A stretch of 64,000 nucleotides of DNA. Source: Magnolia sinica. Its lineage: Eukaryota > Streptophyta > Magnoliopsida > Magnoliales > Magnoliaceae. Made by a program: the position numbers and the translations under genes. The stretch is from the NCBI RefSeq assembly GCF_029962835.1, contig NC_080584.1:82054862-82118861 (forward strand), read 5' to 3'. Below the pieces are notes generated by a model that saw only the letters and a list, made by a program, of their open reading frames with translations, made no database searches and was not told the DNA's origin. Positions 1 to 64,000 of the stretch are shown here, one piece after another. Every line of letters starts with the position of its first letter. Position 1 is the first letter of the stretch.

Positions 1-243
1 CAGCATGATTGCTTCAGCCATCATACATGTTAGGTCAAGGATCAGTTACAAGAAGTCAGCAAAAGTTTCAAAGCATTTCAGCTCGTCAGTTTTAACCAAT
101 CTGCAGAGAACCATTCTCAGGTGATGAGAGATTTGAAGAAAAGTTGGTGAAGTAGAAAAGTAAGCATGTATTTATAGGTCGCTGTTTGACTCTTATTAAA
201 GCGGCTATGTCAAATCTTCCAATTTATTTCATGTCACTTTTTA

Positions 244-745
244 AGTGTATAAAATTAATGTCATTTAGGCTAGAAAAGTTAAGGTGGGATTTTCTATGGC
301 AAGGTTCAAAAGTAAAATGCAAATTTCATTTACTCATGTGAGATGATTTGTGTAAGCTGATTGATCAGGAAGGAGAAGCGAGGTTTTGGAAGTTTTAGCA
401 AACGAATATTTTCCTTTTAGGGAAATGGATATCACGGTTTGGAGTGGAGCAAGAAAATCTATAGAGAGAGGTGATTGCCAACAAGTATGGAGTGCAAATA
501 GAGGGGTAGTGGATGAGGGTCTCATCTTTGTATAGCTTTGGAAATTGGTAGCTAGCTTAAGACATAAATTTCTAGAGAATCTCAGTTTCCCTTTGGGAAA
601 TAGTAAAACTGTTCAGTTTTGGGAGGATGTCCCAATGAGTTCTGGAATTGGTTTTTTCAGAAATTTTCTAGCAGAGAAACCTAGCAACTGTAGCTGCCTC
701 AGTCGAAATGTTTGTGGACTCATCATCTCTTACATAGAATTATAT
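244..745 (+). pseudogene. Decayed LINE (L1-type) ORF2 C-terminal region
   Basis: Reading across stops and frameshifts gives peptides in the order found at the end of plant L1 ORF2 proteins: RLEKLRWDFLWQGS, then KFHLL, then GKWISRFGVEQ, then a segment ending VQFWEDVPM. The FWEDV motif and the short region after it correspond to the zinc-binding tail after the reverse transcriptase. The polymerase core itself is absent, so only the 3' part remains. At least three in-frame stops and changes of frame show it is long dead. No poly(A) tail or target duplication was recognised. The family (L1-like, RT tail) is judged from remembered consensus motifs. Confidence 0.6.
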
Positions 746-1136
746 AATGTCTATTCTTGAAGACTAACTACTTGAAGATTAACAATTAATTCTCAAACAA
801 CAATGCAATATCCTAATATAAACAGTGAGCAGTATGATAAGGAATCCTCCAAAAGGCATGGAGTACCCATCTTTGTAGGATAGAGTTGCATAGGGTTGTG
901 GTGCAGGTGTACGCTTCCGAGTCATATGCCAGAGCACTTACTCCTTTTTTGAACACCCAGCCTCCACACAGGGACACATTGAGAATCTTATTATATTACT
1001 CATGCAAGGTTGTCTCATTTTATCTTTTGTGCACGATTAGATGACTTATCTAGCAGTGTGTCAAATATCGCCAAGATTTTGAATATCTCTAGATAATATC
1101 CAGAAAAATACAATAACTGATATTAGCACAAGATTT

Positions 1137-1222
1137 TTCCCGAAACCTATACTTATAACCTAAACGTAAACCTTAACCTAAACCTAAACCTATACTTATA
1201 ACCTATAACCTAAACCTTAAAT
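1137..1222. repeat. Degenerate telomere-like CCTAAAC repeats
   Basis: A short block of imperfect units (CCTAAAC, CCTTAAC, CCTATAC, CTTATAACC) resembles the plant telomere unit CCCTAAA but with most units lacking one C. It lies in an otherwise featureless 1.1-kb stretch (about 760-1885) that holds no recognisable gene. Confidence 0.4.
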
Positions 1223-1407
1223 GAAGACAGTCGCTAGCTGGTTTTGACAATTTCTAGTACTAAACATACGGGAAACTTTGAGGAAAAAGGAAAACAAATC
1301 CAATGTGTTGGATGTCTGAAAGTATCTAGATTTTAGAAAGTGGAAGTTTTTTTTTTCCCCATTGACCTTAACACTAGTTCTCTCTGAAATGATTTGAAAC
1401 ATCTTTC

Positions 1408-1409
<2 letters not shown>

Positions 1410-1460
<51 letters not shown>
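1410..1460. repeat. (TA)n microsatellite
   Basis: About 25 uninterrupted TA dinucleotides. No other function visible. Confidence 0.95.
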
Positions 1461-1463
<3 letters not shown>

Positions 1464-2324
1464 AATGATATTTATGGTTGATGAAAGAAGCAAGGGTTAT
1501 CAGTTATAAGCTGGTCTTATCAATAGTTCCTGAAAATCTGCGAAACGATCCTTGGTTCTTGATACACCTGATTTTTGTAAATGAGCAAAATTACACTTTG
1601 TCATTTTACCTTTACATGCTTGTGGCTTCTTGCCTATTGATGTTTACTCAAAAAATTAATTATTTTTCATTGGACTAGTCAAATTTGAATACTGAATGTT
1701 TTTCTTTTGATGAATAAATTTAGAAAAGTTTCAAATTTATCAAAGGTACTGCATCTGCTCTAAGATAGGATGTTCTTGTTTTTAATGTGGCTATCTCACC
1801 ACAATATGATTTCTTGCCATCCATTCTTTTTTGTGTATGCATTGATGGTTGGAGCTGGTTTACAACTGTTCTTATTTTATGACAGTGCTGCCAGTCAGAA
1901 TAATGTGATCGCGCAACTAGTGCCAGTTGAAAACTCATTTGGAACACTCCCTGCAATGTCTCAAATGTCGATTGGTCGTGCTGGCTCAGCACCCTCTGTC
2001 CAATATGGAATTTCTAGCATGCTTGTAAGTAATCTACTGAAAATCTGGGCCTAAATTCGAACTTATAGTGATTTTTGTTATACGACATGCATTTTTTATG
2101 TCGACTCTGTTTGGCAGGCTCTAACCATCAAGTCTAACATTTTGGGTTATGCAACTGTTCAAGGAACTCTTTATAAATCTATGAGTCTTTCATTGAACTG
2201 AACTTGGAAATAGTTAGACCAAAAAATTGAGTCTAGACTCTAGCCTGTGATTTTGAACATTGCAATGAATTACACACATCGTGGGTAGATAAAATGATGA
2301 GCTTTGGCTGAAGACGTGGGATTT

Positions 2325-2360
2325 TATTTTTATTTTTATTTATTTATTTATTTATTTTAA
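2325..2360. repeat. (TTTA)n-type simple repeat
   Basis: TTTTA/TTTA units just before the polypyrimidine tract of the third visible NUP98-region splice acceptor. Confidence 0.8.
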
Positions 2361-2932
2361 TTGTTTACAAACAGGTTGGCAACAAGCCCACTCTTGTCAG
2401 AGTTTCACCCTTACTGACTCCTAGGCACTTGTCTCAGAGAAGGATTAGGTTGCCGGCAAGGAAATATCATCCTAGAAATGATGGTCTGAAGGTGTGACTG
2501 TTTCCCTCAGAGAAATACAACAAAAGTTCGTAAAATATATCATTCTGACAGCCCCTCTAAGCCTTTCTCAAATTTTCTTTCAATGCAGGTAACATTCTTA
2601 AGTGACGATGAAGAAACACCAGGTACACCAAAGGCGGATGCTCTTTTCGTTCATCGGGAGAATCCAAGGGCACTGGTTATTCGTCCCATGGACCAGTGGC
2701 CCACAAGATCTAGTGCAGAAAAGCAGTCTCCATTGAAAGATACAGATGCACCAGTTCATCAAAATTGTTAGTTTGATTCCATTTCACCTCTCTTCTTGGT
2801 TTAATCTAATTTCCCCAACATCTTTTCACATATACATCATCTTCACACTCGCACGCCCCCCAACACACACTCAGTAGCTATTGCTTTTGTTTGCTATATC
2901 TTGGTTGCTTCTAGTACATGTCTCTGAATTTA

Positions 2933-3166
2933 ACTTATAAACTGCTAAGGTATGGACTCCTTATGCAGTTTGACTACATTGAAGCCTCAAACCAACTTGA
3001 CATAATCAAACAACATTGTCACCAGTGCACAGAAATATGTTCTCATAACTTATAAACTACTAAGGTATGGACTCCTTATGCAGTTGACTACATATTGAAG
3101 CCTCAAACCAACTTCACATAATTGAACAACATTGTCACCAATGCACACAAATATGTCCTCATAACT
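2933..3166. repeat. Tandem duplication of about 116 bp in a NUP98 intron
   Basis: Two adjacent copies, each with CTTATAAACT, then AAGGTATGGACTCCTTATGC, then GAAGCCTCAAACCAACTT, then AACATTGTCACCA. The copies differ by a few substitutions and small indels (about 2933-3048 and 3049-3166). The rest of the intron shows no gene. Confidence 0.85.
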
Positions 3167-4659
3167 TCATATTTTATTTAGAGGACCGATCACCTTCAAC
3201 TGGCTGTTGCTGAACTTCACCTATGACCCATTTTTACAAGCGTTTCCTTGAAAAAAAGATATGATATTTTCAAGGCCAAATATGGAAAAAGGAAAAAGTC
3301 TCGAGGGCATAAAAACATGGGCCATGCTGTACTTCTAGTTGTGGGTTGCAAGTTCTCATTTTCCAAGGCTGTCCTTTTTAGAGAAGTGTTATTCGAACAT
3401 TGAAAACTCATCAGCATGAATCTCTTGCCTGTTTTTCGAAGTAGTCTCTGTTAAAGACCTGGAAGTCCATGTTGAGTTTGATGGGAGTGTTGAATGCTAA
3501 CTCACTAAATATGCTTGTTATGTTTGTGTTGTGGAGCTGATGTCACGGGGGCAGCTGGTTGTACATGTAATCTTGAGAATTCATGTTTCGGATGTGATTA
3601 GCAAAACAGGATTCGTAATGCTGACTTTGGATGGTGTTGCATGGATTGGGGTGTTGTTGTTGCTTTCTTTGGAGCTGTAGGGCTCATTGGTCTATAGTTC
3701 TTTCTTTTCTTTAACAAGGCATTTCATCCAAATAAAAAATAAAAAATGTAAGTTACAAATCTGATGCTAAATAGTTGGGATGGTGATGTTGTTGCTGTTG
3801 TGGTTATATTGTCACATCAATTAATTGCAGAAAGTGATCTAGAACTATCTATTCCATGGAGCTTAGGGCCCATAGTTTAATCTGTTGAGTCGGTCTATTA
3901 ATGGCAGGGATGTGCATGTGTTTTGCAGTTAGTGCAATGCCATGTCATATTCCTAGCCATTATGCATAATTCCATTATGGTTATGGTTAGTAATTTTGGA
4001 TTGTCAAACTAGGTTTTTTCTTTGGTTGTTCTCTTTACATGATGCTCTTATTCAGGTATAATCTCTGGGGAGGCATCCGCTCCTGCTTTAAATGGTTCCT
4101 TCTCTCAAGATCATGAAGGTAAGCCCATTTCTTTAATTTAGTTTTTGTTTTTGCTCCTTACTCTTTTTAATTTTTACTTTATAAGCCATCATGCCTCATC
4201 TGGCATTTCTTTTTCTTGTTTTGATCTTTGATGCAACTGAAATGTTGTGATTGGTAACTTGAAAATTCTTACTGAGATATTTTAGTTTTATGGATATGCT
4301 GTAGGGTGCCAAAAAAAAAATGAAAAAAAAAAGGGGAAAAAAATAGGAGAAGAACAAGAAGAACCCCTTATTAATTTGAAATTCCTTTTAGTCTCCATTC
4401 CTTGATTTGCCCCAGACCTTTGGTTCCATTTGGAATATGGCACATATTGCCATTATGCTCTACTTAAATGCACCCCCTATGGTTTCCAATTGGGTTTGCT
4501 GGGAAGTGCAGAAACTCCTTTGCACATTGAGTGGAACAGAGAGACTCACCGTCGACAGGCGACGAAATCTTGGGTACATCCTAGAGCCGGCAACATTTAG
4601 GTAAAAATCCTTCCATTATAAAATTTAATTGTATTAAATTATAATAATGTCATTTTTTA

Positions 4660-5442
4660 GAGAAAATTAATATGTTTTCATTATAGGCGGCAATGGACAC
4701 CATCTCCAACATCTCCAACTTCATCTTTGTGATTTTTTGTATTTTATTTATGATGTTAAACTTATATGTATTTATGTGTGAATGAATGTCATGTTGATGG
4801 ATGCAGTTTATATTTGGATGGATTTATGTACTTTGAGTTTTAATGGATGTGAATGTAAATATGATGAAACATTTACATAATAGGTGTATATCAGTAATTT
4901 TGTGCTGGAAGAGGGGGAAAAAAAAAACACTTTTACCAACGAAGTTTTTGTAGGTAAATGTAAATATTTTTAGCCACGAAATTATTCGTAGGTAAAGGTT
5001 TTGTAAAAATAAATATTTTTACCTACGAAAATATTCGTAGGTAAACGTTTTGTCGTAATTTTACCTACGAAGGAAATTCGTAGGTAAAACATTTGCAAAT
5101 ATTAGGTAAAAGTTGTCTTAATTTTTTACCAACGAAATAATCTGTAGGTAAAATTTTTGTAAATGTTTTTAGCTACGAAAATATTTGTAGGTAAATGTTT
5201 TGTCTTAATTTTTACCTATAAAAATAATTCGTAGGTAAAAGTTTTGTAATTCTTTTTAGGTTCGAAAATAATCATAGGTAAAAAGATTTGTCAATATTTT
5301 GGCTTCGTCGGCAAAAATCTTATCTTTGCCAATGATTTTTTTTTTCGTGGGTAAAAGTTTTTCCCCGGTAAAAGTTTTTGCCTAAAAAAATATCTTTTAC
5401 CTACGAAAAGTTTCGTAGGTAAAAGTATCTTTTCTTCTAGTG
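4660..5442. mobile_element. CACTA-like terminal region with palindromic subterminal repeats
   Basis: From about 4911 to 5442 there are repeated palindromic units in which TACCTACGAA is followed by TTCGTAGGTA with variable spacing. Reading from 5442 on the minus strand the end is CACTAGAAGAAAAGATAC, a CACTA-type terminus. A weak opposite end may lie at 4911 (TGTGCTGGAAGAGG), with TTT on both sides as a possible 3-bp duplication; this is uncertain. The AT-rich DNA at 4660-4900 just before it may be the tail of the same element. If the opposite terminus lies left of the window, the NUP98 exons would be cargo of a Pack-CACTA element. Confidence 0.6.
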
Positions 5443-5749
5443 TTTTATGATGCTGCTTCTTTTCAATTCTTACCAGATTTTATGACTAGAGTAGATATGG
5501 TCATTGATAAACTAGGAGGTGATATGACAATCTAATCATCTCCAAATCACACATAAGTTAGCGTGCTTCATACTTGTACAATTATTTTATTTTTTTATTT
5601 TTTATTTTTTTTGTTTTTAGTACGGAAATTGAAAGCTATACATGGTGGACTGTGTTAAGTTGTACAGTGGAGAATATACAACCATTTTAGACTGCCGAAA
5701 TTTCGGTGTCCATAACTTCTTGGAAAACTACTGTTTGGTACTTATGATT

Positions 5750-6108
5750 TCCTTTCAAGTTGATGTTATGCATTGTGAAACTAATTATATTGATGTAGCT
5801 TATACCCATTATATCTCACAGTTACAACAAAGTGGGTTGTTTAAAGGGGATGATCTCACGGATCACTTTTTCCAAATCCTCATGGTAAACTTTTTCTGTG
5901 GTTTTTATTATGTTTCCATGAGAATCCTCTAGACCCTCACAGTTGTTAAGAGTTTTCCTCTTTTTACCTATAATTTCAGGAAATTTTCGTAGCAAATTGT
6001 TTGGCCATTAATCCAAGCTCATTATCCCTACAAATGCCACAACAAGTCCAATATTTCTCATTTGTTGTTATTGATATGTATGCAAAGCTTGTGGTTTTAG
6101 TAATTAAG
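5750..6108 (+). pseudogene. NOT1: NOT1 (CCR4-NOT scaffold) gene fragment, two exons
   Basis: Exon one ends at 5884 (donor gtaaac) and encodes YISQLQQSGLFKGDDLTDHF followed by FQILM. Exon two, 5980-6108 (acceptor ttcag, donor gtagcg), encodes MPQQVQYFSFVVIDMYAKLV followed by VLVIK. Both match consecutive parts of plant NOT1, the large scaffold of the CCR4-NOT deadenylase (family forms: YVSQLQQSGLLKGDD and PQQVQSLSFLAIDIYAKLV). The true start of exon one is not clear; coding similarity starts near 5780. A poly(T) tract follows exon two, and no further NOT1 exons were found, although NOT1 proteins exceed 2,000 residues. It is a small isolated gene piece in repeat-rich DNA. Confidence 0.7.
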
Positions 6109-6246
6109 GTAGCGATCTTTTTTTTTTTTTTTTTCTTCTGACTGAGCTTCATGCAATGAATGGAAACTAAATTAATGAATGTTTCCATCATAGTTTGGGT
6201 ATCTATGAACAGTATCAGGAGTAATGGGATGATCTGTTGCAACCCC

Positions 6247-6470
6247 ATGTGTGAGTTCTCTCTTTCCCTGAGGAAATACTAAGTTCATCATTCTTCTCTT
6301 CCCTCAAGTGATCATAATAACCATGCTCTTGTCCTGAGAATCCTAAACCATCACGCCATTTTGACTCATGATAGCTTGCAGGTCTCTCCACTTGATCCTT
6401 GTAAAATGGACTGTTGTCATTAGGCAAAGCTGGAGATAATGATTTTGTTCGCAATCTTGCCTAAGAGTAA
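6247..6470 (-). pseudogene. Unidentified coding-like exon
   Basis: An open stretch on the minus strand begins after a plausible acceptor (TTACTCTTAG, near 6460) and encodes a hydrophilic peptide with segments SPFYKDQVERPASYHESKW, GLGFSGQEHGYYDH and ELSISSGKERTHTWG. The composition looks like disordered protein rather than random translation. I do not recognise the family. It lies opposite in strand to the neighbouring NOT1 exons, so it is probably a separate captured or stranded exon. Confidence 0.35.
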
Positions 6471-7364
6471 TTTGGGTTTGTTGTATATGCATGATTAAAG
6501 AATTCTTTTAGTTGCTTACTTGATTGCTAGTTTAACTGGTTGTGGTTTTTTCTTGGCAGGCTGTGGGTTTGTTATATATGAAGTTCGATCTATAATGGTA
6601 ACTCCCTCTCCTTTTTGTTACATTGTAAAAAGAAATGCATTTGCTTGGTTTGCTGGTTGCAGGTGGTTTAGCTTAAAATCATATCTACTTTGCAAACCAT
6701 GTCGAGATTTTTGGAGGTAAGCAGGCATGATCATTGTGGATGGGGCATCCTGTAATTGACAACCCGTGCACATTACGATACTAGCCATGTATATAACATG
6801 TTCCCCCATTTTAACAATGGAAATGTGGAATTTGTTGTTGTAATTTTGTGTTTGATTCAAATCAAACTCCTTCCATCTCATGACTTAGTTCGGATTCTTG
6901 TGCAGATAATGGAATATATACGTGTCTTTTAATGGATGTTGTGAAATGAGGTTTGTTCATGGATCTATGGAATTGGGTGAAAGCAGATTTAGATTGAGCT
7001 TTGTGATTTATTTTTACTTTGGTTTTTTATTTTTTATTTTTTATTTTATTTTTCATGTTGATATAGAAGCCTATGGAGTTTCTGAATGTGTTTACCAATG
7101 GCAGATCCTGTTTAAGGAATTTAAGAATTGGGTCTGAGTTGGTGGGAAATGTAAGTTTTTTTGGTTAGGCTTTGTTGGAATAAATGAATGTGAGAGCCTT
7201 CTGGAATTGGGTGATGGTGATTATCTTAGGATATATAGCAGATGGGGTGTTATGGTTGAGAATTCTATTTTTTAGGAGAGGAAGTGGATTATTACATTCT
7301 TATTTCTAGCAGTTCATGGAAGAAAACACCTGATGAAGAAACTCATGAGTTGATCTATCAGGGC

Positions 7365-7750
7365 ATGTACTACAATGGTAAGAGATGCCATTATTATATT
7401 TTCTTTAATTTTTCTTTTAAAAAAGGTAGTAGCTATGGCTATTAACCGTAGCTATTTATGTGGAAACCATAGCTGTTGGTATTTTAGCCTATTGCTATGG
7501 TTTTCGCTCTACTTTTAGCTACAGATATAATCCATTGTTGTAGATACTCTAAAGCTATGGAAGCAATGGCTACGGATTTAATCCGTAACTATTGTTTCTA
7601 TGGCTACGGATTTAATCCGTAGCCATAGCTTTAAGACCTATGGCTATGGTACTAATGGCTACGGTCGTGCTATGGACTATAACCGTAGCCATAGGGCTTT
7701 AGCTACAGTTTTTATCCGTAGCCTTTTCCCAGTTTTCTGGTAGTACATGT
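7365..7750. mobile_element. Small CACTA-like element with GCTACGG/CCGTAGC palindromes
   Basis: A block of repeated GCTACGGATT / AATCCGTAGC palindromes. The left end is TACTACAATGGTAAGAG (7368 on) and the right end, read on the minus strand, is TACTACCAGAAAACTGGG (from 7745). The right end closely resembles the CACTACCAGAAAA terminus at 45928, which also has GCTACGG repeats beside it. There is no coding capacity. Target duplication is unclear because the flanking CATGT is itself part of an inverted arrangement. Confidence 0.6.
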
Positions 7751-7772
7751 TTCTGAAGCTCTTAATTAGACA

Positions 7773-9779
7773 CTAATTGAGCAGGTAGAAAGTACATGCA
7801 ACTGCATCTACCCAAAAGCTCTTTGGCAGACCTTTCTCCTTCAGCATGATCCTCGTCATGTCGAGGATGGTGCAGTTCTTCTGTTCCGTAATTTCATTCT
7901 GTTGTGACGTGTAAGCTGTAGTATGTTGTTGCTTAATGCCATATTCCCTGCAAAAATCTTGAAATGCATTTGAAGTGTACTCTCCACATTTGTCAGATCT
8001 GAGTACTTTAATTTTGTGACCACTTTCAACTTCAATACGAGCTTTGAAAATTTTAAAGATAGTGAAAGCGAAATATATTTCTTTGATGCAATACACCCAA
8101 ATTCTTCTGCTAAAATCATCAATGAAGGTAATAAAGTATTTATTACCTCCAAGAGAGGGTGTTTCAAGTGGTTCGCAAACATCATTGTGAACCAACTGAA
8201 GTGGTTCCTTTGCTCTTTTGGACACTCCACTTGGGAAAGAGTTCATTTGTTATTTGTCGAGTGTGCACGCCTCACACACATGTTCTACAGCTTCAATAGC
8301 CGACAAGCCATGCGCCATGCTTGATGAGGATAAGAGTTTAAGGCCACTGAAATGGAGATGCCCAAAGCGAAGATGCCATCTCCATGAATCTTTCTTCACG
8401 AGTTCATAGAAACACTTCTCAGCCTTTGTGTTAATATGGAGCGAAAACATGCGATTCTTTGCTATTTGGACCTGAGCCATAAGTCTCCTATGAGCATCTC
8501 ATATAGAGAGAGAACAGTTCTCCATGTGTATGGCACACCCCTTCTTAAGGAGTTGGCCGATACTGAGGATGTTATTTTTCATATTTGGTACGTAATACAC
8601 AATAGAGACGTAATTTGGCTCACCATTCTTCTGATGGATTTTAATTTTTCCTTTACTTATCACGGGTACCTCTGATAAGTCGCCAAAACTCACGTCGTCA
8701 CAAAATCCTTCTGTGAGTTCCACGAACAGTTCTTTGTTACCACTCATGTGGTTGCTTGCACCAGTGTCAAGATACCACATATCTGTTCGTTCGCATGCCT
8801 TTTCTTGTGCCAGGAGGAGTGTGGAGTCTTTTTCTTTATAGTGTGATGCTTTAGTATAATTGGATCGTTCATCTTAATCCACTTTACTCCAACACTCAGA
8901 GGCATAATAGCCAAATTTCTTACAATTGTGACATTGAACATTCTTTATTTTTCCACGACCACGTCTGTACCGACCTCTACCATTTCCTTTTCCATGGAAA
9001 CTAGTATACTTTTGTTGATTTTGTTGATGGCTTGGATGATATCCACGCCCTCTGCCTCTTGCACGATTGCTAGTGCCACGACCCCCTCATTGTGTATGGC
9101 CATTCTTTTATTCATTTAGAGTCAACTTAGACTCTAAGGCATGTTCAAGCGTTGAACCAACATTTTTTTGCATTCGTTGCTCATGTACTTGCAACGATTC
9201 CATCAGTTCTTCAATAATGGAAAGTTTTTTCAAGTCCTTTGATTCTTCAATCGCCACAACCATATGCTCAATTTTAGTTGTGAGAGATCACAATGCCTTT
9301 TCCATGACACGTATGTCTTCAACTTTTTCACCATTTCTTTTTAAATCGTTCATAATAACAATTAGATGTGAGAAGTAGTCAAAGATACTTTCACCTTCCT
9401 TCATGTGCGCCGCTTCGAACTCGGCTCTTAGTGTTTGAAGGCGAACCCGCTTCACTCGATCAACACCCTTGAAGACGGTGCCAAGGGTATCCCAAGCTTG
9501 CTTGCTTGATATTGCTTCGGCAATCTTTTCAAAGGTTGATTCATCCAACCCTTGATAGAGGAGGAACAAGGCCTTGTTGTCTTTCTTCCTTTGATTTTTG
9601 AGAGTTGTCTTTTCTTCGTTGGTGAAGGCAGCTTCTTCCCCCATAGTAGGTTCTACATATCCATTGGTGACGATCTCCCATAGTTCTTGCGATCCGAACA
9701 ACGCCTTCATTTGGATGCACCACCTTTCATAATTGTCTTTTGACAACTTAGGAACTGGTGGCTGGATTGAGCTGGCCAT
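7773..9779 (-). pseudogene. Ty1/copia gag-pol fragment (gag to mid-integrase)
   Basis: On the minus strand, in order: a gag domain starting MASSIQPPVPKLSKDNYERW at 9779; a Gly/Arg-rich stretch and a zinc knuckle reading CHNCKKFGYYASEC in which the usual His is Tyr; a protease segment WYLDTGASNHMSGN with its DTGA intact; and a GAG-pre-integrase and integrase core with FITFIDDFSRRIWVY and AYTSQQNEITEQKN. Stops and frame changes separate the pieces. The sequence stops within the integrase near 7773, so reverse transcriptase, RNase H and the 3' LTR are missing. The truncation point lies just beside the small palindrome element at 7365-7750. Confidence 0.85.
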
Positions 9780-9780
9780 C

Positions 9781-9784
<4 letters not shown>

Positions 9785-9832
<48 letters not shown>
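9785..9832. repeat. (TA)n microsatellite
   Basis: TA tract immediately upstream (minus-strand sense) of the copia gag start, in its 5' leader. The leader to about 10306 is rich in TTTTTT and AGATTT stretches. Confidence 0.9.
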
Positions 9833-9836
<4 letters not shown>

Positions 9837-10306
9837 AAAGAAGGGATGACTGATTATTATTTTTTATTTTTAAATGAAGGGAGAGAGAGATGAAATAGAA
9901 AACAGATTTATTTATTTTTTAGCTAGAAAAAACTTTTGAAATCTGTTTTTTTTTTTTGGCTAAAAACCTGCTATTTTTTTTTTGGACAGATTTTTTCTTG
10001 AAATCTGATTTATTTATTTATTTCTTAGCTGGAAAAACTTTTGGATTCTGATTTATTTTTTTTCAACAGATGTTTTTTGGTTGAAAAATCGCTGGCAACT
10101 TCAACCTGGGAACTCAAAAAAACTTGCAATCTATTTTTTTTTCAAACAGATTTTTCTTCAAAGAAATCTGTACTTGGCTGGAAAAAAAAAAATTGAAAAC
10201 TTCTTCTAGAAAAGGAACTAGACTTTGAACAGATTTTTTTCTTCAGAAAAAAAATCTGTACATGGCTGAAAAAACTGCTGGAAACCTTTTCCGGAAAAAC
10301 AATTAG

Positions 10307-10318
10307 TCTTTGATACCA
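10307..10318 (-). other. Primer-binding site of the minus-strand copia element
   Basis: Minus-strand sequence TGGTATCAAAGA begins three bases after the end of the 5' LTR, as expected for an initiator-Met tRNA primer site. Confidence 0.75.
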
Positions 10319-10321
10319 GTT

Positions 10322-10558
10322 TGATGGCGGTATAAGCAAGAGATTTCCTTGGCTTTACAAAGCCTTAGATTTGAATTCACTGGACACGTAAGAAATAAGA
10401 AGAGAAACTTGGCTATTTTGTTGTTGCTTACAAGCTTATTGACTTGAGTACAAACGGACTATAAGAGCTCCCTTACATAGACATTTTCTACCAAGGTGAA
10501 AAGACAAAAATGCCCTTTTAAATTACACTATAGGGGCATGATATTAACTATTGTAACA
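10322..10558 (-). repeat. 5' LTR (237 bp) of the minus-strand copia element
   Basis: On the minus strand the segment begins TGTTACAATAG and ends CCGCCATCA, giving the TG...CA termini of an LTR. It is followed directly by the primer-binding site and then the gag leader. The partner LTR was lost with the truncated 3' half. Confidence 0.7.
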
Positions 10559-11622
10559 AACACGGGAAAAAATATTAAAAGATTCTGCATTTGGAACTGA
10601 ACAGCCGCATGGAGAAAAGCACCTGTTGCTGGAAGTTTCTTCTAACATTTACTCTCCTTGAGAATCCAAGGGACAGAGGAAGATGCACCGGATTGGTTTG
10701 TACTTCCAACAAATCGATACCTGCTGGAATGCCTCTGATAGGTACCAAATCAGGTGCATCATTAGCTCTTTTTGGAAGATTTGATGAAATAGGTAGTTCG
10801 AGGTTCCCTTATGAAGTGAGACATGGAATGGAGCCACATTGAAGTTCCGAGAGTGATGAAGGAATCTCGGGGCTCATATTGGTCATGGATTTAGAAGGGG
10901 AGTGGAACTATATGAGCTGGGAGTTCAGATAAAATGCTAAAACGAAACATTTAAAAGACATAATCGCTAACATTACATTCTTGACAAGTTCTTGTTCGAA
11001 AGACAGATCTAGAGAGTGGAAATCCATCTTAAGGAGAACCCGCTGACCATGATGTCGAAGCTTTTCATTTCGTTACGCGTCCGTCCCAGTGTTCTAGTGA
11101 GGAGAGCCTCCAAACCGTGATGTTGAAGCAACAGTTTGGTAGTTCTACGGCTTTTCTTTTGGTTCCCGGTTCTTCTTCTCCTCTCTTACGGCAACAAGGT
11201 CACGGGGCCATTTATAATACTGATATAACTTATCTAATGTAAATATTCTTTATAATAATTATTAACCATCGAGTCAAGTCAATTCAAGTCTTCAAGTTGA
11301 CCTGACCCGACCCAACCGCAAATGAACATGGAGTCAAGTTTGTTTTTTAACCATGGTCCATGCTGCCCATGAGCTTTTACAACCTGAATTTAAAATAAAA
11401 TAAAAATTAATAATAAAAAAAGGCCACCAACTACGTTTTGAGAATCGCACCCATTCCAATTGCTTCTCCAAAGAGCTTTGGTAGGCTCTCCTGAAGGCGA
11501 AGGAGAGGCCCATTCAACTATCATGTGAGCCACCTATGCTCTGCCTTTTGCTCCGCGTCTGTTACTACTGCCACTGCTTGGAAATGAAGTTCCTGAGAGG
11601 GCTCCAACCTTGATAAGGTACC
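10559..11622. other. Unassigned region beside the copia LTR
   Basis: No gene was assigned here. A few short open stretches occur (for example one at 10591-10842) but none gives a recognisable domain. The last 180 bases before 11623 are the original downstream flank of the resistance gene, now separated from it by the inserted copia element. Confidence 0.4.
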
Positions 11623-14358
11623 TATTAAGATGTGGAGCCACATCTGGGACCGTCCTTGACCGGTCGTGAGCCATGCTTGTTCACTCCCTAAGTATAGGGT
11701 TGTGATGTAGTAATAAACTCGGTGAGACCCAGGTCGAATCCCAAGGGATTGAAACCTATACGTACTTTGAAACCAAGTAGAAATAGAACTAGACCAAGAT
11801 GAAATCTAAATCGATTAAATTTGAGGAATAATGGTGAAATACTAATCTAAAACTTTAAGAATTCAAGGAAAGGAAACTAGGGATTCAGAGGATCCACTTG
11901 TAAAGATCAGGGAGATCTAATGCCTGTTTCAAGAACTCAACTGGACTTAGAGTCCCATCCTCATGAAAATCAAGACTGAACTTCCTTTGATATAGTTTTT
12001 AAGAGATGAAAGATATATGAATTAGAATGGATTCAATTACCAAACCATGCCCAAGAGACAAAGTAAACAACAAAATTAAACTAATTAACAATCAATCAGA
12101 TGATTATGAAGGTTAGGAAGGGTACTGACATCCAACCATGCCCAAGAGATGATGGCGAACAACAGGGCTTCCTGACGTCATAATCAAAATAAGGAAAAAG
12201 AAATACTCAAAGCCATCGCAGACCCATTGTAATTTCAGTCACAATAGACCATTAAAAACTAAAAATATTCCCATAATAAAATTAAATCAAAATCCCTTTA
12301 ATCTAAATAAAAGGCACACGCATAAATTCTCCCATCACGCTACAAGCTTCACCTCTTAGCCCTAGCTAAGAGGTTTAAATCAACATGATAGAGATATCTT
12401 CAAATTAAACAAATAAAAAATAAAGACAGAAAATAAAACTAAGGAAAAGAAAAACTCTCTTAGGAATTGTGCTTCACGTCCAGCCTAAGCCAAGCTCCAA
12501 TTGGATCTCAAGATGATCACGGCTACTCCACCCAAGATCCCCTTTCTTTCTCTTCTCCTCCCCTTTATATAGGAACCAGGGGGTGTCGGTTCGTGGCTGG
12601 AGTCGGTGGGAGAACCAACTTTACGCAGCAGAGTCGTGCGAAGCGCTAGCGGAAGAAAAACGCAAATAGGTTCGCGTTTGGATAGACTTTTTGGCAAGAG
12701 TATCACCGAAAAGCGTGCTTTGACGCCGTGGTTAGGGTCATGACCACTCTATGAAGCTTGTGAATGGTCCGGATCGACCATCCGATCATCACCACAGTCG
12801 TGTAACAGCCCGAAAAATCCGGTCGATTTTCGGACGCACGGACATGCGTAACTCTTCTTGCGCTGGCTGTTGGTGGGGCCCATATTCTATGACGTTTGAG
12901 AAATCCACACCGTCTATCATCTTCTCCTAGAAATTTCGATCGGGGATGGGTGGTTTTGGTCATCCGTTGATGTGTGCCACTGAGATAATCAGGTTGCAAC
13001 GGCAGTTAAGCGGTCTTCTTGTGATCGCTGTAGCGATCATATGAATGTGCATCGCCGCCAAATATCAACATGGATTCGATTGGTTTTGATCCCTATTCAT
13101 GATGGACGGTTCGGATCAAGCCGTTGATGCACGGTGGTGGCCCACAAAACCCAATTGCAAGGCTCTATTTGAAACAAAGAACGAAATTTGAATTTGAGAA
13201 GGATTGCACGGTCAGTGCGCTTTGACTAATCTTTGCAGGTTCGGTGTCCTGCGGATGCACGAGTGTTGTGTACACACTCCTCTCTAGGTGAGGTCCTCTG
13301 TTATGCAAATGAGGAATCCGCTCCGTCCATACATTTTCTCACCTTGTTTAAGGGGTTGAGACAGAAATATAAGCATATCCAGATATCAGGTGGGCCCCAG
13401 ATCAGTAAATTGTGGGCTAATCTGTCCGTTGGGCCGATCCAATGGCTGATTTTTGATGTGTACGATTAATTTTTTATCCTCAGGCTACATATAGAGTTTT
13501 GAACTGAACGGATGGTGGGAACCCTACGATCTTGCATTCTGGACGTCTTTCGATCTACTTGAGCATCAGTTTCTCGATTTTCTTGGATCCCTAGCATGCA
13601 AATCTGCTGATCTTGGTCTCTTGGGGTCCGTCTTATGCTTTGGTGTCATCAGAGCGTTAAATCCATGCTTTAAGCACCCTTTTTCAGTCCATGCTCGTAA
13701 ATACACTCTGCATCACAAACCCAATTAAATCAGGCCATTAAACGGTATCATGCTTGTAAATCCAGGCAATAACTGGGTATGATATGCAATATTTGACCCT
13801 CAACAATGCTCGACCGGTCGTAAGGTCTGGCTCCACTCAAAGTCCAGCGAGCACTGTTTTTGATCCCAAGGTGTTCGATCGGTCGTGGCCCATTCACGAC
13901 CGGTCGTGGGGTCCTCTCGACCGGTCATACAGGCTGCACGACCAGTCGAGGTTATGCAGATTCGTTCCGTGTTTTTGCGCGGATTTCGTGTCGCAAGTCC
14001 TTTCGCAACTGGGATGCAGAAAGAGGAGTTTCCTAAACTATAAACAGGGGTTCATAGGATTTTTCATAGTGAGAGAAAAAAAAGCAAGGGAAAATTATTC
14101 TAAGGTGTGGGCAAAGGGTTTTCTATGTGCTTCCAAGGGAGAGGTTAGTATATTACTTTGTAATCTTCGTTGCTCATAGTGGAAGTTTTCATCTGTAGTT
14201 TTTACCCTAGTTTGGGATTTTTCCATGTATATCTTGTCTTGTGGTTTGTTTTGAATACTTTGATCTATTTCTAGTTTATATTTCTTCCTATTTATCGTTT
14301 GTGGGTGAGGCCTGAGATTGGATCTAGGCTCACCGCGTTATTGGCGTGCTGCGCAACA
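11623..14358 (+). repeat. Left LTR of the copia element, split by an insertion
   Basis: Part one, 11623-11677, begins TATTAAGATGTGGAGCCAC (right LTR: TGTTAAGATGTGAAGCCAC). Part two, 13806-14358, resumes at ATGCTCGACCGG and runs to GCGCAACA. Both parts carry CGACCGGTCGTG palindromes. Without the nested insertion it would be about the length of the right LTR. Confidence 0.85.
11678..13805. mobile_element. Solo-LTR-like insertion (2,128 bp) inside the copia LTR
   Basis: The segment begins TGTTCACTCCCTAAGTATAG and ends GACCCTCAACA, giving TG...CA termini. It is flanked by a perfect 5-bp duplication ATGCT (11673-11677 and 13806-13810). A second copy of the same family lies at 23007-25264. No protein is encoded. 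Length, termini and duplication suggest a solo LTR of a large retroelement; a non-coding retroelement unit is the alternative. Confidence 0.8.
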
Positions 14359-14360
14359 AC

Positions 14361-14372
14361 TGGTATCAAAGC
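14361..14372 (+). other. Primer-binding site of the plus-strand copia element
   Basis: TGGTATCAAAGC follows the LTR end after two bases. It is complementary to the start of the initiator-Met tRNA 3' end, with one change from the usual TGGTATCAGAGC. Confidence 0.8.
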
Positions 14373-14397
14373 TTTTAGTTTAGTTCTATTGGGAGTG

Positions 14398-17300
14398 ATG
14401 ACAGAAGAAGGAAAAACTAGAATTGAGAAGTTTGATGGTTCAAACTTTACCTTCTGGAAGATGCAGATGGAAGATTATCTGTATCAGAAGGACCTCTATA
14501 TTCCTTTAGGAGGAAAATAGAAGAAACCAGAAAAGATGACAGATGATGAATGTGGTTTTTACTGGATAAGAAAGCTTTAGGAACGATCCGACTCTCTTTG
14601 TCTAAGAGCGTCGCCTTCAAATCCAAGGTAAAAATGACAAAAGAATTAATGGAAGCCCTAGTCACCATGTATGAAAAACCTTCAGCATCCAATAAGGTTC
14701 ATCTTATGAAATAGTTATTCAACATGAAGATGTCAGATGGTGGGAGCATGACTGAACATTTAAACGAGTTCAATACAGTCATGAGCCAGCTGGAATCTAT
14801 TGGCATTGTTTTTGAGGATGAGGTAAGGGCGTTATTGATCTTATCCAGTTTACCAGATTGATGGAATGGTTTGGTGATTGCTGTGAGCAATTCTTCAGGG
14901 TCGACAAAGTTAAAATTTGATGATGTGGTCAGTCTAATTCTCAGCGAAGAATCTAGAAGAAAGGTATTATGAGTTTCAGGGGATTCAGGGAATGCTCTAA
15001 ATGTTGAAGGAAGAGGAAGATCGCTGAACAAAGGAGGCAACAAACACGGACGTTCTAAGTCAAGGAAGAAGTCCAAGGGACCGAAAGACAAAGACGGGTG
15101 TTGGCATTGCGGTAAGAAGGGGAGCATGGAACGTGATTGCAGGACGCTCAAGAAACAAGAAGGAAGCTCTCAAGGAGGGAAGGATTCAGTGAATCCATTT
15201 GAGGAGAGTGACACAGATGCCTTAATCTTGTCTCTTGATGCGAGGATGAGTCTTGGGTTATAAACTCGTGTGCTTCGTTTCATGCCACTTCATGTAAGGA
15301 AGTTCTGCGTGATTATGTGTCAAGTGACTTTAGGAGAGTCTACCTGGGTGATGATGAGCCATGTAGTATTGTTGAAAAGGGAGACGTTCATGTCAATCAG
15401 AAAGACGAAACGGTTTTAAAATTGAAGGATGTCAGACATATACCGAGTTTGAAACGTAATTTGATCTCAGTGTGGCAATTGGCCAATACCGGTTATGTGA
15501 TGACATTCACTAGTGATTCCTGAAAGACCACAAAAGGTGCCTTGGTGATATCTCGAGGGAAAAAGAAAGGTACTTTATATGTGACTTCAGGATCGTATTG
15601 TTCACTCTCAATCGCATCAACTGGAGTGAATGGGCAGTTATGGCATCAGAGGTTGAGACATATGAGTGAGAAAGGGATAAAAGTGCTATTGTCAAAAGAG
15701 AAGCTACCAGGACTGAAGTCTATTGACTTAAAATTCTGTGAGGACTGCGTATATGGCAAGCAGAAGAGGATAAGTTTCAAGAAGACAAGACGTACTCCAA
15801 AGACGCATCTGTTGGAGCTTGTATACACTGATGTGTGGGGACCGACACAGATATCATCTCTTGGTGGCTCACGTTATTTTGTTTCCTTCATTGATGATGC
15901 TAGTAGAAAACTGTGGGTCTATTTTTTAAAGCACAAATTTGATGTATTTGACGTATTTAAGAAGTGAAAAGTTATGCTAGAAAACGGGACAGGTAGAACA
16001 GTAAAATGTCTTCGATTTAATAATGGGGGAGAGTATTATGATAAGAGATTTGAGGAGTATTGTACAGCAAATGGAATCAAACATTAGAAAACGATTCCAG
16101 GGATACCATAGCAGAATGGTGTGGCTGAGCGCATTAACAGGACCATCCTTAAGCGCTCCAGGAGAATGAGGCTACATGCAGGGTTGCCCAAGACCTTTTG
16201 GGCAGATGCTGTGAATACTACCGCATATCTCATCAATAAAAGTCCATCAGCACCATTGGATGGTGGCCTACCAGAAGAAACGTGGACTAGGAAAGAAGTG
16301 AACCTTGCACATCTCAAAGTGTTCGGTTGCACTTCTTATGTTCACATTGATGCAGAGCACAGAAACAAGCTGGATGCGAGTCCAGGAGGTGCATGTTTAT
16401 AGGCTACGGACAACATGATTTTGGCTACAGGTTCTGGGATGCAGAAAATAAGAAAATCATCAGAAGCAAGGACGTAGTCTTCAATGAAAAAGTGATGCAT
16501 AAGGACAGTGTGCAGGAAAATAAGGCCGAGGAGAAAGAATTTGTAGAGATGGAAGAGTTACAGGACACGGGTGTTATTGTGCCACAGGATGATCATACAC
16601 ATGAGCATTATGAGGCAGAGTCGCATACATCGGTTGTGAGGAGGTCTACTTGGGAGAGGAGACCCACGGTCCGATACTCACCCTCCTTACATTATCTACT
16701 GCTGACGGATAATGGTGAACCAGAATGTTTTGAAGAGGCATTAAAGACAGATACACAGGTTAAGTGGGAGCAGGCCATGGATGAGGAGATGGACTCCTTT
16801 GAGTCCAATCGCACATGGGAGCTAGTCACCCTACCTATGGGTAAGAAAGCTCTTCATAACAAGTGGGTTTACAGATTGAAAGAGGAGCATGATGGTTCGA
16901 AACAGTATAAGGTTAGACTGGTTGTGAAAGGGTTTCAACAAAAGACAGGTATCGATTTCACTGAAATATTTTCACCTATGGTGAAAATGTCTACGATTCA
17001 TATGATCTTGAGTATAGTGGCTACAGAGGACTTACATTTAGAGCAGCTAGATGTTAGGAGAGCCTTTCTTCATGGGGACCTTGAAGAAGAGATATATATG
17101 CATCAGCCGACAGGATATGTGGCACCAGGAAAGGAGAACAAAGTATACAGACTGAAGAAGAGTCTACATGGCTTGAAGCAGGCCCCGAGGCAGTGGTACA
17201 AGAAATTCGACAGTTTCATGTCGAGAAACAGTTATAAGAGATGTCATGCAGACCATTGTTACTGTTTGAAAAGTTTGATACGACATACATCATCCTTCTT

Positions 17301-18266
17301 CTGTACGTTGATGATATGCTTGTAGCCGGTTCAAGTATAAAGGACATCTCAGATCTCAAAAGACAACTGTCTAGAGAATTTATCATGAAGGATTTAGGAG
17401 CTACAAAACAAATCCTAGGCATGAGGATAAAGCGTAATAGGAAAAACAAGAAACTAGTTTTGTCACAGGCAAAGTACATAGCCAAGGTACTTGATCGATT
17501 CAATGTGGGAGGTGCTAAGCCGGTTAGCACTCCATTAGCCAACCACTTCAAGCTATCTAAGGAGCAACGTGCAAAGATGCAGGAGGAATGAGACTACATG
17601 GCTAAAGTCCCATACGCGTCAGCTATTGGGAGTCTCATGTATGCTATAGTGAGCACGAGGCCAGACATTGCTCAAGCAGTGGGAATTGTTAGCAGGTTCA
17701 TGAACAACCCCTGGAAGGAACATTGGGAAGCTGTGAAGTGGATTCTTAGATACCTGGTAGGTACTAAGGATGTAGGGTTGTGCTATGGTGGATCAGAAAT
17801 CAAGCTACAGGGCTATGTGGATTCAGATTTGGCAGGAGACATCGACGGCAGAAGAAGCACTACAGGTTATGTCTTTACTCTAGGTAGTACTGCAGTCAAT
17901 TGGGTCTCTCAGTTACAGAAGATAGTATCTATCAGTACGACAGAAGCAGAATATGTTGCGGCTATAGAAGCGTGCAAGGAGATGGTGTGGATAGAAGGTT
18001 TCATGGAAGAGTTGGGTAAGAAGCAAGCAAATTGTAAGATGTACAGTGACAGTCAGAGTGCAATACACTTGGCTAAGAATTCAGCCTTTCATTCAAGGAC
18101 CAAGCATATTGCCATCAGATATCACTTCATTCGTTCGTTACTAGAAGATGGATCGATTGCTCTGGAGAAGATTCATACAAGTGAGAATCCTGCGGATATG
18201 CTGACCAAGGCGGTCACACAAGAGAAGTTGAAGCTTTGTTTAGCTTTGATTGGTCTTCAAGCTTGA
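14398..18266 (+). pseudogene. Ty1/copia gag-pol polyprotein, broken
   Basis: Order: gag (starts near 14398, KFDGSNFTFWKMQMEDYLYQ), zinc knuckle near 15099 (CWHCGKKGSMERDC; the usual His is Ser), protease near 15265 where the expected D-S-G reads NSCA, GAG-pre-integrase and integrase (LWHQRLRHMSEKGIK; DVWGP; second catalytic position reads FNNGGEY instead of DNGGEY), reverse transcriptase 16840-17400 with an intact YVDD motif, and RNase H ending near 18266 (VSISTTEAEYVAA, DSQSA, TKHIAIRYHF). Stops and frame changes occur in gag, in integrase near 15966 and 16086, between RT halves near 17265 and at 17589. Two catalytic aspartates are lost, so the copy could only move in trans. The TNT1-94-like arrangement fits the Tork clade. 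Confidence 0.9.
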
Positions 18267-18324
18267 AGAGAGGGAGGTGATACACTCCGGATGAAGAAGA
18301 AGAAGGTTTAAAGTGATGTGTCTC

Positions 18325-18335
18325 CAAGTGGGAGA
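18325..18335 (+). other. Polypurine tract of the copia element
   Basis: AAGTGGGAGA just before the right LTR (TGTTAAGATG at 18337), the usual priming site for plus-strand synthesis. Confidence 0.7.
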
Positions 18336-18336
18336 T

Positions 18337-18963
18337 TGTTAAGATGTGAAGCCACATCTGGGACCGTCCTCGACCAGTCGTGAGTAATGCTCGACCGGTC
18401 GTAGGGTTCGGCTCGACCAGTCGTGTACCAGCTCGACTCAAAGTCCAGCGAACACTATTTTTTTATCCCGATGTGTTCGACCGGTCGTGACCCATTCACG
18501 ACCGGTCGTGGGGTCCTCTCGACCGGTTGTGCAGGCTGCACGACCAATTGAGGTTACGCAGATTCGTTCCGCATTTTTGGGCGGATTTCGTGTCACAAGT
18601 CCTTTCGTAACTGGGATGCCGAAAGGAGAGTTTCCTAAACTATAAACAGGGGTTCCTAGGGTTTTTCATAGTGAGAGAAAAAAAAGCAGGGGAAAATTAT
18701 TCTAAGGTGTGGGTAAAGGGTTTTCTATGTGCTTCCAAGGGAGAGGTTAGTATATTGCTTTGTAATCTTCGTTGCTCATAACGGAAGTTTGCATCCGTGG
18801 TTTTTTATACCCTAGTTTGGGGTTTTTCCACGTATATCTTCTCTTATGGTTTGTTTTGAATGCTTTGATCTATTTCTAGTTTATATTTCTTCCTATTTAT
18901 CGTTTGTGGGTGAGGCCTGAGATTGGATCTAGGCTCACTGCGTTGTTGGCCTGCTGCGCAACA
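18337..18963 (+). repeat. Right LTR of the copia element (627 bp)
   Basis: Begins TGTTAAGATGTGAAGCCACA and ends GGCCTGCTGCGCAACA. It aligns with both parts of the left LTR, with many scattered differences, implying an insertion that is not very recent. Repeated palindromes of type ACGACCGGTCGT lie in the first 250 bp. Confidence 0.85.
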
Positions 18964-18974
18964 TTACCATGTCG

Positions 18975-21205
18975 CTATGGATTTTCTTGGAAAAGGGTTT
19001 GGAGGCAGGTCTCTGTTTCTGGGTCATCCCACTCTAATGCAGCCCACCATTTTCTACTCCCTAAGATCTTTCCATTGAGGATGGGCGGTAAGCCAACTGA
19101 AGTAAGAGGGAGATTCTTCAACTTCAGGCAGTTTTCTATGATGATCGTGGTTAGCGAGTTACAAACCAATGTCCCACCACAAATGCTCTTCAACTCACGC
19201 AAATAATGTAAGTGCAAAATCTTTAGATTTGGGAGTGTTACGACATTCAGAGAACCGCTGCAATCATCTCCTCCCGCTACCATCTCCTCCATGAGACGAC
19301 AATGCTCCACCTTGATCACTTCAAGGTTTTGCAGCTACTGGAACAGCCCCAATGAGAACAAATTCCTCAAACAATGGCACCACTGGACATGCAATGATTT
19401 CAAATTGGTGAGGGTCCCACTTAGCGTGGAGCCTTTGCAGATTGCCTGTAGATTGTGTAGGTCCCTTAGGGTCAGTTCTTCTAAGGTCTGCAAGATGTTG
19501 TTCCCGTCCACAATGATGCACTCGATGCACTCAACCTCATCGCAATTTATCAAGGTGCATGCCTTCAACTGCTTCAGGTTCGACAACAACGACAAGGAGG
19601 CAATGCCACTGCACTCTTGGAGGTTTAGCTGCAGCGTGTTGTCAGGGAGGATTCCTTGGAGGTTCAGCTGGAGATTGTTGTTAGGGATCATGTGGGACCC
19701 ATCTTCAGTGCCTTGAGAGCGGCGGGTGATCTCTGTTGAGTAATCCAGCCTAGAGGAGGCAATCTCTATTGAGTAATCTAGCCTAGAGGAAGTGAGAGAA
19801 AATGGACCCTAGCGCACCCAGAAATGGAAGCTTTCAAGTTTCCTCCATTGCCGGAACTTCTGCAGATTCCTCGTGTTTAAGAGGTCGAGGTGCCTGAGAT
19901 TCACCAACGCTTCCACTCCTTCTGGCAGCTCTTTGATGCAAGTGTTGGAGAGGTCCAGCACGATTAAGTTAGTCAGCTTTGCTAGTGAAGGCATCGTCTC
20001 TAACTTGGAGCAATCACATAATAGCAGTGCACGGAGGTTCTCTAGGCGAGAGAGTGACGAAGGAAGCGAATCGATGTTTGTATAGGATAGGTCAAGAACT
20101 TTAAGATTTGGCATGGATTCAAAGAAGGAAGAAGGGATGTGTGAAGAAAGAGGGTTTTCTCGTAGCAACAATGTGGAGAGTTTTCTGCACCTGGGTCGGT
20201 CCTAGAGAACTTCTATGTCGTTTTTCATTAGCGATATCCGCTCAATTTCTTCCATCCATTCCTCCACCCTTGGCAACTCCCTCAATCCAATGCCAGCTCT
20301 AACCAGGAACCGTGGTTTTTCCTTCGTGATGCTGATGGTCATCTCCCTAACAATGTCATGCAGCTTGACGCAATCGACGTTGTGCTTGTCGACAATGTTG
20401 TCTAACAAGCAAGAGTCCCGGAGTGCATTCAATATAGCTTGGCCCTTTTCGATCAGATACTGTCAACTTCCCGCTCTGTCTATTAATCCCTCATAAATCC
20501 AATAATCTATAAGCTCTTTGGTGGGGATGGCATGATCCTCCAGAAACAATGCACAATACAAGAAACAAGCTCGAATATTGTCATCCCGTAAGCGATGGTA
20601 ACTGAACTTTAGCCTCTCTAGAACATTGGATTCAAAACCTTGAATCTCAGCAGCTTTCGAACTTCTTTATTCATTCAAGGTGCTCCTCCACACCCAAGCA
20701 TTATGAACTCCTTTAAGAGAATGTCCAACCGTGATGATTGCAAGGGGTAAGCCATTGCATTTTTGGCACACAAGTTTAGCAATGTCATTGATGTCAGGAG
20801 AAAGCAAGGCATCACCAACTTTATCTCTGAACAAGTCCCATGCTTCATCTTCATTGAGAAACTTGATTTCAATGTCTCTCTGTGTCTCCATGTTTCGGCA
20901 GACTCCTTGCAATCGAGTAATCACTATGAGCTTGCATCCATTTTCTTTGTTGGGTTTAGGAATTCCTACAGTTTTGAGTGGAAATGCTTCCCACATGTCA
21001 TCCAAGATGAGTGCAAGCTTCTCCCTCCTCTTCAAAGCAGCATATATCTTTATCGATCTATTGTCTTCATCGTTGTCATCACATAAATCTAATTCGATAG
21101 CCATTGCAATATTGCTTTGTAGTCTCTCCAAGGTAAGAGATTTTGACACATTCACCCAAATAACATTGTCAAAGAGCTGGGCTTCGATGAGGCGGTTATT
21201 GATGT
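18975..21205 (-). pseudogene. CC-NB-LRR resistance gene, C-terminal three quarters
   Basis: Continuation of the gene whose N-terminus is at 46117-46675. Read on the minus strand in one frame it holds INNRLIEAQLFDNVIWV, kinase-2 LALILDDMWEAF, RNBS-B GCKLIVITR, GLPL within NGLPLAIITVG, an MHD-equivalent reading KLHDIV, and then leucine-rich repeats to a final TAG at 18975. Five in-frame stops occur (20667, 20463, 20202, 19809 and 19335) with no frameshift. Without the insertion and one duplicated dinucleotide, the two parts total 2,790 bases, exactly 930 codons. The protein family acts as an intracellular immune receptor of the non-TIR (RPS2-like) class. The copia element lies 11 bp past the stop. 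Confidence 0.9.
19729..19794 (-). repeat. 33-bp in-frame tandem duplication in the LRR region
   Basis: Two copies of ATCTCTRTTGAGTAATCYAG plus CCTAGAGGARG stand side by side. On the coding strand they give an 11-residue repeat (SSRLDYSIEIA then SSRLDYSTEIT). It preserves the reading frame. Confidence 0.85.
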
Positions 21206-21309
21206 CACTACAAGAAAGTTGGGCATATCCAATGCTTTTTTAGCGGCGGCCCGTCACCAACTGTCGGATGCTCGGTCGACTTAATAAAAATAAAAAATAA
21301 AAAACAAAT

Positions 21310-21640
21310 AAAAGCCCTATCTCTCTTTACCTGTCACTGTCTCTCTCTCCCTCTCCCTCTCCATCTCCGCCATCTCGTCTCTCCCTCTCCCATCCCCGAT
21401 CTCTCTCTCTCATTCTCTCTCGATCTCTCTCCCTCATACTCTCTCGATATCTCTCCCTTCCTCTCCCTCCGCCTCTTGATCTCCCTCTCCTCCCTCTCTC
21501 TCGATCTCTCTTTCCCTCGTTTTCTTCGATGTGTTGTTCCTTCTATCTATCTCTAATCGAAGAAAGTAGAAGAAAGAAGAGAAACCAATGTCCCACCACA
21601 AATACTCTCTCTCGATCTCTCTCCCTTCATCTCTGTCTCT
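21310..21640. repeat. CT-rich low-complexity tract
   Basis: Dense CTCTCTCC/TCTCCCTC runs near the left end of the CACTA-like element. The following DNA up to 23006 shows no recognisable gene. Confidence 0.8.
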
Positions 21641-23006
21641 CTCACTTCCCATTTTGATTATCAAAATTTGGGCAGTAGCCATCGCAGCAGCACCCATATT
21701 CGCCGTTGTCCATGGCCGCTGACATCTACATTTTGGTTGTTTGAAGAAACGCTTCAACCAATAACGTGTACCACTATTGTACATTTAATCTCTCTGTTTC
21801 TTTCATACTTTTTTAGCCCATCCATGAGTGGACTAGCCTGATATATGGGAGGGGAACAATCAACATAGACCCACCTCATAAGAGGCAGTGATCCCACACA
21901 TATACCACTTTAGACCATGTATTAAAATGGAATTTCTCACTCCGTTTTTAGTGTATGATTGATTTTGTTAGTTTTTTAGGGCAACTCAATTCTAAGGGAA
22001 GGATTTGCTATGGATAAAGAGCCATTTGGAAGGAGAAATTTCTATGATGGGTTTGGCTGAATTCATATGTTGTTGGAGCACTATTAGTTTTTTTTTTTAA
22101 TTTTTTATTTTTAAGTTTGGGTACTGTTTCCGTTATGGGTTTGGCTGAATTCGTATGTTGTTGGATTTTTAGTAACAAAGTCTGATTGAGTTTACTTTGA
22201 TTCTCTTTTTTCCAATTCGGTTTTGAAAATTTGAATGTTAGAGAAGTGCTACTGTGATTTGCCTGGATGTATTTAAGGGACTATTTTGTGTGTTCTCTAC
22301 ACCATAATGATGTCTTTTAGTTTACCTTTGCTAATCTACAACTCTACTTTTCTTGGCGGGGCAGACTCCTATGATAGCAAAGTACCATTTTGAAAATGGT
22401 GGTGTCTCTACATCCTCAAATGTGGCACTCATGTACGTCTATCCTATCCAGATCATCAGGACTGTGGGCACACTTTGGATGGATCATATCTCTAACGCCA
22501 CACTGATCAAGCAACCCTACTTGTCCAATTGAGGGTGAAATGAGATGGTTTCTATCATATTTTCAGTGTAGTTTTTAGGATTATGCTCTGCCAGCAATTC
22601 TAGATTGCCATATGGTTGTGCCATGTGCCATGTTGAAATGTCACCACTCACCACCATTTTAAGTGGTGAACTATATGAATCTACCCTTCTGGGTGGTGAT
22701 GCATGATGCATCTTTTTGGTTTCACTGGTGCTAATGGTTTAGCAAATCCACATCTTAGTCTCATCCGTTTATACATTGTCAGATTCTAGTTTTTTTTTTT
22801 TTTTTTTCAAATGTTATTTTTGTTTTTCTTTTAACTGTTGTTGTCATTTTGTGGTGGAGCTTTTTCTATTTTTGAATTGTTGGTAGTGCTTTGAACTTGG
22901 ATACTGTTTCATTTTCATTTCTCTAATAATGTTTTTTTTATCACGTATGAAAATACAGTGTATTTTCTTTTTAATATAACTGTGCATGTTTCTGAATGGA
23001 GCTTGT

Positions 23007-25264
23007 TGTTCACTCCCCAAGTATAGGGTTGTGATGTAGTAATAAACTCGGTTAGACCGAGGTCGAATCCCAAGGGATTGAAACCTGTACATTATCTGAA
23101 ACCAGGTAGAAATAGAACTAGCCTAAGATGAAATCTAACTCAAATATAAATTAATGAATAATGGTGAGAGATTAATGTAAAATTTAAGAGAAATCAGAGA
23201 TAAGGAACTAGGGATTCAGAGGATCCACTTGTAGAGATCAGGGAGATCTTAGGCCTGCTTCAAAAATCATGGAAATTAAACTGAACTTTCTCTGATATAA
23301 TTTTAAAGAGATGAAAGGTATATGAATTAGAATGGATTCCATCACCAAACCATGCCCAGGAGACAAAGCAAACAACAGAATTAAACTAATTACCAACCAA
23401 TCAACATGCTATGAAGGTTAGGAAGGATACCGTCATCCGACCATGCCCAGGAGACGATGGTGAACAACAGGACTTCCTAACATCATAAACATAAATAAGG
23501 GAAAAGAAATACTCAAAGCCATCGCAGACCCATTGTAATTTCAGTTACAACAGACCATTCAAAACTGAAAATATTCCCATAATAAAATTAAATCAAAATC
23601 CATTCAATCTAAACAAAAGGCACAGGCATAAACTCTCCCATCACGCTACAAGCTTCACCTCTTAGCCCTAGCTAAGAGGTTTAGCCAGACATGATCTGGC
23701 TAAAATATCTTTAAAACATAAAAGAAAACATTGAAGCGGAAAAAATAGAAAAAGAAAAGGAAGAAAACCAATGAAGCTGGGCCACTCCACGGCTCTTTCT
23801 CTCGTGCTCCTCTCCACGTCCAAGATGAATCCCACTTGAATGCCTCCTCCGATCCCCCTCACACTACAAGCTTCTCCTCTTTATAACACAAACAAGTCGG
23901 TCGGTGAGAACTTTCGCATAGAGAGGCGGTGGAGATGGCGTCTTCTTTACGCACAGCAGGTGCGGACGTTTTACGCATCAGCAACACAAGATACGTGCGC
24001 TGGTTCTTCATAGGGCCCATAATTGCAGTCAATGGAAAAATCTACTCCGTCCATTGGATGCGGCTCGAAAATCCAGTCAGATATGTTGATTTTGGCTCCG
24101 ATTTGGTGTGGCCCACGGACTCTTTCTTGGTGACGTCTACCTGACATTTAAACGGTTGAAAACCAATCGCCATTGTCTTTTTCAAGTCCATCACCTAGGC
24201 ATGAATGAGATGGAATGAGGGACTCTCTTGGACGGTCTGGATCAAACCGTTGACGCACGGTGATGGCCCACAAGATTTGTCCACAGGCTCTGTTATGGAA
24301 CAGAGCCTGCGCATACAGTGCTGTGATGGCTGGTGGGTCCCAGATTGACGTCAGGAGGAGAATTCACGCCGCCCATTGTCTTTCCCTTTAAAAAACATGT
24401 AGACTTGATCGGTTTTGGATCCAAACCGTGGTGCCCCATGATATTTTCATTCCACCGTCCATCTTGATGTTGAACGGATATTTCTTATGATCGGGTGCAT
24501 GGGACCAAAAGGTCACCTTGGTGAGGGTCCAGCCTCCCCTATGGACGCAATAGACAGTCCAGATTCTGCAAAAGGATGACGAGTGGGGCCCACTAGTGAA
24601 AAATGGATGGACAATGGTAGGACACTTTGTCCTTTTTTGATTTGGAGAAGATGGAGTCAATTAGCGTGTGCTGACCGATTTTGAGAATTTTAGTGCATGG
24701 CTGGTGCACTTGTCTACCGTGCACATGTGATGTACATGAGGTCCTTTGAAGATGTTTGTGAGAAATTCGCTCCATCCATCTGTATTCTCATCTCATTTAA
24801 CGCATTGATACCAATTTTGAAGCATAACCAGATAGCGGGTGGGCCCAAAATCAGAGTTTTAGGGGCTGATCTGTCCATTGGGCTACTTCCATAGGGATAA
24901 AACAGATGAAATTTGACGTGTATGGTTAATTTATGGTGCTTAGGCTATATATGGAGTTTTAAACTGAACAGATGGTGGGAACCCTGTGATCTTGCATTCT
25001 GGACGTCTTTCAGGCCACTTGAGCTTCAGTTTCTCGATTTTCTCGGATATCTGGCGTGTAAATCCGTTGATCTTGGTCTCTCAGGGTCCGTCTCATGCTT
25101 TGGTGAATTTGGAGCGTCATTCCATGCATTTAACACCCCTTTTCAGTCCAGGCTTTTAAAGTCACCTTGCAACACAAACACAAGTAAATTGGGCTGTTAA
25201 ACAGTATCCTATTCATAAATCCAAGTAATAACTGGGTCTGATATGCAATATTGGACCCTCAACA
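23007..25264. mobile_element. Second solo-LTR-like unit (2,258 bp)
   Basis: Begins TGTTCACTCCCCAAGTATAG and ends TTGGACCCTCAACA, matching the unit at 11678-13805 along its length (shared blocks such as CTCGGTTAGACCGAGGTCGA and CCATGCCCAGGAGACAA). Flanks are CTTGT and CTTGC, a 4/5 match to a 5-bp duplication. It is nested in the large CACTA-like element. Confidence 0.75.
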
Positions 25265-26369
25265 CTTGCACTTGTTGGTATGAGGTGGTTTTGGTTCAAC
25301 CTCGAAAAAGGTGGGACTGGGGTTTTTTGCTTCTTTTACCAATACATTTTCTTTTGGCAACATGTATCCAATCACCAGTGTAGTATCTAACATGCATTTG
25401 AATTTTTGGCTGGAAAATTTTCTTCCTGTAACTTTGCATGCTAAGTAATCGACCTCAGTCCGAGCTCTCCAATTAGGCAGCAATGTAGCAGTTTGTCCTC
25501 CATGCTTGTAAGTTTTACGACTTTTTGAAGGAAGATTCAAAAATTAAGCATTCATAGATAAAATGAGCATTCCTAAAACATTTGTGTAACATCTATGTAG
25601 TCTTTGTATGGCATGAGGCCCACCCCACCATTTGTGTGGCATCTAATTAACCTATCCAATAGGATTGCTCTATCGGAATTGGGGTTTTTGTCTTTTGATG
25701 ATTTTTCAATTGGGTTATTTTTTCTTTTTGATTTGGATGCAGAGATTTCCAGTAACATCCTTTTTTTATTTGATTTGGTGTTTTAATACTGATTTTGATC
25801 TTCTTCTTCTTATTGTTTTTTAAATATAGCTAACTTCATTCAGGATTAAGAAACACATCATTTGCAGGTTAGTTCTCATTACACAAACTGTATACGCAAG
25901 GCAGTAAATTTTGGTAACTTAATATATGAAACTCGATTGCAGTTTATCTTTCAAAAGAATAGAGCGAGCCAAAAGACTTCCTGGTGACCCATGGGCTGAG
26001 TTATGTCTATTCCTAACAGAGCGAGCCAAAAGACCTCAAGTAGCCCAAAGGCCTAATGACTAGGCACATCTAAGCCTACCATTCTTGTAATATTTTGAAC
26101 CTTGGTCACCTCTAAATACGTTATCAAAACCATTGATCTGATGGGCCTCAAATGGGTTTGCTGTATGAACTTCTATATTAAACAATTGCTGAACATTGTA
26201 GTATTTACTGATCTGGTTTTTGGGATTTTCTTCTTTCCTACTCAAAGTAGAAATGTTTATATAATGATTATCAGCTATTCATATAGCAAACACACTCATA
26301 AACGGCAAAATTTGGATTGAACTGAATTCTAAACAAAAAAAAAACTATAATTTGATTTTGGGTTTTCAG
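25265..26369. other. Non-coding stretch before the NPF exon
   Basis: AT-rich DNA without a recognisable gene. It may represent the intron upstream of the captured NPF exon. Confidence 0.35.
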
Positions 26370-26573
26370 GGATATGTACATCTCATAATCCAAGCACATA
26401 AAAAGAGCCTGTGGCCGGCATTGCCATGCGAGAAGTCATCGTGTGTGAAAGGTGGCCAAGCTCTATTATTTTACAGTGGAATCTTCTTAATGGCGTTGGG
26501 AGGGGGCGGGATTCAAGGGGCACTTCTAGCTTTAGGTGCAGATCAGTTTAACCAAAAGGATTCCAAGGAGCTT
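26370..26573 (+). pseudogene. NPF (NRT1/PTR family) transporter exon fragment
   Basis: After an acceptor TTTTCAG at 26369 the plus strand encodes GYVHLIIQAH, then LPCEKSSCVKGGQALLFYSG, then LMALGGGGIQGALLALGADQ followed by FNQKDSKE. This matches the exon of plant NPF proton-coupled transporters that carries the conserved ALGGGGI and LGADQF segments, membrane helices 3-4. The family then continues with a FFNW motif, which is not present: a poly(T) tract follows. One exon of a roughly 600-residue multi-pass membrane protein is left. It closely resembles NPF4-type proteins from memory, but the subgroup is not certain. Confidence 0.75.
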
Positions 26574-27374
26574 TTTTTTTTTTTCTCGATAGCAGGCACA
26601 TTTTTTAAAGAAAGCTCAGGGTCTTTGTCTTCTCTTTCCGAAAGGTTCTCTGATGGGCAGGTGAATTTGAATTTCCTTGGAGTTTTATTCTCTCTGTCAT
26701 TTTGGGGTAGGCGATTTTGATTTGTGCAAAATGTGGTTATTGAAAGTGTCTTTCATGCAAGCAATGGATAATCTATTGGAAATTATTTGCATCGATTTGG
26801 AGGTGGCTTGGCAGGTTGGATTTGGGCAATTTTGGAGCTTTTGAAGGAAACAAATATTCGCATGCTTCCCCTTTTGCAAGAATAATGGAGGGTGGTTATG
26901 CTCGGTGGCTTCTACAAGTAAAGTTGTTTTCTTGTATTTCTTTGTACTTCACCGTTTAGCATATAGATTGTGGAACCACAATATGTTTACTTAGCAGCAA
27001 CCATGTCTGAACAAATGTATTATTATTATCATATCTATTATTATTATCATCATTATTATTTGTTTCTCTATTGCTTTCTCATAATTCAATGCTTTAGTTT
27101 CAGCATATCCTATAATGTCCAATGTTAAAATGTCTCTTCATCCACATTAACTTTCTCTTCTTTAACAATCCTATAGCACATTCATGTAATTTTTATATGT
27201 ACTTTGTAATTGTGGGTGTTATATCCGTATCCATGGCCATGATATGTTATTAGTATTATATCAAGCAACCTCGGGGGCTACGAAGGTTCTGCTTGTTGTA
27301 GGTGTAAATGTAGAAAAGGATGAATTTTGTGTTGTACATTTGACTTAATTACAAATTTAAATTCATGTTTTCAG

Positions 27375-27465
27375 CTAGAAAAAGGTGTAGATGGGCTATT
27401 TGATAGTTTTGCTAGATTGGATTCACGTGTCTCTAGCGTGGGACTGATGATGCAGAAAAACTGAA
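27375..27465 (+). pseudogene. SEC10: SEC10 (exocyst subunit) exon fragment
   Basis: After TTTTCAG at 27374 the sequence encodes LEKGVDGLFDSFARLDSRVS followed by SVG, nearly identical to plant SEC10 (LEKGVDGLFDSFARLDSRIS as I recall it). It then degenerates; the expected QTAAKIG reads as LMMQKN and a stop. SEC10 is a subunit of the exocyst, which tethers secretory vesicles at the plasma membrane. Only part of one exon is left. It has the same strand as the neighbouring NPF and Alba pieces. Confidence 0.75.
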
Positions 27466-27827
27466 TTCTTCTACTTGTGGCAAGCAGAGGATCCAGATTC
27501 ATGTTAACCCTTCTGTCTTTTGCTGTTTTATTTTTGAGACAAAGATTACCAGATTTTGTTCTGAGACACTGTTTTTGTCATCTAAAAAACATAATTTCTT
27601 ATCATTGATTTATGTTCTCTTATTTAGTAATTTTCAGGTAACAAGTTTTAGAAATTCCAATCTTAGTTCTATAAAATGGTTGTACATCTCGTTTGAATGA
27701 TCAATAAAGTTACAAGTGGTGTGTTTCCACTTTTCTGGGAAAAAAAGTATTGTATTTTTTGTGTGCATGGTGTTTTTTTTTTTTTTTTTGACTACTGCTG
27801 ATAACATTGTATTTACTATTTGCATAG

Positions 27828-28134
27828 GAAAAGGGCTCAGATGAAATTGTCTTCAAGGTGATGGGAAGAGCTATAAATAAAATTGTTATGATCGTGGAGC
27901 TGATTAAGGTGGAGTATCTTATATCAATATTCTATGTTTCCTTTTTTTTTTTTTTTTTTGGTTTTTAGTAGTTCAGTTCCAAGTAGTAAAGATGGGAAGG
28001 ACCACTTGTATTCATTATCAACTCATGTTGCTGGCTGCATTCTTATTCCTTTTATGCAGAGAAGGATTGTTGGTCTTCATTATAGAATACATCAGTTGGA
28101 TCAACTGACATAACTGACAAAACTGTTTCCTATC
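27828..28134 (+). pseudogene. Alba DNA/RNA-binding protein gene fragment, two exons
   Basis: Exon one, 27828-27908 (acceptor TGCATAG, donor gtggag), encodes EKGSDEIVFKVMGRAINKIV followed by MIVELIK. Exon two starts at 28060 after TTTATGCAG and encodes RRIVGLH, then, after a frameshift, NTSVGSTDITD. Plant Alba proteins read GSDEIVIKAMGRAINKTVMI, VELIKRRI and IGSTDITDTWEPLEEGL in this order, so the two exons are consecutive. Alba domain proteins bind RNA and DNA. The frameshift in exon two and the missing remainder make it non-functional. The intron is retained, so capture was from DNA rather than mRNA. Confidence 0.8.
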
Positions 28135-29881
28135 ACTTCTTATGTTGTTAGTCCCCCTATATATTGTTACACATACAATTTGTCATTGGTAGAGTCTCAT
28201 GTCTTATCTAATAGCATAATACACACTAATAATTAGCCATTTACATTGATTAGTTGGTGCTAGGTGTCACAAAGTTCGTGATAGCAGAACTGCTTTACTT
28301 GCAATGGATGGGATCCAAACCAGCCAATTTATCTTTACATCAATTCAACTGGAACGACTCATGATGAGGGTGAAACGGTATGTTGGTTCTCATTTCCAAC
28401 TTGGCTTAGTCTTAGACTCAGTTGGACAAGGTTATAGGTGCTTCAAATTTAAGTTTTCGAATCTCTACAGTTCCAATTTTCAGAGCAACTGTTGAATTTG
28501 TTCAATGCAAACCTGAATCTTAATTTTTTTCTAGATTTTGTTATTATTTGTACACTTACCAGTCTATTTTTTTTTGTTCAATGCAAATCTAAACCTATGT
28601 TTTAAAGAAATTGATGTTTTTTTTTCTCTAGTCTGGCATGTTAGGTCCCTGGATGCATCAGGCTTTTTGAATGCACAATCTGTATACTTGTGAATGGGAA
28701 GCAAACATTTTGTCTCATTGTAAAGACAATTTCTCCGATATATGCTATCGATCAAAGGAATAAGGTTGTGTTTAAATGCAATGTGATAGTTGCAACAAAT
28801 TCAATAGACAGGAAATGACGAAGGGTACGTAGCAATGGGCTGGGTAGTTTGCCCGACCCAGTTTTGGACTAGGCTTGGACCTACTAGCTAGCCCATGGGT
28901 TGGGCTCAGGCTTCCCATGCATGGCTTGATTAATTTGCAGGTCAGGCCTAGACTCATGTCACTTTAGCCTGGCCTGTTCGGCTAACTATGTGCATGTATT
29001 GAATGTATACCGTTGGTTTAATTCCTCTGCAATGTTTTTTTTTCTTTTTGCATTTTTTTTTCTTTCTTTGTGCATTTGTTCCCCACATGATCAATCGATA
29101 TTAGGTCTCTTTCTCCCTCTCTGTCTCACTTTTTCAGTTTCTCTTCCTATCTCACATCTGTTTGAGACTAGACATGTGCTCCATTCCAGTTGGGCATATC
29201 CTCATGTATGTTCCTTTTGGCAATATTACATTTTCTTGACTTTCACATAACAATATTACATTGGTTGTTCATTGACTTTCACATAACAACATTTTCTTGG
29301 AAAGTAATTCCTGCTAGTCAATGGAAGCTTGTTGCATGTCAAAACTTAGTTCATTTTTTTTTTAATACTTTAAATGGATCTAGTGGTTGAATATTGCATC
29401 AATTGAAAGCATCTTTATGCCAAATTATGTGACCTAGAATATAACTTCCATCCAATCATGTGCATGTGACTTCCCTTCTCTGCATTTAAAAAAAAAAAAA
29501 ACTTTCAATCAATGATTAGTATAATGCCTCTTATACAAATCCCATACATATGTTTCCTATTCCTTCTTTCCTTTCTTACCATTTGTATCTTATGATTTTT
29601 GTTTAATGCAATCGTCATTCCTATTCATAGGTTTGTATATAGCTGTCATGACACAAACAACCTCATTATCTTTTGTAACTTGATGGGGGTTAAAAATCAA
29701 AACTTTAATTTATGATTGACCGAAGCAAAGGAGAATTTTGGTCTTTAGATTTATGACTGACCGAAGAAAACTTTAATTCATTGGTCTTTAGATTTAAGAC
29801 TGACCGAAGTAAAGTATTTGCACTTTTTTAGTCCAAAAATGGAAATGGGTGTGGTGTTTGTAAATAAAAAAGGTGGGTGTA
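28135..29881. other. Unassigned DNA up to the Tekay insertion
   Basis: Poly(T) tracts, short open stretches and a tract near 28840-28980 with GGGCTGGGT/GCCCATGGGTTGGG inverted motifs. No recognisable gene. Confidence 0.35.
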
Positions 29882-32800
29882 TGTAAGACCCGTGTCCCAA
29901 TCCGTACCATTTCATTAGCTTTCGCGGTCCTTCCGGTCAAATTCCGGCAACCTTCGCACCGTATTCGGTGTTTGCGCACGATCCTAAGCCAGGTCCCGCA
30001 CACCGACGTCGGCTCGATCCGAAACTTATGTCTTGGTGATCGCGTCGTCGCCGCGGTTCCAACGCCGTGACTTGCGCACCGAACCGATACTCAGGTAAGA
30101 AGATGCCGATCAGCGTTTATTCCGAAGAAACACCGCGCGTTGCGGATTTCGAGGGAATCTCTACACAATAAGTCCCATCAATCATCATTAAATGCAACCT
30201 TATCTCAAGTACAACAACCCATACCTCTTTCTTCACAAAGTCAATTCTCTCTCTCTTCACCCATCCCTCCTTTACTCACTTTTCAAACAAACCCATGCCC
30301 CATTAATTACACCCACCACTCCATCACCTCATATCACTCCCATCCTCTCATTTTCTCTCTCATTTTCTCATATCTCTCCAAGCAACCCCAAGCCCCAAAC
30401 GTCCAAGCCTCCTCTCCCTCTCAAGTGTGGTCCACCTTCCATCATCCATCTACACCCTCCCATCTCTCATCCTCACCATCAAGAGTCCATCATCCTCCAT
30501 CAAAGTTGAAGCTGAGGGGCATTGGAGTCTAAGAGACCAAGAAGAAGGAAGATAAGGTGGGTGTTTTTCCATTAATTTAAATTTTAGGGCCCACTTGTTG
30601 GTGGGACCCATTTGGATGTATGTGATTTAATCAAGAGGGCCCATAGTGGCGGGGTTCCTCTATCTCACCGTGTATCTCTCTCCTTATCTCTCTCATTCTT
30701 TCTTTGTAATGGTGTGGATCCCACCGATAGGTGTTACATCTCCTCCGTCCATCTATATCAGACGGTGTGGCCCACTCTATTATAGGTGATGATCCGCACC
30801 ATCCACTGTTTGGATGGGCCCAATACATCTTTATATATATATATACACATATATGTTATATTTTATATAATACATGTATATAATATATAATATAATATGT
30901 ATTTATATACATATATAATATAAGGTATATATCATATATATATATATATATATTTATTTATATTGGTGGGCCACGTCCACGTGGGGCCCACCACAATGAA
31001 GTGATTGTGAAGTCATCCAGCGTCCAGGGACGCTGGACGTTTACAACGTAAAGTGCTAATGCTTTAAAAGAAAAGGGAAAGAGAAGAAAGGAGTGGTGGG
31101 CCACTCATGCAGGCCCCACCTTGATGTATATGTAAGATCTGAGCCGTCCATGTTGTTCCTCAACTCATTTTAGGCGTTGAGCCGAAAAATGAAGTTGATC
31201 CCATTTTCTGGCGGGCCGTACCATAGGAAACAGTATCCCTACCTTTGATTTGCTCCCTGATGCTCCTGTACATCTGAAAAAGGTCAATATTGGACTCTAT
31301 GGGTTGGTATCAAGCCACAGAGACTAATGGACGGAGTGGATCGTACTAAAGCGGGCCCCACCTAGGAAAAACTGCAGAAAAACTATTTGTTTTAAAAAAA
31401 AAAAAAAAAAAAGGAAGAAGCAAGCAGCAGTGCTGCTGCTACTGCCAGCGCACGTACAGGCGCTGCCTGCGCTGGCCACCCACGGGCGGACGGGCTGGGG
31501 GTTCACGGCCCAGCTGTGGGCCCCATCTTGATGTGTCTCGACAATCAACACCGTGCGTTTGATGAGTACCCTCAGTCCACGCGTCCACGTCAAAAATCAG
31601 CCTTATGCGGAACGCAGGTGGGCCACACCATCTGAAATCATATGAAGACATGTCTAAACATATAGAAGTACTTGGTGGGGCCTACCTAAGTTTTGGATGT
31701 CGTTGAAACTTGGTCTGTACGGTCATTTAGATGGGACCCACACAATGGATGGGCTGGATTGTGAATCACACCTCGGTGGGCCCCAAAACAAAAAAAAAAT
31801 AAAAAAATAAAATAAAATAAAATTTTAAAACAGCAGCATATTTAAACGGGCGGCCAAGAGGCAGGGACCCACGGCTCCATCCGTGGGCCCCACCATGATG
31901 TATATTTTGTATCCACACCGTCCATTTGGTGGGCCACTATTTGACATGGACCCCTCCCCTCAAAATCAGGCCAATCCAGCGCTCGGGCGGCCCACATCAC
32001 AAGAAACAGTGTGAATTGAACTCTACCATTGAAACCCTTTCTGGGTCCACAGAAGTTTCAGATCAAGCTGAAAATTGTTGTTCCCCTCCTCCCTTGCCCG
32101 TGTGACCTTATGAATAAGTTGGATTCCAAATGAACATTTCAGTGGGCCTTACCCAAGGTCCAAGTGACCTTATGAATAGGTTGGATTTCAAATAAATATT
32201 ATGGTGGGCCCTAGGCCCATGTGGTGGAGCCATATTGATATATTTCTAGCCGATTGGGGAGGCCCACCTTGATATATATATATATATAAGGCCCATGAGG
32301 TTAGGCCCATTCGACGGATTGGTGGCCCGATGTCGAGGCCCACTCTGATATATATAAGGGCCATGTTACGAGACCCATTGTGAAGTTTTCAAAGGCCCAT
32401 GGGTTATGGCCCATTGCAATGTACATAAGGCCCACTAATGCGGCCCACTTGACTTATATAAGGCCCATATGAGATGGCCCATTTGATGTATCTGAGCACT
32501 ATGGGTCGAGGCCCAATGAGATGTATATTAGTCCATTGCAATGTGTGATTTCCTATGGTTGTGTAATGGTACTTTATGGCGGGCTATGCCTTGGGAACAA
32601 TGTTGGTTTGACGTCCACATTGTAAGGACAATGTTGGTTAAATGTCCGCATTGTCACACTCCTTAAGGCCACTGATAGGTCCATACTTATACTCTGCAGG
32701 CCGTCTAGGCCCATTTCTGTGATACGCAGAGCCCATCCCTATATGCATGTTTAGTATAGATCCATGGTTCATGATCATTCGCATCATATGTATGCCTGAC

Positions 32801-34005
32801 GTGAGGAGTGACCGATCATAGCATATGCCTTTGGGCAGACTGTTTATGGGCTCCCTGATAGGCGGAGTTGCCCCATATAAGTGCATGGTACATACAGACT
32901 GTTGCATGACTGATAATGTGACTCATGCACTTGCATTTGTGTGATTATAATTACTATATGCCCTAGCGACATCAGGGCCATAGCCTCCACAGATACATCG
33001 TGGATGGTAGGATTGGAGACCGGAAATATTTGATTGTAGCATACGGGCACCATAGATGTCCCTGGGTGAAAATCCCTAAACCCGATGGTACCAGAGGATG
33101 ACTCCAACGTCGAGACCGAGTGGATATACGAACGCATGAGGGCCGAATACCAGGAGGCCGCGTCTCCCACTGTGTCGTGGTCGGTTGGAAAGGAGTGTGG
33201 CCTTACTCGCCTGAGGGTAGGGGGCAATACTAGGCTGAGTTTGACCAGCTCGCGAATGGGTCCGCTATCGACGTGCCGGATATGTATTGGCAGACTATTG
33301 GTCAGGCGGATAGTGAGGTTTCTTACGCTCATTTGGACTGTGCGGCTAGGAGAGCGACAGTGCCATTTGGAGTGTATTGAACCCCGGTGATTATCCAGAA
33401 TGAGAACTGTACTGATACATGTTGAGAATTGGCATGCTTGAGTTGCATCTCGCATCGCATGGCTGTGTATGGCCGATAGCATTCATATCTTGCACCGCAT
33501 AGCCTCGGTACGGCTGATTGCATTCATGTGCTCATCATCATGATTCCGCATCACTCTGACCTTGCATTTTGAGCACGTCTATATTGCGCACACACTTACA
33601 CCACCCTCTAAGCTTTCCATAAGCTTATGCACGATTGATGCGTGCAGGTGACGTCAGGACGCAGTCGCAGCCATAGTCTGGCCATAGTTGGAGCGTGCAG
33701 CCGAGCTTCTGGAGTTTTGTTTCTTTTGTTGCATTGTATTTCCCCTTCTGCCGTATTGTACTAAAAAGTTTTTGATCATAGTGGATTTTGTGGTGGTGTT
33801 CTTGTGGTTATTAGTTGTGGGTTATGCTTTTGTTATGCTCATTATGAATCAGACTGATGATTTGAAATCCTCCTTGTAGTATCCCAGGATCGGAACCTGG
33901 TGAATGGGTGCCGGGATCCGAAAATGGGGTTCTACGGAGGCTGTCGGCGCCGGATTCGGCGATCGGGAATTTTGTGAGCCCGGTTTCCGAGTTCGGGGCG
34001 TGACA
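29882..34005 (+). repeat. Left LTR of the Tekay-like element (4,124 bp)
   Basis: TG...CA termini. Contains a CT-rich stretch (30230-30500), TA microsatellites (30834-30955), a block with repeated TATAAGGCCCAT-type units (about 32140-32530), and a GGGCCCCACCATGATGTATA region (31885) shared with the MITEs at 46.7-48.6 kb. Open stretches such as 30140-30532 are in non-coding LTR and recur in the right LTR. Confidence 0.95.
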
Positions 34006-34010
34006 GAAGT

Positions 34011-34022
34011 TGGTATCAGAGC
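34011..34022 (+). other. Primer-binding site of the Tekay-like element
   Basis: TGGTATCAGAGC, the usual initiator-Met tRNA primer match, lies five bases after the left LTR end. Confidence 0.9.
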
Positions 34023-34157
34023 CCAACATTACATGTCTGCTATGAATGATTACGTCCTAAGTTTGGATAGCCTAGCGATCTTTTATTGCAGACCCTTAAC
34101 GTGTGTGCCTTCGCGAGCCTTTAAGTTGATAGGCACCTTCGCTCTTTCCTGTAGGAC

Positions 34158-37118
34158 ATGGCGCGTAGGAGAGTGACCCGATCGACTCCCGCACCACCTG
34201 AGACTTCAGCTCCACCACCTGCGGCTCCCGCACTACCACCTACGACACCTGCTCCGCCACCAGAGATTCCTACCGCTCAGCCTGAGGATGTCGCTCCTCT
34301 ACCAGAGATTCATACCGCCCATCCTGAGGATGCTACACCTCCACCAGAGACTGGTGCGGATCCGACCGTATCTGTGAGTGCTTCTCAGTTGCAGCAGATG
34401 CTGCAGGCTGTGACGGCCGCACTCCAGGGGCAGAGCAGACACTCGGTTGTTTCACCGGCCCAGGCAGAGCAGGAGCGCGCGAGTGCCCTACTTCGAGAGT
34501 TTCGACAGTTTGATCCTCCACGATTCCAGGGCGAGCCAGATCCGACAGCAGCTGAGAGGTGGCGCTCCGATGTGGAGAAGATTTTTGATACCATGTCATG
34601 TACGACCGAGCAGCGAGTTCGGTTGGCGGTGTTTCTTTTTCAGGGCGAGGCCGAGCACTGGTGGACCTCGGTTACCCGCGTCGCAGGACCCGACTACGTC
34701 TGGACATGGGATGATTTTGTAGACCGATTCGAGGAGCAGTACTTCCCTGACCACATTCGACGCCAGAGGGCACTAGAGTTCGAGACTTTGGTACAGGGGG
34801 ACATGACCGTGGCACAGTACGCGGCTCGTTTCGTGGCGCTGTCGAGGTTTGCGCCATATATGATTGATGATGAGGGGCGGAAGGCCCGCCGTTTCGAGAG
34901 CGGCTTACGTTACGGTCTTCGAGGCCGTGTGATTGGGCACGAGCTTCCGACCTTTCAGGCTGTAGTGCGGAGGGCTCAGATCTACGAGACTGAGTGGGCC
35001 GGCGCGCAGGCCGATAGAGATCAGAGGAGGGGTCAGAAGAGGCAGACCCCTTCCAGCAGCTCCCAGCAGCAGCGGCGATCACAGAGGTATAGGAGCCACC
35101 CACCTGCTAGAGCACCAGCAGCCCCAGCAGCACCTCCAGCGCCACCCCAGCAGCCGTTTGCAGGGACTTGTTTTGGATGTGGTGGGTCAGGGCATCGCCT
35201 GTCTGAGTGCCCTCGCCCTCATCTGCAGCAGTCGAGAGGATCACAGCAGCCTCACCTACATCCGCCGAGAGCACCACAGCAGCGACCTCGGCGGCGGCCT
35301 CCAGCACAGCAGCGACCACAGCCACCTCAGCCACCGAGGCCCCAGCAGCAGCAGAGGCAGCAATATAGGCCGCCGCAGAGGCAGCAACAGCACCAGGGAC
35401 CTCAGAGGGGACAGGCACCTCCCCAGCCAGCTCAGGCTAGGTTCTACGCGGCTCAGCAGGACCCGCAGTCATCCGGAGGAGTTGTCGAGGGTATACTTCC
35501 CGTCTCTTCATCCATCGCACGAGTATTATTTGATTCTGGCGCTTCTCACTCATTCATGTCCGAGGGTTTCTGCCGATCGACTGGATTGCCGACAGAGTCT
35601 ACTAGTGAGGGATTGATCGTATCGACGCCCTTGGGGAGGACCACAGTATTGGGCCGTTTCTGTCCATCTTGCCCGGTTCTTGTCGGTGATATCTTTTTGC
35701 CTGCTGACTTGTTTGTGCTGCCGATGACAGATTTCGACGTTATCTTGGGCATGGATTGGCTTGCTGAGTATCACGCTATCTTGGACTGTTCTGCGAGGAC
35801 AGTCACATTCTGCATACCAGGCTTGCCGCAGTTCCAGTTCATCGCTGAGCCCAGAGGAGAGCCGTTATCTTGCCTGATGTCCTGCGCTGTCGAGGAGCCT
35901 ATTGCCTTGTGTATTGATCAGTGGCCGGTTGTTTGCGACTTCCCCGACGTATTCCAGGAGATTCCAGGATTGCCTCCTCGCCGTCATATCGAGTTCCAGA
36001 TCGATCTTGTGCCCGGTACCGCACCTATCTCGAAGGCCCCGTACCGTATGGCACCGATGGAGTTGCGTGAGCTGCAGCGTCAGTTGGACGAGTTGCGTGA
36101 GTTGGGATTTATTCGTCCGAGCAGTTCGCCTTGGGGAGCGCCGGTACTCTTCGTTAGGAAGAAGGATGGCTCGTTGAGGCTCTGCGTAGATTACCGCGAG
36201 CTCAACCGGGTCACGATTAAGAACAAGTACCCGCTCCCAAGGATAGACGATTTATTTGATCAGCTGCAGGGTGCACAGTTCTTTTCGAAGATTGACCTGC
36301 GTTCTGGTTATCATCAGATTCGTGTCCGAGAGGAGGACATCCCGAAGACAGCCTTCAGGACGCGCTATGGTCATTTTGAGTTTCAGGTCATGTCCTTTGG
36401 ATTGACCAATGCACCCGCGGTCTTCATGCAGTTGATGAACGAGGTCTTTCGTCCATATCTCGATCAGTTTGTTGTGGTCTTCATCGACGACATTCTGATA
36501 TATTCGAGGACCCGTGAGGACCATATGCAGCATCTGGAGATCGCCTTGCAGACCCTCCGTGCCCACCAGCTATATGCGAAGCTGGAGAAGTGTGAGTTCT
36601 GGCAGGAGGAGGTGAGATTCCTCGGTCACGTGGTGACGAGGGAGGGTGTCGCAGTGGACCCCTCGAAGGTTGAGGCAGTGCGTCAGTGGGGTCAGCCCAC
36701 GACTGCGTCCGAGATCCGCAGTTTCCTTGGTTTAGCGGGATATTATCGGCGTTTCATTGAGGGCTTCTCCCGTATTGCAGCCCCGTTGACCAGGTTGACT
36801 CGGAAGGGCGCAGAGTTTATTTGGAGTGACGCCTGTGAGCGAGCATTTATGGAGCTGAAGGACCGTCTGACGTCCGCTCCTGTCCTCACTCTTCCCTCTG
36901 GGAGTGATGGATTCGTGGTATTTACCGATGCTTCGCGTATTGGATTGGGTGGTCCTGATGCGGACGGTAGACCTGTAGCATTTGCGTCTCGCCACTCAAG
37001 GTTCATGAGCCGAACTACCCCACGCACGATTTGGAGTTGGCAGCTCTTCGCACCGAAGGTGTGGAGACACTATCTCTATGGGGTTAGGTTCGAGCTCTTC
37101 TCGACCACAAGAGCTTGA
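34158..37118 (+). CDS. Ty3/gypsy gag, protease, RT and partial RNase H
   Basis: A 986-residue open frame starting MARRRVTRS. Proline-rich N-terminus (1-75), retrotransposon gag domain (about 115-235), Pro/Gln-rich linker, CCHC zinc knuckle [14 protein letters not shown] (about 338), aspartic protease with DSGASHSF (about 458), reverse transcriptase (about 600-780) with [10 protein letters not shown], and the start of RNase H with FTDAS (about 921). After [11 protein letters not shown] the frame is disturbed: the expected Cys-Val-Leu segment is changed and the downstream part reads out of frame until the stop at 37118. The polymerase and protease motifs are intact. The product would be a capsid-reverse transcriptase polyprotein acting in a cytoplasmic particle. 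Confidence 0.9.
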
Positions 37119-38071
37119 AGTATTTATTCTCTCGAGCTGAACATGAGACAGAGACGCTGGATGGAGCTTCGAAGGATTATGATTTTGACCTCCGGTACCA
37201 CCCGAGGCAAGGCGAATGTGGTGGCGGATGCCCTTAGCCGTCGACCACGAGGCCTAGTGGCACATATGATGATTCATGAGTGGAAGATGCTCGAGGATAT
37301 AGCAGAGTACGACTTTGATTTTGGTCTGCGGTCTTCTATCGTTCAATTATTGAGCTGTCGATTCAACCCTCTCTTGTCGCAAGGGTGATCGAGGCTCGGT
37401 GCAGACAGATGAGTCGTTACGGGATTACCGAGCGGATGCGGCATCGAGAGTCGAGGCAGTTAGCGATTGGTGCTGATGGTGGACTTCGCTTTAGAGGCCG
37501 ATTGTGTGTCCCGGATATTCCTGAGTTGCGCAGAGATCTTATGATCGAGGCACATCGATCGCGGTTTTCCATCCATCCTGGCTCGACGAAGATGTACCGT
37601 GATATGAGGAGGCAGTATTATTGGGCAGGGATGAAGCGCCAGATTGCCAGTTTTGTGGCCGAGTGTGACACTTGCCAGCGTGTCAAGGCCGATCATCAGA
37701 GACCCCCTGGTCTATTGCAGCCGTTGAGCGTCCCGATGTGGAAGTGGGAGCACGTATCCACAGATTTTATTATGGGTTTGCCAAGGACTCAGCGCGGTCA
37801 TGACTCTATCTGGGTTGTCGTGGACCGTCTGACGAAGTCGGCGCACTTTCTTGCGATTCGTGCGACTTGGCCCTTGGACCGGCTTGCGAGGTTGTTCATT
37901 GAGGAGATTGTGAGACTGCACGGCGTACCAGTCTCGATCGTTTCTGACCGAGAGCCGAGGTTCACGTCTCGATTTTGGACTTTCAGAGAGCTATGGGCAC
38001 CGATTTGCAGCTCAGCACCGCGTACATCCACAGACGAATGGGCGGACCGAAAGGGTCAACCAGATCCTTGA
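37092..38071 (+). pseudogene. Ty3/gypsy RNase H end and integrase, frameshifted
   Basis: RNase H tail is visible near 37115 (LKYLFS) and 37200 (ANVVADALSRRPRG) in a different frame. The main integrase frame (37385-38071) has the HHCC zinc finger (HRSRFSIH and [11 protein letters not shown]), the first catalytic Asp in STDFIMGLP and the second in [10 protein letters not shown] frameshift near 37980 changes the frame before the third catalytic residue. The region is otherwise collinear with chromovirus integrases. Confidence 0.85.
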
Positions 38072-38155
38072 GGATATGCTTCGCCTGCGTGATTGACTTC
38101 GGTGGTACTGGGATGAGCATCTGCGATTGGCCGAGTTCGCATACAATAACTATCG

Positions 38156-38791
38156 GTGACCATTGGCATGGCTCCTTTTGAGGCATTATATGGCAGACCG
38201 TGCAGATCTCCGAGTTGTTGGACCGAGGTTGGAGAGCGGCGTCTCCTAGGTCCCGAGCTTGTGCAGGAGACATCAGAGGTTATTGATATCATCAGGCAGA
38301 GGATGCGCACAGCTCAGAGCCGGCAGAAGAGTGTTGCTGATCGCCGGCGTCGTCCCTTAGAGTTTGATGTAGGGGACCGTGTGTATCTCAAGGTCTCGCC
38401 TATGAAGGGCATAGTTAGATTTGGAGCGAAGGGTAAGCTTGCCCCGAGATTCATAGGACCTTTCGAGATCACTGAACGCATTAGCGCTGTGGCCTTTCGG
38501 CTTGCCTTACCATCTCAGTTGTCTGGCGTCCACAACGTTTTTCACGTCTCTATGTTGAGGAAGTGTGGGTCAGACATAGTTCCTGTTATCGATTGGCAGC
38601 CGTTGGAGGTTCGTGAGGACGCTTCTTACATCGAGCAGCCAGTTCGTATCCTTGATCGGAAGGAGCAGGTCCTCCGAACCAAGGTCATTCCCTTGGTAAA
38701 GGTTCAGTGGGGTCACCATTCTGTGGATGAGGCATCTTGGGAGCGCGAGGCTGAGATTCGAGAGCGCTATCCTCATCTCTTTGATGATTGA
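38156..38791 (+). pseudogene. Ty3/gypsy integrase C-terminus with chromodomain-like tail
   Basis: Open frame with MAPFEALYGRPCRSP (holding the third catalytic Glu), the GPFEI motif region (KLAPRFIGPFEITERI), SGVHNVFHVSMLRK, and a C-terminal EASWEREAEIRERYPHLF. The tail corresponds to the chromodomain-type targeting module of Tekay/Del chromoviruses, which is known to direct integration to chromatin marks. It is separated from the integrase core by frameshifts between 37980 and 38156. It ends at a TGA at 38789. Confidence 0.85.
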
Positions 38792-38910
38792 TTGTATGTT
38801 GTATGTTATACGTTGTCTCTGGTATTTATATGGCGATGCCTTGCTTCCTCTTCTATTATGATTTATGTTTTCTTGTGATGATTGTTTAAATTTCGAGGAC
38901 GAAATTTTTA

Positions 38911-38925
38911 TTTGGAGGGGAGAGC
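38911..38925 (+). other. Polypurine tract of the Tekay-like element
   Basis: TTTGGAGGGGAGAGC directly precedes the right LTR (TGTAAGACCC at 38926). Confidence 0.85.
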
Positions 38926-41900
38926 TGTAAGACCCGTGTCCTAATCCGTACCATTCTGTTAGCTTCCGCGGTCCTTCCGGTCAAATTCCGGCAACCTTCG
39001 CACCGTATTCGGTGTTTGCGCACGATCCTAAGCCAGGTCCCGCACACCGACGTCGGCTCGATCCGAAACTTATGTCTTGGTGATCGCGTCGTCGCCGCGG
39101 TTCCAACGCCGTGACTTGCGCACCGAACCGATACTCAGGTAAGAAGATGCCGATCAGCGTTTATTCCGAAGAAACACCGCGCGTTGCGGATTTCGAGGGA
39201 ATCTCTACACAATAAGTCCCATCAATCATCATTAAATGCAACCTTATCTCAAGTACAACAACCCATACCTCTTTCTTCACAAAGTCAATTCTCTCTCTCT
39301 TCACCCATCCCTCCTTTACTCACTTTTCAAACAAACCCATGCCCCATTAATTACACCCACCACTCCATCACCTCATATCACTCCCATCCTCTCATTTTCT
39401 CTCTCATTTTCTCATATCTCTCCAAGCAACCCCAAGCCCCAAACGTCCAAGCCTCCTCTCCCTCTCAAGTGTGGTCCACCTTCCATCATCCATCTACACC
39501 CTCCCATCTCTCATCCTCACCATCAAGAGTCCATCATCCTCCATCAAAGTTGAAGCTGAGGGGCATTGGAGTCTAAGAGACCAAGAAGAAGGAAGATAAG
39601 GTGGGTGTTTTTCCATTAATTTAAATTTTAGGGCCCACTTGTTGGTGGGACCCATTTGGATGTATGTGATTTAATCAAGAGGGCCCATAGTGGCGGGGTT
39701 CCTCTATCTCACCGTGTATCTCTCTCCTTATCTCTCTCATTCTTTCTTTGTAATGGTGTGGATCCCACCGATAGGTGTTACATCTCCTCCGTCCATCTAT
39801 ATCAGACGGTGTGGCCCACTCTATTATAGGTGATGATCCGCACCATCCACTGTTTGGATGGGCCCAATACATCTTTATATATATATATATACACATATAT
39901 GTTATATTTTATATAATACATGTATATAATATATAATATAATATGTATTTATATACATATATAATATAAGGTATATATCATATATATATATATATATATT
40001 TATTTATTTATATTGGTGGGCCACGTCCACGTGGGGCCCACCACAATGAAGTGATTGTGAAGTCATCCAGCGTCCAGGGACGCTGGACGTTTACAACGTA
40101 AAGTGCTAATGCTTTAAAAGAAAAGGGAAAGAGAAGAAAGGAGTGGTGGGCCACTCATGCAGGCCCCACCTTGATGTATATGTAAGATCCGAGCCGTCCA
40201 TGTTGTTCCTCAACTCATTTTAGGCGTTGAGCCGAAAAATGAAGTTGATCCCATTTTCTGGCGGGCCTATAGGAAACAGTATCCCTACCTTTGATTTGCT
40301 CCCTGATGCTCCTGTACATCTGAAAAAGGTCAATATTGGACTCTATGGGTTGGTATCAAGCCACAGAGACCAATGGACGGAGTGGATCGTACTAAAGCGG
40401 GCCCCACCTAGGAAAAACTGCAGAAAAACTGTTTGTTTTAAAAAAAAAAAAAAAAAGGAAGAAGCAAGCAGCAGTGCTGCTGCTACTGCCAGCGCACGTA
40501 CAGGCGCTGCCTGCGCTGGCCACCCACGGGCGGACGGGCTGGGGGTTCACGGCCCAGCTGTGGGCCCCATCTTGATGTGTCTCGACAATCAACACCGTGC
40601 GTTTGATGAGTACCCTCAGTCCACGCGTCCACGTCAAAAATCAGCCTTATGCGGAACGCAGGTGGGCCACACCATCTGAAATCATATGAAGACATGTCTA
40701 AACATATAGAAGTACTTGGTGGGGCCTACCTGAGTTTTGGATGTCGTTGAAACTTGGTCTGTACGGTCATTTAGATGGGACCCACACAATGGATGGGCTG
40801 GATTGTGAATCACACCTCGGTGGGCCCCAAAACAAAAAAAAAAAAAAAAAAAAAAAATTTAAAACAGCAGCAGCAGCGCTGCTGCTGCTGCAGTGACGGG
40901 CGGCCAAGAGGCAGGGACCCACGGCTCCATCCGTGGGCCCCACCATGATGTATATTTTGTATCCACACCGCCCATTTGGTGGGCCACTATTTGACATGGA
41001 TCCCCCTCAAAAAATCAGGCCAATCCAGCGCTCGGGCGGCCCACATCACAAGAAACAGTGTGAATTGAACTCTACCATTGAAACCCTTTCTGGGTCCACA
41101 GAAGTTTCAGATCAAGCTGAAAATTTTTGTTCCCCTCCTCCCTTGCCCGTGTGACCTTATGAATAAGTTGGATTCCAAATGAACATTTCAGTGGGCCTTA
41201 CCCAAGGTCCAAGTGACCTTATGAATAGGTTGGATTTCAAATAAATATTATGGTGGGCCCTAGGCCCATGTGGTGGAGCCATATCGATGTATTTCTGGCC
41301 GTTGGGGAGGCCCACCTTGATATATATATATATATAAGGCCCATGAGGTTAGGCCCATTCGACGTATTGGTGGCCCGATGTCGAGGCCCACTCTGATATA
41401 TATAAGGGCCATGTTACGAGACCCATTGTGAAGTTTTCAAAGGCCCATGGGTTATGGCCCATTGCAATGTACATAAGGCCCACTAATGCGGCCCACTTGA
41501 CTTATATAAGGCCCATATGAGATGGCCCATTTGATGTATCTGAGCACTATGGGTCGAGGCCCAATGAGATGTATATTAGTCCATTGCAATGTGTGATTTC
41601 CTATGGTTGTGTAATGGTACTTTATGGCGGGCTATGCCTTGGGAACAATGTTGGTTTGACGTCCACATTGTAAGGACAATGTTGGTTAAATGTCCGCATT
41701 GTCACACTCCTTAAGGCCACTGATAGGTCCATACTTATACTCTGCAGGCCGTCTAGGCCCATTTCTGTGATACGCAGAGCCCATCCCTATATGCATGTTT
41801 AGTATAGATCCATGGTTCATGATCATTCGCATCATATGTATGCCTGGATGTGAGGAGTGACCGATCATAGCATATGCCTTTGGGCGGACTGTTTATGGGC

Positions 41901-43044
41901 TCCCTGATAGGCGGAGTTGCCCCATATAAGTGCATGGTACATACAGACTGTTGCATGACTGATAATGTGACTCATGCACTTGCATTTGTGTGATTATAAT
42001 TACTATATGCCCTAGCGACATCAGGGCCATAGCCTCCACAGATACATCGTGGATGGTAGGATTGAAGACTGAAAATATTTAGTTTTAGCATACGGGCGCC
42101 ATAGATATCTCTGGGTGAAAATCCCTAAACCCGATGGTACCGGAGGATGACTCCAACGTCGAGACCGAGTGGATACACGAGCGCGCGAGGGCCGAATACC
42201 AGGAGGCCGCGTCTCCCACCGTGTCGTGGTCGGTTGGAAAGGAGTGTGGCCTTACTCGCCCGAGGGTAGGGGCAATACTAGGCCGAGTTTGACCAGCTCG
42301 CGAATGGGTCCGCTATCGACGTGCTTAGCAGGTATTATTGGCAGACTATTGGTCGGGCGGATAGTGAGGTTTCTTACGCTCATTTGGGTGTGCGGCTAGG
42401 AGAGCGACAGTGCCATTTGGAGTGTATTGAACCCCGGTGATTATCCAGAATGAGAACTGTACTGATACATGTTGAGAATTGGCATGCTTGAGTTGCATCT
42501 CGCATCGCATGGCTGTGTATGGCCGATAGCATTCATATCTTGCACCGCATAGCCTCGGTACGGCTGATTGCATTCATGTGCTCATCATCATGATTCCGCA
42601 TCACTCTGACCTTGCATTTTGAGCACGTCTATATTGCGCACACACTTACACCACCCTCTAAGCTTTCCATAAGCTTATGCACGATTGATGCGTGCAGGTG
42701 ACGTCAGGACGCAGTCGCAGCCATAGTCTGGCCATAGTTGGAGCGTGCAGCCGAGCTTCTGGAGTTTTGTTTCTTTTGTTGCATTGTATTTCCCCTTCTG
42801 CCGTATTGTACTAAAAAGTTTTTGATCATAGTGGATTTTGTGGTGGTGTTCTTGTGGTTATTAGTTGTGGGTTATGCTCATTATGAATCAGACTGATGAT
42901 TTGAAATCCTCCTTGTAGTATCCCAGGATCGGAACCTGGTGAATGGGTGCCGGGATCCGAAAATGGGGTTCTACGGAGGTTGTCGGCGCCGGATTCGGCG
43001 ATCGGGAATTTTGTGAGCCCGGTTTCCGAGTTCGGGGCGTGACA
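38926..43044 (+). repeat. Right LTR of the Tekay-like element (4,119 bp)
   Basis: Same termini and contents as the left LTR. Differences seen by eye include microsatellite length near 39880-40010, a short deletion at 40266 relative to the left copy, a CAGCAGCAGCAGCGCTGCTG palindrome at about 40866 in place of CAGCAGCATATTTAAAC, a change near 42325, and deletion of a short GCTTTTGTTAT segment near 42876. Confidence 0.95.
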
Positions 43045-43387
43045 GTGTATATAGTTGATCCCTTTCTTCAGCGGATTATTTGTGGAAGAGAAAGTTAAAA
43101 AGGAAAGAAAAAAGAATACCAAGTTGAGTTCTATGATTGCCCATTTTTTGTTTTTGGGTGAATTTAGATATCGTATTGCATTTATTTATTTTGTTATGTA
43201 GGAAATGATGGAGCAGGAATTCTAACAGGTTCGCTTGCAGGATTGTCCATTTTAGCTTTAGTAGTCTTACCCAAATGGTCCAACTATTGATGATAGAAAT
43301 TGAATAAACTTGATAGAATTTCAAATTAATTGCTGAAATTTCACCATTACTTATACTTTTGTGATTAAATACTCCGATTTTCATATT

Positions 43388-43645
43388 TCAGTATTGGAAA
43401 TTCATAATGATATGTCCTGCTTGGAGCAAATCAATATCACAAGTACAACCTGGAAAAGCAACCTAGTTGAATCCTTGGAGGAGCTTGCACCTGCTTGCAC
43501 ATTAGATGTGAATTTTCCTGCATGGTAATATCACCCTGAAACAATAACTTGTTTCATCATTACAAATGAATTTTATTTTGCCTCGGTTATAGATTGAAGA
43601 ATCCTTGGAGGAGCTTGCACCTACTTGCACATTAGATGTGATTCG
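43388..43645 (+). other. Unidentified coding-like stretch with a local duplication
   Basis: A plus-strand reading gives LEIHNDMSCLEQINITSTTW, then NLVESLEELAPACTLDVNFP. I do not recognise the family. A 41-bp block (ATCCTTGGAGGAGCTTGCAC followed by CTRCTTGCACATTAGATGTGA) occurs twice, at about 43471-43511 and 43599-43640. It may be another captured exon, but no clear splice pair is seen. Confidence 0.3.
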
Positions 43646-43649
43646 GTCC

Positions 43650-45110
43650 TTCTAAATGCACATTAGGTGGAATTTAAAGCTTTAAATTGGTGAAATGCTC
43701 TGAAATTGTACAAATCATCTCAGATAGATTAAAAAATTCAGATAATTGTATAGATCATCTCAGATGCGAGTTTCAGGAATTTCCTACTATATTAAAAAAG
43801 AAAAGAAGAAGAAAAAAGGAAAAAAAAAAAAAAGTTTACTCGAAGTTCCTGTAACCTTAAAGCTCTACAGGACGTGCTGCTAAATGCTTGAGAAATGCAC
43901 TCCCTTCATCAGTTTCTCTAGCTCATTTCAGATTTAGAACAAAAAATGAGCATTCATTTACCTATGAGGGATGCTATCTTTCCTTCTCATAATTGAGGAA
44001 ATATCTATGGTATCACTAAAAGACGACTGGCCCCTCTTGCCCTAGTAACCTAAAATATCTCATGGCCTTTTTTGCATTAGTTGGCACAGCACATGCATAT
44101 TTTGATTTGATGTTATCTTTCTAGCCTTTTGAAATTCCAATGTTCTTTTAGTTCACTAGCATTACATGTGCAGATTCCTTCCAAAGTACTGTGAACGGAA
44201 TCAATAGATTACCTTGTCAAATTGCACAACCAAGCCCAACTACACCCAATCTTTGGGCATGAGATGCACCATCCCCAAGTTTGTATGGAAAGAAAACACA
44301 TTCCAAAGATTTCATTGTTGTGTCTTTCTCTGTAATCTGGCTTTCTAAAATTTGTTGTTTGTTCTTTCATTTCTCCTGAGAGTATTTCTCCAAAGAATTC
44401 CACTCACTCTCATGATTCTCTGCTACTTCTAGACATGTCTCTATATAACAAGAAATGGGCTTAAATGGCCAAAACCATAATTTTAAAACTCGGAAGAAAT
44501 CAACTCATTTGGCTGAGTCAACTTGACTAGACCAGATTTACCAAGACTTGGAAAAACTAGATCCAGTCACACCTTGGTTAAAACTTGAGAAAAACAGTAA
44601 AAATTCAGCAAGACTGAACAAAAAATTCGAGTCAACTTAGGCAACTCGACATTATTTATATATTCTTTAGACTCTTAATGTTGATGTTCATGGTAGTGTT
44701 ATTTCGGATGGCAGTAATCCGCTTCCTTTCTTTTCTTTCTTTCTTCCTTTGGCCTATGAAATATATGCTGAACCTAGTAGATCTTCAACAACATAGGGAA
44801 GACAAAAACCTTTAAACTAATGGAGTTTCAATGGTCCCTTAATCTCTTTAAATCAACAGTCTTATATGTAGAGATAAAGGCAGGCAGTTAGTTTTAAAAC
44901 AAACACCATGTCACAACAGAACCAAACACCACTTACTTCATTGAGAACAGCAATATGCAGAAATCCTCTCAAATGACAGAGACTTGCTAATTAGATTAAC
45001 CGTCAATGTTGGCTTTCCATTAAACCATCATCAAGATTCAGGCACCATTCTCAGAAGTTCTACTTTGATATCATTCTCATTGCCTTCATTATCTTGATTG
45101 TTGATTGCCA
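43650..45110. other. Unassigned DNA between Tekay and the UDP-sugar pyrophosphorylase fragment
   Basis: AT-rich DNA with small direct repeats (ATCATCTCAGAT near 43700-43770) and a purine-rich tract at 43790-43835. No recognisable gene on either strand. Confidence 0.4.
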
Positions 45111-45111
45111 G

Positions 45112-45740
45112 ATTGAGCTTGCAAAAATGTTGTTGGTGGAGGGACAAAGTCATCTTTTTGTACATTGGCCTGAACAAGGTGTTGATAAGGAAGAAAAGAA
45201 AAGTTTCTTTGATCAGGTTCATTTTCATGGCACTTTTTTTTTTTTGGTTATTATTATTTTGGTTCTAATGAGTACAAGAACCTTGTATTCCATGCATTCC
45301 CAGTATATTTTTACAACTCAGCTATTGTATCCTGGAAATATTAAATGGTCTCTGTTGATTTCCAAGTCCAAGCAGCAAAAGTTTAACATCAGTTTCAACT
45401 TTTAACCTTCCATTTTCCTCACTCAAACATTTATTTTTGTTATTATTATGATTATTTTGAAATTTATCTTTGGAAGCCTTGCTGACCACAAATTTCTGGT
45501 AGAAGACCAAACTGATTTTGATGGGTTTCTGGAAACCTACATTGCTTTGTACCTGTCAGCAAGATTGTTAATACTCTTCACATATCTGCTTATTGATGTC
45601 AAGTAGCTCTTTTCTATAGGTAACTCGGCTTAATTCAAGCTATCCAAGTGGTTTGGCATTATATATTCGAAATGCTAGGAATTTATTAGCAGATTCAAAA
45701 GCAGGGAAAAATCCATTTAGTGGCTTTACTCCTTCGGGAA
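45112..45740 (+). pseudogene. USP: UDP-sugar pyrophosphorylase gene fragment, two exons
   Basis: Exon one, 45112-45216 (acceptor TTGCCAG, donor gttcat), encodes [20 protein letters not shown] then [15 protein letters not shown]. Exon two starts at 45620 after TTTCTATAG and encodes [20 protein letters not shown] then [19 protein letters not shown]. Plant UDP-sugar pyrophosphorylase has these two segments in succession (AEGQAHLFEQWPEPGV; RLNSSYPGGL; LLADSK.GKNP..GFTPS). The enzyme makes UDP-sugars from sugar 1-phosphates and UTP in the cytosol. The catalytic GG motif lies further downstream and is not present. No stop is seen within the two exons; coding similarity ends near 45740. Confidence 0.85.
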
Positions 45741-45837
45741 GTGAATCTATTATTTTTGTTTTGCAATATGTGTTTCTTGTACATTTCTGCCAGATTTTTG
45801 TCTTCAATTTTACTTTTTTTTTTTTTTTAAATGAGAA

Positions 45838-45928
45838 TGATTTGCTCTATGGCTACGGTTGCATTGTTGGGCTCGTTATCTATAGCTACGGATTTTATTT
45901 GTAGCTTTTGGCCAATTTTCTGGTAGTG
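45838..45928. mobile_element. CACTA-like terminus with GCTACGG repeats
   Basis: Read on the minus strand from 45928 the end is CACTACCAGAAAATTGGCC, followed by GCTACAAATAAAATCCGTAG-type units. It matches the terminus and repeats of the element at 7365-7750. Its left partner was not found. The pyrophosphorylase exons lie just inside it, so the captured genes may have belonged first to this inner element. Confidence 0.6.
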
Positions 45929-45934
45929 TAGCAA

Positions 45935-46114
45935 AAACCAGCGATTTAGCGGCGTCCAGCACAATCATCAGTAAAGGTCCTGACCGCTGGTAAAGCCTTC
46001 ACCGACCACGGCTTTACCGGCTGTTTGCTGACCGCGGGCAAAGGATTTGCCGACGGTTTTCTGGGTCTTTGCCGACGGTTTTGACTGCCGGTAAAGGCCA
46101 GTTTTCTTGTAGTG
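45935..46114. repeat. Right subterminal repeats of the large CACTA-like element
   Basis: Alternating GCCGACGGTTTT and CGGTAAAGSCC motifs in both orientations just inside the terminus at 46114, typical of transposase-binding subterminal arrays. Confidence 0.6.
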
Positions 46115-46116
46115 GT

Positions 46117-46675
46117 GCTTCATGATGGCAATCTTCCCTATCCCGCCCAAACCAAAGACGCCGATTTTAACAGTCTCCTCATTCATTAAGTGGTCCCAAA
46201 TTACGGACAGAGTCTTTTCAGCCATTGTTTTACCCACTAATGGTGTTAGGGGTAAGGCCTTACCACTACTGAGCAATGGATCAGCCACCAACCTGTCTGA
46301 AAATGGGCCTTTCTCCTAAAGGTCTACTACCTTTTTGAATATGTTCACGATGAGAATTCCTAGCTTGAAAGGCGAGAACCATCCCCTTTCTTCTCGGAGT
46401 CTCTGTTCCACACCACGCACTTCGTTTGTGATCTTTCTTACATTTCTCAGCCATGCTTCTACCTCATGCTTCCGCGTCTTCCTGAGTTGTATTTCTGCCC
46501 GATTCACTGCCATCCTCACATCATTCTCTAGGCTGCTCAGTTCCTCCATTTTGCTCTTCAAAATCTCCACATTTTCAGAATACCTATACCATGCTAACGC
46601 TTTCTTCACAGCGTCAAAGGTGGCTCCAATAGCAGCTGACATGGACACTGCAGCAAAACAGAGAAGCTGAGTCAT
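46117..46675 (-). pseudogene. CC-NB-LRR resistance gene, N-terminus to P-loop
   Basis: The minus strand starts ATG at 46675 (MTQLLCFAAV), giving about 186 residues up to the insertion. It has a coiled-coil-type N-terminal domain with ENVEILKSKMEELSSLENDV and the linker LPLTPLVGKTMAEKTLSVIW, then the P-loop GVFGLGGIGKIAIMKH. The Walker-A sequence reads GGIGKIA where the family has GGVGKTT, so the first Thr that contacts Mg-ATP is Ile. An in-frame TAG lies at 46316-46318. The gene continues without a frame change at 21205. A MITE lies 12 bp before the start codon. Confidence 0.9.
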
Positions 46676-46687
46676 GCTCAAATTCAG

Positions 46688-47227
46688 GGACGCGAATTAT
46701 CTACTGAACCCGACAGTAGCCAACTCGCTACTGAAGTGATGTCGCCACATTCTATGGGCCCTATCATGATGTATGTATTGTATCCACACCGTCCATTTAT
46801 TTGGAGATATATCATTTTAGGGCATGATCCAAAGAATAAGGCAGATCCAAAGTTCAAGTGGACCCTAGCACAAAAAACAGTGGAGACAGTGACGGCCACC
46901 GTTGAAACCTTCCTAGGGCCCGCCATGATGTTTATTTGAGATCCAACCTGTTTATAAATTAACAAAGACATGAAATAAGGGAAACACATATATCAGCTTG
47001 ATCGAAAACTTTTGTGGCTCCAAGAAGTTTTTAAGGGTAGTCGTTCAATCCCACTATTTTCTGTGGTGGGGTTCACTTAAGGTTTGGATGTGCCTCATTC
47101 TTTATCTCATGCCCTAAAATGATCTCTCCAAATGGATGGACGGTGCGGATACAACACATACATTGTAGTAGGGCCCACAAAACGTGGTGACATCACTACT
47201 GTCAGGTTCTGTAGCTAATCCCCATCC
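46688..47227. mobile_element. Mutator-type MITE (540 bp) at the resistance-gene start
   Basis: The left end GGACGCGAATTATCTACTGA continues ACCCGACAGTAG. The right end, read on the minus strand, is GGATGGGGATTAGCTACAGA then ACCTGACAGTAG. A perfect 9-bp duplication CAAATTCAG flanks it (46679-46687 and 47228-47236), as expected for the Mutator superfamily. Inner inverted repeats continue through the GGGCCC...ATGATGTATG...CACACCGTCCAT region. No coding capacity. Confidence 0.9.
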
Positions 47228-47574
47228 CAAATTCAGAAGGGTGAATAACAAGATAAAGGTCTCGTTTGGATGCACCCGTTTGAGGACTAAATAGTCTTTA
47301 ATACATAATGCAGTTGATGTTGTTCGTTTGGATACCCTTTCCAAATCTCCATCTCGTCTTCCACTCAACAAAGTAGGCGAAGCAATGAGTTCAAATCAAC
47401 AGGCCTGAATGTCCCTTTTCTAGAACCCCTATGAGGAAGTGCATCCAAATGGGCCCAAAATGGCAGTTTAACGAAGTTTGCAAGGATGGATGGTCCAAAG
47501 TTAAAGAATCCCAGAATCATCCTGGCCATTTTGTCAATTTAAGTTTTCGTTGGTGGCCATTTTTTGCCGTAAAT

Positions 47575-48617
47575 GGTGTGCGAAAGACTAGCGCTGACGC
47601 TCGTGGGCCCCACCATGATGTATGATTTGTACCACCTTTCATCCATTTGGAGAGATCATTTTAGGGCAATATCCAAAGAACGAGTTAAATCCAAATCTCC
47701 AGTGGACCCCAGCACAGAAAACAGTGGGACAGTGACGCCCACCATTAAAAACTTCTAAAAGCCACAAAATTTTAGATCAAGCTGATATTTGTGTTTTCCC
47801 TTTCTTTTTTAACTTTTGAATTGGTTGGATTTCAAATAAACATTATGATAGGCATTAGGGTAGTTTCAACGGTGGGAATCACTCTCCCTACTGTTTTCTT
47901 TGGTGGGTCCACTACAGACTTTTACTTTCCTCATTCTTTGGTTCATACCCTAAAATGATATCTAAAAATAGATGGACGGTGTGAATATAACACATACATT
48001 GTAGTGGGCCACGAAGAACTTCCTGACGTCACTTTAGTAGCCAACTCGCTACTCAACCTGTCGGTATCTAATCCGCGTCCGAGCATCAGCGCTGGACTCG
48101 GGTTGCCTCCTACCCCCGCCCAGACAGCAATCCACCCACCGTGGTGTAAGAATTTTATCCATGCTATTTGGTCGACTTTCTTAGATCATTTTAAGGTACA
48201 ATCCTAAAAATGAAGCAAGTCCACAACTCCAGTGGACCACACCAAAGGAAGCTGCAGCGATAATGACACCTATCGTTGAAACCTTTCTAAAGGCCACCGT
48301 GATGTTTTTTTACCATCCAACCTATTCATAAGGTCATGTAGACGTGGATGAAGTGAAAACACAAATATTGGCTTGATCCAAAGCTTGTCAAGCTCCTAAG
48401 AAGTTTTTAATGGTGGACGTTCAATCCCCACTTTGTGGTCCACTTAAGCTCCATACCTGCCTCAATTTTTGAATCATCCCTTAAACTGATCTGAAAACAA
48501 TGATGAACGGCTTGGATAAATCACTTACATCACGGTGGGCCCCATAGAGCCCTGCCCTAATCCATACGGGCAGGGTAGGATGCAATCCGCGTCCGTCAGC
48601 GCTCGTCTTCGCACACC
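47575..48617. mobile_element. MITE with another MITE nested in its right end
   Basis: The left end GGTGTGCGAAAGACTAGCGC then TGACGCTCG is mirrored at the right end (minus strand from 48617: GGTGTGCGAAGACGAGCGCT then GAC). The right arm is interrupted by the element at 48094-48594. Inner part carries the GGGCCCCACCATGATGTATG region and its inverted copy. No clear target duplication. Confidence 0.7.
48094..48594. mobile_element. Nested Mutator-type MITE (501 bp)
   Basis: Left end GGACTCGGGTTGCCTCCTAC. Right end on the minus strand GGACGCGGATTGCATCCTAC. Flanks ATCAGCGCT (48085-48093) and GTCAGCGCT (48595-48603) match at 8 of 9 bases. Termini resemble those of the MITE at 46688-47227. Confidence 0.8.
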
Positions 48618-48619
48618 AG

Positions 48620-51600
48620 CCAATCTAGGGGTATTTTGGTCCTCAAATGCTTGTCCGTCCGTCTAACGCTTAAATTGGGAAGGTAAGTTTTGGACTCTTC
48701 AGAAAAGGAACTGGATAAAAAGTTGCATCTACATTGGTCAATTTCTCTTAAACCTGACTAAATAAAAAAAATCTCACTCAAAAAAAAAAAAAAAGACTAG
48801 ACTTTTGCCAGTCACTTTCAGCACTTCATGGGTGGGACCATGATGGTGGCCCACTCTTCATTTGGTCATGAATATAATCCTTCATAATCATTGATGATCC
48901 ACCTCATGAACACACATGCTATGATCACGGGTTTCCACCTCCAACGGTGGAGAGCAATCTGACCCAATGCAGGCTAAAGTGGGCCCTATATTAACAACTG
49001 TGTACATCAATGATTGGGCTCACATGATGGACGGTGGATATTAAAGGTAGACCAAACAAATTTGAAAAATAAGTACTTAAGGTGATGCAGGACAGCTTAG
49101 CATACCTTTTTACTTTTTTCGCTCACAGGTATATCTTGTTTACCATTAAGATAAGTTACTTTAGGCATGAGTAGCTTCTATAAAGTAACTTCCAATCCAA
49201 ATGTATTAGCTTGCTGGAAGGTTAAGATGGGCCAGTCACTACACAAGTAAGGTGTGAAGTACCGGGCATAGATTTTACACCAGCAGGTTGGGCTGGGTCA
49301 TATGTCCTATGATTTAGTTCATGTACTCGACTTATTAGCCTAAGAGGCTTCTACTGATTCAAAATTTCAACATCTAATTTTTTAAAATTTCTAATATCAA
49401 TAATTTAATATAAATAACTCTAATAATAAGACAATTATATATTTATATTGATAAAGCATTTTACTTTCGGAAACCATGATTTAACTGATTTAGGACCACT
49501 TAAATGTTCCAAAACAGCCTGAAATTCAAGCAATCTATAGAAACCATTCCACTAATGTGTGTTTTTAACCATTTTACATTACTTTTCTTAGAAATTTGAG
49601 GGGGAAAACGAAGTAAATTTGGATGAATAGTGTCAAGCCAATCTATTCCCATCCATATGCCCCCAAATCGGTCCTTGTTCATGCTATCTGTGGATCTCGT
49701 CCCACTTATATATGTTCCTAACCCTTTGAAATCATATCCATCACCTCATTTTAGAAAAAAGAAGAGTAAATTTGGATTAATAGTGTCGGGTCAATTTGGG
49801 ACAATTTGAACGCCCCAAATGGCCTGAAAATCATGTAATATGTGGAACTCATCCATTAATACATATCTTTAACCATTTAATACATTTAATACATTATTCT
49901 CAAAAGATGTGAGAAAATAATGATGAATATCGTTGGGTAAATTTGGGACACTCTGAATGCCTTTAAACGGGCCAAAATTCAACTGATCTATGGAATAGTT
50001 CTCATTAATGGGTAGTTTTAAGCATTTGGCATTATTTTCCTCAAGAAATTTGAGAAAAATTATTTAAAAAGTAAATCTGGCACCATTCATCCAAAAATAC
50101 CTATATATATATATATATATATGGAAAAAACACTGATTTAATACACGCATGTGTACATCTAACTTCCATACATACATTTTAATAATCCTTGCTCTAATTG
50201 TTTCACATAAGATAAAAAATGAAATTTGTTGAAAATTATATCAAAACCAGCACAAATACAAAAATAACATAAAAACAAAGCCAAATCCAACAGAAATCTA
50301 AGATTCAATTGATTTAGTAATATAACATTGAATTAATAAATTTGCAATAAGAAAAAAAAATCTTTTAAGTATTTTAATTTTTTCAAAATTTGAGCCTGAA
50401 TCTTTGATTTATTTTTATTTTTATTTTTTTGAAACCAGCTTAAATATTGTGTTTTAATCTAAAGGATTGCATAAATAACGTAGTTGAAAATGAGTTAAAA
50501 TAGTTTTAAGAATCAAAGATATAAAAAATTAGAGTAATTGTGAAAATTTGTAAGACAACTCTCATAAAAGGGTTATATGTATTCTTTAAAAAGTATGTGC
50601 TTTCAAATTAAATGTGAAATCCACGATGAAAAGGTTTTCAATCAGAGAATGCTTGGATGCACTTAAAATAAAAAAGCCCAAATTATGACTTTCCTTTCAC
50701 GTGCACATGCATCCAGTCCAGGCTTGCTTTATTTGGGTTACTTTCAGCTTGGACATGAACTTGGAAGAAAGTAAGGAGGATTGATGGCTGCTTCTTCATT
50801 AGGAACGTTAGCAATCATAATCATCCTCTTTTTCTTTTTCCTTTTTTTTTTCTCTTTTATTTTTTTATTTTTTTTATTTTTTATTTTTTAAAATTCCTTG
50901 AGTAGACTGTCTGTCTGTCTGAAACTCAATTCTTACTTGCTCAAACAAACCCAACATTGCCAAATAACGATAGGAAAGAAATACTAATAACAATTTAGAG
51001 CTTCAAAATAAAATTACAGAAAATAATAACTTGGGAAGTTCGTAGATATTTACCTTGATGGCTAATGGCAGCTCAACAATGGTTTGATTATTGGCTATTT
51101 GATTCCAAACGTAATAACAAATGTGAAATATGGAGTTCGAAGGACTTATTTGAGTGAAAAATGACTCGAATGACCGAAAGATTGCTAGCTCTGATGGTGG
51201 GAAAGGAAATCTTAAAGTGAAAAAGCTATCTAGACATTGCCATCTGGTTTATCAATTATTGAACTGTTTTTTGACAGGCCACTTTCTACGGTTGGAATTG
51301 CAAGTAGTAAATAAAAAAAGAGAGCAGATCAGCTGCAGGCAATGGTACCATAACTTCTGGTACAGATCATCTCTTCTCACCAATATGCATCAGTACCATG
51401 AAAATGATAGACCGCTCTGTGGAAATCACGCTTGTCAAAATCATGCTGATCAGGTTACTAGGTGGGCCACACCTATATGTTGAGTCAGACCAGTGGTTGC
51501 AGATTGATAACAATCATGTGACCCACCTGATGAACGGCCCAGCTTGATTTTTATGCCAGGTCATTTTCACAGCCGGGCCTACAATGTTGTTTTATTTTAT

Positions 51601-52265
51601 TGTGTTCTACATATGTGGCACAGAAAAAGATGGTATTGTACCATAAATGGTGGTACATATCATGTAGGTGAACATTTCTCATAAGAAAGTTTGGCTTTTT
51701 GACTTGAGTCGTCGTCGACAGTCATCATCGAGACTAATAATTGTGGGGATTTTCACATAAGACGCCTCTGTTTTGTTGTTTGAACTGAAAACTGTTTCTT
51801 TTAAGCTAGTTATCCGAAACCGCCCACTATTTAAGTCAAAAAACCGCTCGCCTTCATCTTCGCATACAGAAAAGTATCTTGGTATTTATGAAATTGCCCA
51901 TCTGTAAAAACTATTTCGCAACTAACTTTAAAGAACCATAAAGATAGTTGGGGCCACTTTCCTGAGGCTTTTGATAAATCTGATCCGTCCGCCATGATCC
52001 GTCCGCCATATGCCCATCACATTTTAGATTGTGGCCCAAAAATCGAATCTAATCCAATGCATATATGGGTATAATTGCCGGAAATTTTTTAACGGTGGTC
52101 TTTAAGGGCCTACATTTTCTTGCAGTGTTGCCGCATTGATAGCTGGACATGGCCTACTTTTTTTTTTCTTTTTCTTTTTTTAGTATTCTAGGTAAAATGA
52201 CCTTGCCAAACTTGTTGATGGATTAGATTTCTCTCAAACATCATGGTGGGCACTACCATCAATTC
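48620..52265. other. Gene-poor intergenic stretch
   Basis: AT-rich DNA with no recognised gene. Contents: poly(A)/poly(T) tracts, a TA microsatellite at 50103-50122, the diverged tandem repeats at 49490-50095 and a 110-residue open stretch at 51154-51483 that shows no recognisable domain. Confidence 0.5.
49490..50095. repeat. Diverged tandem repeat, three units
   Basis: The same ordered blocks recur: GGACACT/GGACAATTTGAA, then CCAAA.GGCCTGAAA, then ATCTATGGAA-type, then CATTAATG, then TTTAACCATTT, then GAAATTTGAG. Starts lie near 49490, 49785 and 49935. Units are about 150-290 bp and poorly conserved. Confidence 0.55.
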
Positions 52266-52289
52266 AATCATCTCCTATCAAAGATGTGA

Positions 52290-52515
52290 CTATAGTTGGG
52301 CATCGGACCGAGTCGAATCGGATTCGGCCCAACTCGACCAGGTCCGAGTTCTGCATGGGCTGACCCGAACTCGGTCAGAACCGGGACCGAGTCTGGGTCC
52401 TTTGACCCAATCCGATCCTAAACCCTGCTGACCTGGACCGATCCAAGTTCGACTCGGTAAGGAAAACCGAGTCGGATCGGATTGGCCCAGGTTTGGATTG
52501 GTCCAGGTTAGCAGG
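52290..52515. repeat. Dispersed-type inverted repeat rich in ACCGAGTCGG
   Basis: CATCGGACCGAGTCGAATCG at the left is partly mirrored by CCGAGTCGGATCGGATTGG at the right, with CCGAGT/ACTCGG motifs throughout. Looks like a small non-coding repeat element. No protein. Confidence 0.5.
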
Positions 52516-52672
52516 GTTTTTCCACAGAGAAAAAAAGGAAAAACAAGATCAAGATGTTTTCTTATGCTTGGCAAAAATGAAACATCAAATTTACTCACTA
52601 ACCTGGATAACAGTCTGATCTTCATTGTTGACAACAAAGCTATCAGGAAATGCACGAGGACCAACATGGAGA

Positions 52673-53115
52673 CACTACAAGAAAAGGGGGCTTTAACCTC
52701 GGTTCAAAATTGAGGCTAAAAAGGTTAAAAATTGAGGCTAAAGGCTTTAGCCTCAGTTTTGCCTCAGTTATCCAAACCGAAGTTGAAACCCCCGTGGCTA
52801 AAGGCTTTAGCCTCAGTTTTAGCAACCGAGGCTAAAATGACTTCTATAGCCTCCGTTCTTTAAGTGAGGCTAAAAAAACCTTTTTAGCTTCAGTTTTCTC
52901 AAAATGAGGCTAAATTTTGATTTAGCCTCACTTGCTTCCAATTGAGACTAAATCCAAATTTTAGCTTTGGTTGCCTCCAATTGAAGCTAAATCTATTTTT
53001 AACCTCGGTTCTCAACAACCGAGGCTAAAGCCTTTAGCCATGGGAATTTCAGCCTTGGTTCTCAACAATCGAGGCTAAATCCAAGCCTTGGTTACAAATT
53101 GAGGCTTAAAATGTT
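52673..53115. repeat. Left subterminal repeats of the Pack-CACTA element
   Basis: Repeats of TTTAGCCTCGGTT / AACCGAGGCTAAA, in both orientations, spaced by 30-50 bp. Confidence 0.85.
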
Positions 53116-54962
53116 TAATTTTTTTAAATATTTATTTAAACTACTAATCCATTCATTCAATCCACTCATGAAACAATCAATCATGAAAGCCATAATACCA
53201 ACAAAATAGTAAACAACTCAATCAAACAATCAATCTCACATGTTTACTATTTAAAGTTTTCAAAACAAACTCAATCAAATTATTATACAACATTAGGTTC
53301 CACAAATAGTACAAAGTCACAACGCAAGATTTAGGTATGACTTTTGCTTGGTTGATGAACAACTACAGCTTGTTCGGTTGTCTGAAAGCATCTGCAAAGA
53401 AGAAGAACTCGCCATTAGCAATAATGTTGTGTGCGACTGTCCATGTGTCAAATGAACACAACTCCCCGTGCTATCTTCCCTATTACAACTCGAGAAAGTG
53501 ACTGAACCCAAAAACAAAAACAGAAATAACTCTGCTTTTAACCTGTTGGAACATCAAGTCAATGGAATCTTGGCAATGGTTAAGTGAGATGTGTGCAGGA
53601 CCTTCTTGAACACATCTCACTCAAGTTTAATCAATACACACACCATGGTTCTTCACAAACTGTTTGATTAGGGACCTAATAGCTAACACTTCAAATGTGC
53701 TAGGAAGGTAATTTTTTTTAGTCCATGAATGGCGGAGCATACCAGTTCAACTGTGCTTATAACCATCCAAATCTCAGAGGACATGTAATTTTATGGATAC
53801 TTATAGCAGGAGGGGAAATAAAAAAGATAGACACTGACATCAAAGGAGAAGCTGGTTGCAAGCTACAACTGTTGGGCATAGTTCCAATCTTCCTGATAGA
53901 TATGTTCTAGTCATAGACTCTAAAACATTCAGAGGGAGTGGCTCTAGAAAAGGACAGAGCCATCTACCACTTTTTTTTCTACTGATAAAGATAGACTCTG
54001 ACATACACACGCACACCCAGATTCTCTATGACTTATAAATTCTCAGATAAAACAATACATGCAAAAGTACCATCTAGTTAACTTATAAGACAGTAGACCA
54101 CATCAATTGCAAAATCAAGTGAAAAAATAGCAAAAAATCTCTAGGGATGATTATATAAGCTCTCAAAACAATCTAATTCTTCAAGAAAGTTTAAACTACA
54201 AACATGGATATTGTAAATTAATTTTAATGCCTGCACAGCTTCCCATAAAAGCAATATGAAAACCCAAGGATAACAAACATACTGGGAATTCACGAATCTT
54301 GTATTACTGGATTGTCCTTCCATCTGCATTCATAATGCCAATCCAATAACCAAAATGATCCAAGATACAACATCCAACTTCGAAAAAGGAAAAGGAAAAA
54401 AATATCTAAAACACTACAATGCAAGCGTAGTTTTCTTCAAAGCAAAACTACAATAAGGTTGGACATACGAACTTCAACTAAGATAATAAGATGCAACACA
54501 GTGGAAATAAACAATCGCAACAATTTTCTGATTATAGATGTAGTTTTCTCTTAACATTGCTGCAATTGTTTTTGTTTCAAGTCCAACTTAAAATAAATGC
54601 AATTGCAACTTGGAACATATCACTCACTAAATAAAATGGGAGTAATCCAATTTTGGATATCTTACTTGTTCGAATTTAATTTAAATCAACTGCACATCCG
54701 AATGTAGCTTAAGTTAAAAGCGTGGTTGTAGAAACTGCTATAGCGGCATAGTCAGTTGAGTGCCATGCTCATCTGGGCACACATTACTACCACTAGATTG
54801 TAGAATTTGTTGTCATAAAGGAAAACTGAGCACACATCACTCCAACTTTTGTAAGTTGTCTTTGATGCACATCTGAAATGCCATATACATTGAAGAGAGC
54901 ACCTGGCTTGCGTATTTATTTTTTTTTTTTTACGAAAAGAAATGTTTGCATTTTTACCCTCA

Positions 54963-56185
54963 GGGGTACCATGGAGTTGATAAAGAAGGGAGACCCATCT
55001 ACATCGAGAGGCTTGGTAAAGCTAAACCAAACAAGCTTATGCACATCACTACAGTAGATCGCTAATTAAGTATCATGTACAGGAGTATGAGAGGGTCTTC
55101 TGTGAGAAATTTCTTGCATGTTCAATTGTGGCAAAAAGGCGTATTAATTCCACAACAACGATCTTGGATGTTCATGGCCTGGTATGTGGCATGTTTGTTC
55201 CTTCGTTGCAGTTGGCTTTTTGCATTTTGAATACACTTTGTATCTTTTACATTAGAGGGATTCTCGTCTCTTTGGAGATTCGGGTCCATTTGCATCAATA
55301 TGGATGACACATTTACCTCACATGGGTTCATTTGTCAGACACAGGGGACAAAAAATTTAACAAAGTGTGCTTGGGACGTCCTTGCTGGCATGTAGAAAAT
55401 TGATTTGAATTACTATCCTGAGGTACCTAATTCTTTTTGTCACTGGGAATGTTCATGCTCCAAAAGTTTTTTGGTGAATTATTTAACCTATTAATTTATT
55501 TTATGCAGACATTAAATCAGATGTTCATTGTTAATGCTGGTACTACTTTCAAGATGGCTGGGATGAGTGTAAAGAAATTTCTTGATCCAAATACTATGGA
55601 AAAGATACAAGTAAGAGACGTTCCTTTGGGGACTGTGCTGATTTTATAGCTTTCTGCCGCTTTGGGTGAATATGTTTGGGTGCTAAATTTGCAAGTGTTA
55701 GGATCCAAATTCCAGAGTAAATTACTTGAAGTCATTGAATCGAGCTATGTTGATTTTTTCCTTGTGCTTTTACTGTTGAGTTTTCCAAAATGCAGGATGT
55801 TTTCCCATTTTTCAGATTGTATCTTCTTTTAGTCAACTTCCAGACTTCTTGGGTGGCTCATGCACCTGTTCTGTTAAAGGAGCATGCCTTAGGTCTAATA
55901 AAGGACCTTGGAAAGATCCTGGAATTATGAAGGTAAGTTCTAATAAAGGACCTTGGAAAGATCTTGAAATTATGAAGGTAAGTTGCATTATGCTGTTGAG
56001 TGATTGGATGCATACTTCTATCACTTATTGGGCATGATTAACAAAGGAAAAAGTACTGATGCATACTGTTTCCTCATAGCTTGTACACAATGCGGAAGCA
56101 ACATTTGTAAGGGAAGTCACACTAATATCAGAAGGAGAACAGAGAACCAATTCCTATACTAAGCTAAAACCATTGAAGGCAAGAC
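54963..56185 (+). pseudogene. SEC14/SFH-type phosphatidylinositol transfer gene fragment, six exons
   Basis: Exons: 54963-55181 ([47 protein letters not shown], with a 1-bp deletion and stop near 55060), 55345-55422 (KNLTKCAWDV, stop, NYYPE), 55509-55610 (TLNQMFIVNAGTTFK, KKFLDPNTMEKIQ), one near 55695-55745 (VLGSKFQSKLLEVIES), 55834-55932 (LPDFLGGSCTCSVKGACLRS, NKGPWKDPGIMK) and 56080-56185 (LVHNAEATFVREV). They follow the order of the CRAL-TRIO lipid-binding domain of plant SEC14-like SFH proteins. Splice signals are mostly kept, so the piece was captured as genomic DNA. Stops and the missing N- and C-termini make a normal product impossible. Confidence 0.85.
55888..55977 (+). repeat. 45-bp duplication of an exon end with its splice donor
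   Basis: TCTAATAAAGGACCTTGGAA AGATC..GAAATTATGAAGGTAAGT occurs twice in tandem, ending at 55932 and 55977. The second copy supplies a second exon end (NKGPWKDLEIMK) and donor. Confidence 0.85.
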
Positions 56186-56576
56186 TCTATCGAGCTATTA
56201 TAGGTTGTTGGTTTGGTATAAACGAGATGGTGTTGCACTGAAACAAGTTGCAGGACAAAGCGCAGGAAGAGAAAATTCAGCAAATGTCTTCCCACATGGA
56301 TTAAGTTGTGAATTGGCAACAATTTTGATAGCAGGGAAGTATGAGCAGAGATAATTTCTAACAGGAGATTAGAGTCGCATGTACTACTAGTAGATAAGAA
56401 GCAATTGAAGGTTCCTAAGAATTTGTGTTTTATTGCAGGTTCATGTATTTCAAATCACCAAAAGAAACAGAAAATCCAATGAAATCTCAAAATGTATTTC
56501 AAATACATGATATTACATAAATCAAAGATAAATCTTTAAAATCTAAATACAAAAACCTAAATTACAACTTAAATAA

Positions 56577-56870
56577 GCAAGAATCGAAACAAAATCCAAC
56601 GAAATCTCTTAGAATAAAGAGACATAAGTTGGATCAAGATCAAAACAGATCAAGCACTAGAAATCAAGAAAAAATTACAAAAATCAAACCCTAAGTGGAA
56701 AATCAAAGCTCCAAACAATGAGATCCGAAAGGAAAACAAATCTATCAGCAAGAATCAGATCAAAATCCAATGAAATCTCTCAGAATCGAGAGACATGGAT
56801 TTATATTAAAATAGATTAAGCACTAAAAATTGAGAAAAAAAATCCATAAGTGGAAAAAAGCTCAGTCTTT
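56577..56870. repeat. Diverged direct repeat of about 130-170 bp
   Basis: Two copies (about 56577-56705 and 56747-56870) share CAAAATCCAAYGAAATCTCT, GAGACAT, TCAAGCACTA/TTAAGCACTA and AAGTGGAAAA. The DNA from 56190 to 58240, within the Pack-CACTA element, otherwise shows no identifiable gene. Confidence 0.7.
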
Positions 56871-58254
56871 TGAGGATCTGAAGAGAGAGAGAGAGAGAGA
56901 GAGAGAGACGATAGATCTGATGAAGACGAGAGAAATATTGGAGAAGACAAAGAGAAGAGCTAGGGTTCGTTTCGGTGAGGAGTTGCAATCAGTGTATATG
57001 CCCCTTGTTTATCTAGCCTGCACGGAAATCGGCAATGGAGGAGAGGATTTTGCAGCAGAGAACAAGGTTTTGCTCTCAGATCGAACACCAAACCCTAATC
57101 ACTGATATTGCAATGCAAAAATGACAGGATTTTCCACTTCTTGAGCAAGATTTCAGTGAAATCAACAAAAAAAAGCTCCTCAATCGAACCAAAAAATGCG
57201 GAAATTGGATTTTGAACGGCCAAATGGGAAAAACGCACGAAAATGAGAGATTTCTGCCCCGATTTCTGATTTTCGAGAGAAATTAGTAGGAAAAAAAAAA
57301 GAGATCGAGTACCTAAAATCGGAGAAGAGATTCAGAAGATGAAAAATTAGGGCTTGAGCTACGGATTGATTGGAAAACGTAGCGACTGCAATGAAATGTG
57401 TCGGCTTCGTTCTTTAAAGACTGTTAAGCCGACACGCGTGTACAACTCATCTAGTGCATAAGCCACCACGTATGATAGCATGGCATATAGATCAAATAAA
57501 TCCATTCCATTCATCATGTAGATCTCACTGTATTATAAGGATATAAAGGTGGTCCACTCATTTTCTGGGCCACTAAATCAGAAGTAAATGGACGTGTTAT
57601 AAAACTTCAGTTGATTTTTTTCACAATGGTATTTTTTTCAATTAATTGTGGCCCACCTGTCTAGTGGACCCATCTGGCTCCAGGGACAGTGAATCTATAT
57701 AATGGTGCCCTTCCAATGAATGGCTTGGATTTTGCAATCGTGTGTCATGCTGGTGTATTTGTTGGCATGTGCGTTAGCTGAGGTTTACATGTGCGTGGGC
57801 TTAGCAAAAATAAATATAAATAAAAGCAAGGAGTGGTTGAGAAGCTGGACCATTGTACTTTTACTGTAAAAGAACTAAATAGGTGAAATTATACAATGCT
57901 CTAGACAAATGTTTGTATGTTCATACTCCATCTTGTGGAAGTGAAGAACATGGGTCAGTGATCTGAACCGATGAAGATAAGGACCCCACTATAAATGGAC
58001 AATAAATTAAAAAATTCTCTGGATGGAGAGATCCTGACCCTTGTAAGAAACAAAATATGGCAACATTCCACATTCCACGGATAGAAGATAGAAGACCATT
58101 TTTTTTATGGGGGATGGTTAGCCAATGGGCTATCCAGAGTGAGGTCCTTCATATCAACGGTTTGGATCACGGGGAAGTCGGCCACTCTTGTAAGAAAAAG
58201 AGTAAAAACTGTGAAATAGTAATACTTTTTTTTTTCATACGAAGTAAACTTTTT

Positions 58255-59150
58255 GGCCTCGGTTCATAACTGAGGCTGAAAACGTAGAGTTTTGGCCTCG
58301 GTTTGTAACTGAGGCTAAAAGTAGAGTTTTGGCCTTAGTATCTCTACAACTTAGGCTAAAAAAATTGACTTCTGGCTTCCATACCTATGCAATTTAGGCT
58401 TTAAAAAAAGCCTAAAATGTAGGTCTTTCGCCATGGTTCCTATGCAATTGAGGTTAAAAAGTACACCTTTCGCCTCGGTTCCTATGCAACTGAGGTTAAA
58501 ATGTAGACCTTTCGCCTCGGTTTCTATGTAAATGAAGCTAAAAAGTAGACCTTTCGCCTCAGTTTTTATGTAAGTGAGGCTGAAAAGTAGACCTTTCGCC
58601 TCAGTTTCTATGTAACTGAGGCTAAAAAGTAGACTTTTTGCCTCGGTTTCTATGCAACTGAGGCAAAAATGTAGATTTTTCGCCTCGGTTCCTATGTAAA
58701 TGAAGCTAAAAATTAGACCTTTTGCCTCGGTTCCTATGCAACTAAGGTTAAAAAGTAGACTTTTTGCCTCGGTTCCTATGCAACTGAGGCTAAAAATTAG
58801 ATCTTTCGCCTCGGTTCATATGCAACTGAGGCTAAAAAGTAGACCTTTCACCTCGATTCTTATTCAACTGAGGGTAAAATGTAAATTTTTCGCCTCGGTT
58901 CCTATGCAACTGAGGCTGAAAATTAGACCTTTCGCCTCGGTTCCTATGCAACTGAGGCTAAAAAGTAGACCTTTCGCCTCGATTCCTATGCAACTGAGGT
59001 TAAAAAAGTAGACTTTTAGCCTCAATTACCTAGCAACTGAGGCGAAAAATGAACTTTTAGCCTCAGTTCCTTAGCAACCGAGGCTAAAAAACACATTTAG
59101 CCTCTATTTTTTCAACTAAGGCTAAAAAATTGAGGCTAAAGGCCTACTTT
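58255..59150. repeat. Right subterminal array of about 41-bp palindromic units
   Basis: About twenty units of the form GCCTCGGTTCCTATGCAACT then GAGGCTAAAAAGTAGACCTTTC. Each unit is itself an inverted repeat (GCCTCGGTT...AACTGAGGC). In other elements of this superfamily such subterminal arrays bind the transposase. Confidence 0.9.
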
Positions 59151-59545
59151 CTTGTAGTGAGAATTTCATTTACAAGCAGTTCATTCTCAGTGACTAAATT
59201 CTCACTCGTAGAAGAACTCGGCAGAGCGTCTGAAGTTCTAGAAGCAGCTGAAGTGACTTTGGATGAGGATGGGGCATCCTTAAACAAGGAGCGAACTACA
59301 CGGTGTGAGCTCTGAATGCCTTCAACATGACTCCTTTGCTCTAAGACTGGAACAGGAGGCTCAGCTAAAGAACTGGGTGTTGAAGATGAAATATGAGCAA
59401 TTGGTGGCACTGTCGGGCTACCATTCTCCTTTGCTTCAAAGTATTTAGACCGCGTATCCGAGAGAGCACATTCCATCCGTTCAATGCCAGCACTACCACT
59501 CAGATGTTGCACTTTCTCCCGCAGAAGTTCCTGATCTTCTAAAAC

Positions 59546-60384
59546 CTAAGCATCATGAAACATAAGAAACCATTAAAGCATTGATCATATATTGATCAAC
59601 AAGTAGCCATCCAAACTACACCCACAAAGAGAAAACATCATTTAAGCTTAAAACTTCACCTCTTCATCAGCCACAACCTTCACCACAGAACCCACCTTTT
59701 GAAATTACTTTCAGCAAACAATTGCTCAGCCCCAAAGGCTTTCTGCAACCATGATCCATGCATTGCTAGGAAGCATTATACCATAGTATTGTGGTAGAGC
59801 ATGGCCGACCCAATAAACTGGGATAAGGCTGAGATGATGTTACAGTTGAATGTGGTGGAACCAACTCATACATCACATCCACCATATGGGAACTGCTTAC
59901 ATGGACCAGACCGTAAGGTGGCTAGACCATTCATCGAGTGAGCAGCAATGTGGATGCCCCACAATTCAAAAAACCATTTCTACTCACACTTCCCCTGCTT
60001 ACACTGCAATATCTGTTTTCTTGTCAGTAAAAGAAAAATGAATCAATGGAAACTAGTCTAACCATTAGAAGACTTCTAATCTGCACAAGAGATTATCTAA
60101 AGGATATCTATTTACTTATTGTAGCTCAGTCCCTCAACATGGGTCCGATGGAATGTGGGATATGTATGATCCATCCAGCAGGTTGTCCCCATCTTGTTGA
60201 TGACAATGTCCCAAAAATCAGGCTGGTCCAACCCTTTTTGTGGGTCGCATTGCACGAACCAAAGGATGGCTAAAAGGGAAATCCATATAGTGATCCGTTT
60301 GTTTCTGCGACCATCACAGAGCAAACAGGCCCAGTTTTTGGGCAGAGCTTGTACACGGTGGGGCCATATAATGATTTTGATCAG
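59546..60384. other. Stretch between the TCP11-like exon and the SNF2 exon
   Basis: No gene assigned. On the minus strand around 59690-59760 a short open reading gives SWLQKAFGAEQLFAES, which looks coding but was not recognised. The stretch 60110-60330 resembles a dispersed non-coding repeat. Confidence 0.35.
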
Positions 60385-60550
60385 AAGAGTATTCTGGGGA
60401 GGGAAAATTCAATGTGATGATTACACACTATGACCTTATTATCCGTGACAAAGCTTTTTTAAAGAAAATTCTTTGGTACTATATGGTTGTTGATGAAGGG
60501 CATCGATTAAAAAATCATGAGTCTGTTCTTACACGTACCCTTGTGTCAGG
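60385..60550 (+). pseudogene. SNF2 chromatin-remodelling ATPase exon (CHR12/CHR23-like)
   Basis: One exon bounded by an acceptor (TGATCAG, first base 60385) and a donor (gtatgt at 60551) encodes [20 protein letters not shown], then [20 protein letters not shown], then [15 protein letters not shown]. The DEGH motif is the Walker B (motif II) of SNF2 helicases, and the flanking words match plant CHR12/CHR23 (MINU) ATPases. No stop or frameshift is present in it. Neither the P-loop exon before nor the LLTGTPIQN exon after was found, so this is an isolated exon. Confidence 0.8.
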
Positions 60551-61481
60551 GTATGTTTCATGCACACTTTCTGATCACTTATCTCGTCTTAATTAATATT
60601 TTTCAAGACCTTGCAATGGTATGCAACTGACAGGTAGCCATGCCTTGTCTCTTCAAATGAGAATTGCTTATACACACTACATTGCTATTGATTGATCTTC
60701 TTCTGCAAAATGTTCTTTAAGTTGTCTTAATGCAATATGAAGCTAGAATTAAGCCTAGTTTTAGGAACTAAACAAGTAGGATTGCATGTACCAGATTTTG
60801 GAATACTTTCTAGCTTTCCAAATGCAATTAGTCATACACAAGAATCAAAGAAAACAAAAGATAGAGAACGTCAGAAGACTGGGAAAGAAAATCAGGGGTA
60901 GGTTAGGCATGCACAAATAGATTATAGAGATACATAGCCAAAGAAAATGGCATTTTCTTCATTTGTTAATGGCCCATTTTCTCTAAAATGACATTGCTGG
61001 TACAATTGTTAAAATGACATTGTTGGTTCTGTTTAGATGTTGCTAAAGATTAGACATGATATTTCATGAAAATATCATGATATATTGTGCCACATTAGAC
61101 ATGATATTTAGTGCAACCAAGATGTTAAGAAGTTGTATGGATAAAAAATTGTATGGTGGCGGCAAATACCATGAAATTTCATGATTAATCAGTCTAATTT
61201 GGTGCAGATTTTCATGAAATTTGGTACCAAACACTCTTTAAGCTAAAATTTAAAGAATAATAAAGAAAGAAAAAGAAAAAGATTAGGCTAGAAAAGCAAA
61301 GTAGCATCCAAACGAAAAAACATTCTTCACTTCGAAAGTAAATAAACCATGTCCAAAATCAAAAGTAAAAAAACCTAACATACACATACTGACATATAGA
61401 TTAGGTAAAACTTTCATACATTTAATATCCTCTATATGATGAATGCCTTTGTGGCATGTAACTAAATGAACCTTATCCGTA
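60551..61481. other. Unassigned AT-rich DNA
   Basis: Contains repeated ATGATATTT/TTTCATGAAAATATCATGA palindromic stretches around 61050-61230. No recognisable gene. Confidence 0.4.
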
Positions 61482-62295
61482 TTAGTAACCCCCTCCTCCA
61501 CCTCCTCCTACACATCCACCTTCATCGCCAAATTCATCCTTCGGTTCTCTTTTTATAGATTCAACTGCAGGAGAACTCTTGGGCGACTCTGAGCTGGATG
61601 TGTCCAAAAATTGGTCGTTCACCTCTGCTGAATCGGATGGTGGGGTTCCCTTCCCATCGTCCTCATTCACAGATGCAAGAAATTTTTTCAGACGCTTTTT
61701 ATGATCCGATTTGTACGAGATTCCCAATATCCTATAAAATGTTGCAAGACTTTTAACAAACTTTGATAGTTTACTTGTGCCTGCTTCAACATCATGTTGT
61801 CTCGGAGGTGGATGTTGTTGTCTGGTACTTCTTGATCTGTATGCCATTTACATGCTTTCTTTGACGGCCTCTTTAAAATCTCGTTCTTCTTACTCCCTTA
61901 AAATTCTCTCTTGTTCTTCTTCTCTACTGATTGTGGTTGTGGAAGGCCTGGAACTAGAACTAGAGGCAGTTGTAGTTCCTCTTCATTTATAACAGACCTA
62001 CTTCTATATATTCTTTGGTTAGTTGTATTGGTTGTAGTTGCAGAGTGAGGGGTGTGGGAAGTCAAAGTATTAGAATCAAGGATGACTCTAAATAAATCTC
62101 GAACCTCCTGAGAAGCTTTGCTACAAGGTGCGGCGTCTCCTCCCAGACAAGCCAAATGTAATTTAAGTCTATTTGTTTTGTTGACAAACTGTTTTCCACA
62201 CAACTTATATTTCAACTTTATCTTTCCATCCTGGGAGTAGGTTTGGACTCCACAATCCCAAATATCTGCCGATGCATCATCTTCCGATGATATAT
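61482..62295 (-). pseudogene. hAT-type BED-finger N-terminal region with Gly-rich end
   Basis: The minus strand encodes DISSEDDASADIWDCGVQTY, then KLKYKLCGKQFVNKTNRLKL then HLACLGGDAAPCSKASQEVR. This is the BED zinc finger found at the start of plant hAT transposases, though the first Cys of the CX2C pair is replaced (YKLC). A linker follows with two stops (in ILRE-stop-EERDF and ESM-stop-MAYRSRS), then a Ser-rich part and a C-terminal GGGGGGGY. The hAT catalytic core does not follow it. BED domains bind DNA. It lies to the left of a hAT core on the same strand, the wrong order for one element. Confidence 0.75.
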
Positions 62296-62523
62296 CTCGT
62301 GTATATCTGGTTAGCTTAGAACAACAAAAAAAAATTTAAGTTATGAATAAATGCAATTACCTAACAATATAATAAGATATTTAAACAACATTATCTAATT
62401 GCATAGTACTAATGAAAAAGGAGAAATATTCATCCACCCAAAAACATAACCATAAAACTTCAATGTAACTGTTTTAACAAAATTACAAATAACATGATAT
62501 AACAAAATTAGAAGGCATCAAAA

Positions 62524-64000
62524 TCATATTGCAAATGCAGGCACTGTCTCTTCGATCTTGTCACTCTCCTCTTCATCGAACTCCTCATCAATATAGGTCT
62601 CTTTTCCCCACATCGAATACAGCCAATCCTGAGTAAAAATGAGTGCTTCAACCGATTCAGGTGTAAGTGAGCTTCTATACTTGCTTACGACCCTACTCCC
62701 CATACTGAACGCGGATTCTGAAGCCACAGTTGAAATTGGAATTGATAATATGTCGCGTGCCATTAACGAGAGCACAGGGTACTGTAACTTACCAGATCTC
62801 GTCCTCCACCACTCCAAAATGTCAAAATCATCGCTTTTGTTTAGAACAGAATATCCTCCTTGAGATACTCTTCAAGTTCTGATCTATGCATCTGTACTTG
62901 AGTCCTTTCAACTGTGTATAGTAAGTCATGAAATCATCTGTTATATCTTCTTTCGATTCATCAACAGCAGAATTAGAACCCACATGAGGAGATTGTTCTT
63001 TTGCGGCTCACGCATACAAATTATACAATTCACTAGCTGCACCAGAAATCTTTTCGGTCTCAGCAACACCCATCACACCATACAACCTATTACATATGAA
63101 GCCAACTATAAACATCTAGTACCAGGGATCAAGAATGACTGCAACACCCATTAACAGACTACACTCAGACCAATACTTATCAAACTTTATCTGCATACCC
63201 ATGGTTATGAAGTGTAAAAAATCTTGTCCACTACTGCTTTTGCGCAAGGCATCTTTTACCTTCTAAGGTTCAGGCAGAAATATATTTGCTGTTAGATACT
63301 TGCAGCCCGAAAATTTCTTCGTGCTATTGTAAAAAATAGAAAGGAACTTACGAACTGATTGAGCTGTTGACCAATCATCTTCAGAAGGCAGTCAAATATA
63401 TGCATTATTACGCTCCGCATAGTGAGAAAAGGCAGGTCTCAAATCTATCACTAAATCTAACATTTCAAAAGTTGATTTTCAACCTGTCGTGACATCCAAC
63501 TTCATCGTTCTCTGAGTTGACAAATTCATCCACTTTACGATCTCATTCTATGCATGTAATCGTGAAGGTAACCCCCGTATGTACTTCACACTCTCTCTTA
63601 TGTTTTCGATCGTGGGATCAATTGTTTTAAGACCTTCTTGTATAATCAAGTTTAGGATGTGGGCACAACACTTAATATGAAATATCTTTCCACCAAAATA
63701 CAAGTCACTGGTGGCCTTAAACTGGTTGCGCAAATTCATTATCACGCTATCATTTGTAGAGGTATTGTCTAGTGTAATTGTCGAGATCTTCTTCTCAATT
63801 CCCCACTCCATTAGACATCTGTGTATGCAATCTAAAATCATCAAACCACTATGAGGAGGCGTAAGATAACGGAAGTTTATTATTCTCTTGCAAAGCCTCC
63901 ATTCGGCATCAACGTAATGAGGAGTTAGGGGCATATACCCCTTTCGTTGATTGGATGCCGTCTACAAATCTGATGTCAGGCTAATTCGAAAAATCGTGGC
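62524..64000 (-). pseudogene. hAT transposase core and dimerisation domain, broken, runs off the window
   Basis: Reading leftwards on the minus strand from the window edge: SLTSDL-stop-TASNQRKGY, MPLTPHYVDAEWRLCKRIIN, TITLDNTSTND (RNase H-like fold), FHIKCCAHILNLIIQEGL, then KFLSIFYNSTKKFSG, KFDKYWSECSLLMGVAVILD, and the C-terminal dimerisation part PVLSLMARDILSIPISTVAS then ESAFSMGSRVVSKYRSSLTP, ending FAI at 62524. Stops and frame changes occur (for example near 63265, 63120 and 63955). This is the typical plant RICESLEEPER/DAYSLEEPER-like hAT. The N-terminus lies beyond 64000. Confidence 0.9.

Follow-up and report, generated by a model that had tools for sequence, protein, structure and literature searches.

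CACTA elements that carry host gene fragments

Two soybean CACTA elements and the Pack-TYPE elements are the described systems closest to the locus analysed here, an NLR gene of Magnolia sinica interrupted by a CACTA-like insertion. Tgm-Express1, in the wp allele of F3H, is a 5.7-kb CACTA element that carries five fragments of genes, including both exons and introns (PMC1947982). The Magnolia element resembles it in that it lies within a host gene, is bounded by CACTA-type ends, and carries intron-containing fragments of several unrelated host genes. Tgm-Express1 is described, however, as intronic and as yielding spliced chimeric transcripts (PMC1947982), whereas the Magnolia element is exonic, consists of a 9.5-kb shell with retrotransposons, and lies in a host gene that has other lesions. 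Tgmt*, a 20.5-kb CACTA element in F3'H for which asymmetric subterminal regions are reported, is likewise a large element in a host gene with imperfect 13-bp ends and asymmetric subterminal repeats (PMC2613891). Unlike the Magnolia element, in which neither was found, it is reported to have a 3-bp duplication (ATA) and a product that was compared with transposases (PMC2613891).

The mechanism of Pack-CACTA elements is attributed to Catoni 2019, as cited in PMC8903248 and PMC13317346, and a fusion of neighbouring insertions is a proposed origin of Pack-TYPE elements (PMC8903248). Much as in the description given there, the Magnolia element has host coding DNA between CACTA ends, a transposase was not found in it, and its structure fits a neighbouring-insertion fusion (PMC8903248); its duplication, however, is non-canonical. 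The target-site duplication of the CACTA superfamily is given as 3 bp in three papers (PMC8978399, PMC10741241, PMC2613891), and PMC8903248 prints 5 nt. A literature search judged by titles and abstract openings found no published report of this NLR insertion, which is a clear example of an already known kind of event.

A CACTA-ended insertion in a CC-NB-LRR gene

The window is a 64,000-nucleotide stretch of Magnolia sinica contig NC_080584.1, and all positions refer to it. The features that define the insertion and the interrupted gene are as follows.

21206..46114, no strand assigned: whole CACTA-like insertion, 24,909 bp counting nested elements, delimited by its termini and by the junction as compared with uninterrupted relatives
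21206..21224, plus strand: left terminus, CACTACAAGAAAGTTGGGC
46096..46114, minus strand: right terminus, CACTACAAGAAAACTGGCC (reverse complement), 16 of 19 bases equal to the left terminus in a count by eye
21204..21205, no strand assigned: GT, left copy of a 2-bp duplication
46115..46116, no strand assigned: GT, right copy of the 2-bp duplication
45929..46114, minus strand: subterminal 186 bp of the right end, in which CCGTCGGCAAA occurs twice without mismatch
45809..45928, minus strand: third, internal CACTA-type terminus, CACTACCAGAAAATTGGCC, 186 bp inward of the right end
46117..46642, minus strand: 5' half of the NLR up to the P-loop, with a premature TAG (46318-46316) and a Pfam NB-ARC match of 0.0094, below cut-off
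18975..21205, minus strand: 3' half of the NLR, NB-ARC and LRR, interrupted by five premature stops and lacking 57 codons in frame near 19850

The first-pass annotation had proposed CACTACAAGAAA ends in inverted orientation, and these are present at 21206 and 46114, with 12 bases identical and both ends flush with NLR coding sequence. CACTA..TAGTG ends in short terminal inverted repeats, as found here, are characteristic of the CACTA (En/Spm) superfamily. The window contains four occurrences of the terminal 12-mer, arranged in two pairs that face each other, against ~0.008 expected with equal base frequencies. The flanks, TGT on the left and GTG on the right, have only GT in common, and the earlier claim of a 2-bp duplication holds, as GT stands on either side and nothing longer is repeated exactly. 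The exact 3-bp target-site duplication of CACTA elements is thus absent at this insertion, and the GT could reflect either a genuine duplication of 2 bp or one of 3 bp from which a base was lost. Because the 3-bp duplication is missing, the 24.9-kb element is termed CACTA-like rather than a proven member of the superfamily.

The interrupted gene has the NB-ARC and LRR domains of a CC-NB-LRR gene (Pfam PF00931, 5.9e-37; PF23247, 8.2e-9; PF13855, 3.5e-16); a PDB search with its 5' half gave no relevant match. P0001, an uninterrupted Magnolia sinica NLR annotated as disease resistance protein At4g27190-like, is of the same type, and 801 of 883 aligned residues are identical (127 of 144 in the 5' piece and 674 of 739 in the 3' piece). 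In P0001 the two pieces correspond to residues 1-144 and 146-941, and in P0002 to residues 1-175 and 177-959. In other words, alignment with related NLRs, which had been suggested as a check, shows the pieces to be contiguous with only the junction codon between them, and the halves do join in frame once the element and one GT are removed. The junction codon corresponds to His145 of P0001 and lies just past the P-loop. The gene is therefore split next to the P-loop, not inside it. Compared in this way, the uninterrupted relatives strongly support the view that a CACTA-ended insertion split a CC-NB-LRR gene adjoining its P-loop.

The joined gene had also been described as 2,790 bases, or 930 codons. 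This arithmetic is correct (from the upstream ATG at 46675 to the stop at 18977-18975, minus one GT), but an open 930-codon gene is ruled out by six in-frame stops. A natural frame of 919 codons from 46642 appears likelier, because P0002 begins at a Met that matches this second Met of the window NLR.

Decay of the interrupted gene

The NLR is a multiply broken pseudogene, because it has six premature in-frame stops and the 57-codon in-frame gap. Four of the stops are TAG (46318-46316, 20204-20202, 19811-19809, and 19337-19335), one is TAA (20669-20667), and one is TGA (20465-20463). The stop-free stretch that spans the junction of the joined flanks is 245 codons. P0001, in contrast, is uninterrupted and stop-free, keeps the 57 residues absent from the window copy, and has a GKTT P-loop (GLGGIGKTTIMK, as against GLGGIGKIAIMK in the window NLR). 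Residue changes unique to one copy that allow a C-to-T or G-to-A cause number 20 of 33 in the window NLR and 8 of 28 in P0001 (Fisher p 0.020), or 24 of 38 in the window NLR when five of the six stops are added (p 0.007). This comparison covers 866 sites aligned in all three sequences, from which 162 with other difference patterns were dropped, and it is lopsided in that P0001 was available as a protein only, so that the codon of the window served as the starting point for its changes.

Was the gene already dead when the element arrived? This is a serious possibility, if somewhat short of probable, and the insertion would then have had no functional consequence. The stops, the gap, the altered P-loop, and the larger share of C-to-T- or G-to-A-compatible changes all point that way. 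However, identical decay would be expected after an insertion. Such a history is compatible with the explanation preferred below.

Nested retroelements and captured fragments

The annotation of a 24.9-kb CACTA-like element stands as far as the CACTA-ended insertion is concerned, but nested retroelements rule out a single CACTA element of that length. The 24.9 kb is layered: within a shell of 9.5 kb lie a Ty3-type LTR retrotransposon of 13.2 kb and what is probably a solo LTR, of 2.3 kb.

29882..43044, plus strand: Ty3-type LTR retrotransposon, LTRs of ~4.1 kb, K2P 0.014, target-site duplication GTGTA
23007..25264, no strand assigned: probable solo LTR, flanks CTTGT and CTTGC (four of five bases alike), LTR nature judged from its ends
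26268..26717, plus strand: open frame with an NPF (NRT1/PTR) transporter gene fragment, Pfam PF00854 3.2e-8, PDB NPF2.10 1.2e-4
27372..27443, plus strand: SEC10 fragment, 22 of 24 residues equal to Magnolia sinica P0151
27828..28118, plus strand: two Alba-protein exon fragments with a GT-AG intron retained, the second disturbed in frame, splice sites assigned by eye
28254..28380, plus strand: fragment of CLPR3, a subunit of the chloroplast Clp complex, frameshifted by 1 bp
45622..45745, plus strand: fragment matching the solved chain MbUSP, PDB 5.3e-7

The Ty3-type element has gag, protease, RT, RNase H, and integrase zinc domains above Pfam cut-offs; the matches to the integrase core (0.0047) and the chromodomain (3.2e-4) fall short of theirs. 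Two stretches of the probable solo LTR match 11677-12377 and 13310-13805, outside the insertion. Both retroelements are nested in the shell, and they likely arrived after the insertion into the NLR.

Of the gene fragments in the shell, four come from NPF, SEC10, Alba, and CLPR3 genes and one putatively from a UDP-sugar pyrophosphorylase gene; all lie on the plus strand, so that host gene fragments lie between terminal repeats as in a Pack-TYPE element. The NPF fragment also matches an NCBIfam peptide symporter below cut-off (1.3e-5), and a PDB search with the SEC10 fragment gave no relevant match. The CLPR3 piece scores 0.18 in Pfam, 0.023 in PDB, and 7.9e-5 in NCBIfam, and in a protein search it matched Magnolia CLPR3 at 4.2e-4 (5 proteins among 6 candidates). 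The fifth fragment has no Pfam or NCBIfam match, and designed repeat proteins also match it in PDB, at best at 0.0011. In view of the length of the matched chain, we tentatively take it to be UDP-sugar pyrophosphorylase, probably preceded by another exon of that gene at 45114-45216, identified by eye, with which a PDB search found no relevant match. A literature search for the name MbUSP did not find it.

No transposase domain, a feature of autonomous CACTA members only, was detected in 12 whole-frame Pfam scans of the two shell parts, in which the only match was a weak one to Alba, or in 11 singly scanned open reading frames, a minority of those in the shell. The whole-frame scans are weakly sensitive because one of them missed the PTR fragment that a single-frame scan found. 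Among the shell frames, 22335-22529 has no match, and 43337-43525 matches DUF1899 at 0.1 only.

Proposed composite origin of the shell

The two ends of the insertion differ beyond their tips. Subterminal repeats are present at the right end and none is evident at the left. With the first 13 bases included, 2 of 300 shuffles matched or exceeded the left-right similarity; past base 13, 70 of 300 did so. A second CACTA-like element in the window (52673-59159), with a clean AGA/AGA duplication, served as a control, and its own ends are clearly alike beyond base 13 (0/300 shuffles). The right end at 46114 resembles the left end of this control (0/300 shuffles) more than its own partner. In addition, the internal terminus at 45809..45928 aligns with a related terminus ending at 7745 on the minus strand with a score of 63, compared to 36 for the best of 300 shuffles. 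The left end and the internal terminus at 45928 could alternatively be taken as the two boundaries of the NLR insertion, but the flanks TGT and TAG mismatch and the NLR resumes only after 46114.

We consider it highly probable that a non-autonomous, CACTA-like composite carrying gene fragments inserted into the NLR gene and split it. The element, with about five host gene fragments aboard, would have moved by cut-and-paste with a transposase supplied from elsewhere; its insertion site is within the coding part of an At4g27190-type CC-NB-LRR gene, directly after the P-loop codons. Since there is still a third CACTA-type terminus 186 bp inward of the right end, the ~9.5-kb shell reads as a composite, plausibly of two adjacent CACTA insertions that were mobilised jointly by their outermost ends. 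The retrotransposon that presumably left the solo LTR and the 13.2-kb Ty3-type element also came to sit in this shell. This explanation is supported by the inverted termini with 12 identical bases flush with NLR coding sequence, by the contiguity of the NLR pieces in the relatives, by the origin of the fragments from unrelated genes and the intron kept by the Alba piece, by the nested retroelements with their flanking repeats, by the relative of the internal terminus at 7745, by the clean duplication of the control element, and by the parallels of Tgm-Express1 and of the fusion origin of Pack-TYPE elements. The dissimilar ends, the lack of a 3-bp duplication, and the failure to find a transposase domain argue against it, although asymmetric subterminal regions are also reported for Tgmt* (PMC2613891). 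More speculatively, and with a rather low probability, the locus may preserve an intermediate of gene capture by CACTA fusion: two adjacent CACTA insertions from distinct families, of which one retains its own right end at 45928, would have been mobilised as one by their outer ends, along with the roughly five same-strand fragments, and would have landed in the NLR exon with a shortened duplication.

The same features could mean that the termini belong to different elements, which inserted separately near one NLR site and were joined by a deletion between them, so that the 24.9 kb never moved as a unit. Ends unalike past base 13 next to a control whose ends are alike, the extra terminus at 45928, and the absence of an exact 3-bp duplication are consistent with this. 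We regard it as improbable, because both junctions fall at one NLR codon with only GT repeated and zero residues lost or gained, a precision that a deletion would have reached only by chance.

Helitrons end in a 3' hairpin followed by CTRR and insert between A and T, and gene fragments on one strand with introns are common in them. That a Helitron gathered the five same-strand fragments, at least one with an intron, and later inserted into a CACTA element that forms the outer shell only is slightly less probable still: of two hairpin-plus-CTRR scans of the shell, together a weak test, the relaxed one gave 5 candidates against 0-4 in 20 shuffles, but the strict one (CTRR then T, stem of at least 6, of which 4 or more are G or C) found 0, as did 40 shuffles, and the only relaxed candidate followed by T, at 22728, cannot close an element around the fragments because it lies to the left of all of them on the plus strand.

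Implications

The composite CACTA-like insertion adds an apparent magnoliid case to the CACTA-like insertions that carry several gene fragments, and it illustrates one route by which a resistance gene is broken. The close NLR relative provides an uninterrupted reference. With its third terminus inside the right end, the insertion offers a single locus at which the fusion model of gene capture can be tested.

Splitting of the NLR gene

The insert at 21206-46114 interrupts an At4g27190-type CC-NB-LRR (NLR) gene on the - strand. A protein search scored 7,972 candidates, of which 1,396 had E values up to 1e-5 (the best 120 of these were listed). The closest protein among all those scored was P0001, an uninterrupted NLR from Magnolia sinica, which makes Magnolia or a close relative of it the most likely source of the window. 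The 5' piece corresponds to P0001 residues 1-144 without a gap (127/144 identical), the 3' piece covers residues 146-941, with identity at 674 of the 739 pairs aligned, and the codon spanning the insert junction is residue 145, a His. Alignment to a second uninterrupted relative, P0002, is concordant, with the pieces at residues 1-175 and 177-959. These alignments are direct evidence for the splitting of a single gene, as the first-pass annotation had claimed. Its count of 930 codons also holds, from an upstream Met to the last stop in one frame throughout.

Target-site duplication and insert ends

The inverted termini described earlier were recovered: CACTACAAGAAAGTTGGGC opens the insert at 21206, and the matching inverted end closes it at 46114. 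With TGATGT flanking the insert on its left side and GTGCTTC on its right, GT is the only sequence repeated; a true 2-bp duplication and a 3-bp duplication that lost one base would look identical. The control element, a separate CACTA-like element at 52673-59159, has AGA on both sides, a normal 3-bp duplication. Because a strict 3-bp duplication was not found at the NLR insert, it is called CACTA-like.

The 12-mer CACTACAAGAAA occurs four times in the window, forming two facing pairs (~0.008 copies expected per 64 kb on both strands, assuming equal base frequencies). CCGTCGGCAAA is present in two exact copies within the right-hand 186 bp of the insert, and a further CACTA-type terminus lies inside the insert at 45928. 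A terminus at 7745 is a second member of the family of this internal terminus (score 63; best of 300 shuffles, 36); the stretch 7526-7745 carries GCTACGG-rich subterminal repeats. Past base 13, the left end of the insert showed no likeness to the right end (70/300 shuffles equally high) or to the internal terminus (57/300). The two ends of the control element are alike past base 13, and the right end of the insert resembles the left end of the control element (0/300 shuffles as high in each case). Since the left end is unlike the right past base 13, the basis for pairing them is the outermost 12 to 13 bases together with the NLR junction.

Layers and captured gene fragments

The insert separates into three layers:

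23007-25264: probable solo LTR, flanked by CTTGT/CTTGC
29882-43044: Ty3-type retrotransposon with LTRs of ~4.1 kb and GTGTA on either side
~9,478 bp outside these two: the shell

The LTR pair of the retrotransposon differs by a K2P distance of 0.014 over 4,094 aligned bases. Its domain matches are gag, protease, RT, RNase H and the integrase zinc domain, with a chromodomain match under the cut-off. One stretch of the probable solo LTR matches 11677-12377 (85.5%) and a second matches 13310-13805 (76.7%), both outside the insert. The absence of a transposase from the insert is weakly supported. The shell carries five gene fragments:

+ strand: NPF transporter piece
+ strand: SEC10 piece, 22/24 residues identical to Magnolia sinica
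+ strand: Alba protein piece, intron kept
+ strand: CLPR3 piece, one-base frameshift
+ strand: piece with a 5.3e-7 match to a solved chain whose only name is MbUSP

We take the last to be UDP-sugar pyrophosphorylase. All five run antisense to the NLR; given independence, five fragments would share a strand with a chance of 1 in 16. The kept intron means that the Alba piece was captured as DNA and not as spliced mRNA. A further chimeric gene model built of captured exons may be P0245, a predicted Magnolia sinica protein of 170 aa that opens with the same CLPR3 stretch and has a precomputed PF00333 match.

Decay of the NLR

The NLR contains six premature stops, with all of its sequence in one frame. 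The residues of P0001 at these sites are Q, L, R, W, Q and Q, in order, and P0002 shares all but the last, where it carries H. With P0001 as reference, five of the six stops are explicable by a single C-to-T or G-to-A change (CAG or TGG turned into TAG, CGA into TGA; source codons inferred), the change expected when methylated cytosines deaminate. Non-stop residue changes permitting C-to-T or G-to-A made up 20/33 of those unique to this NLR versus 8/28 of those unique to P0001 (Fisher p 0.020), the two sides having been handled differently. There is a 57-residue in-frame gap near 19850 relative to both references, and no net frameshift was seen across ~920 codons. Six stops with no net frameshift (18975-46675) is an unexpected pattern of decay. 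The sole suggested cause is a possible C-to-T bias.

Neighboring repeats

The control element has a subterminal tandem array at 58412-59090 (42-bp unit, 16 copies); no transposase was seen in the three of its ORFs that were scanned. A retrotransposon at 13807-18963, copia-type in appearance by eye, has LTRs of ~555 bp (90.8% identical), and its end lies 12 bp away from the stop codon of the NLR. One ORF scanned in it had no Pfam match, and no agreeing 5-bp flank pair was seen. Its left LTR adjoins LTR-like sequence finishing at 13805. Related, partly palindromic repeats occupy 46715-48530 immediately upstream of the NLR start; 46735-47197 matches its own reverse complement at 71%. A hAT dimerisation domain lies at 62524-62871 on the - strand (9.9e-29), and three adjoining ORFs within 61482-63961 gave no Pfam match.

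Origin of the insert

Probably, a non-autonomous, gene-fragment-carrying CACTA-like element, plausibly composite, inserted into the NLR. Confidence in this explanation was trimmed marginally because the control comparison of ends counts against a simple pairing. A published model for such composites, as outlined in PMC8903248, is that neighboring insertions fuse, and the CACTA-like insert with its gene fragments may stem from such fusion. The insertion is real and of an already known kind; the insert is more layered than first described, and the host NLR is a pseudogene on grounds besides the insertion.
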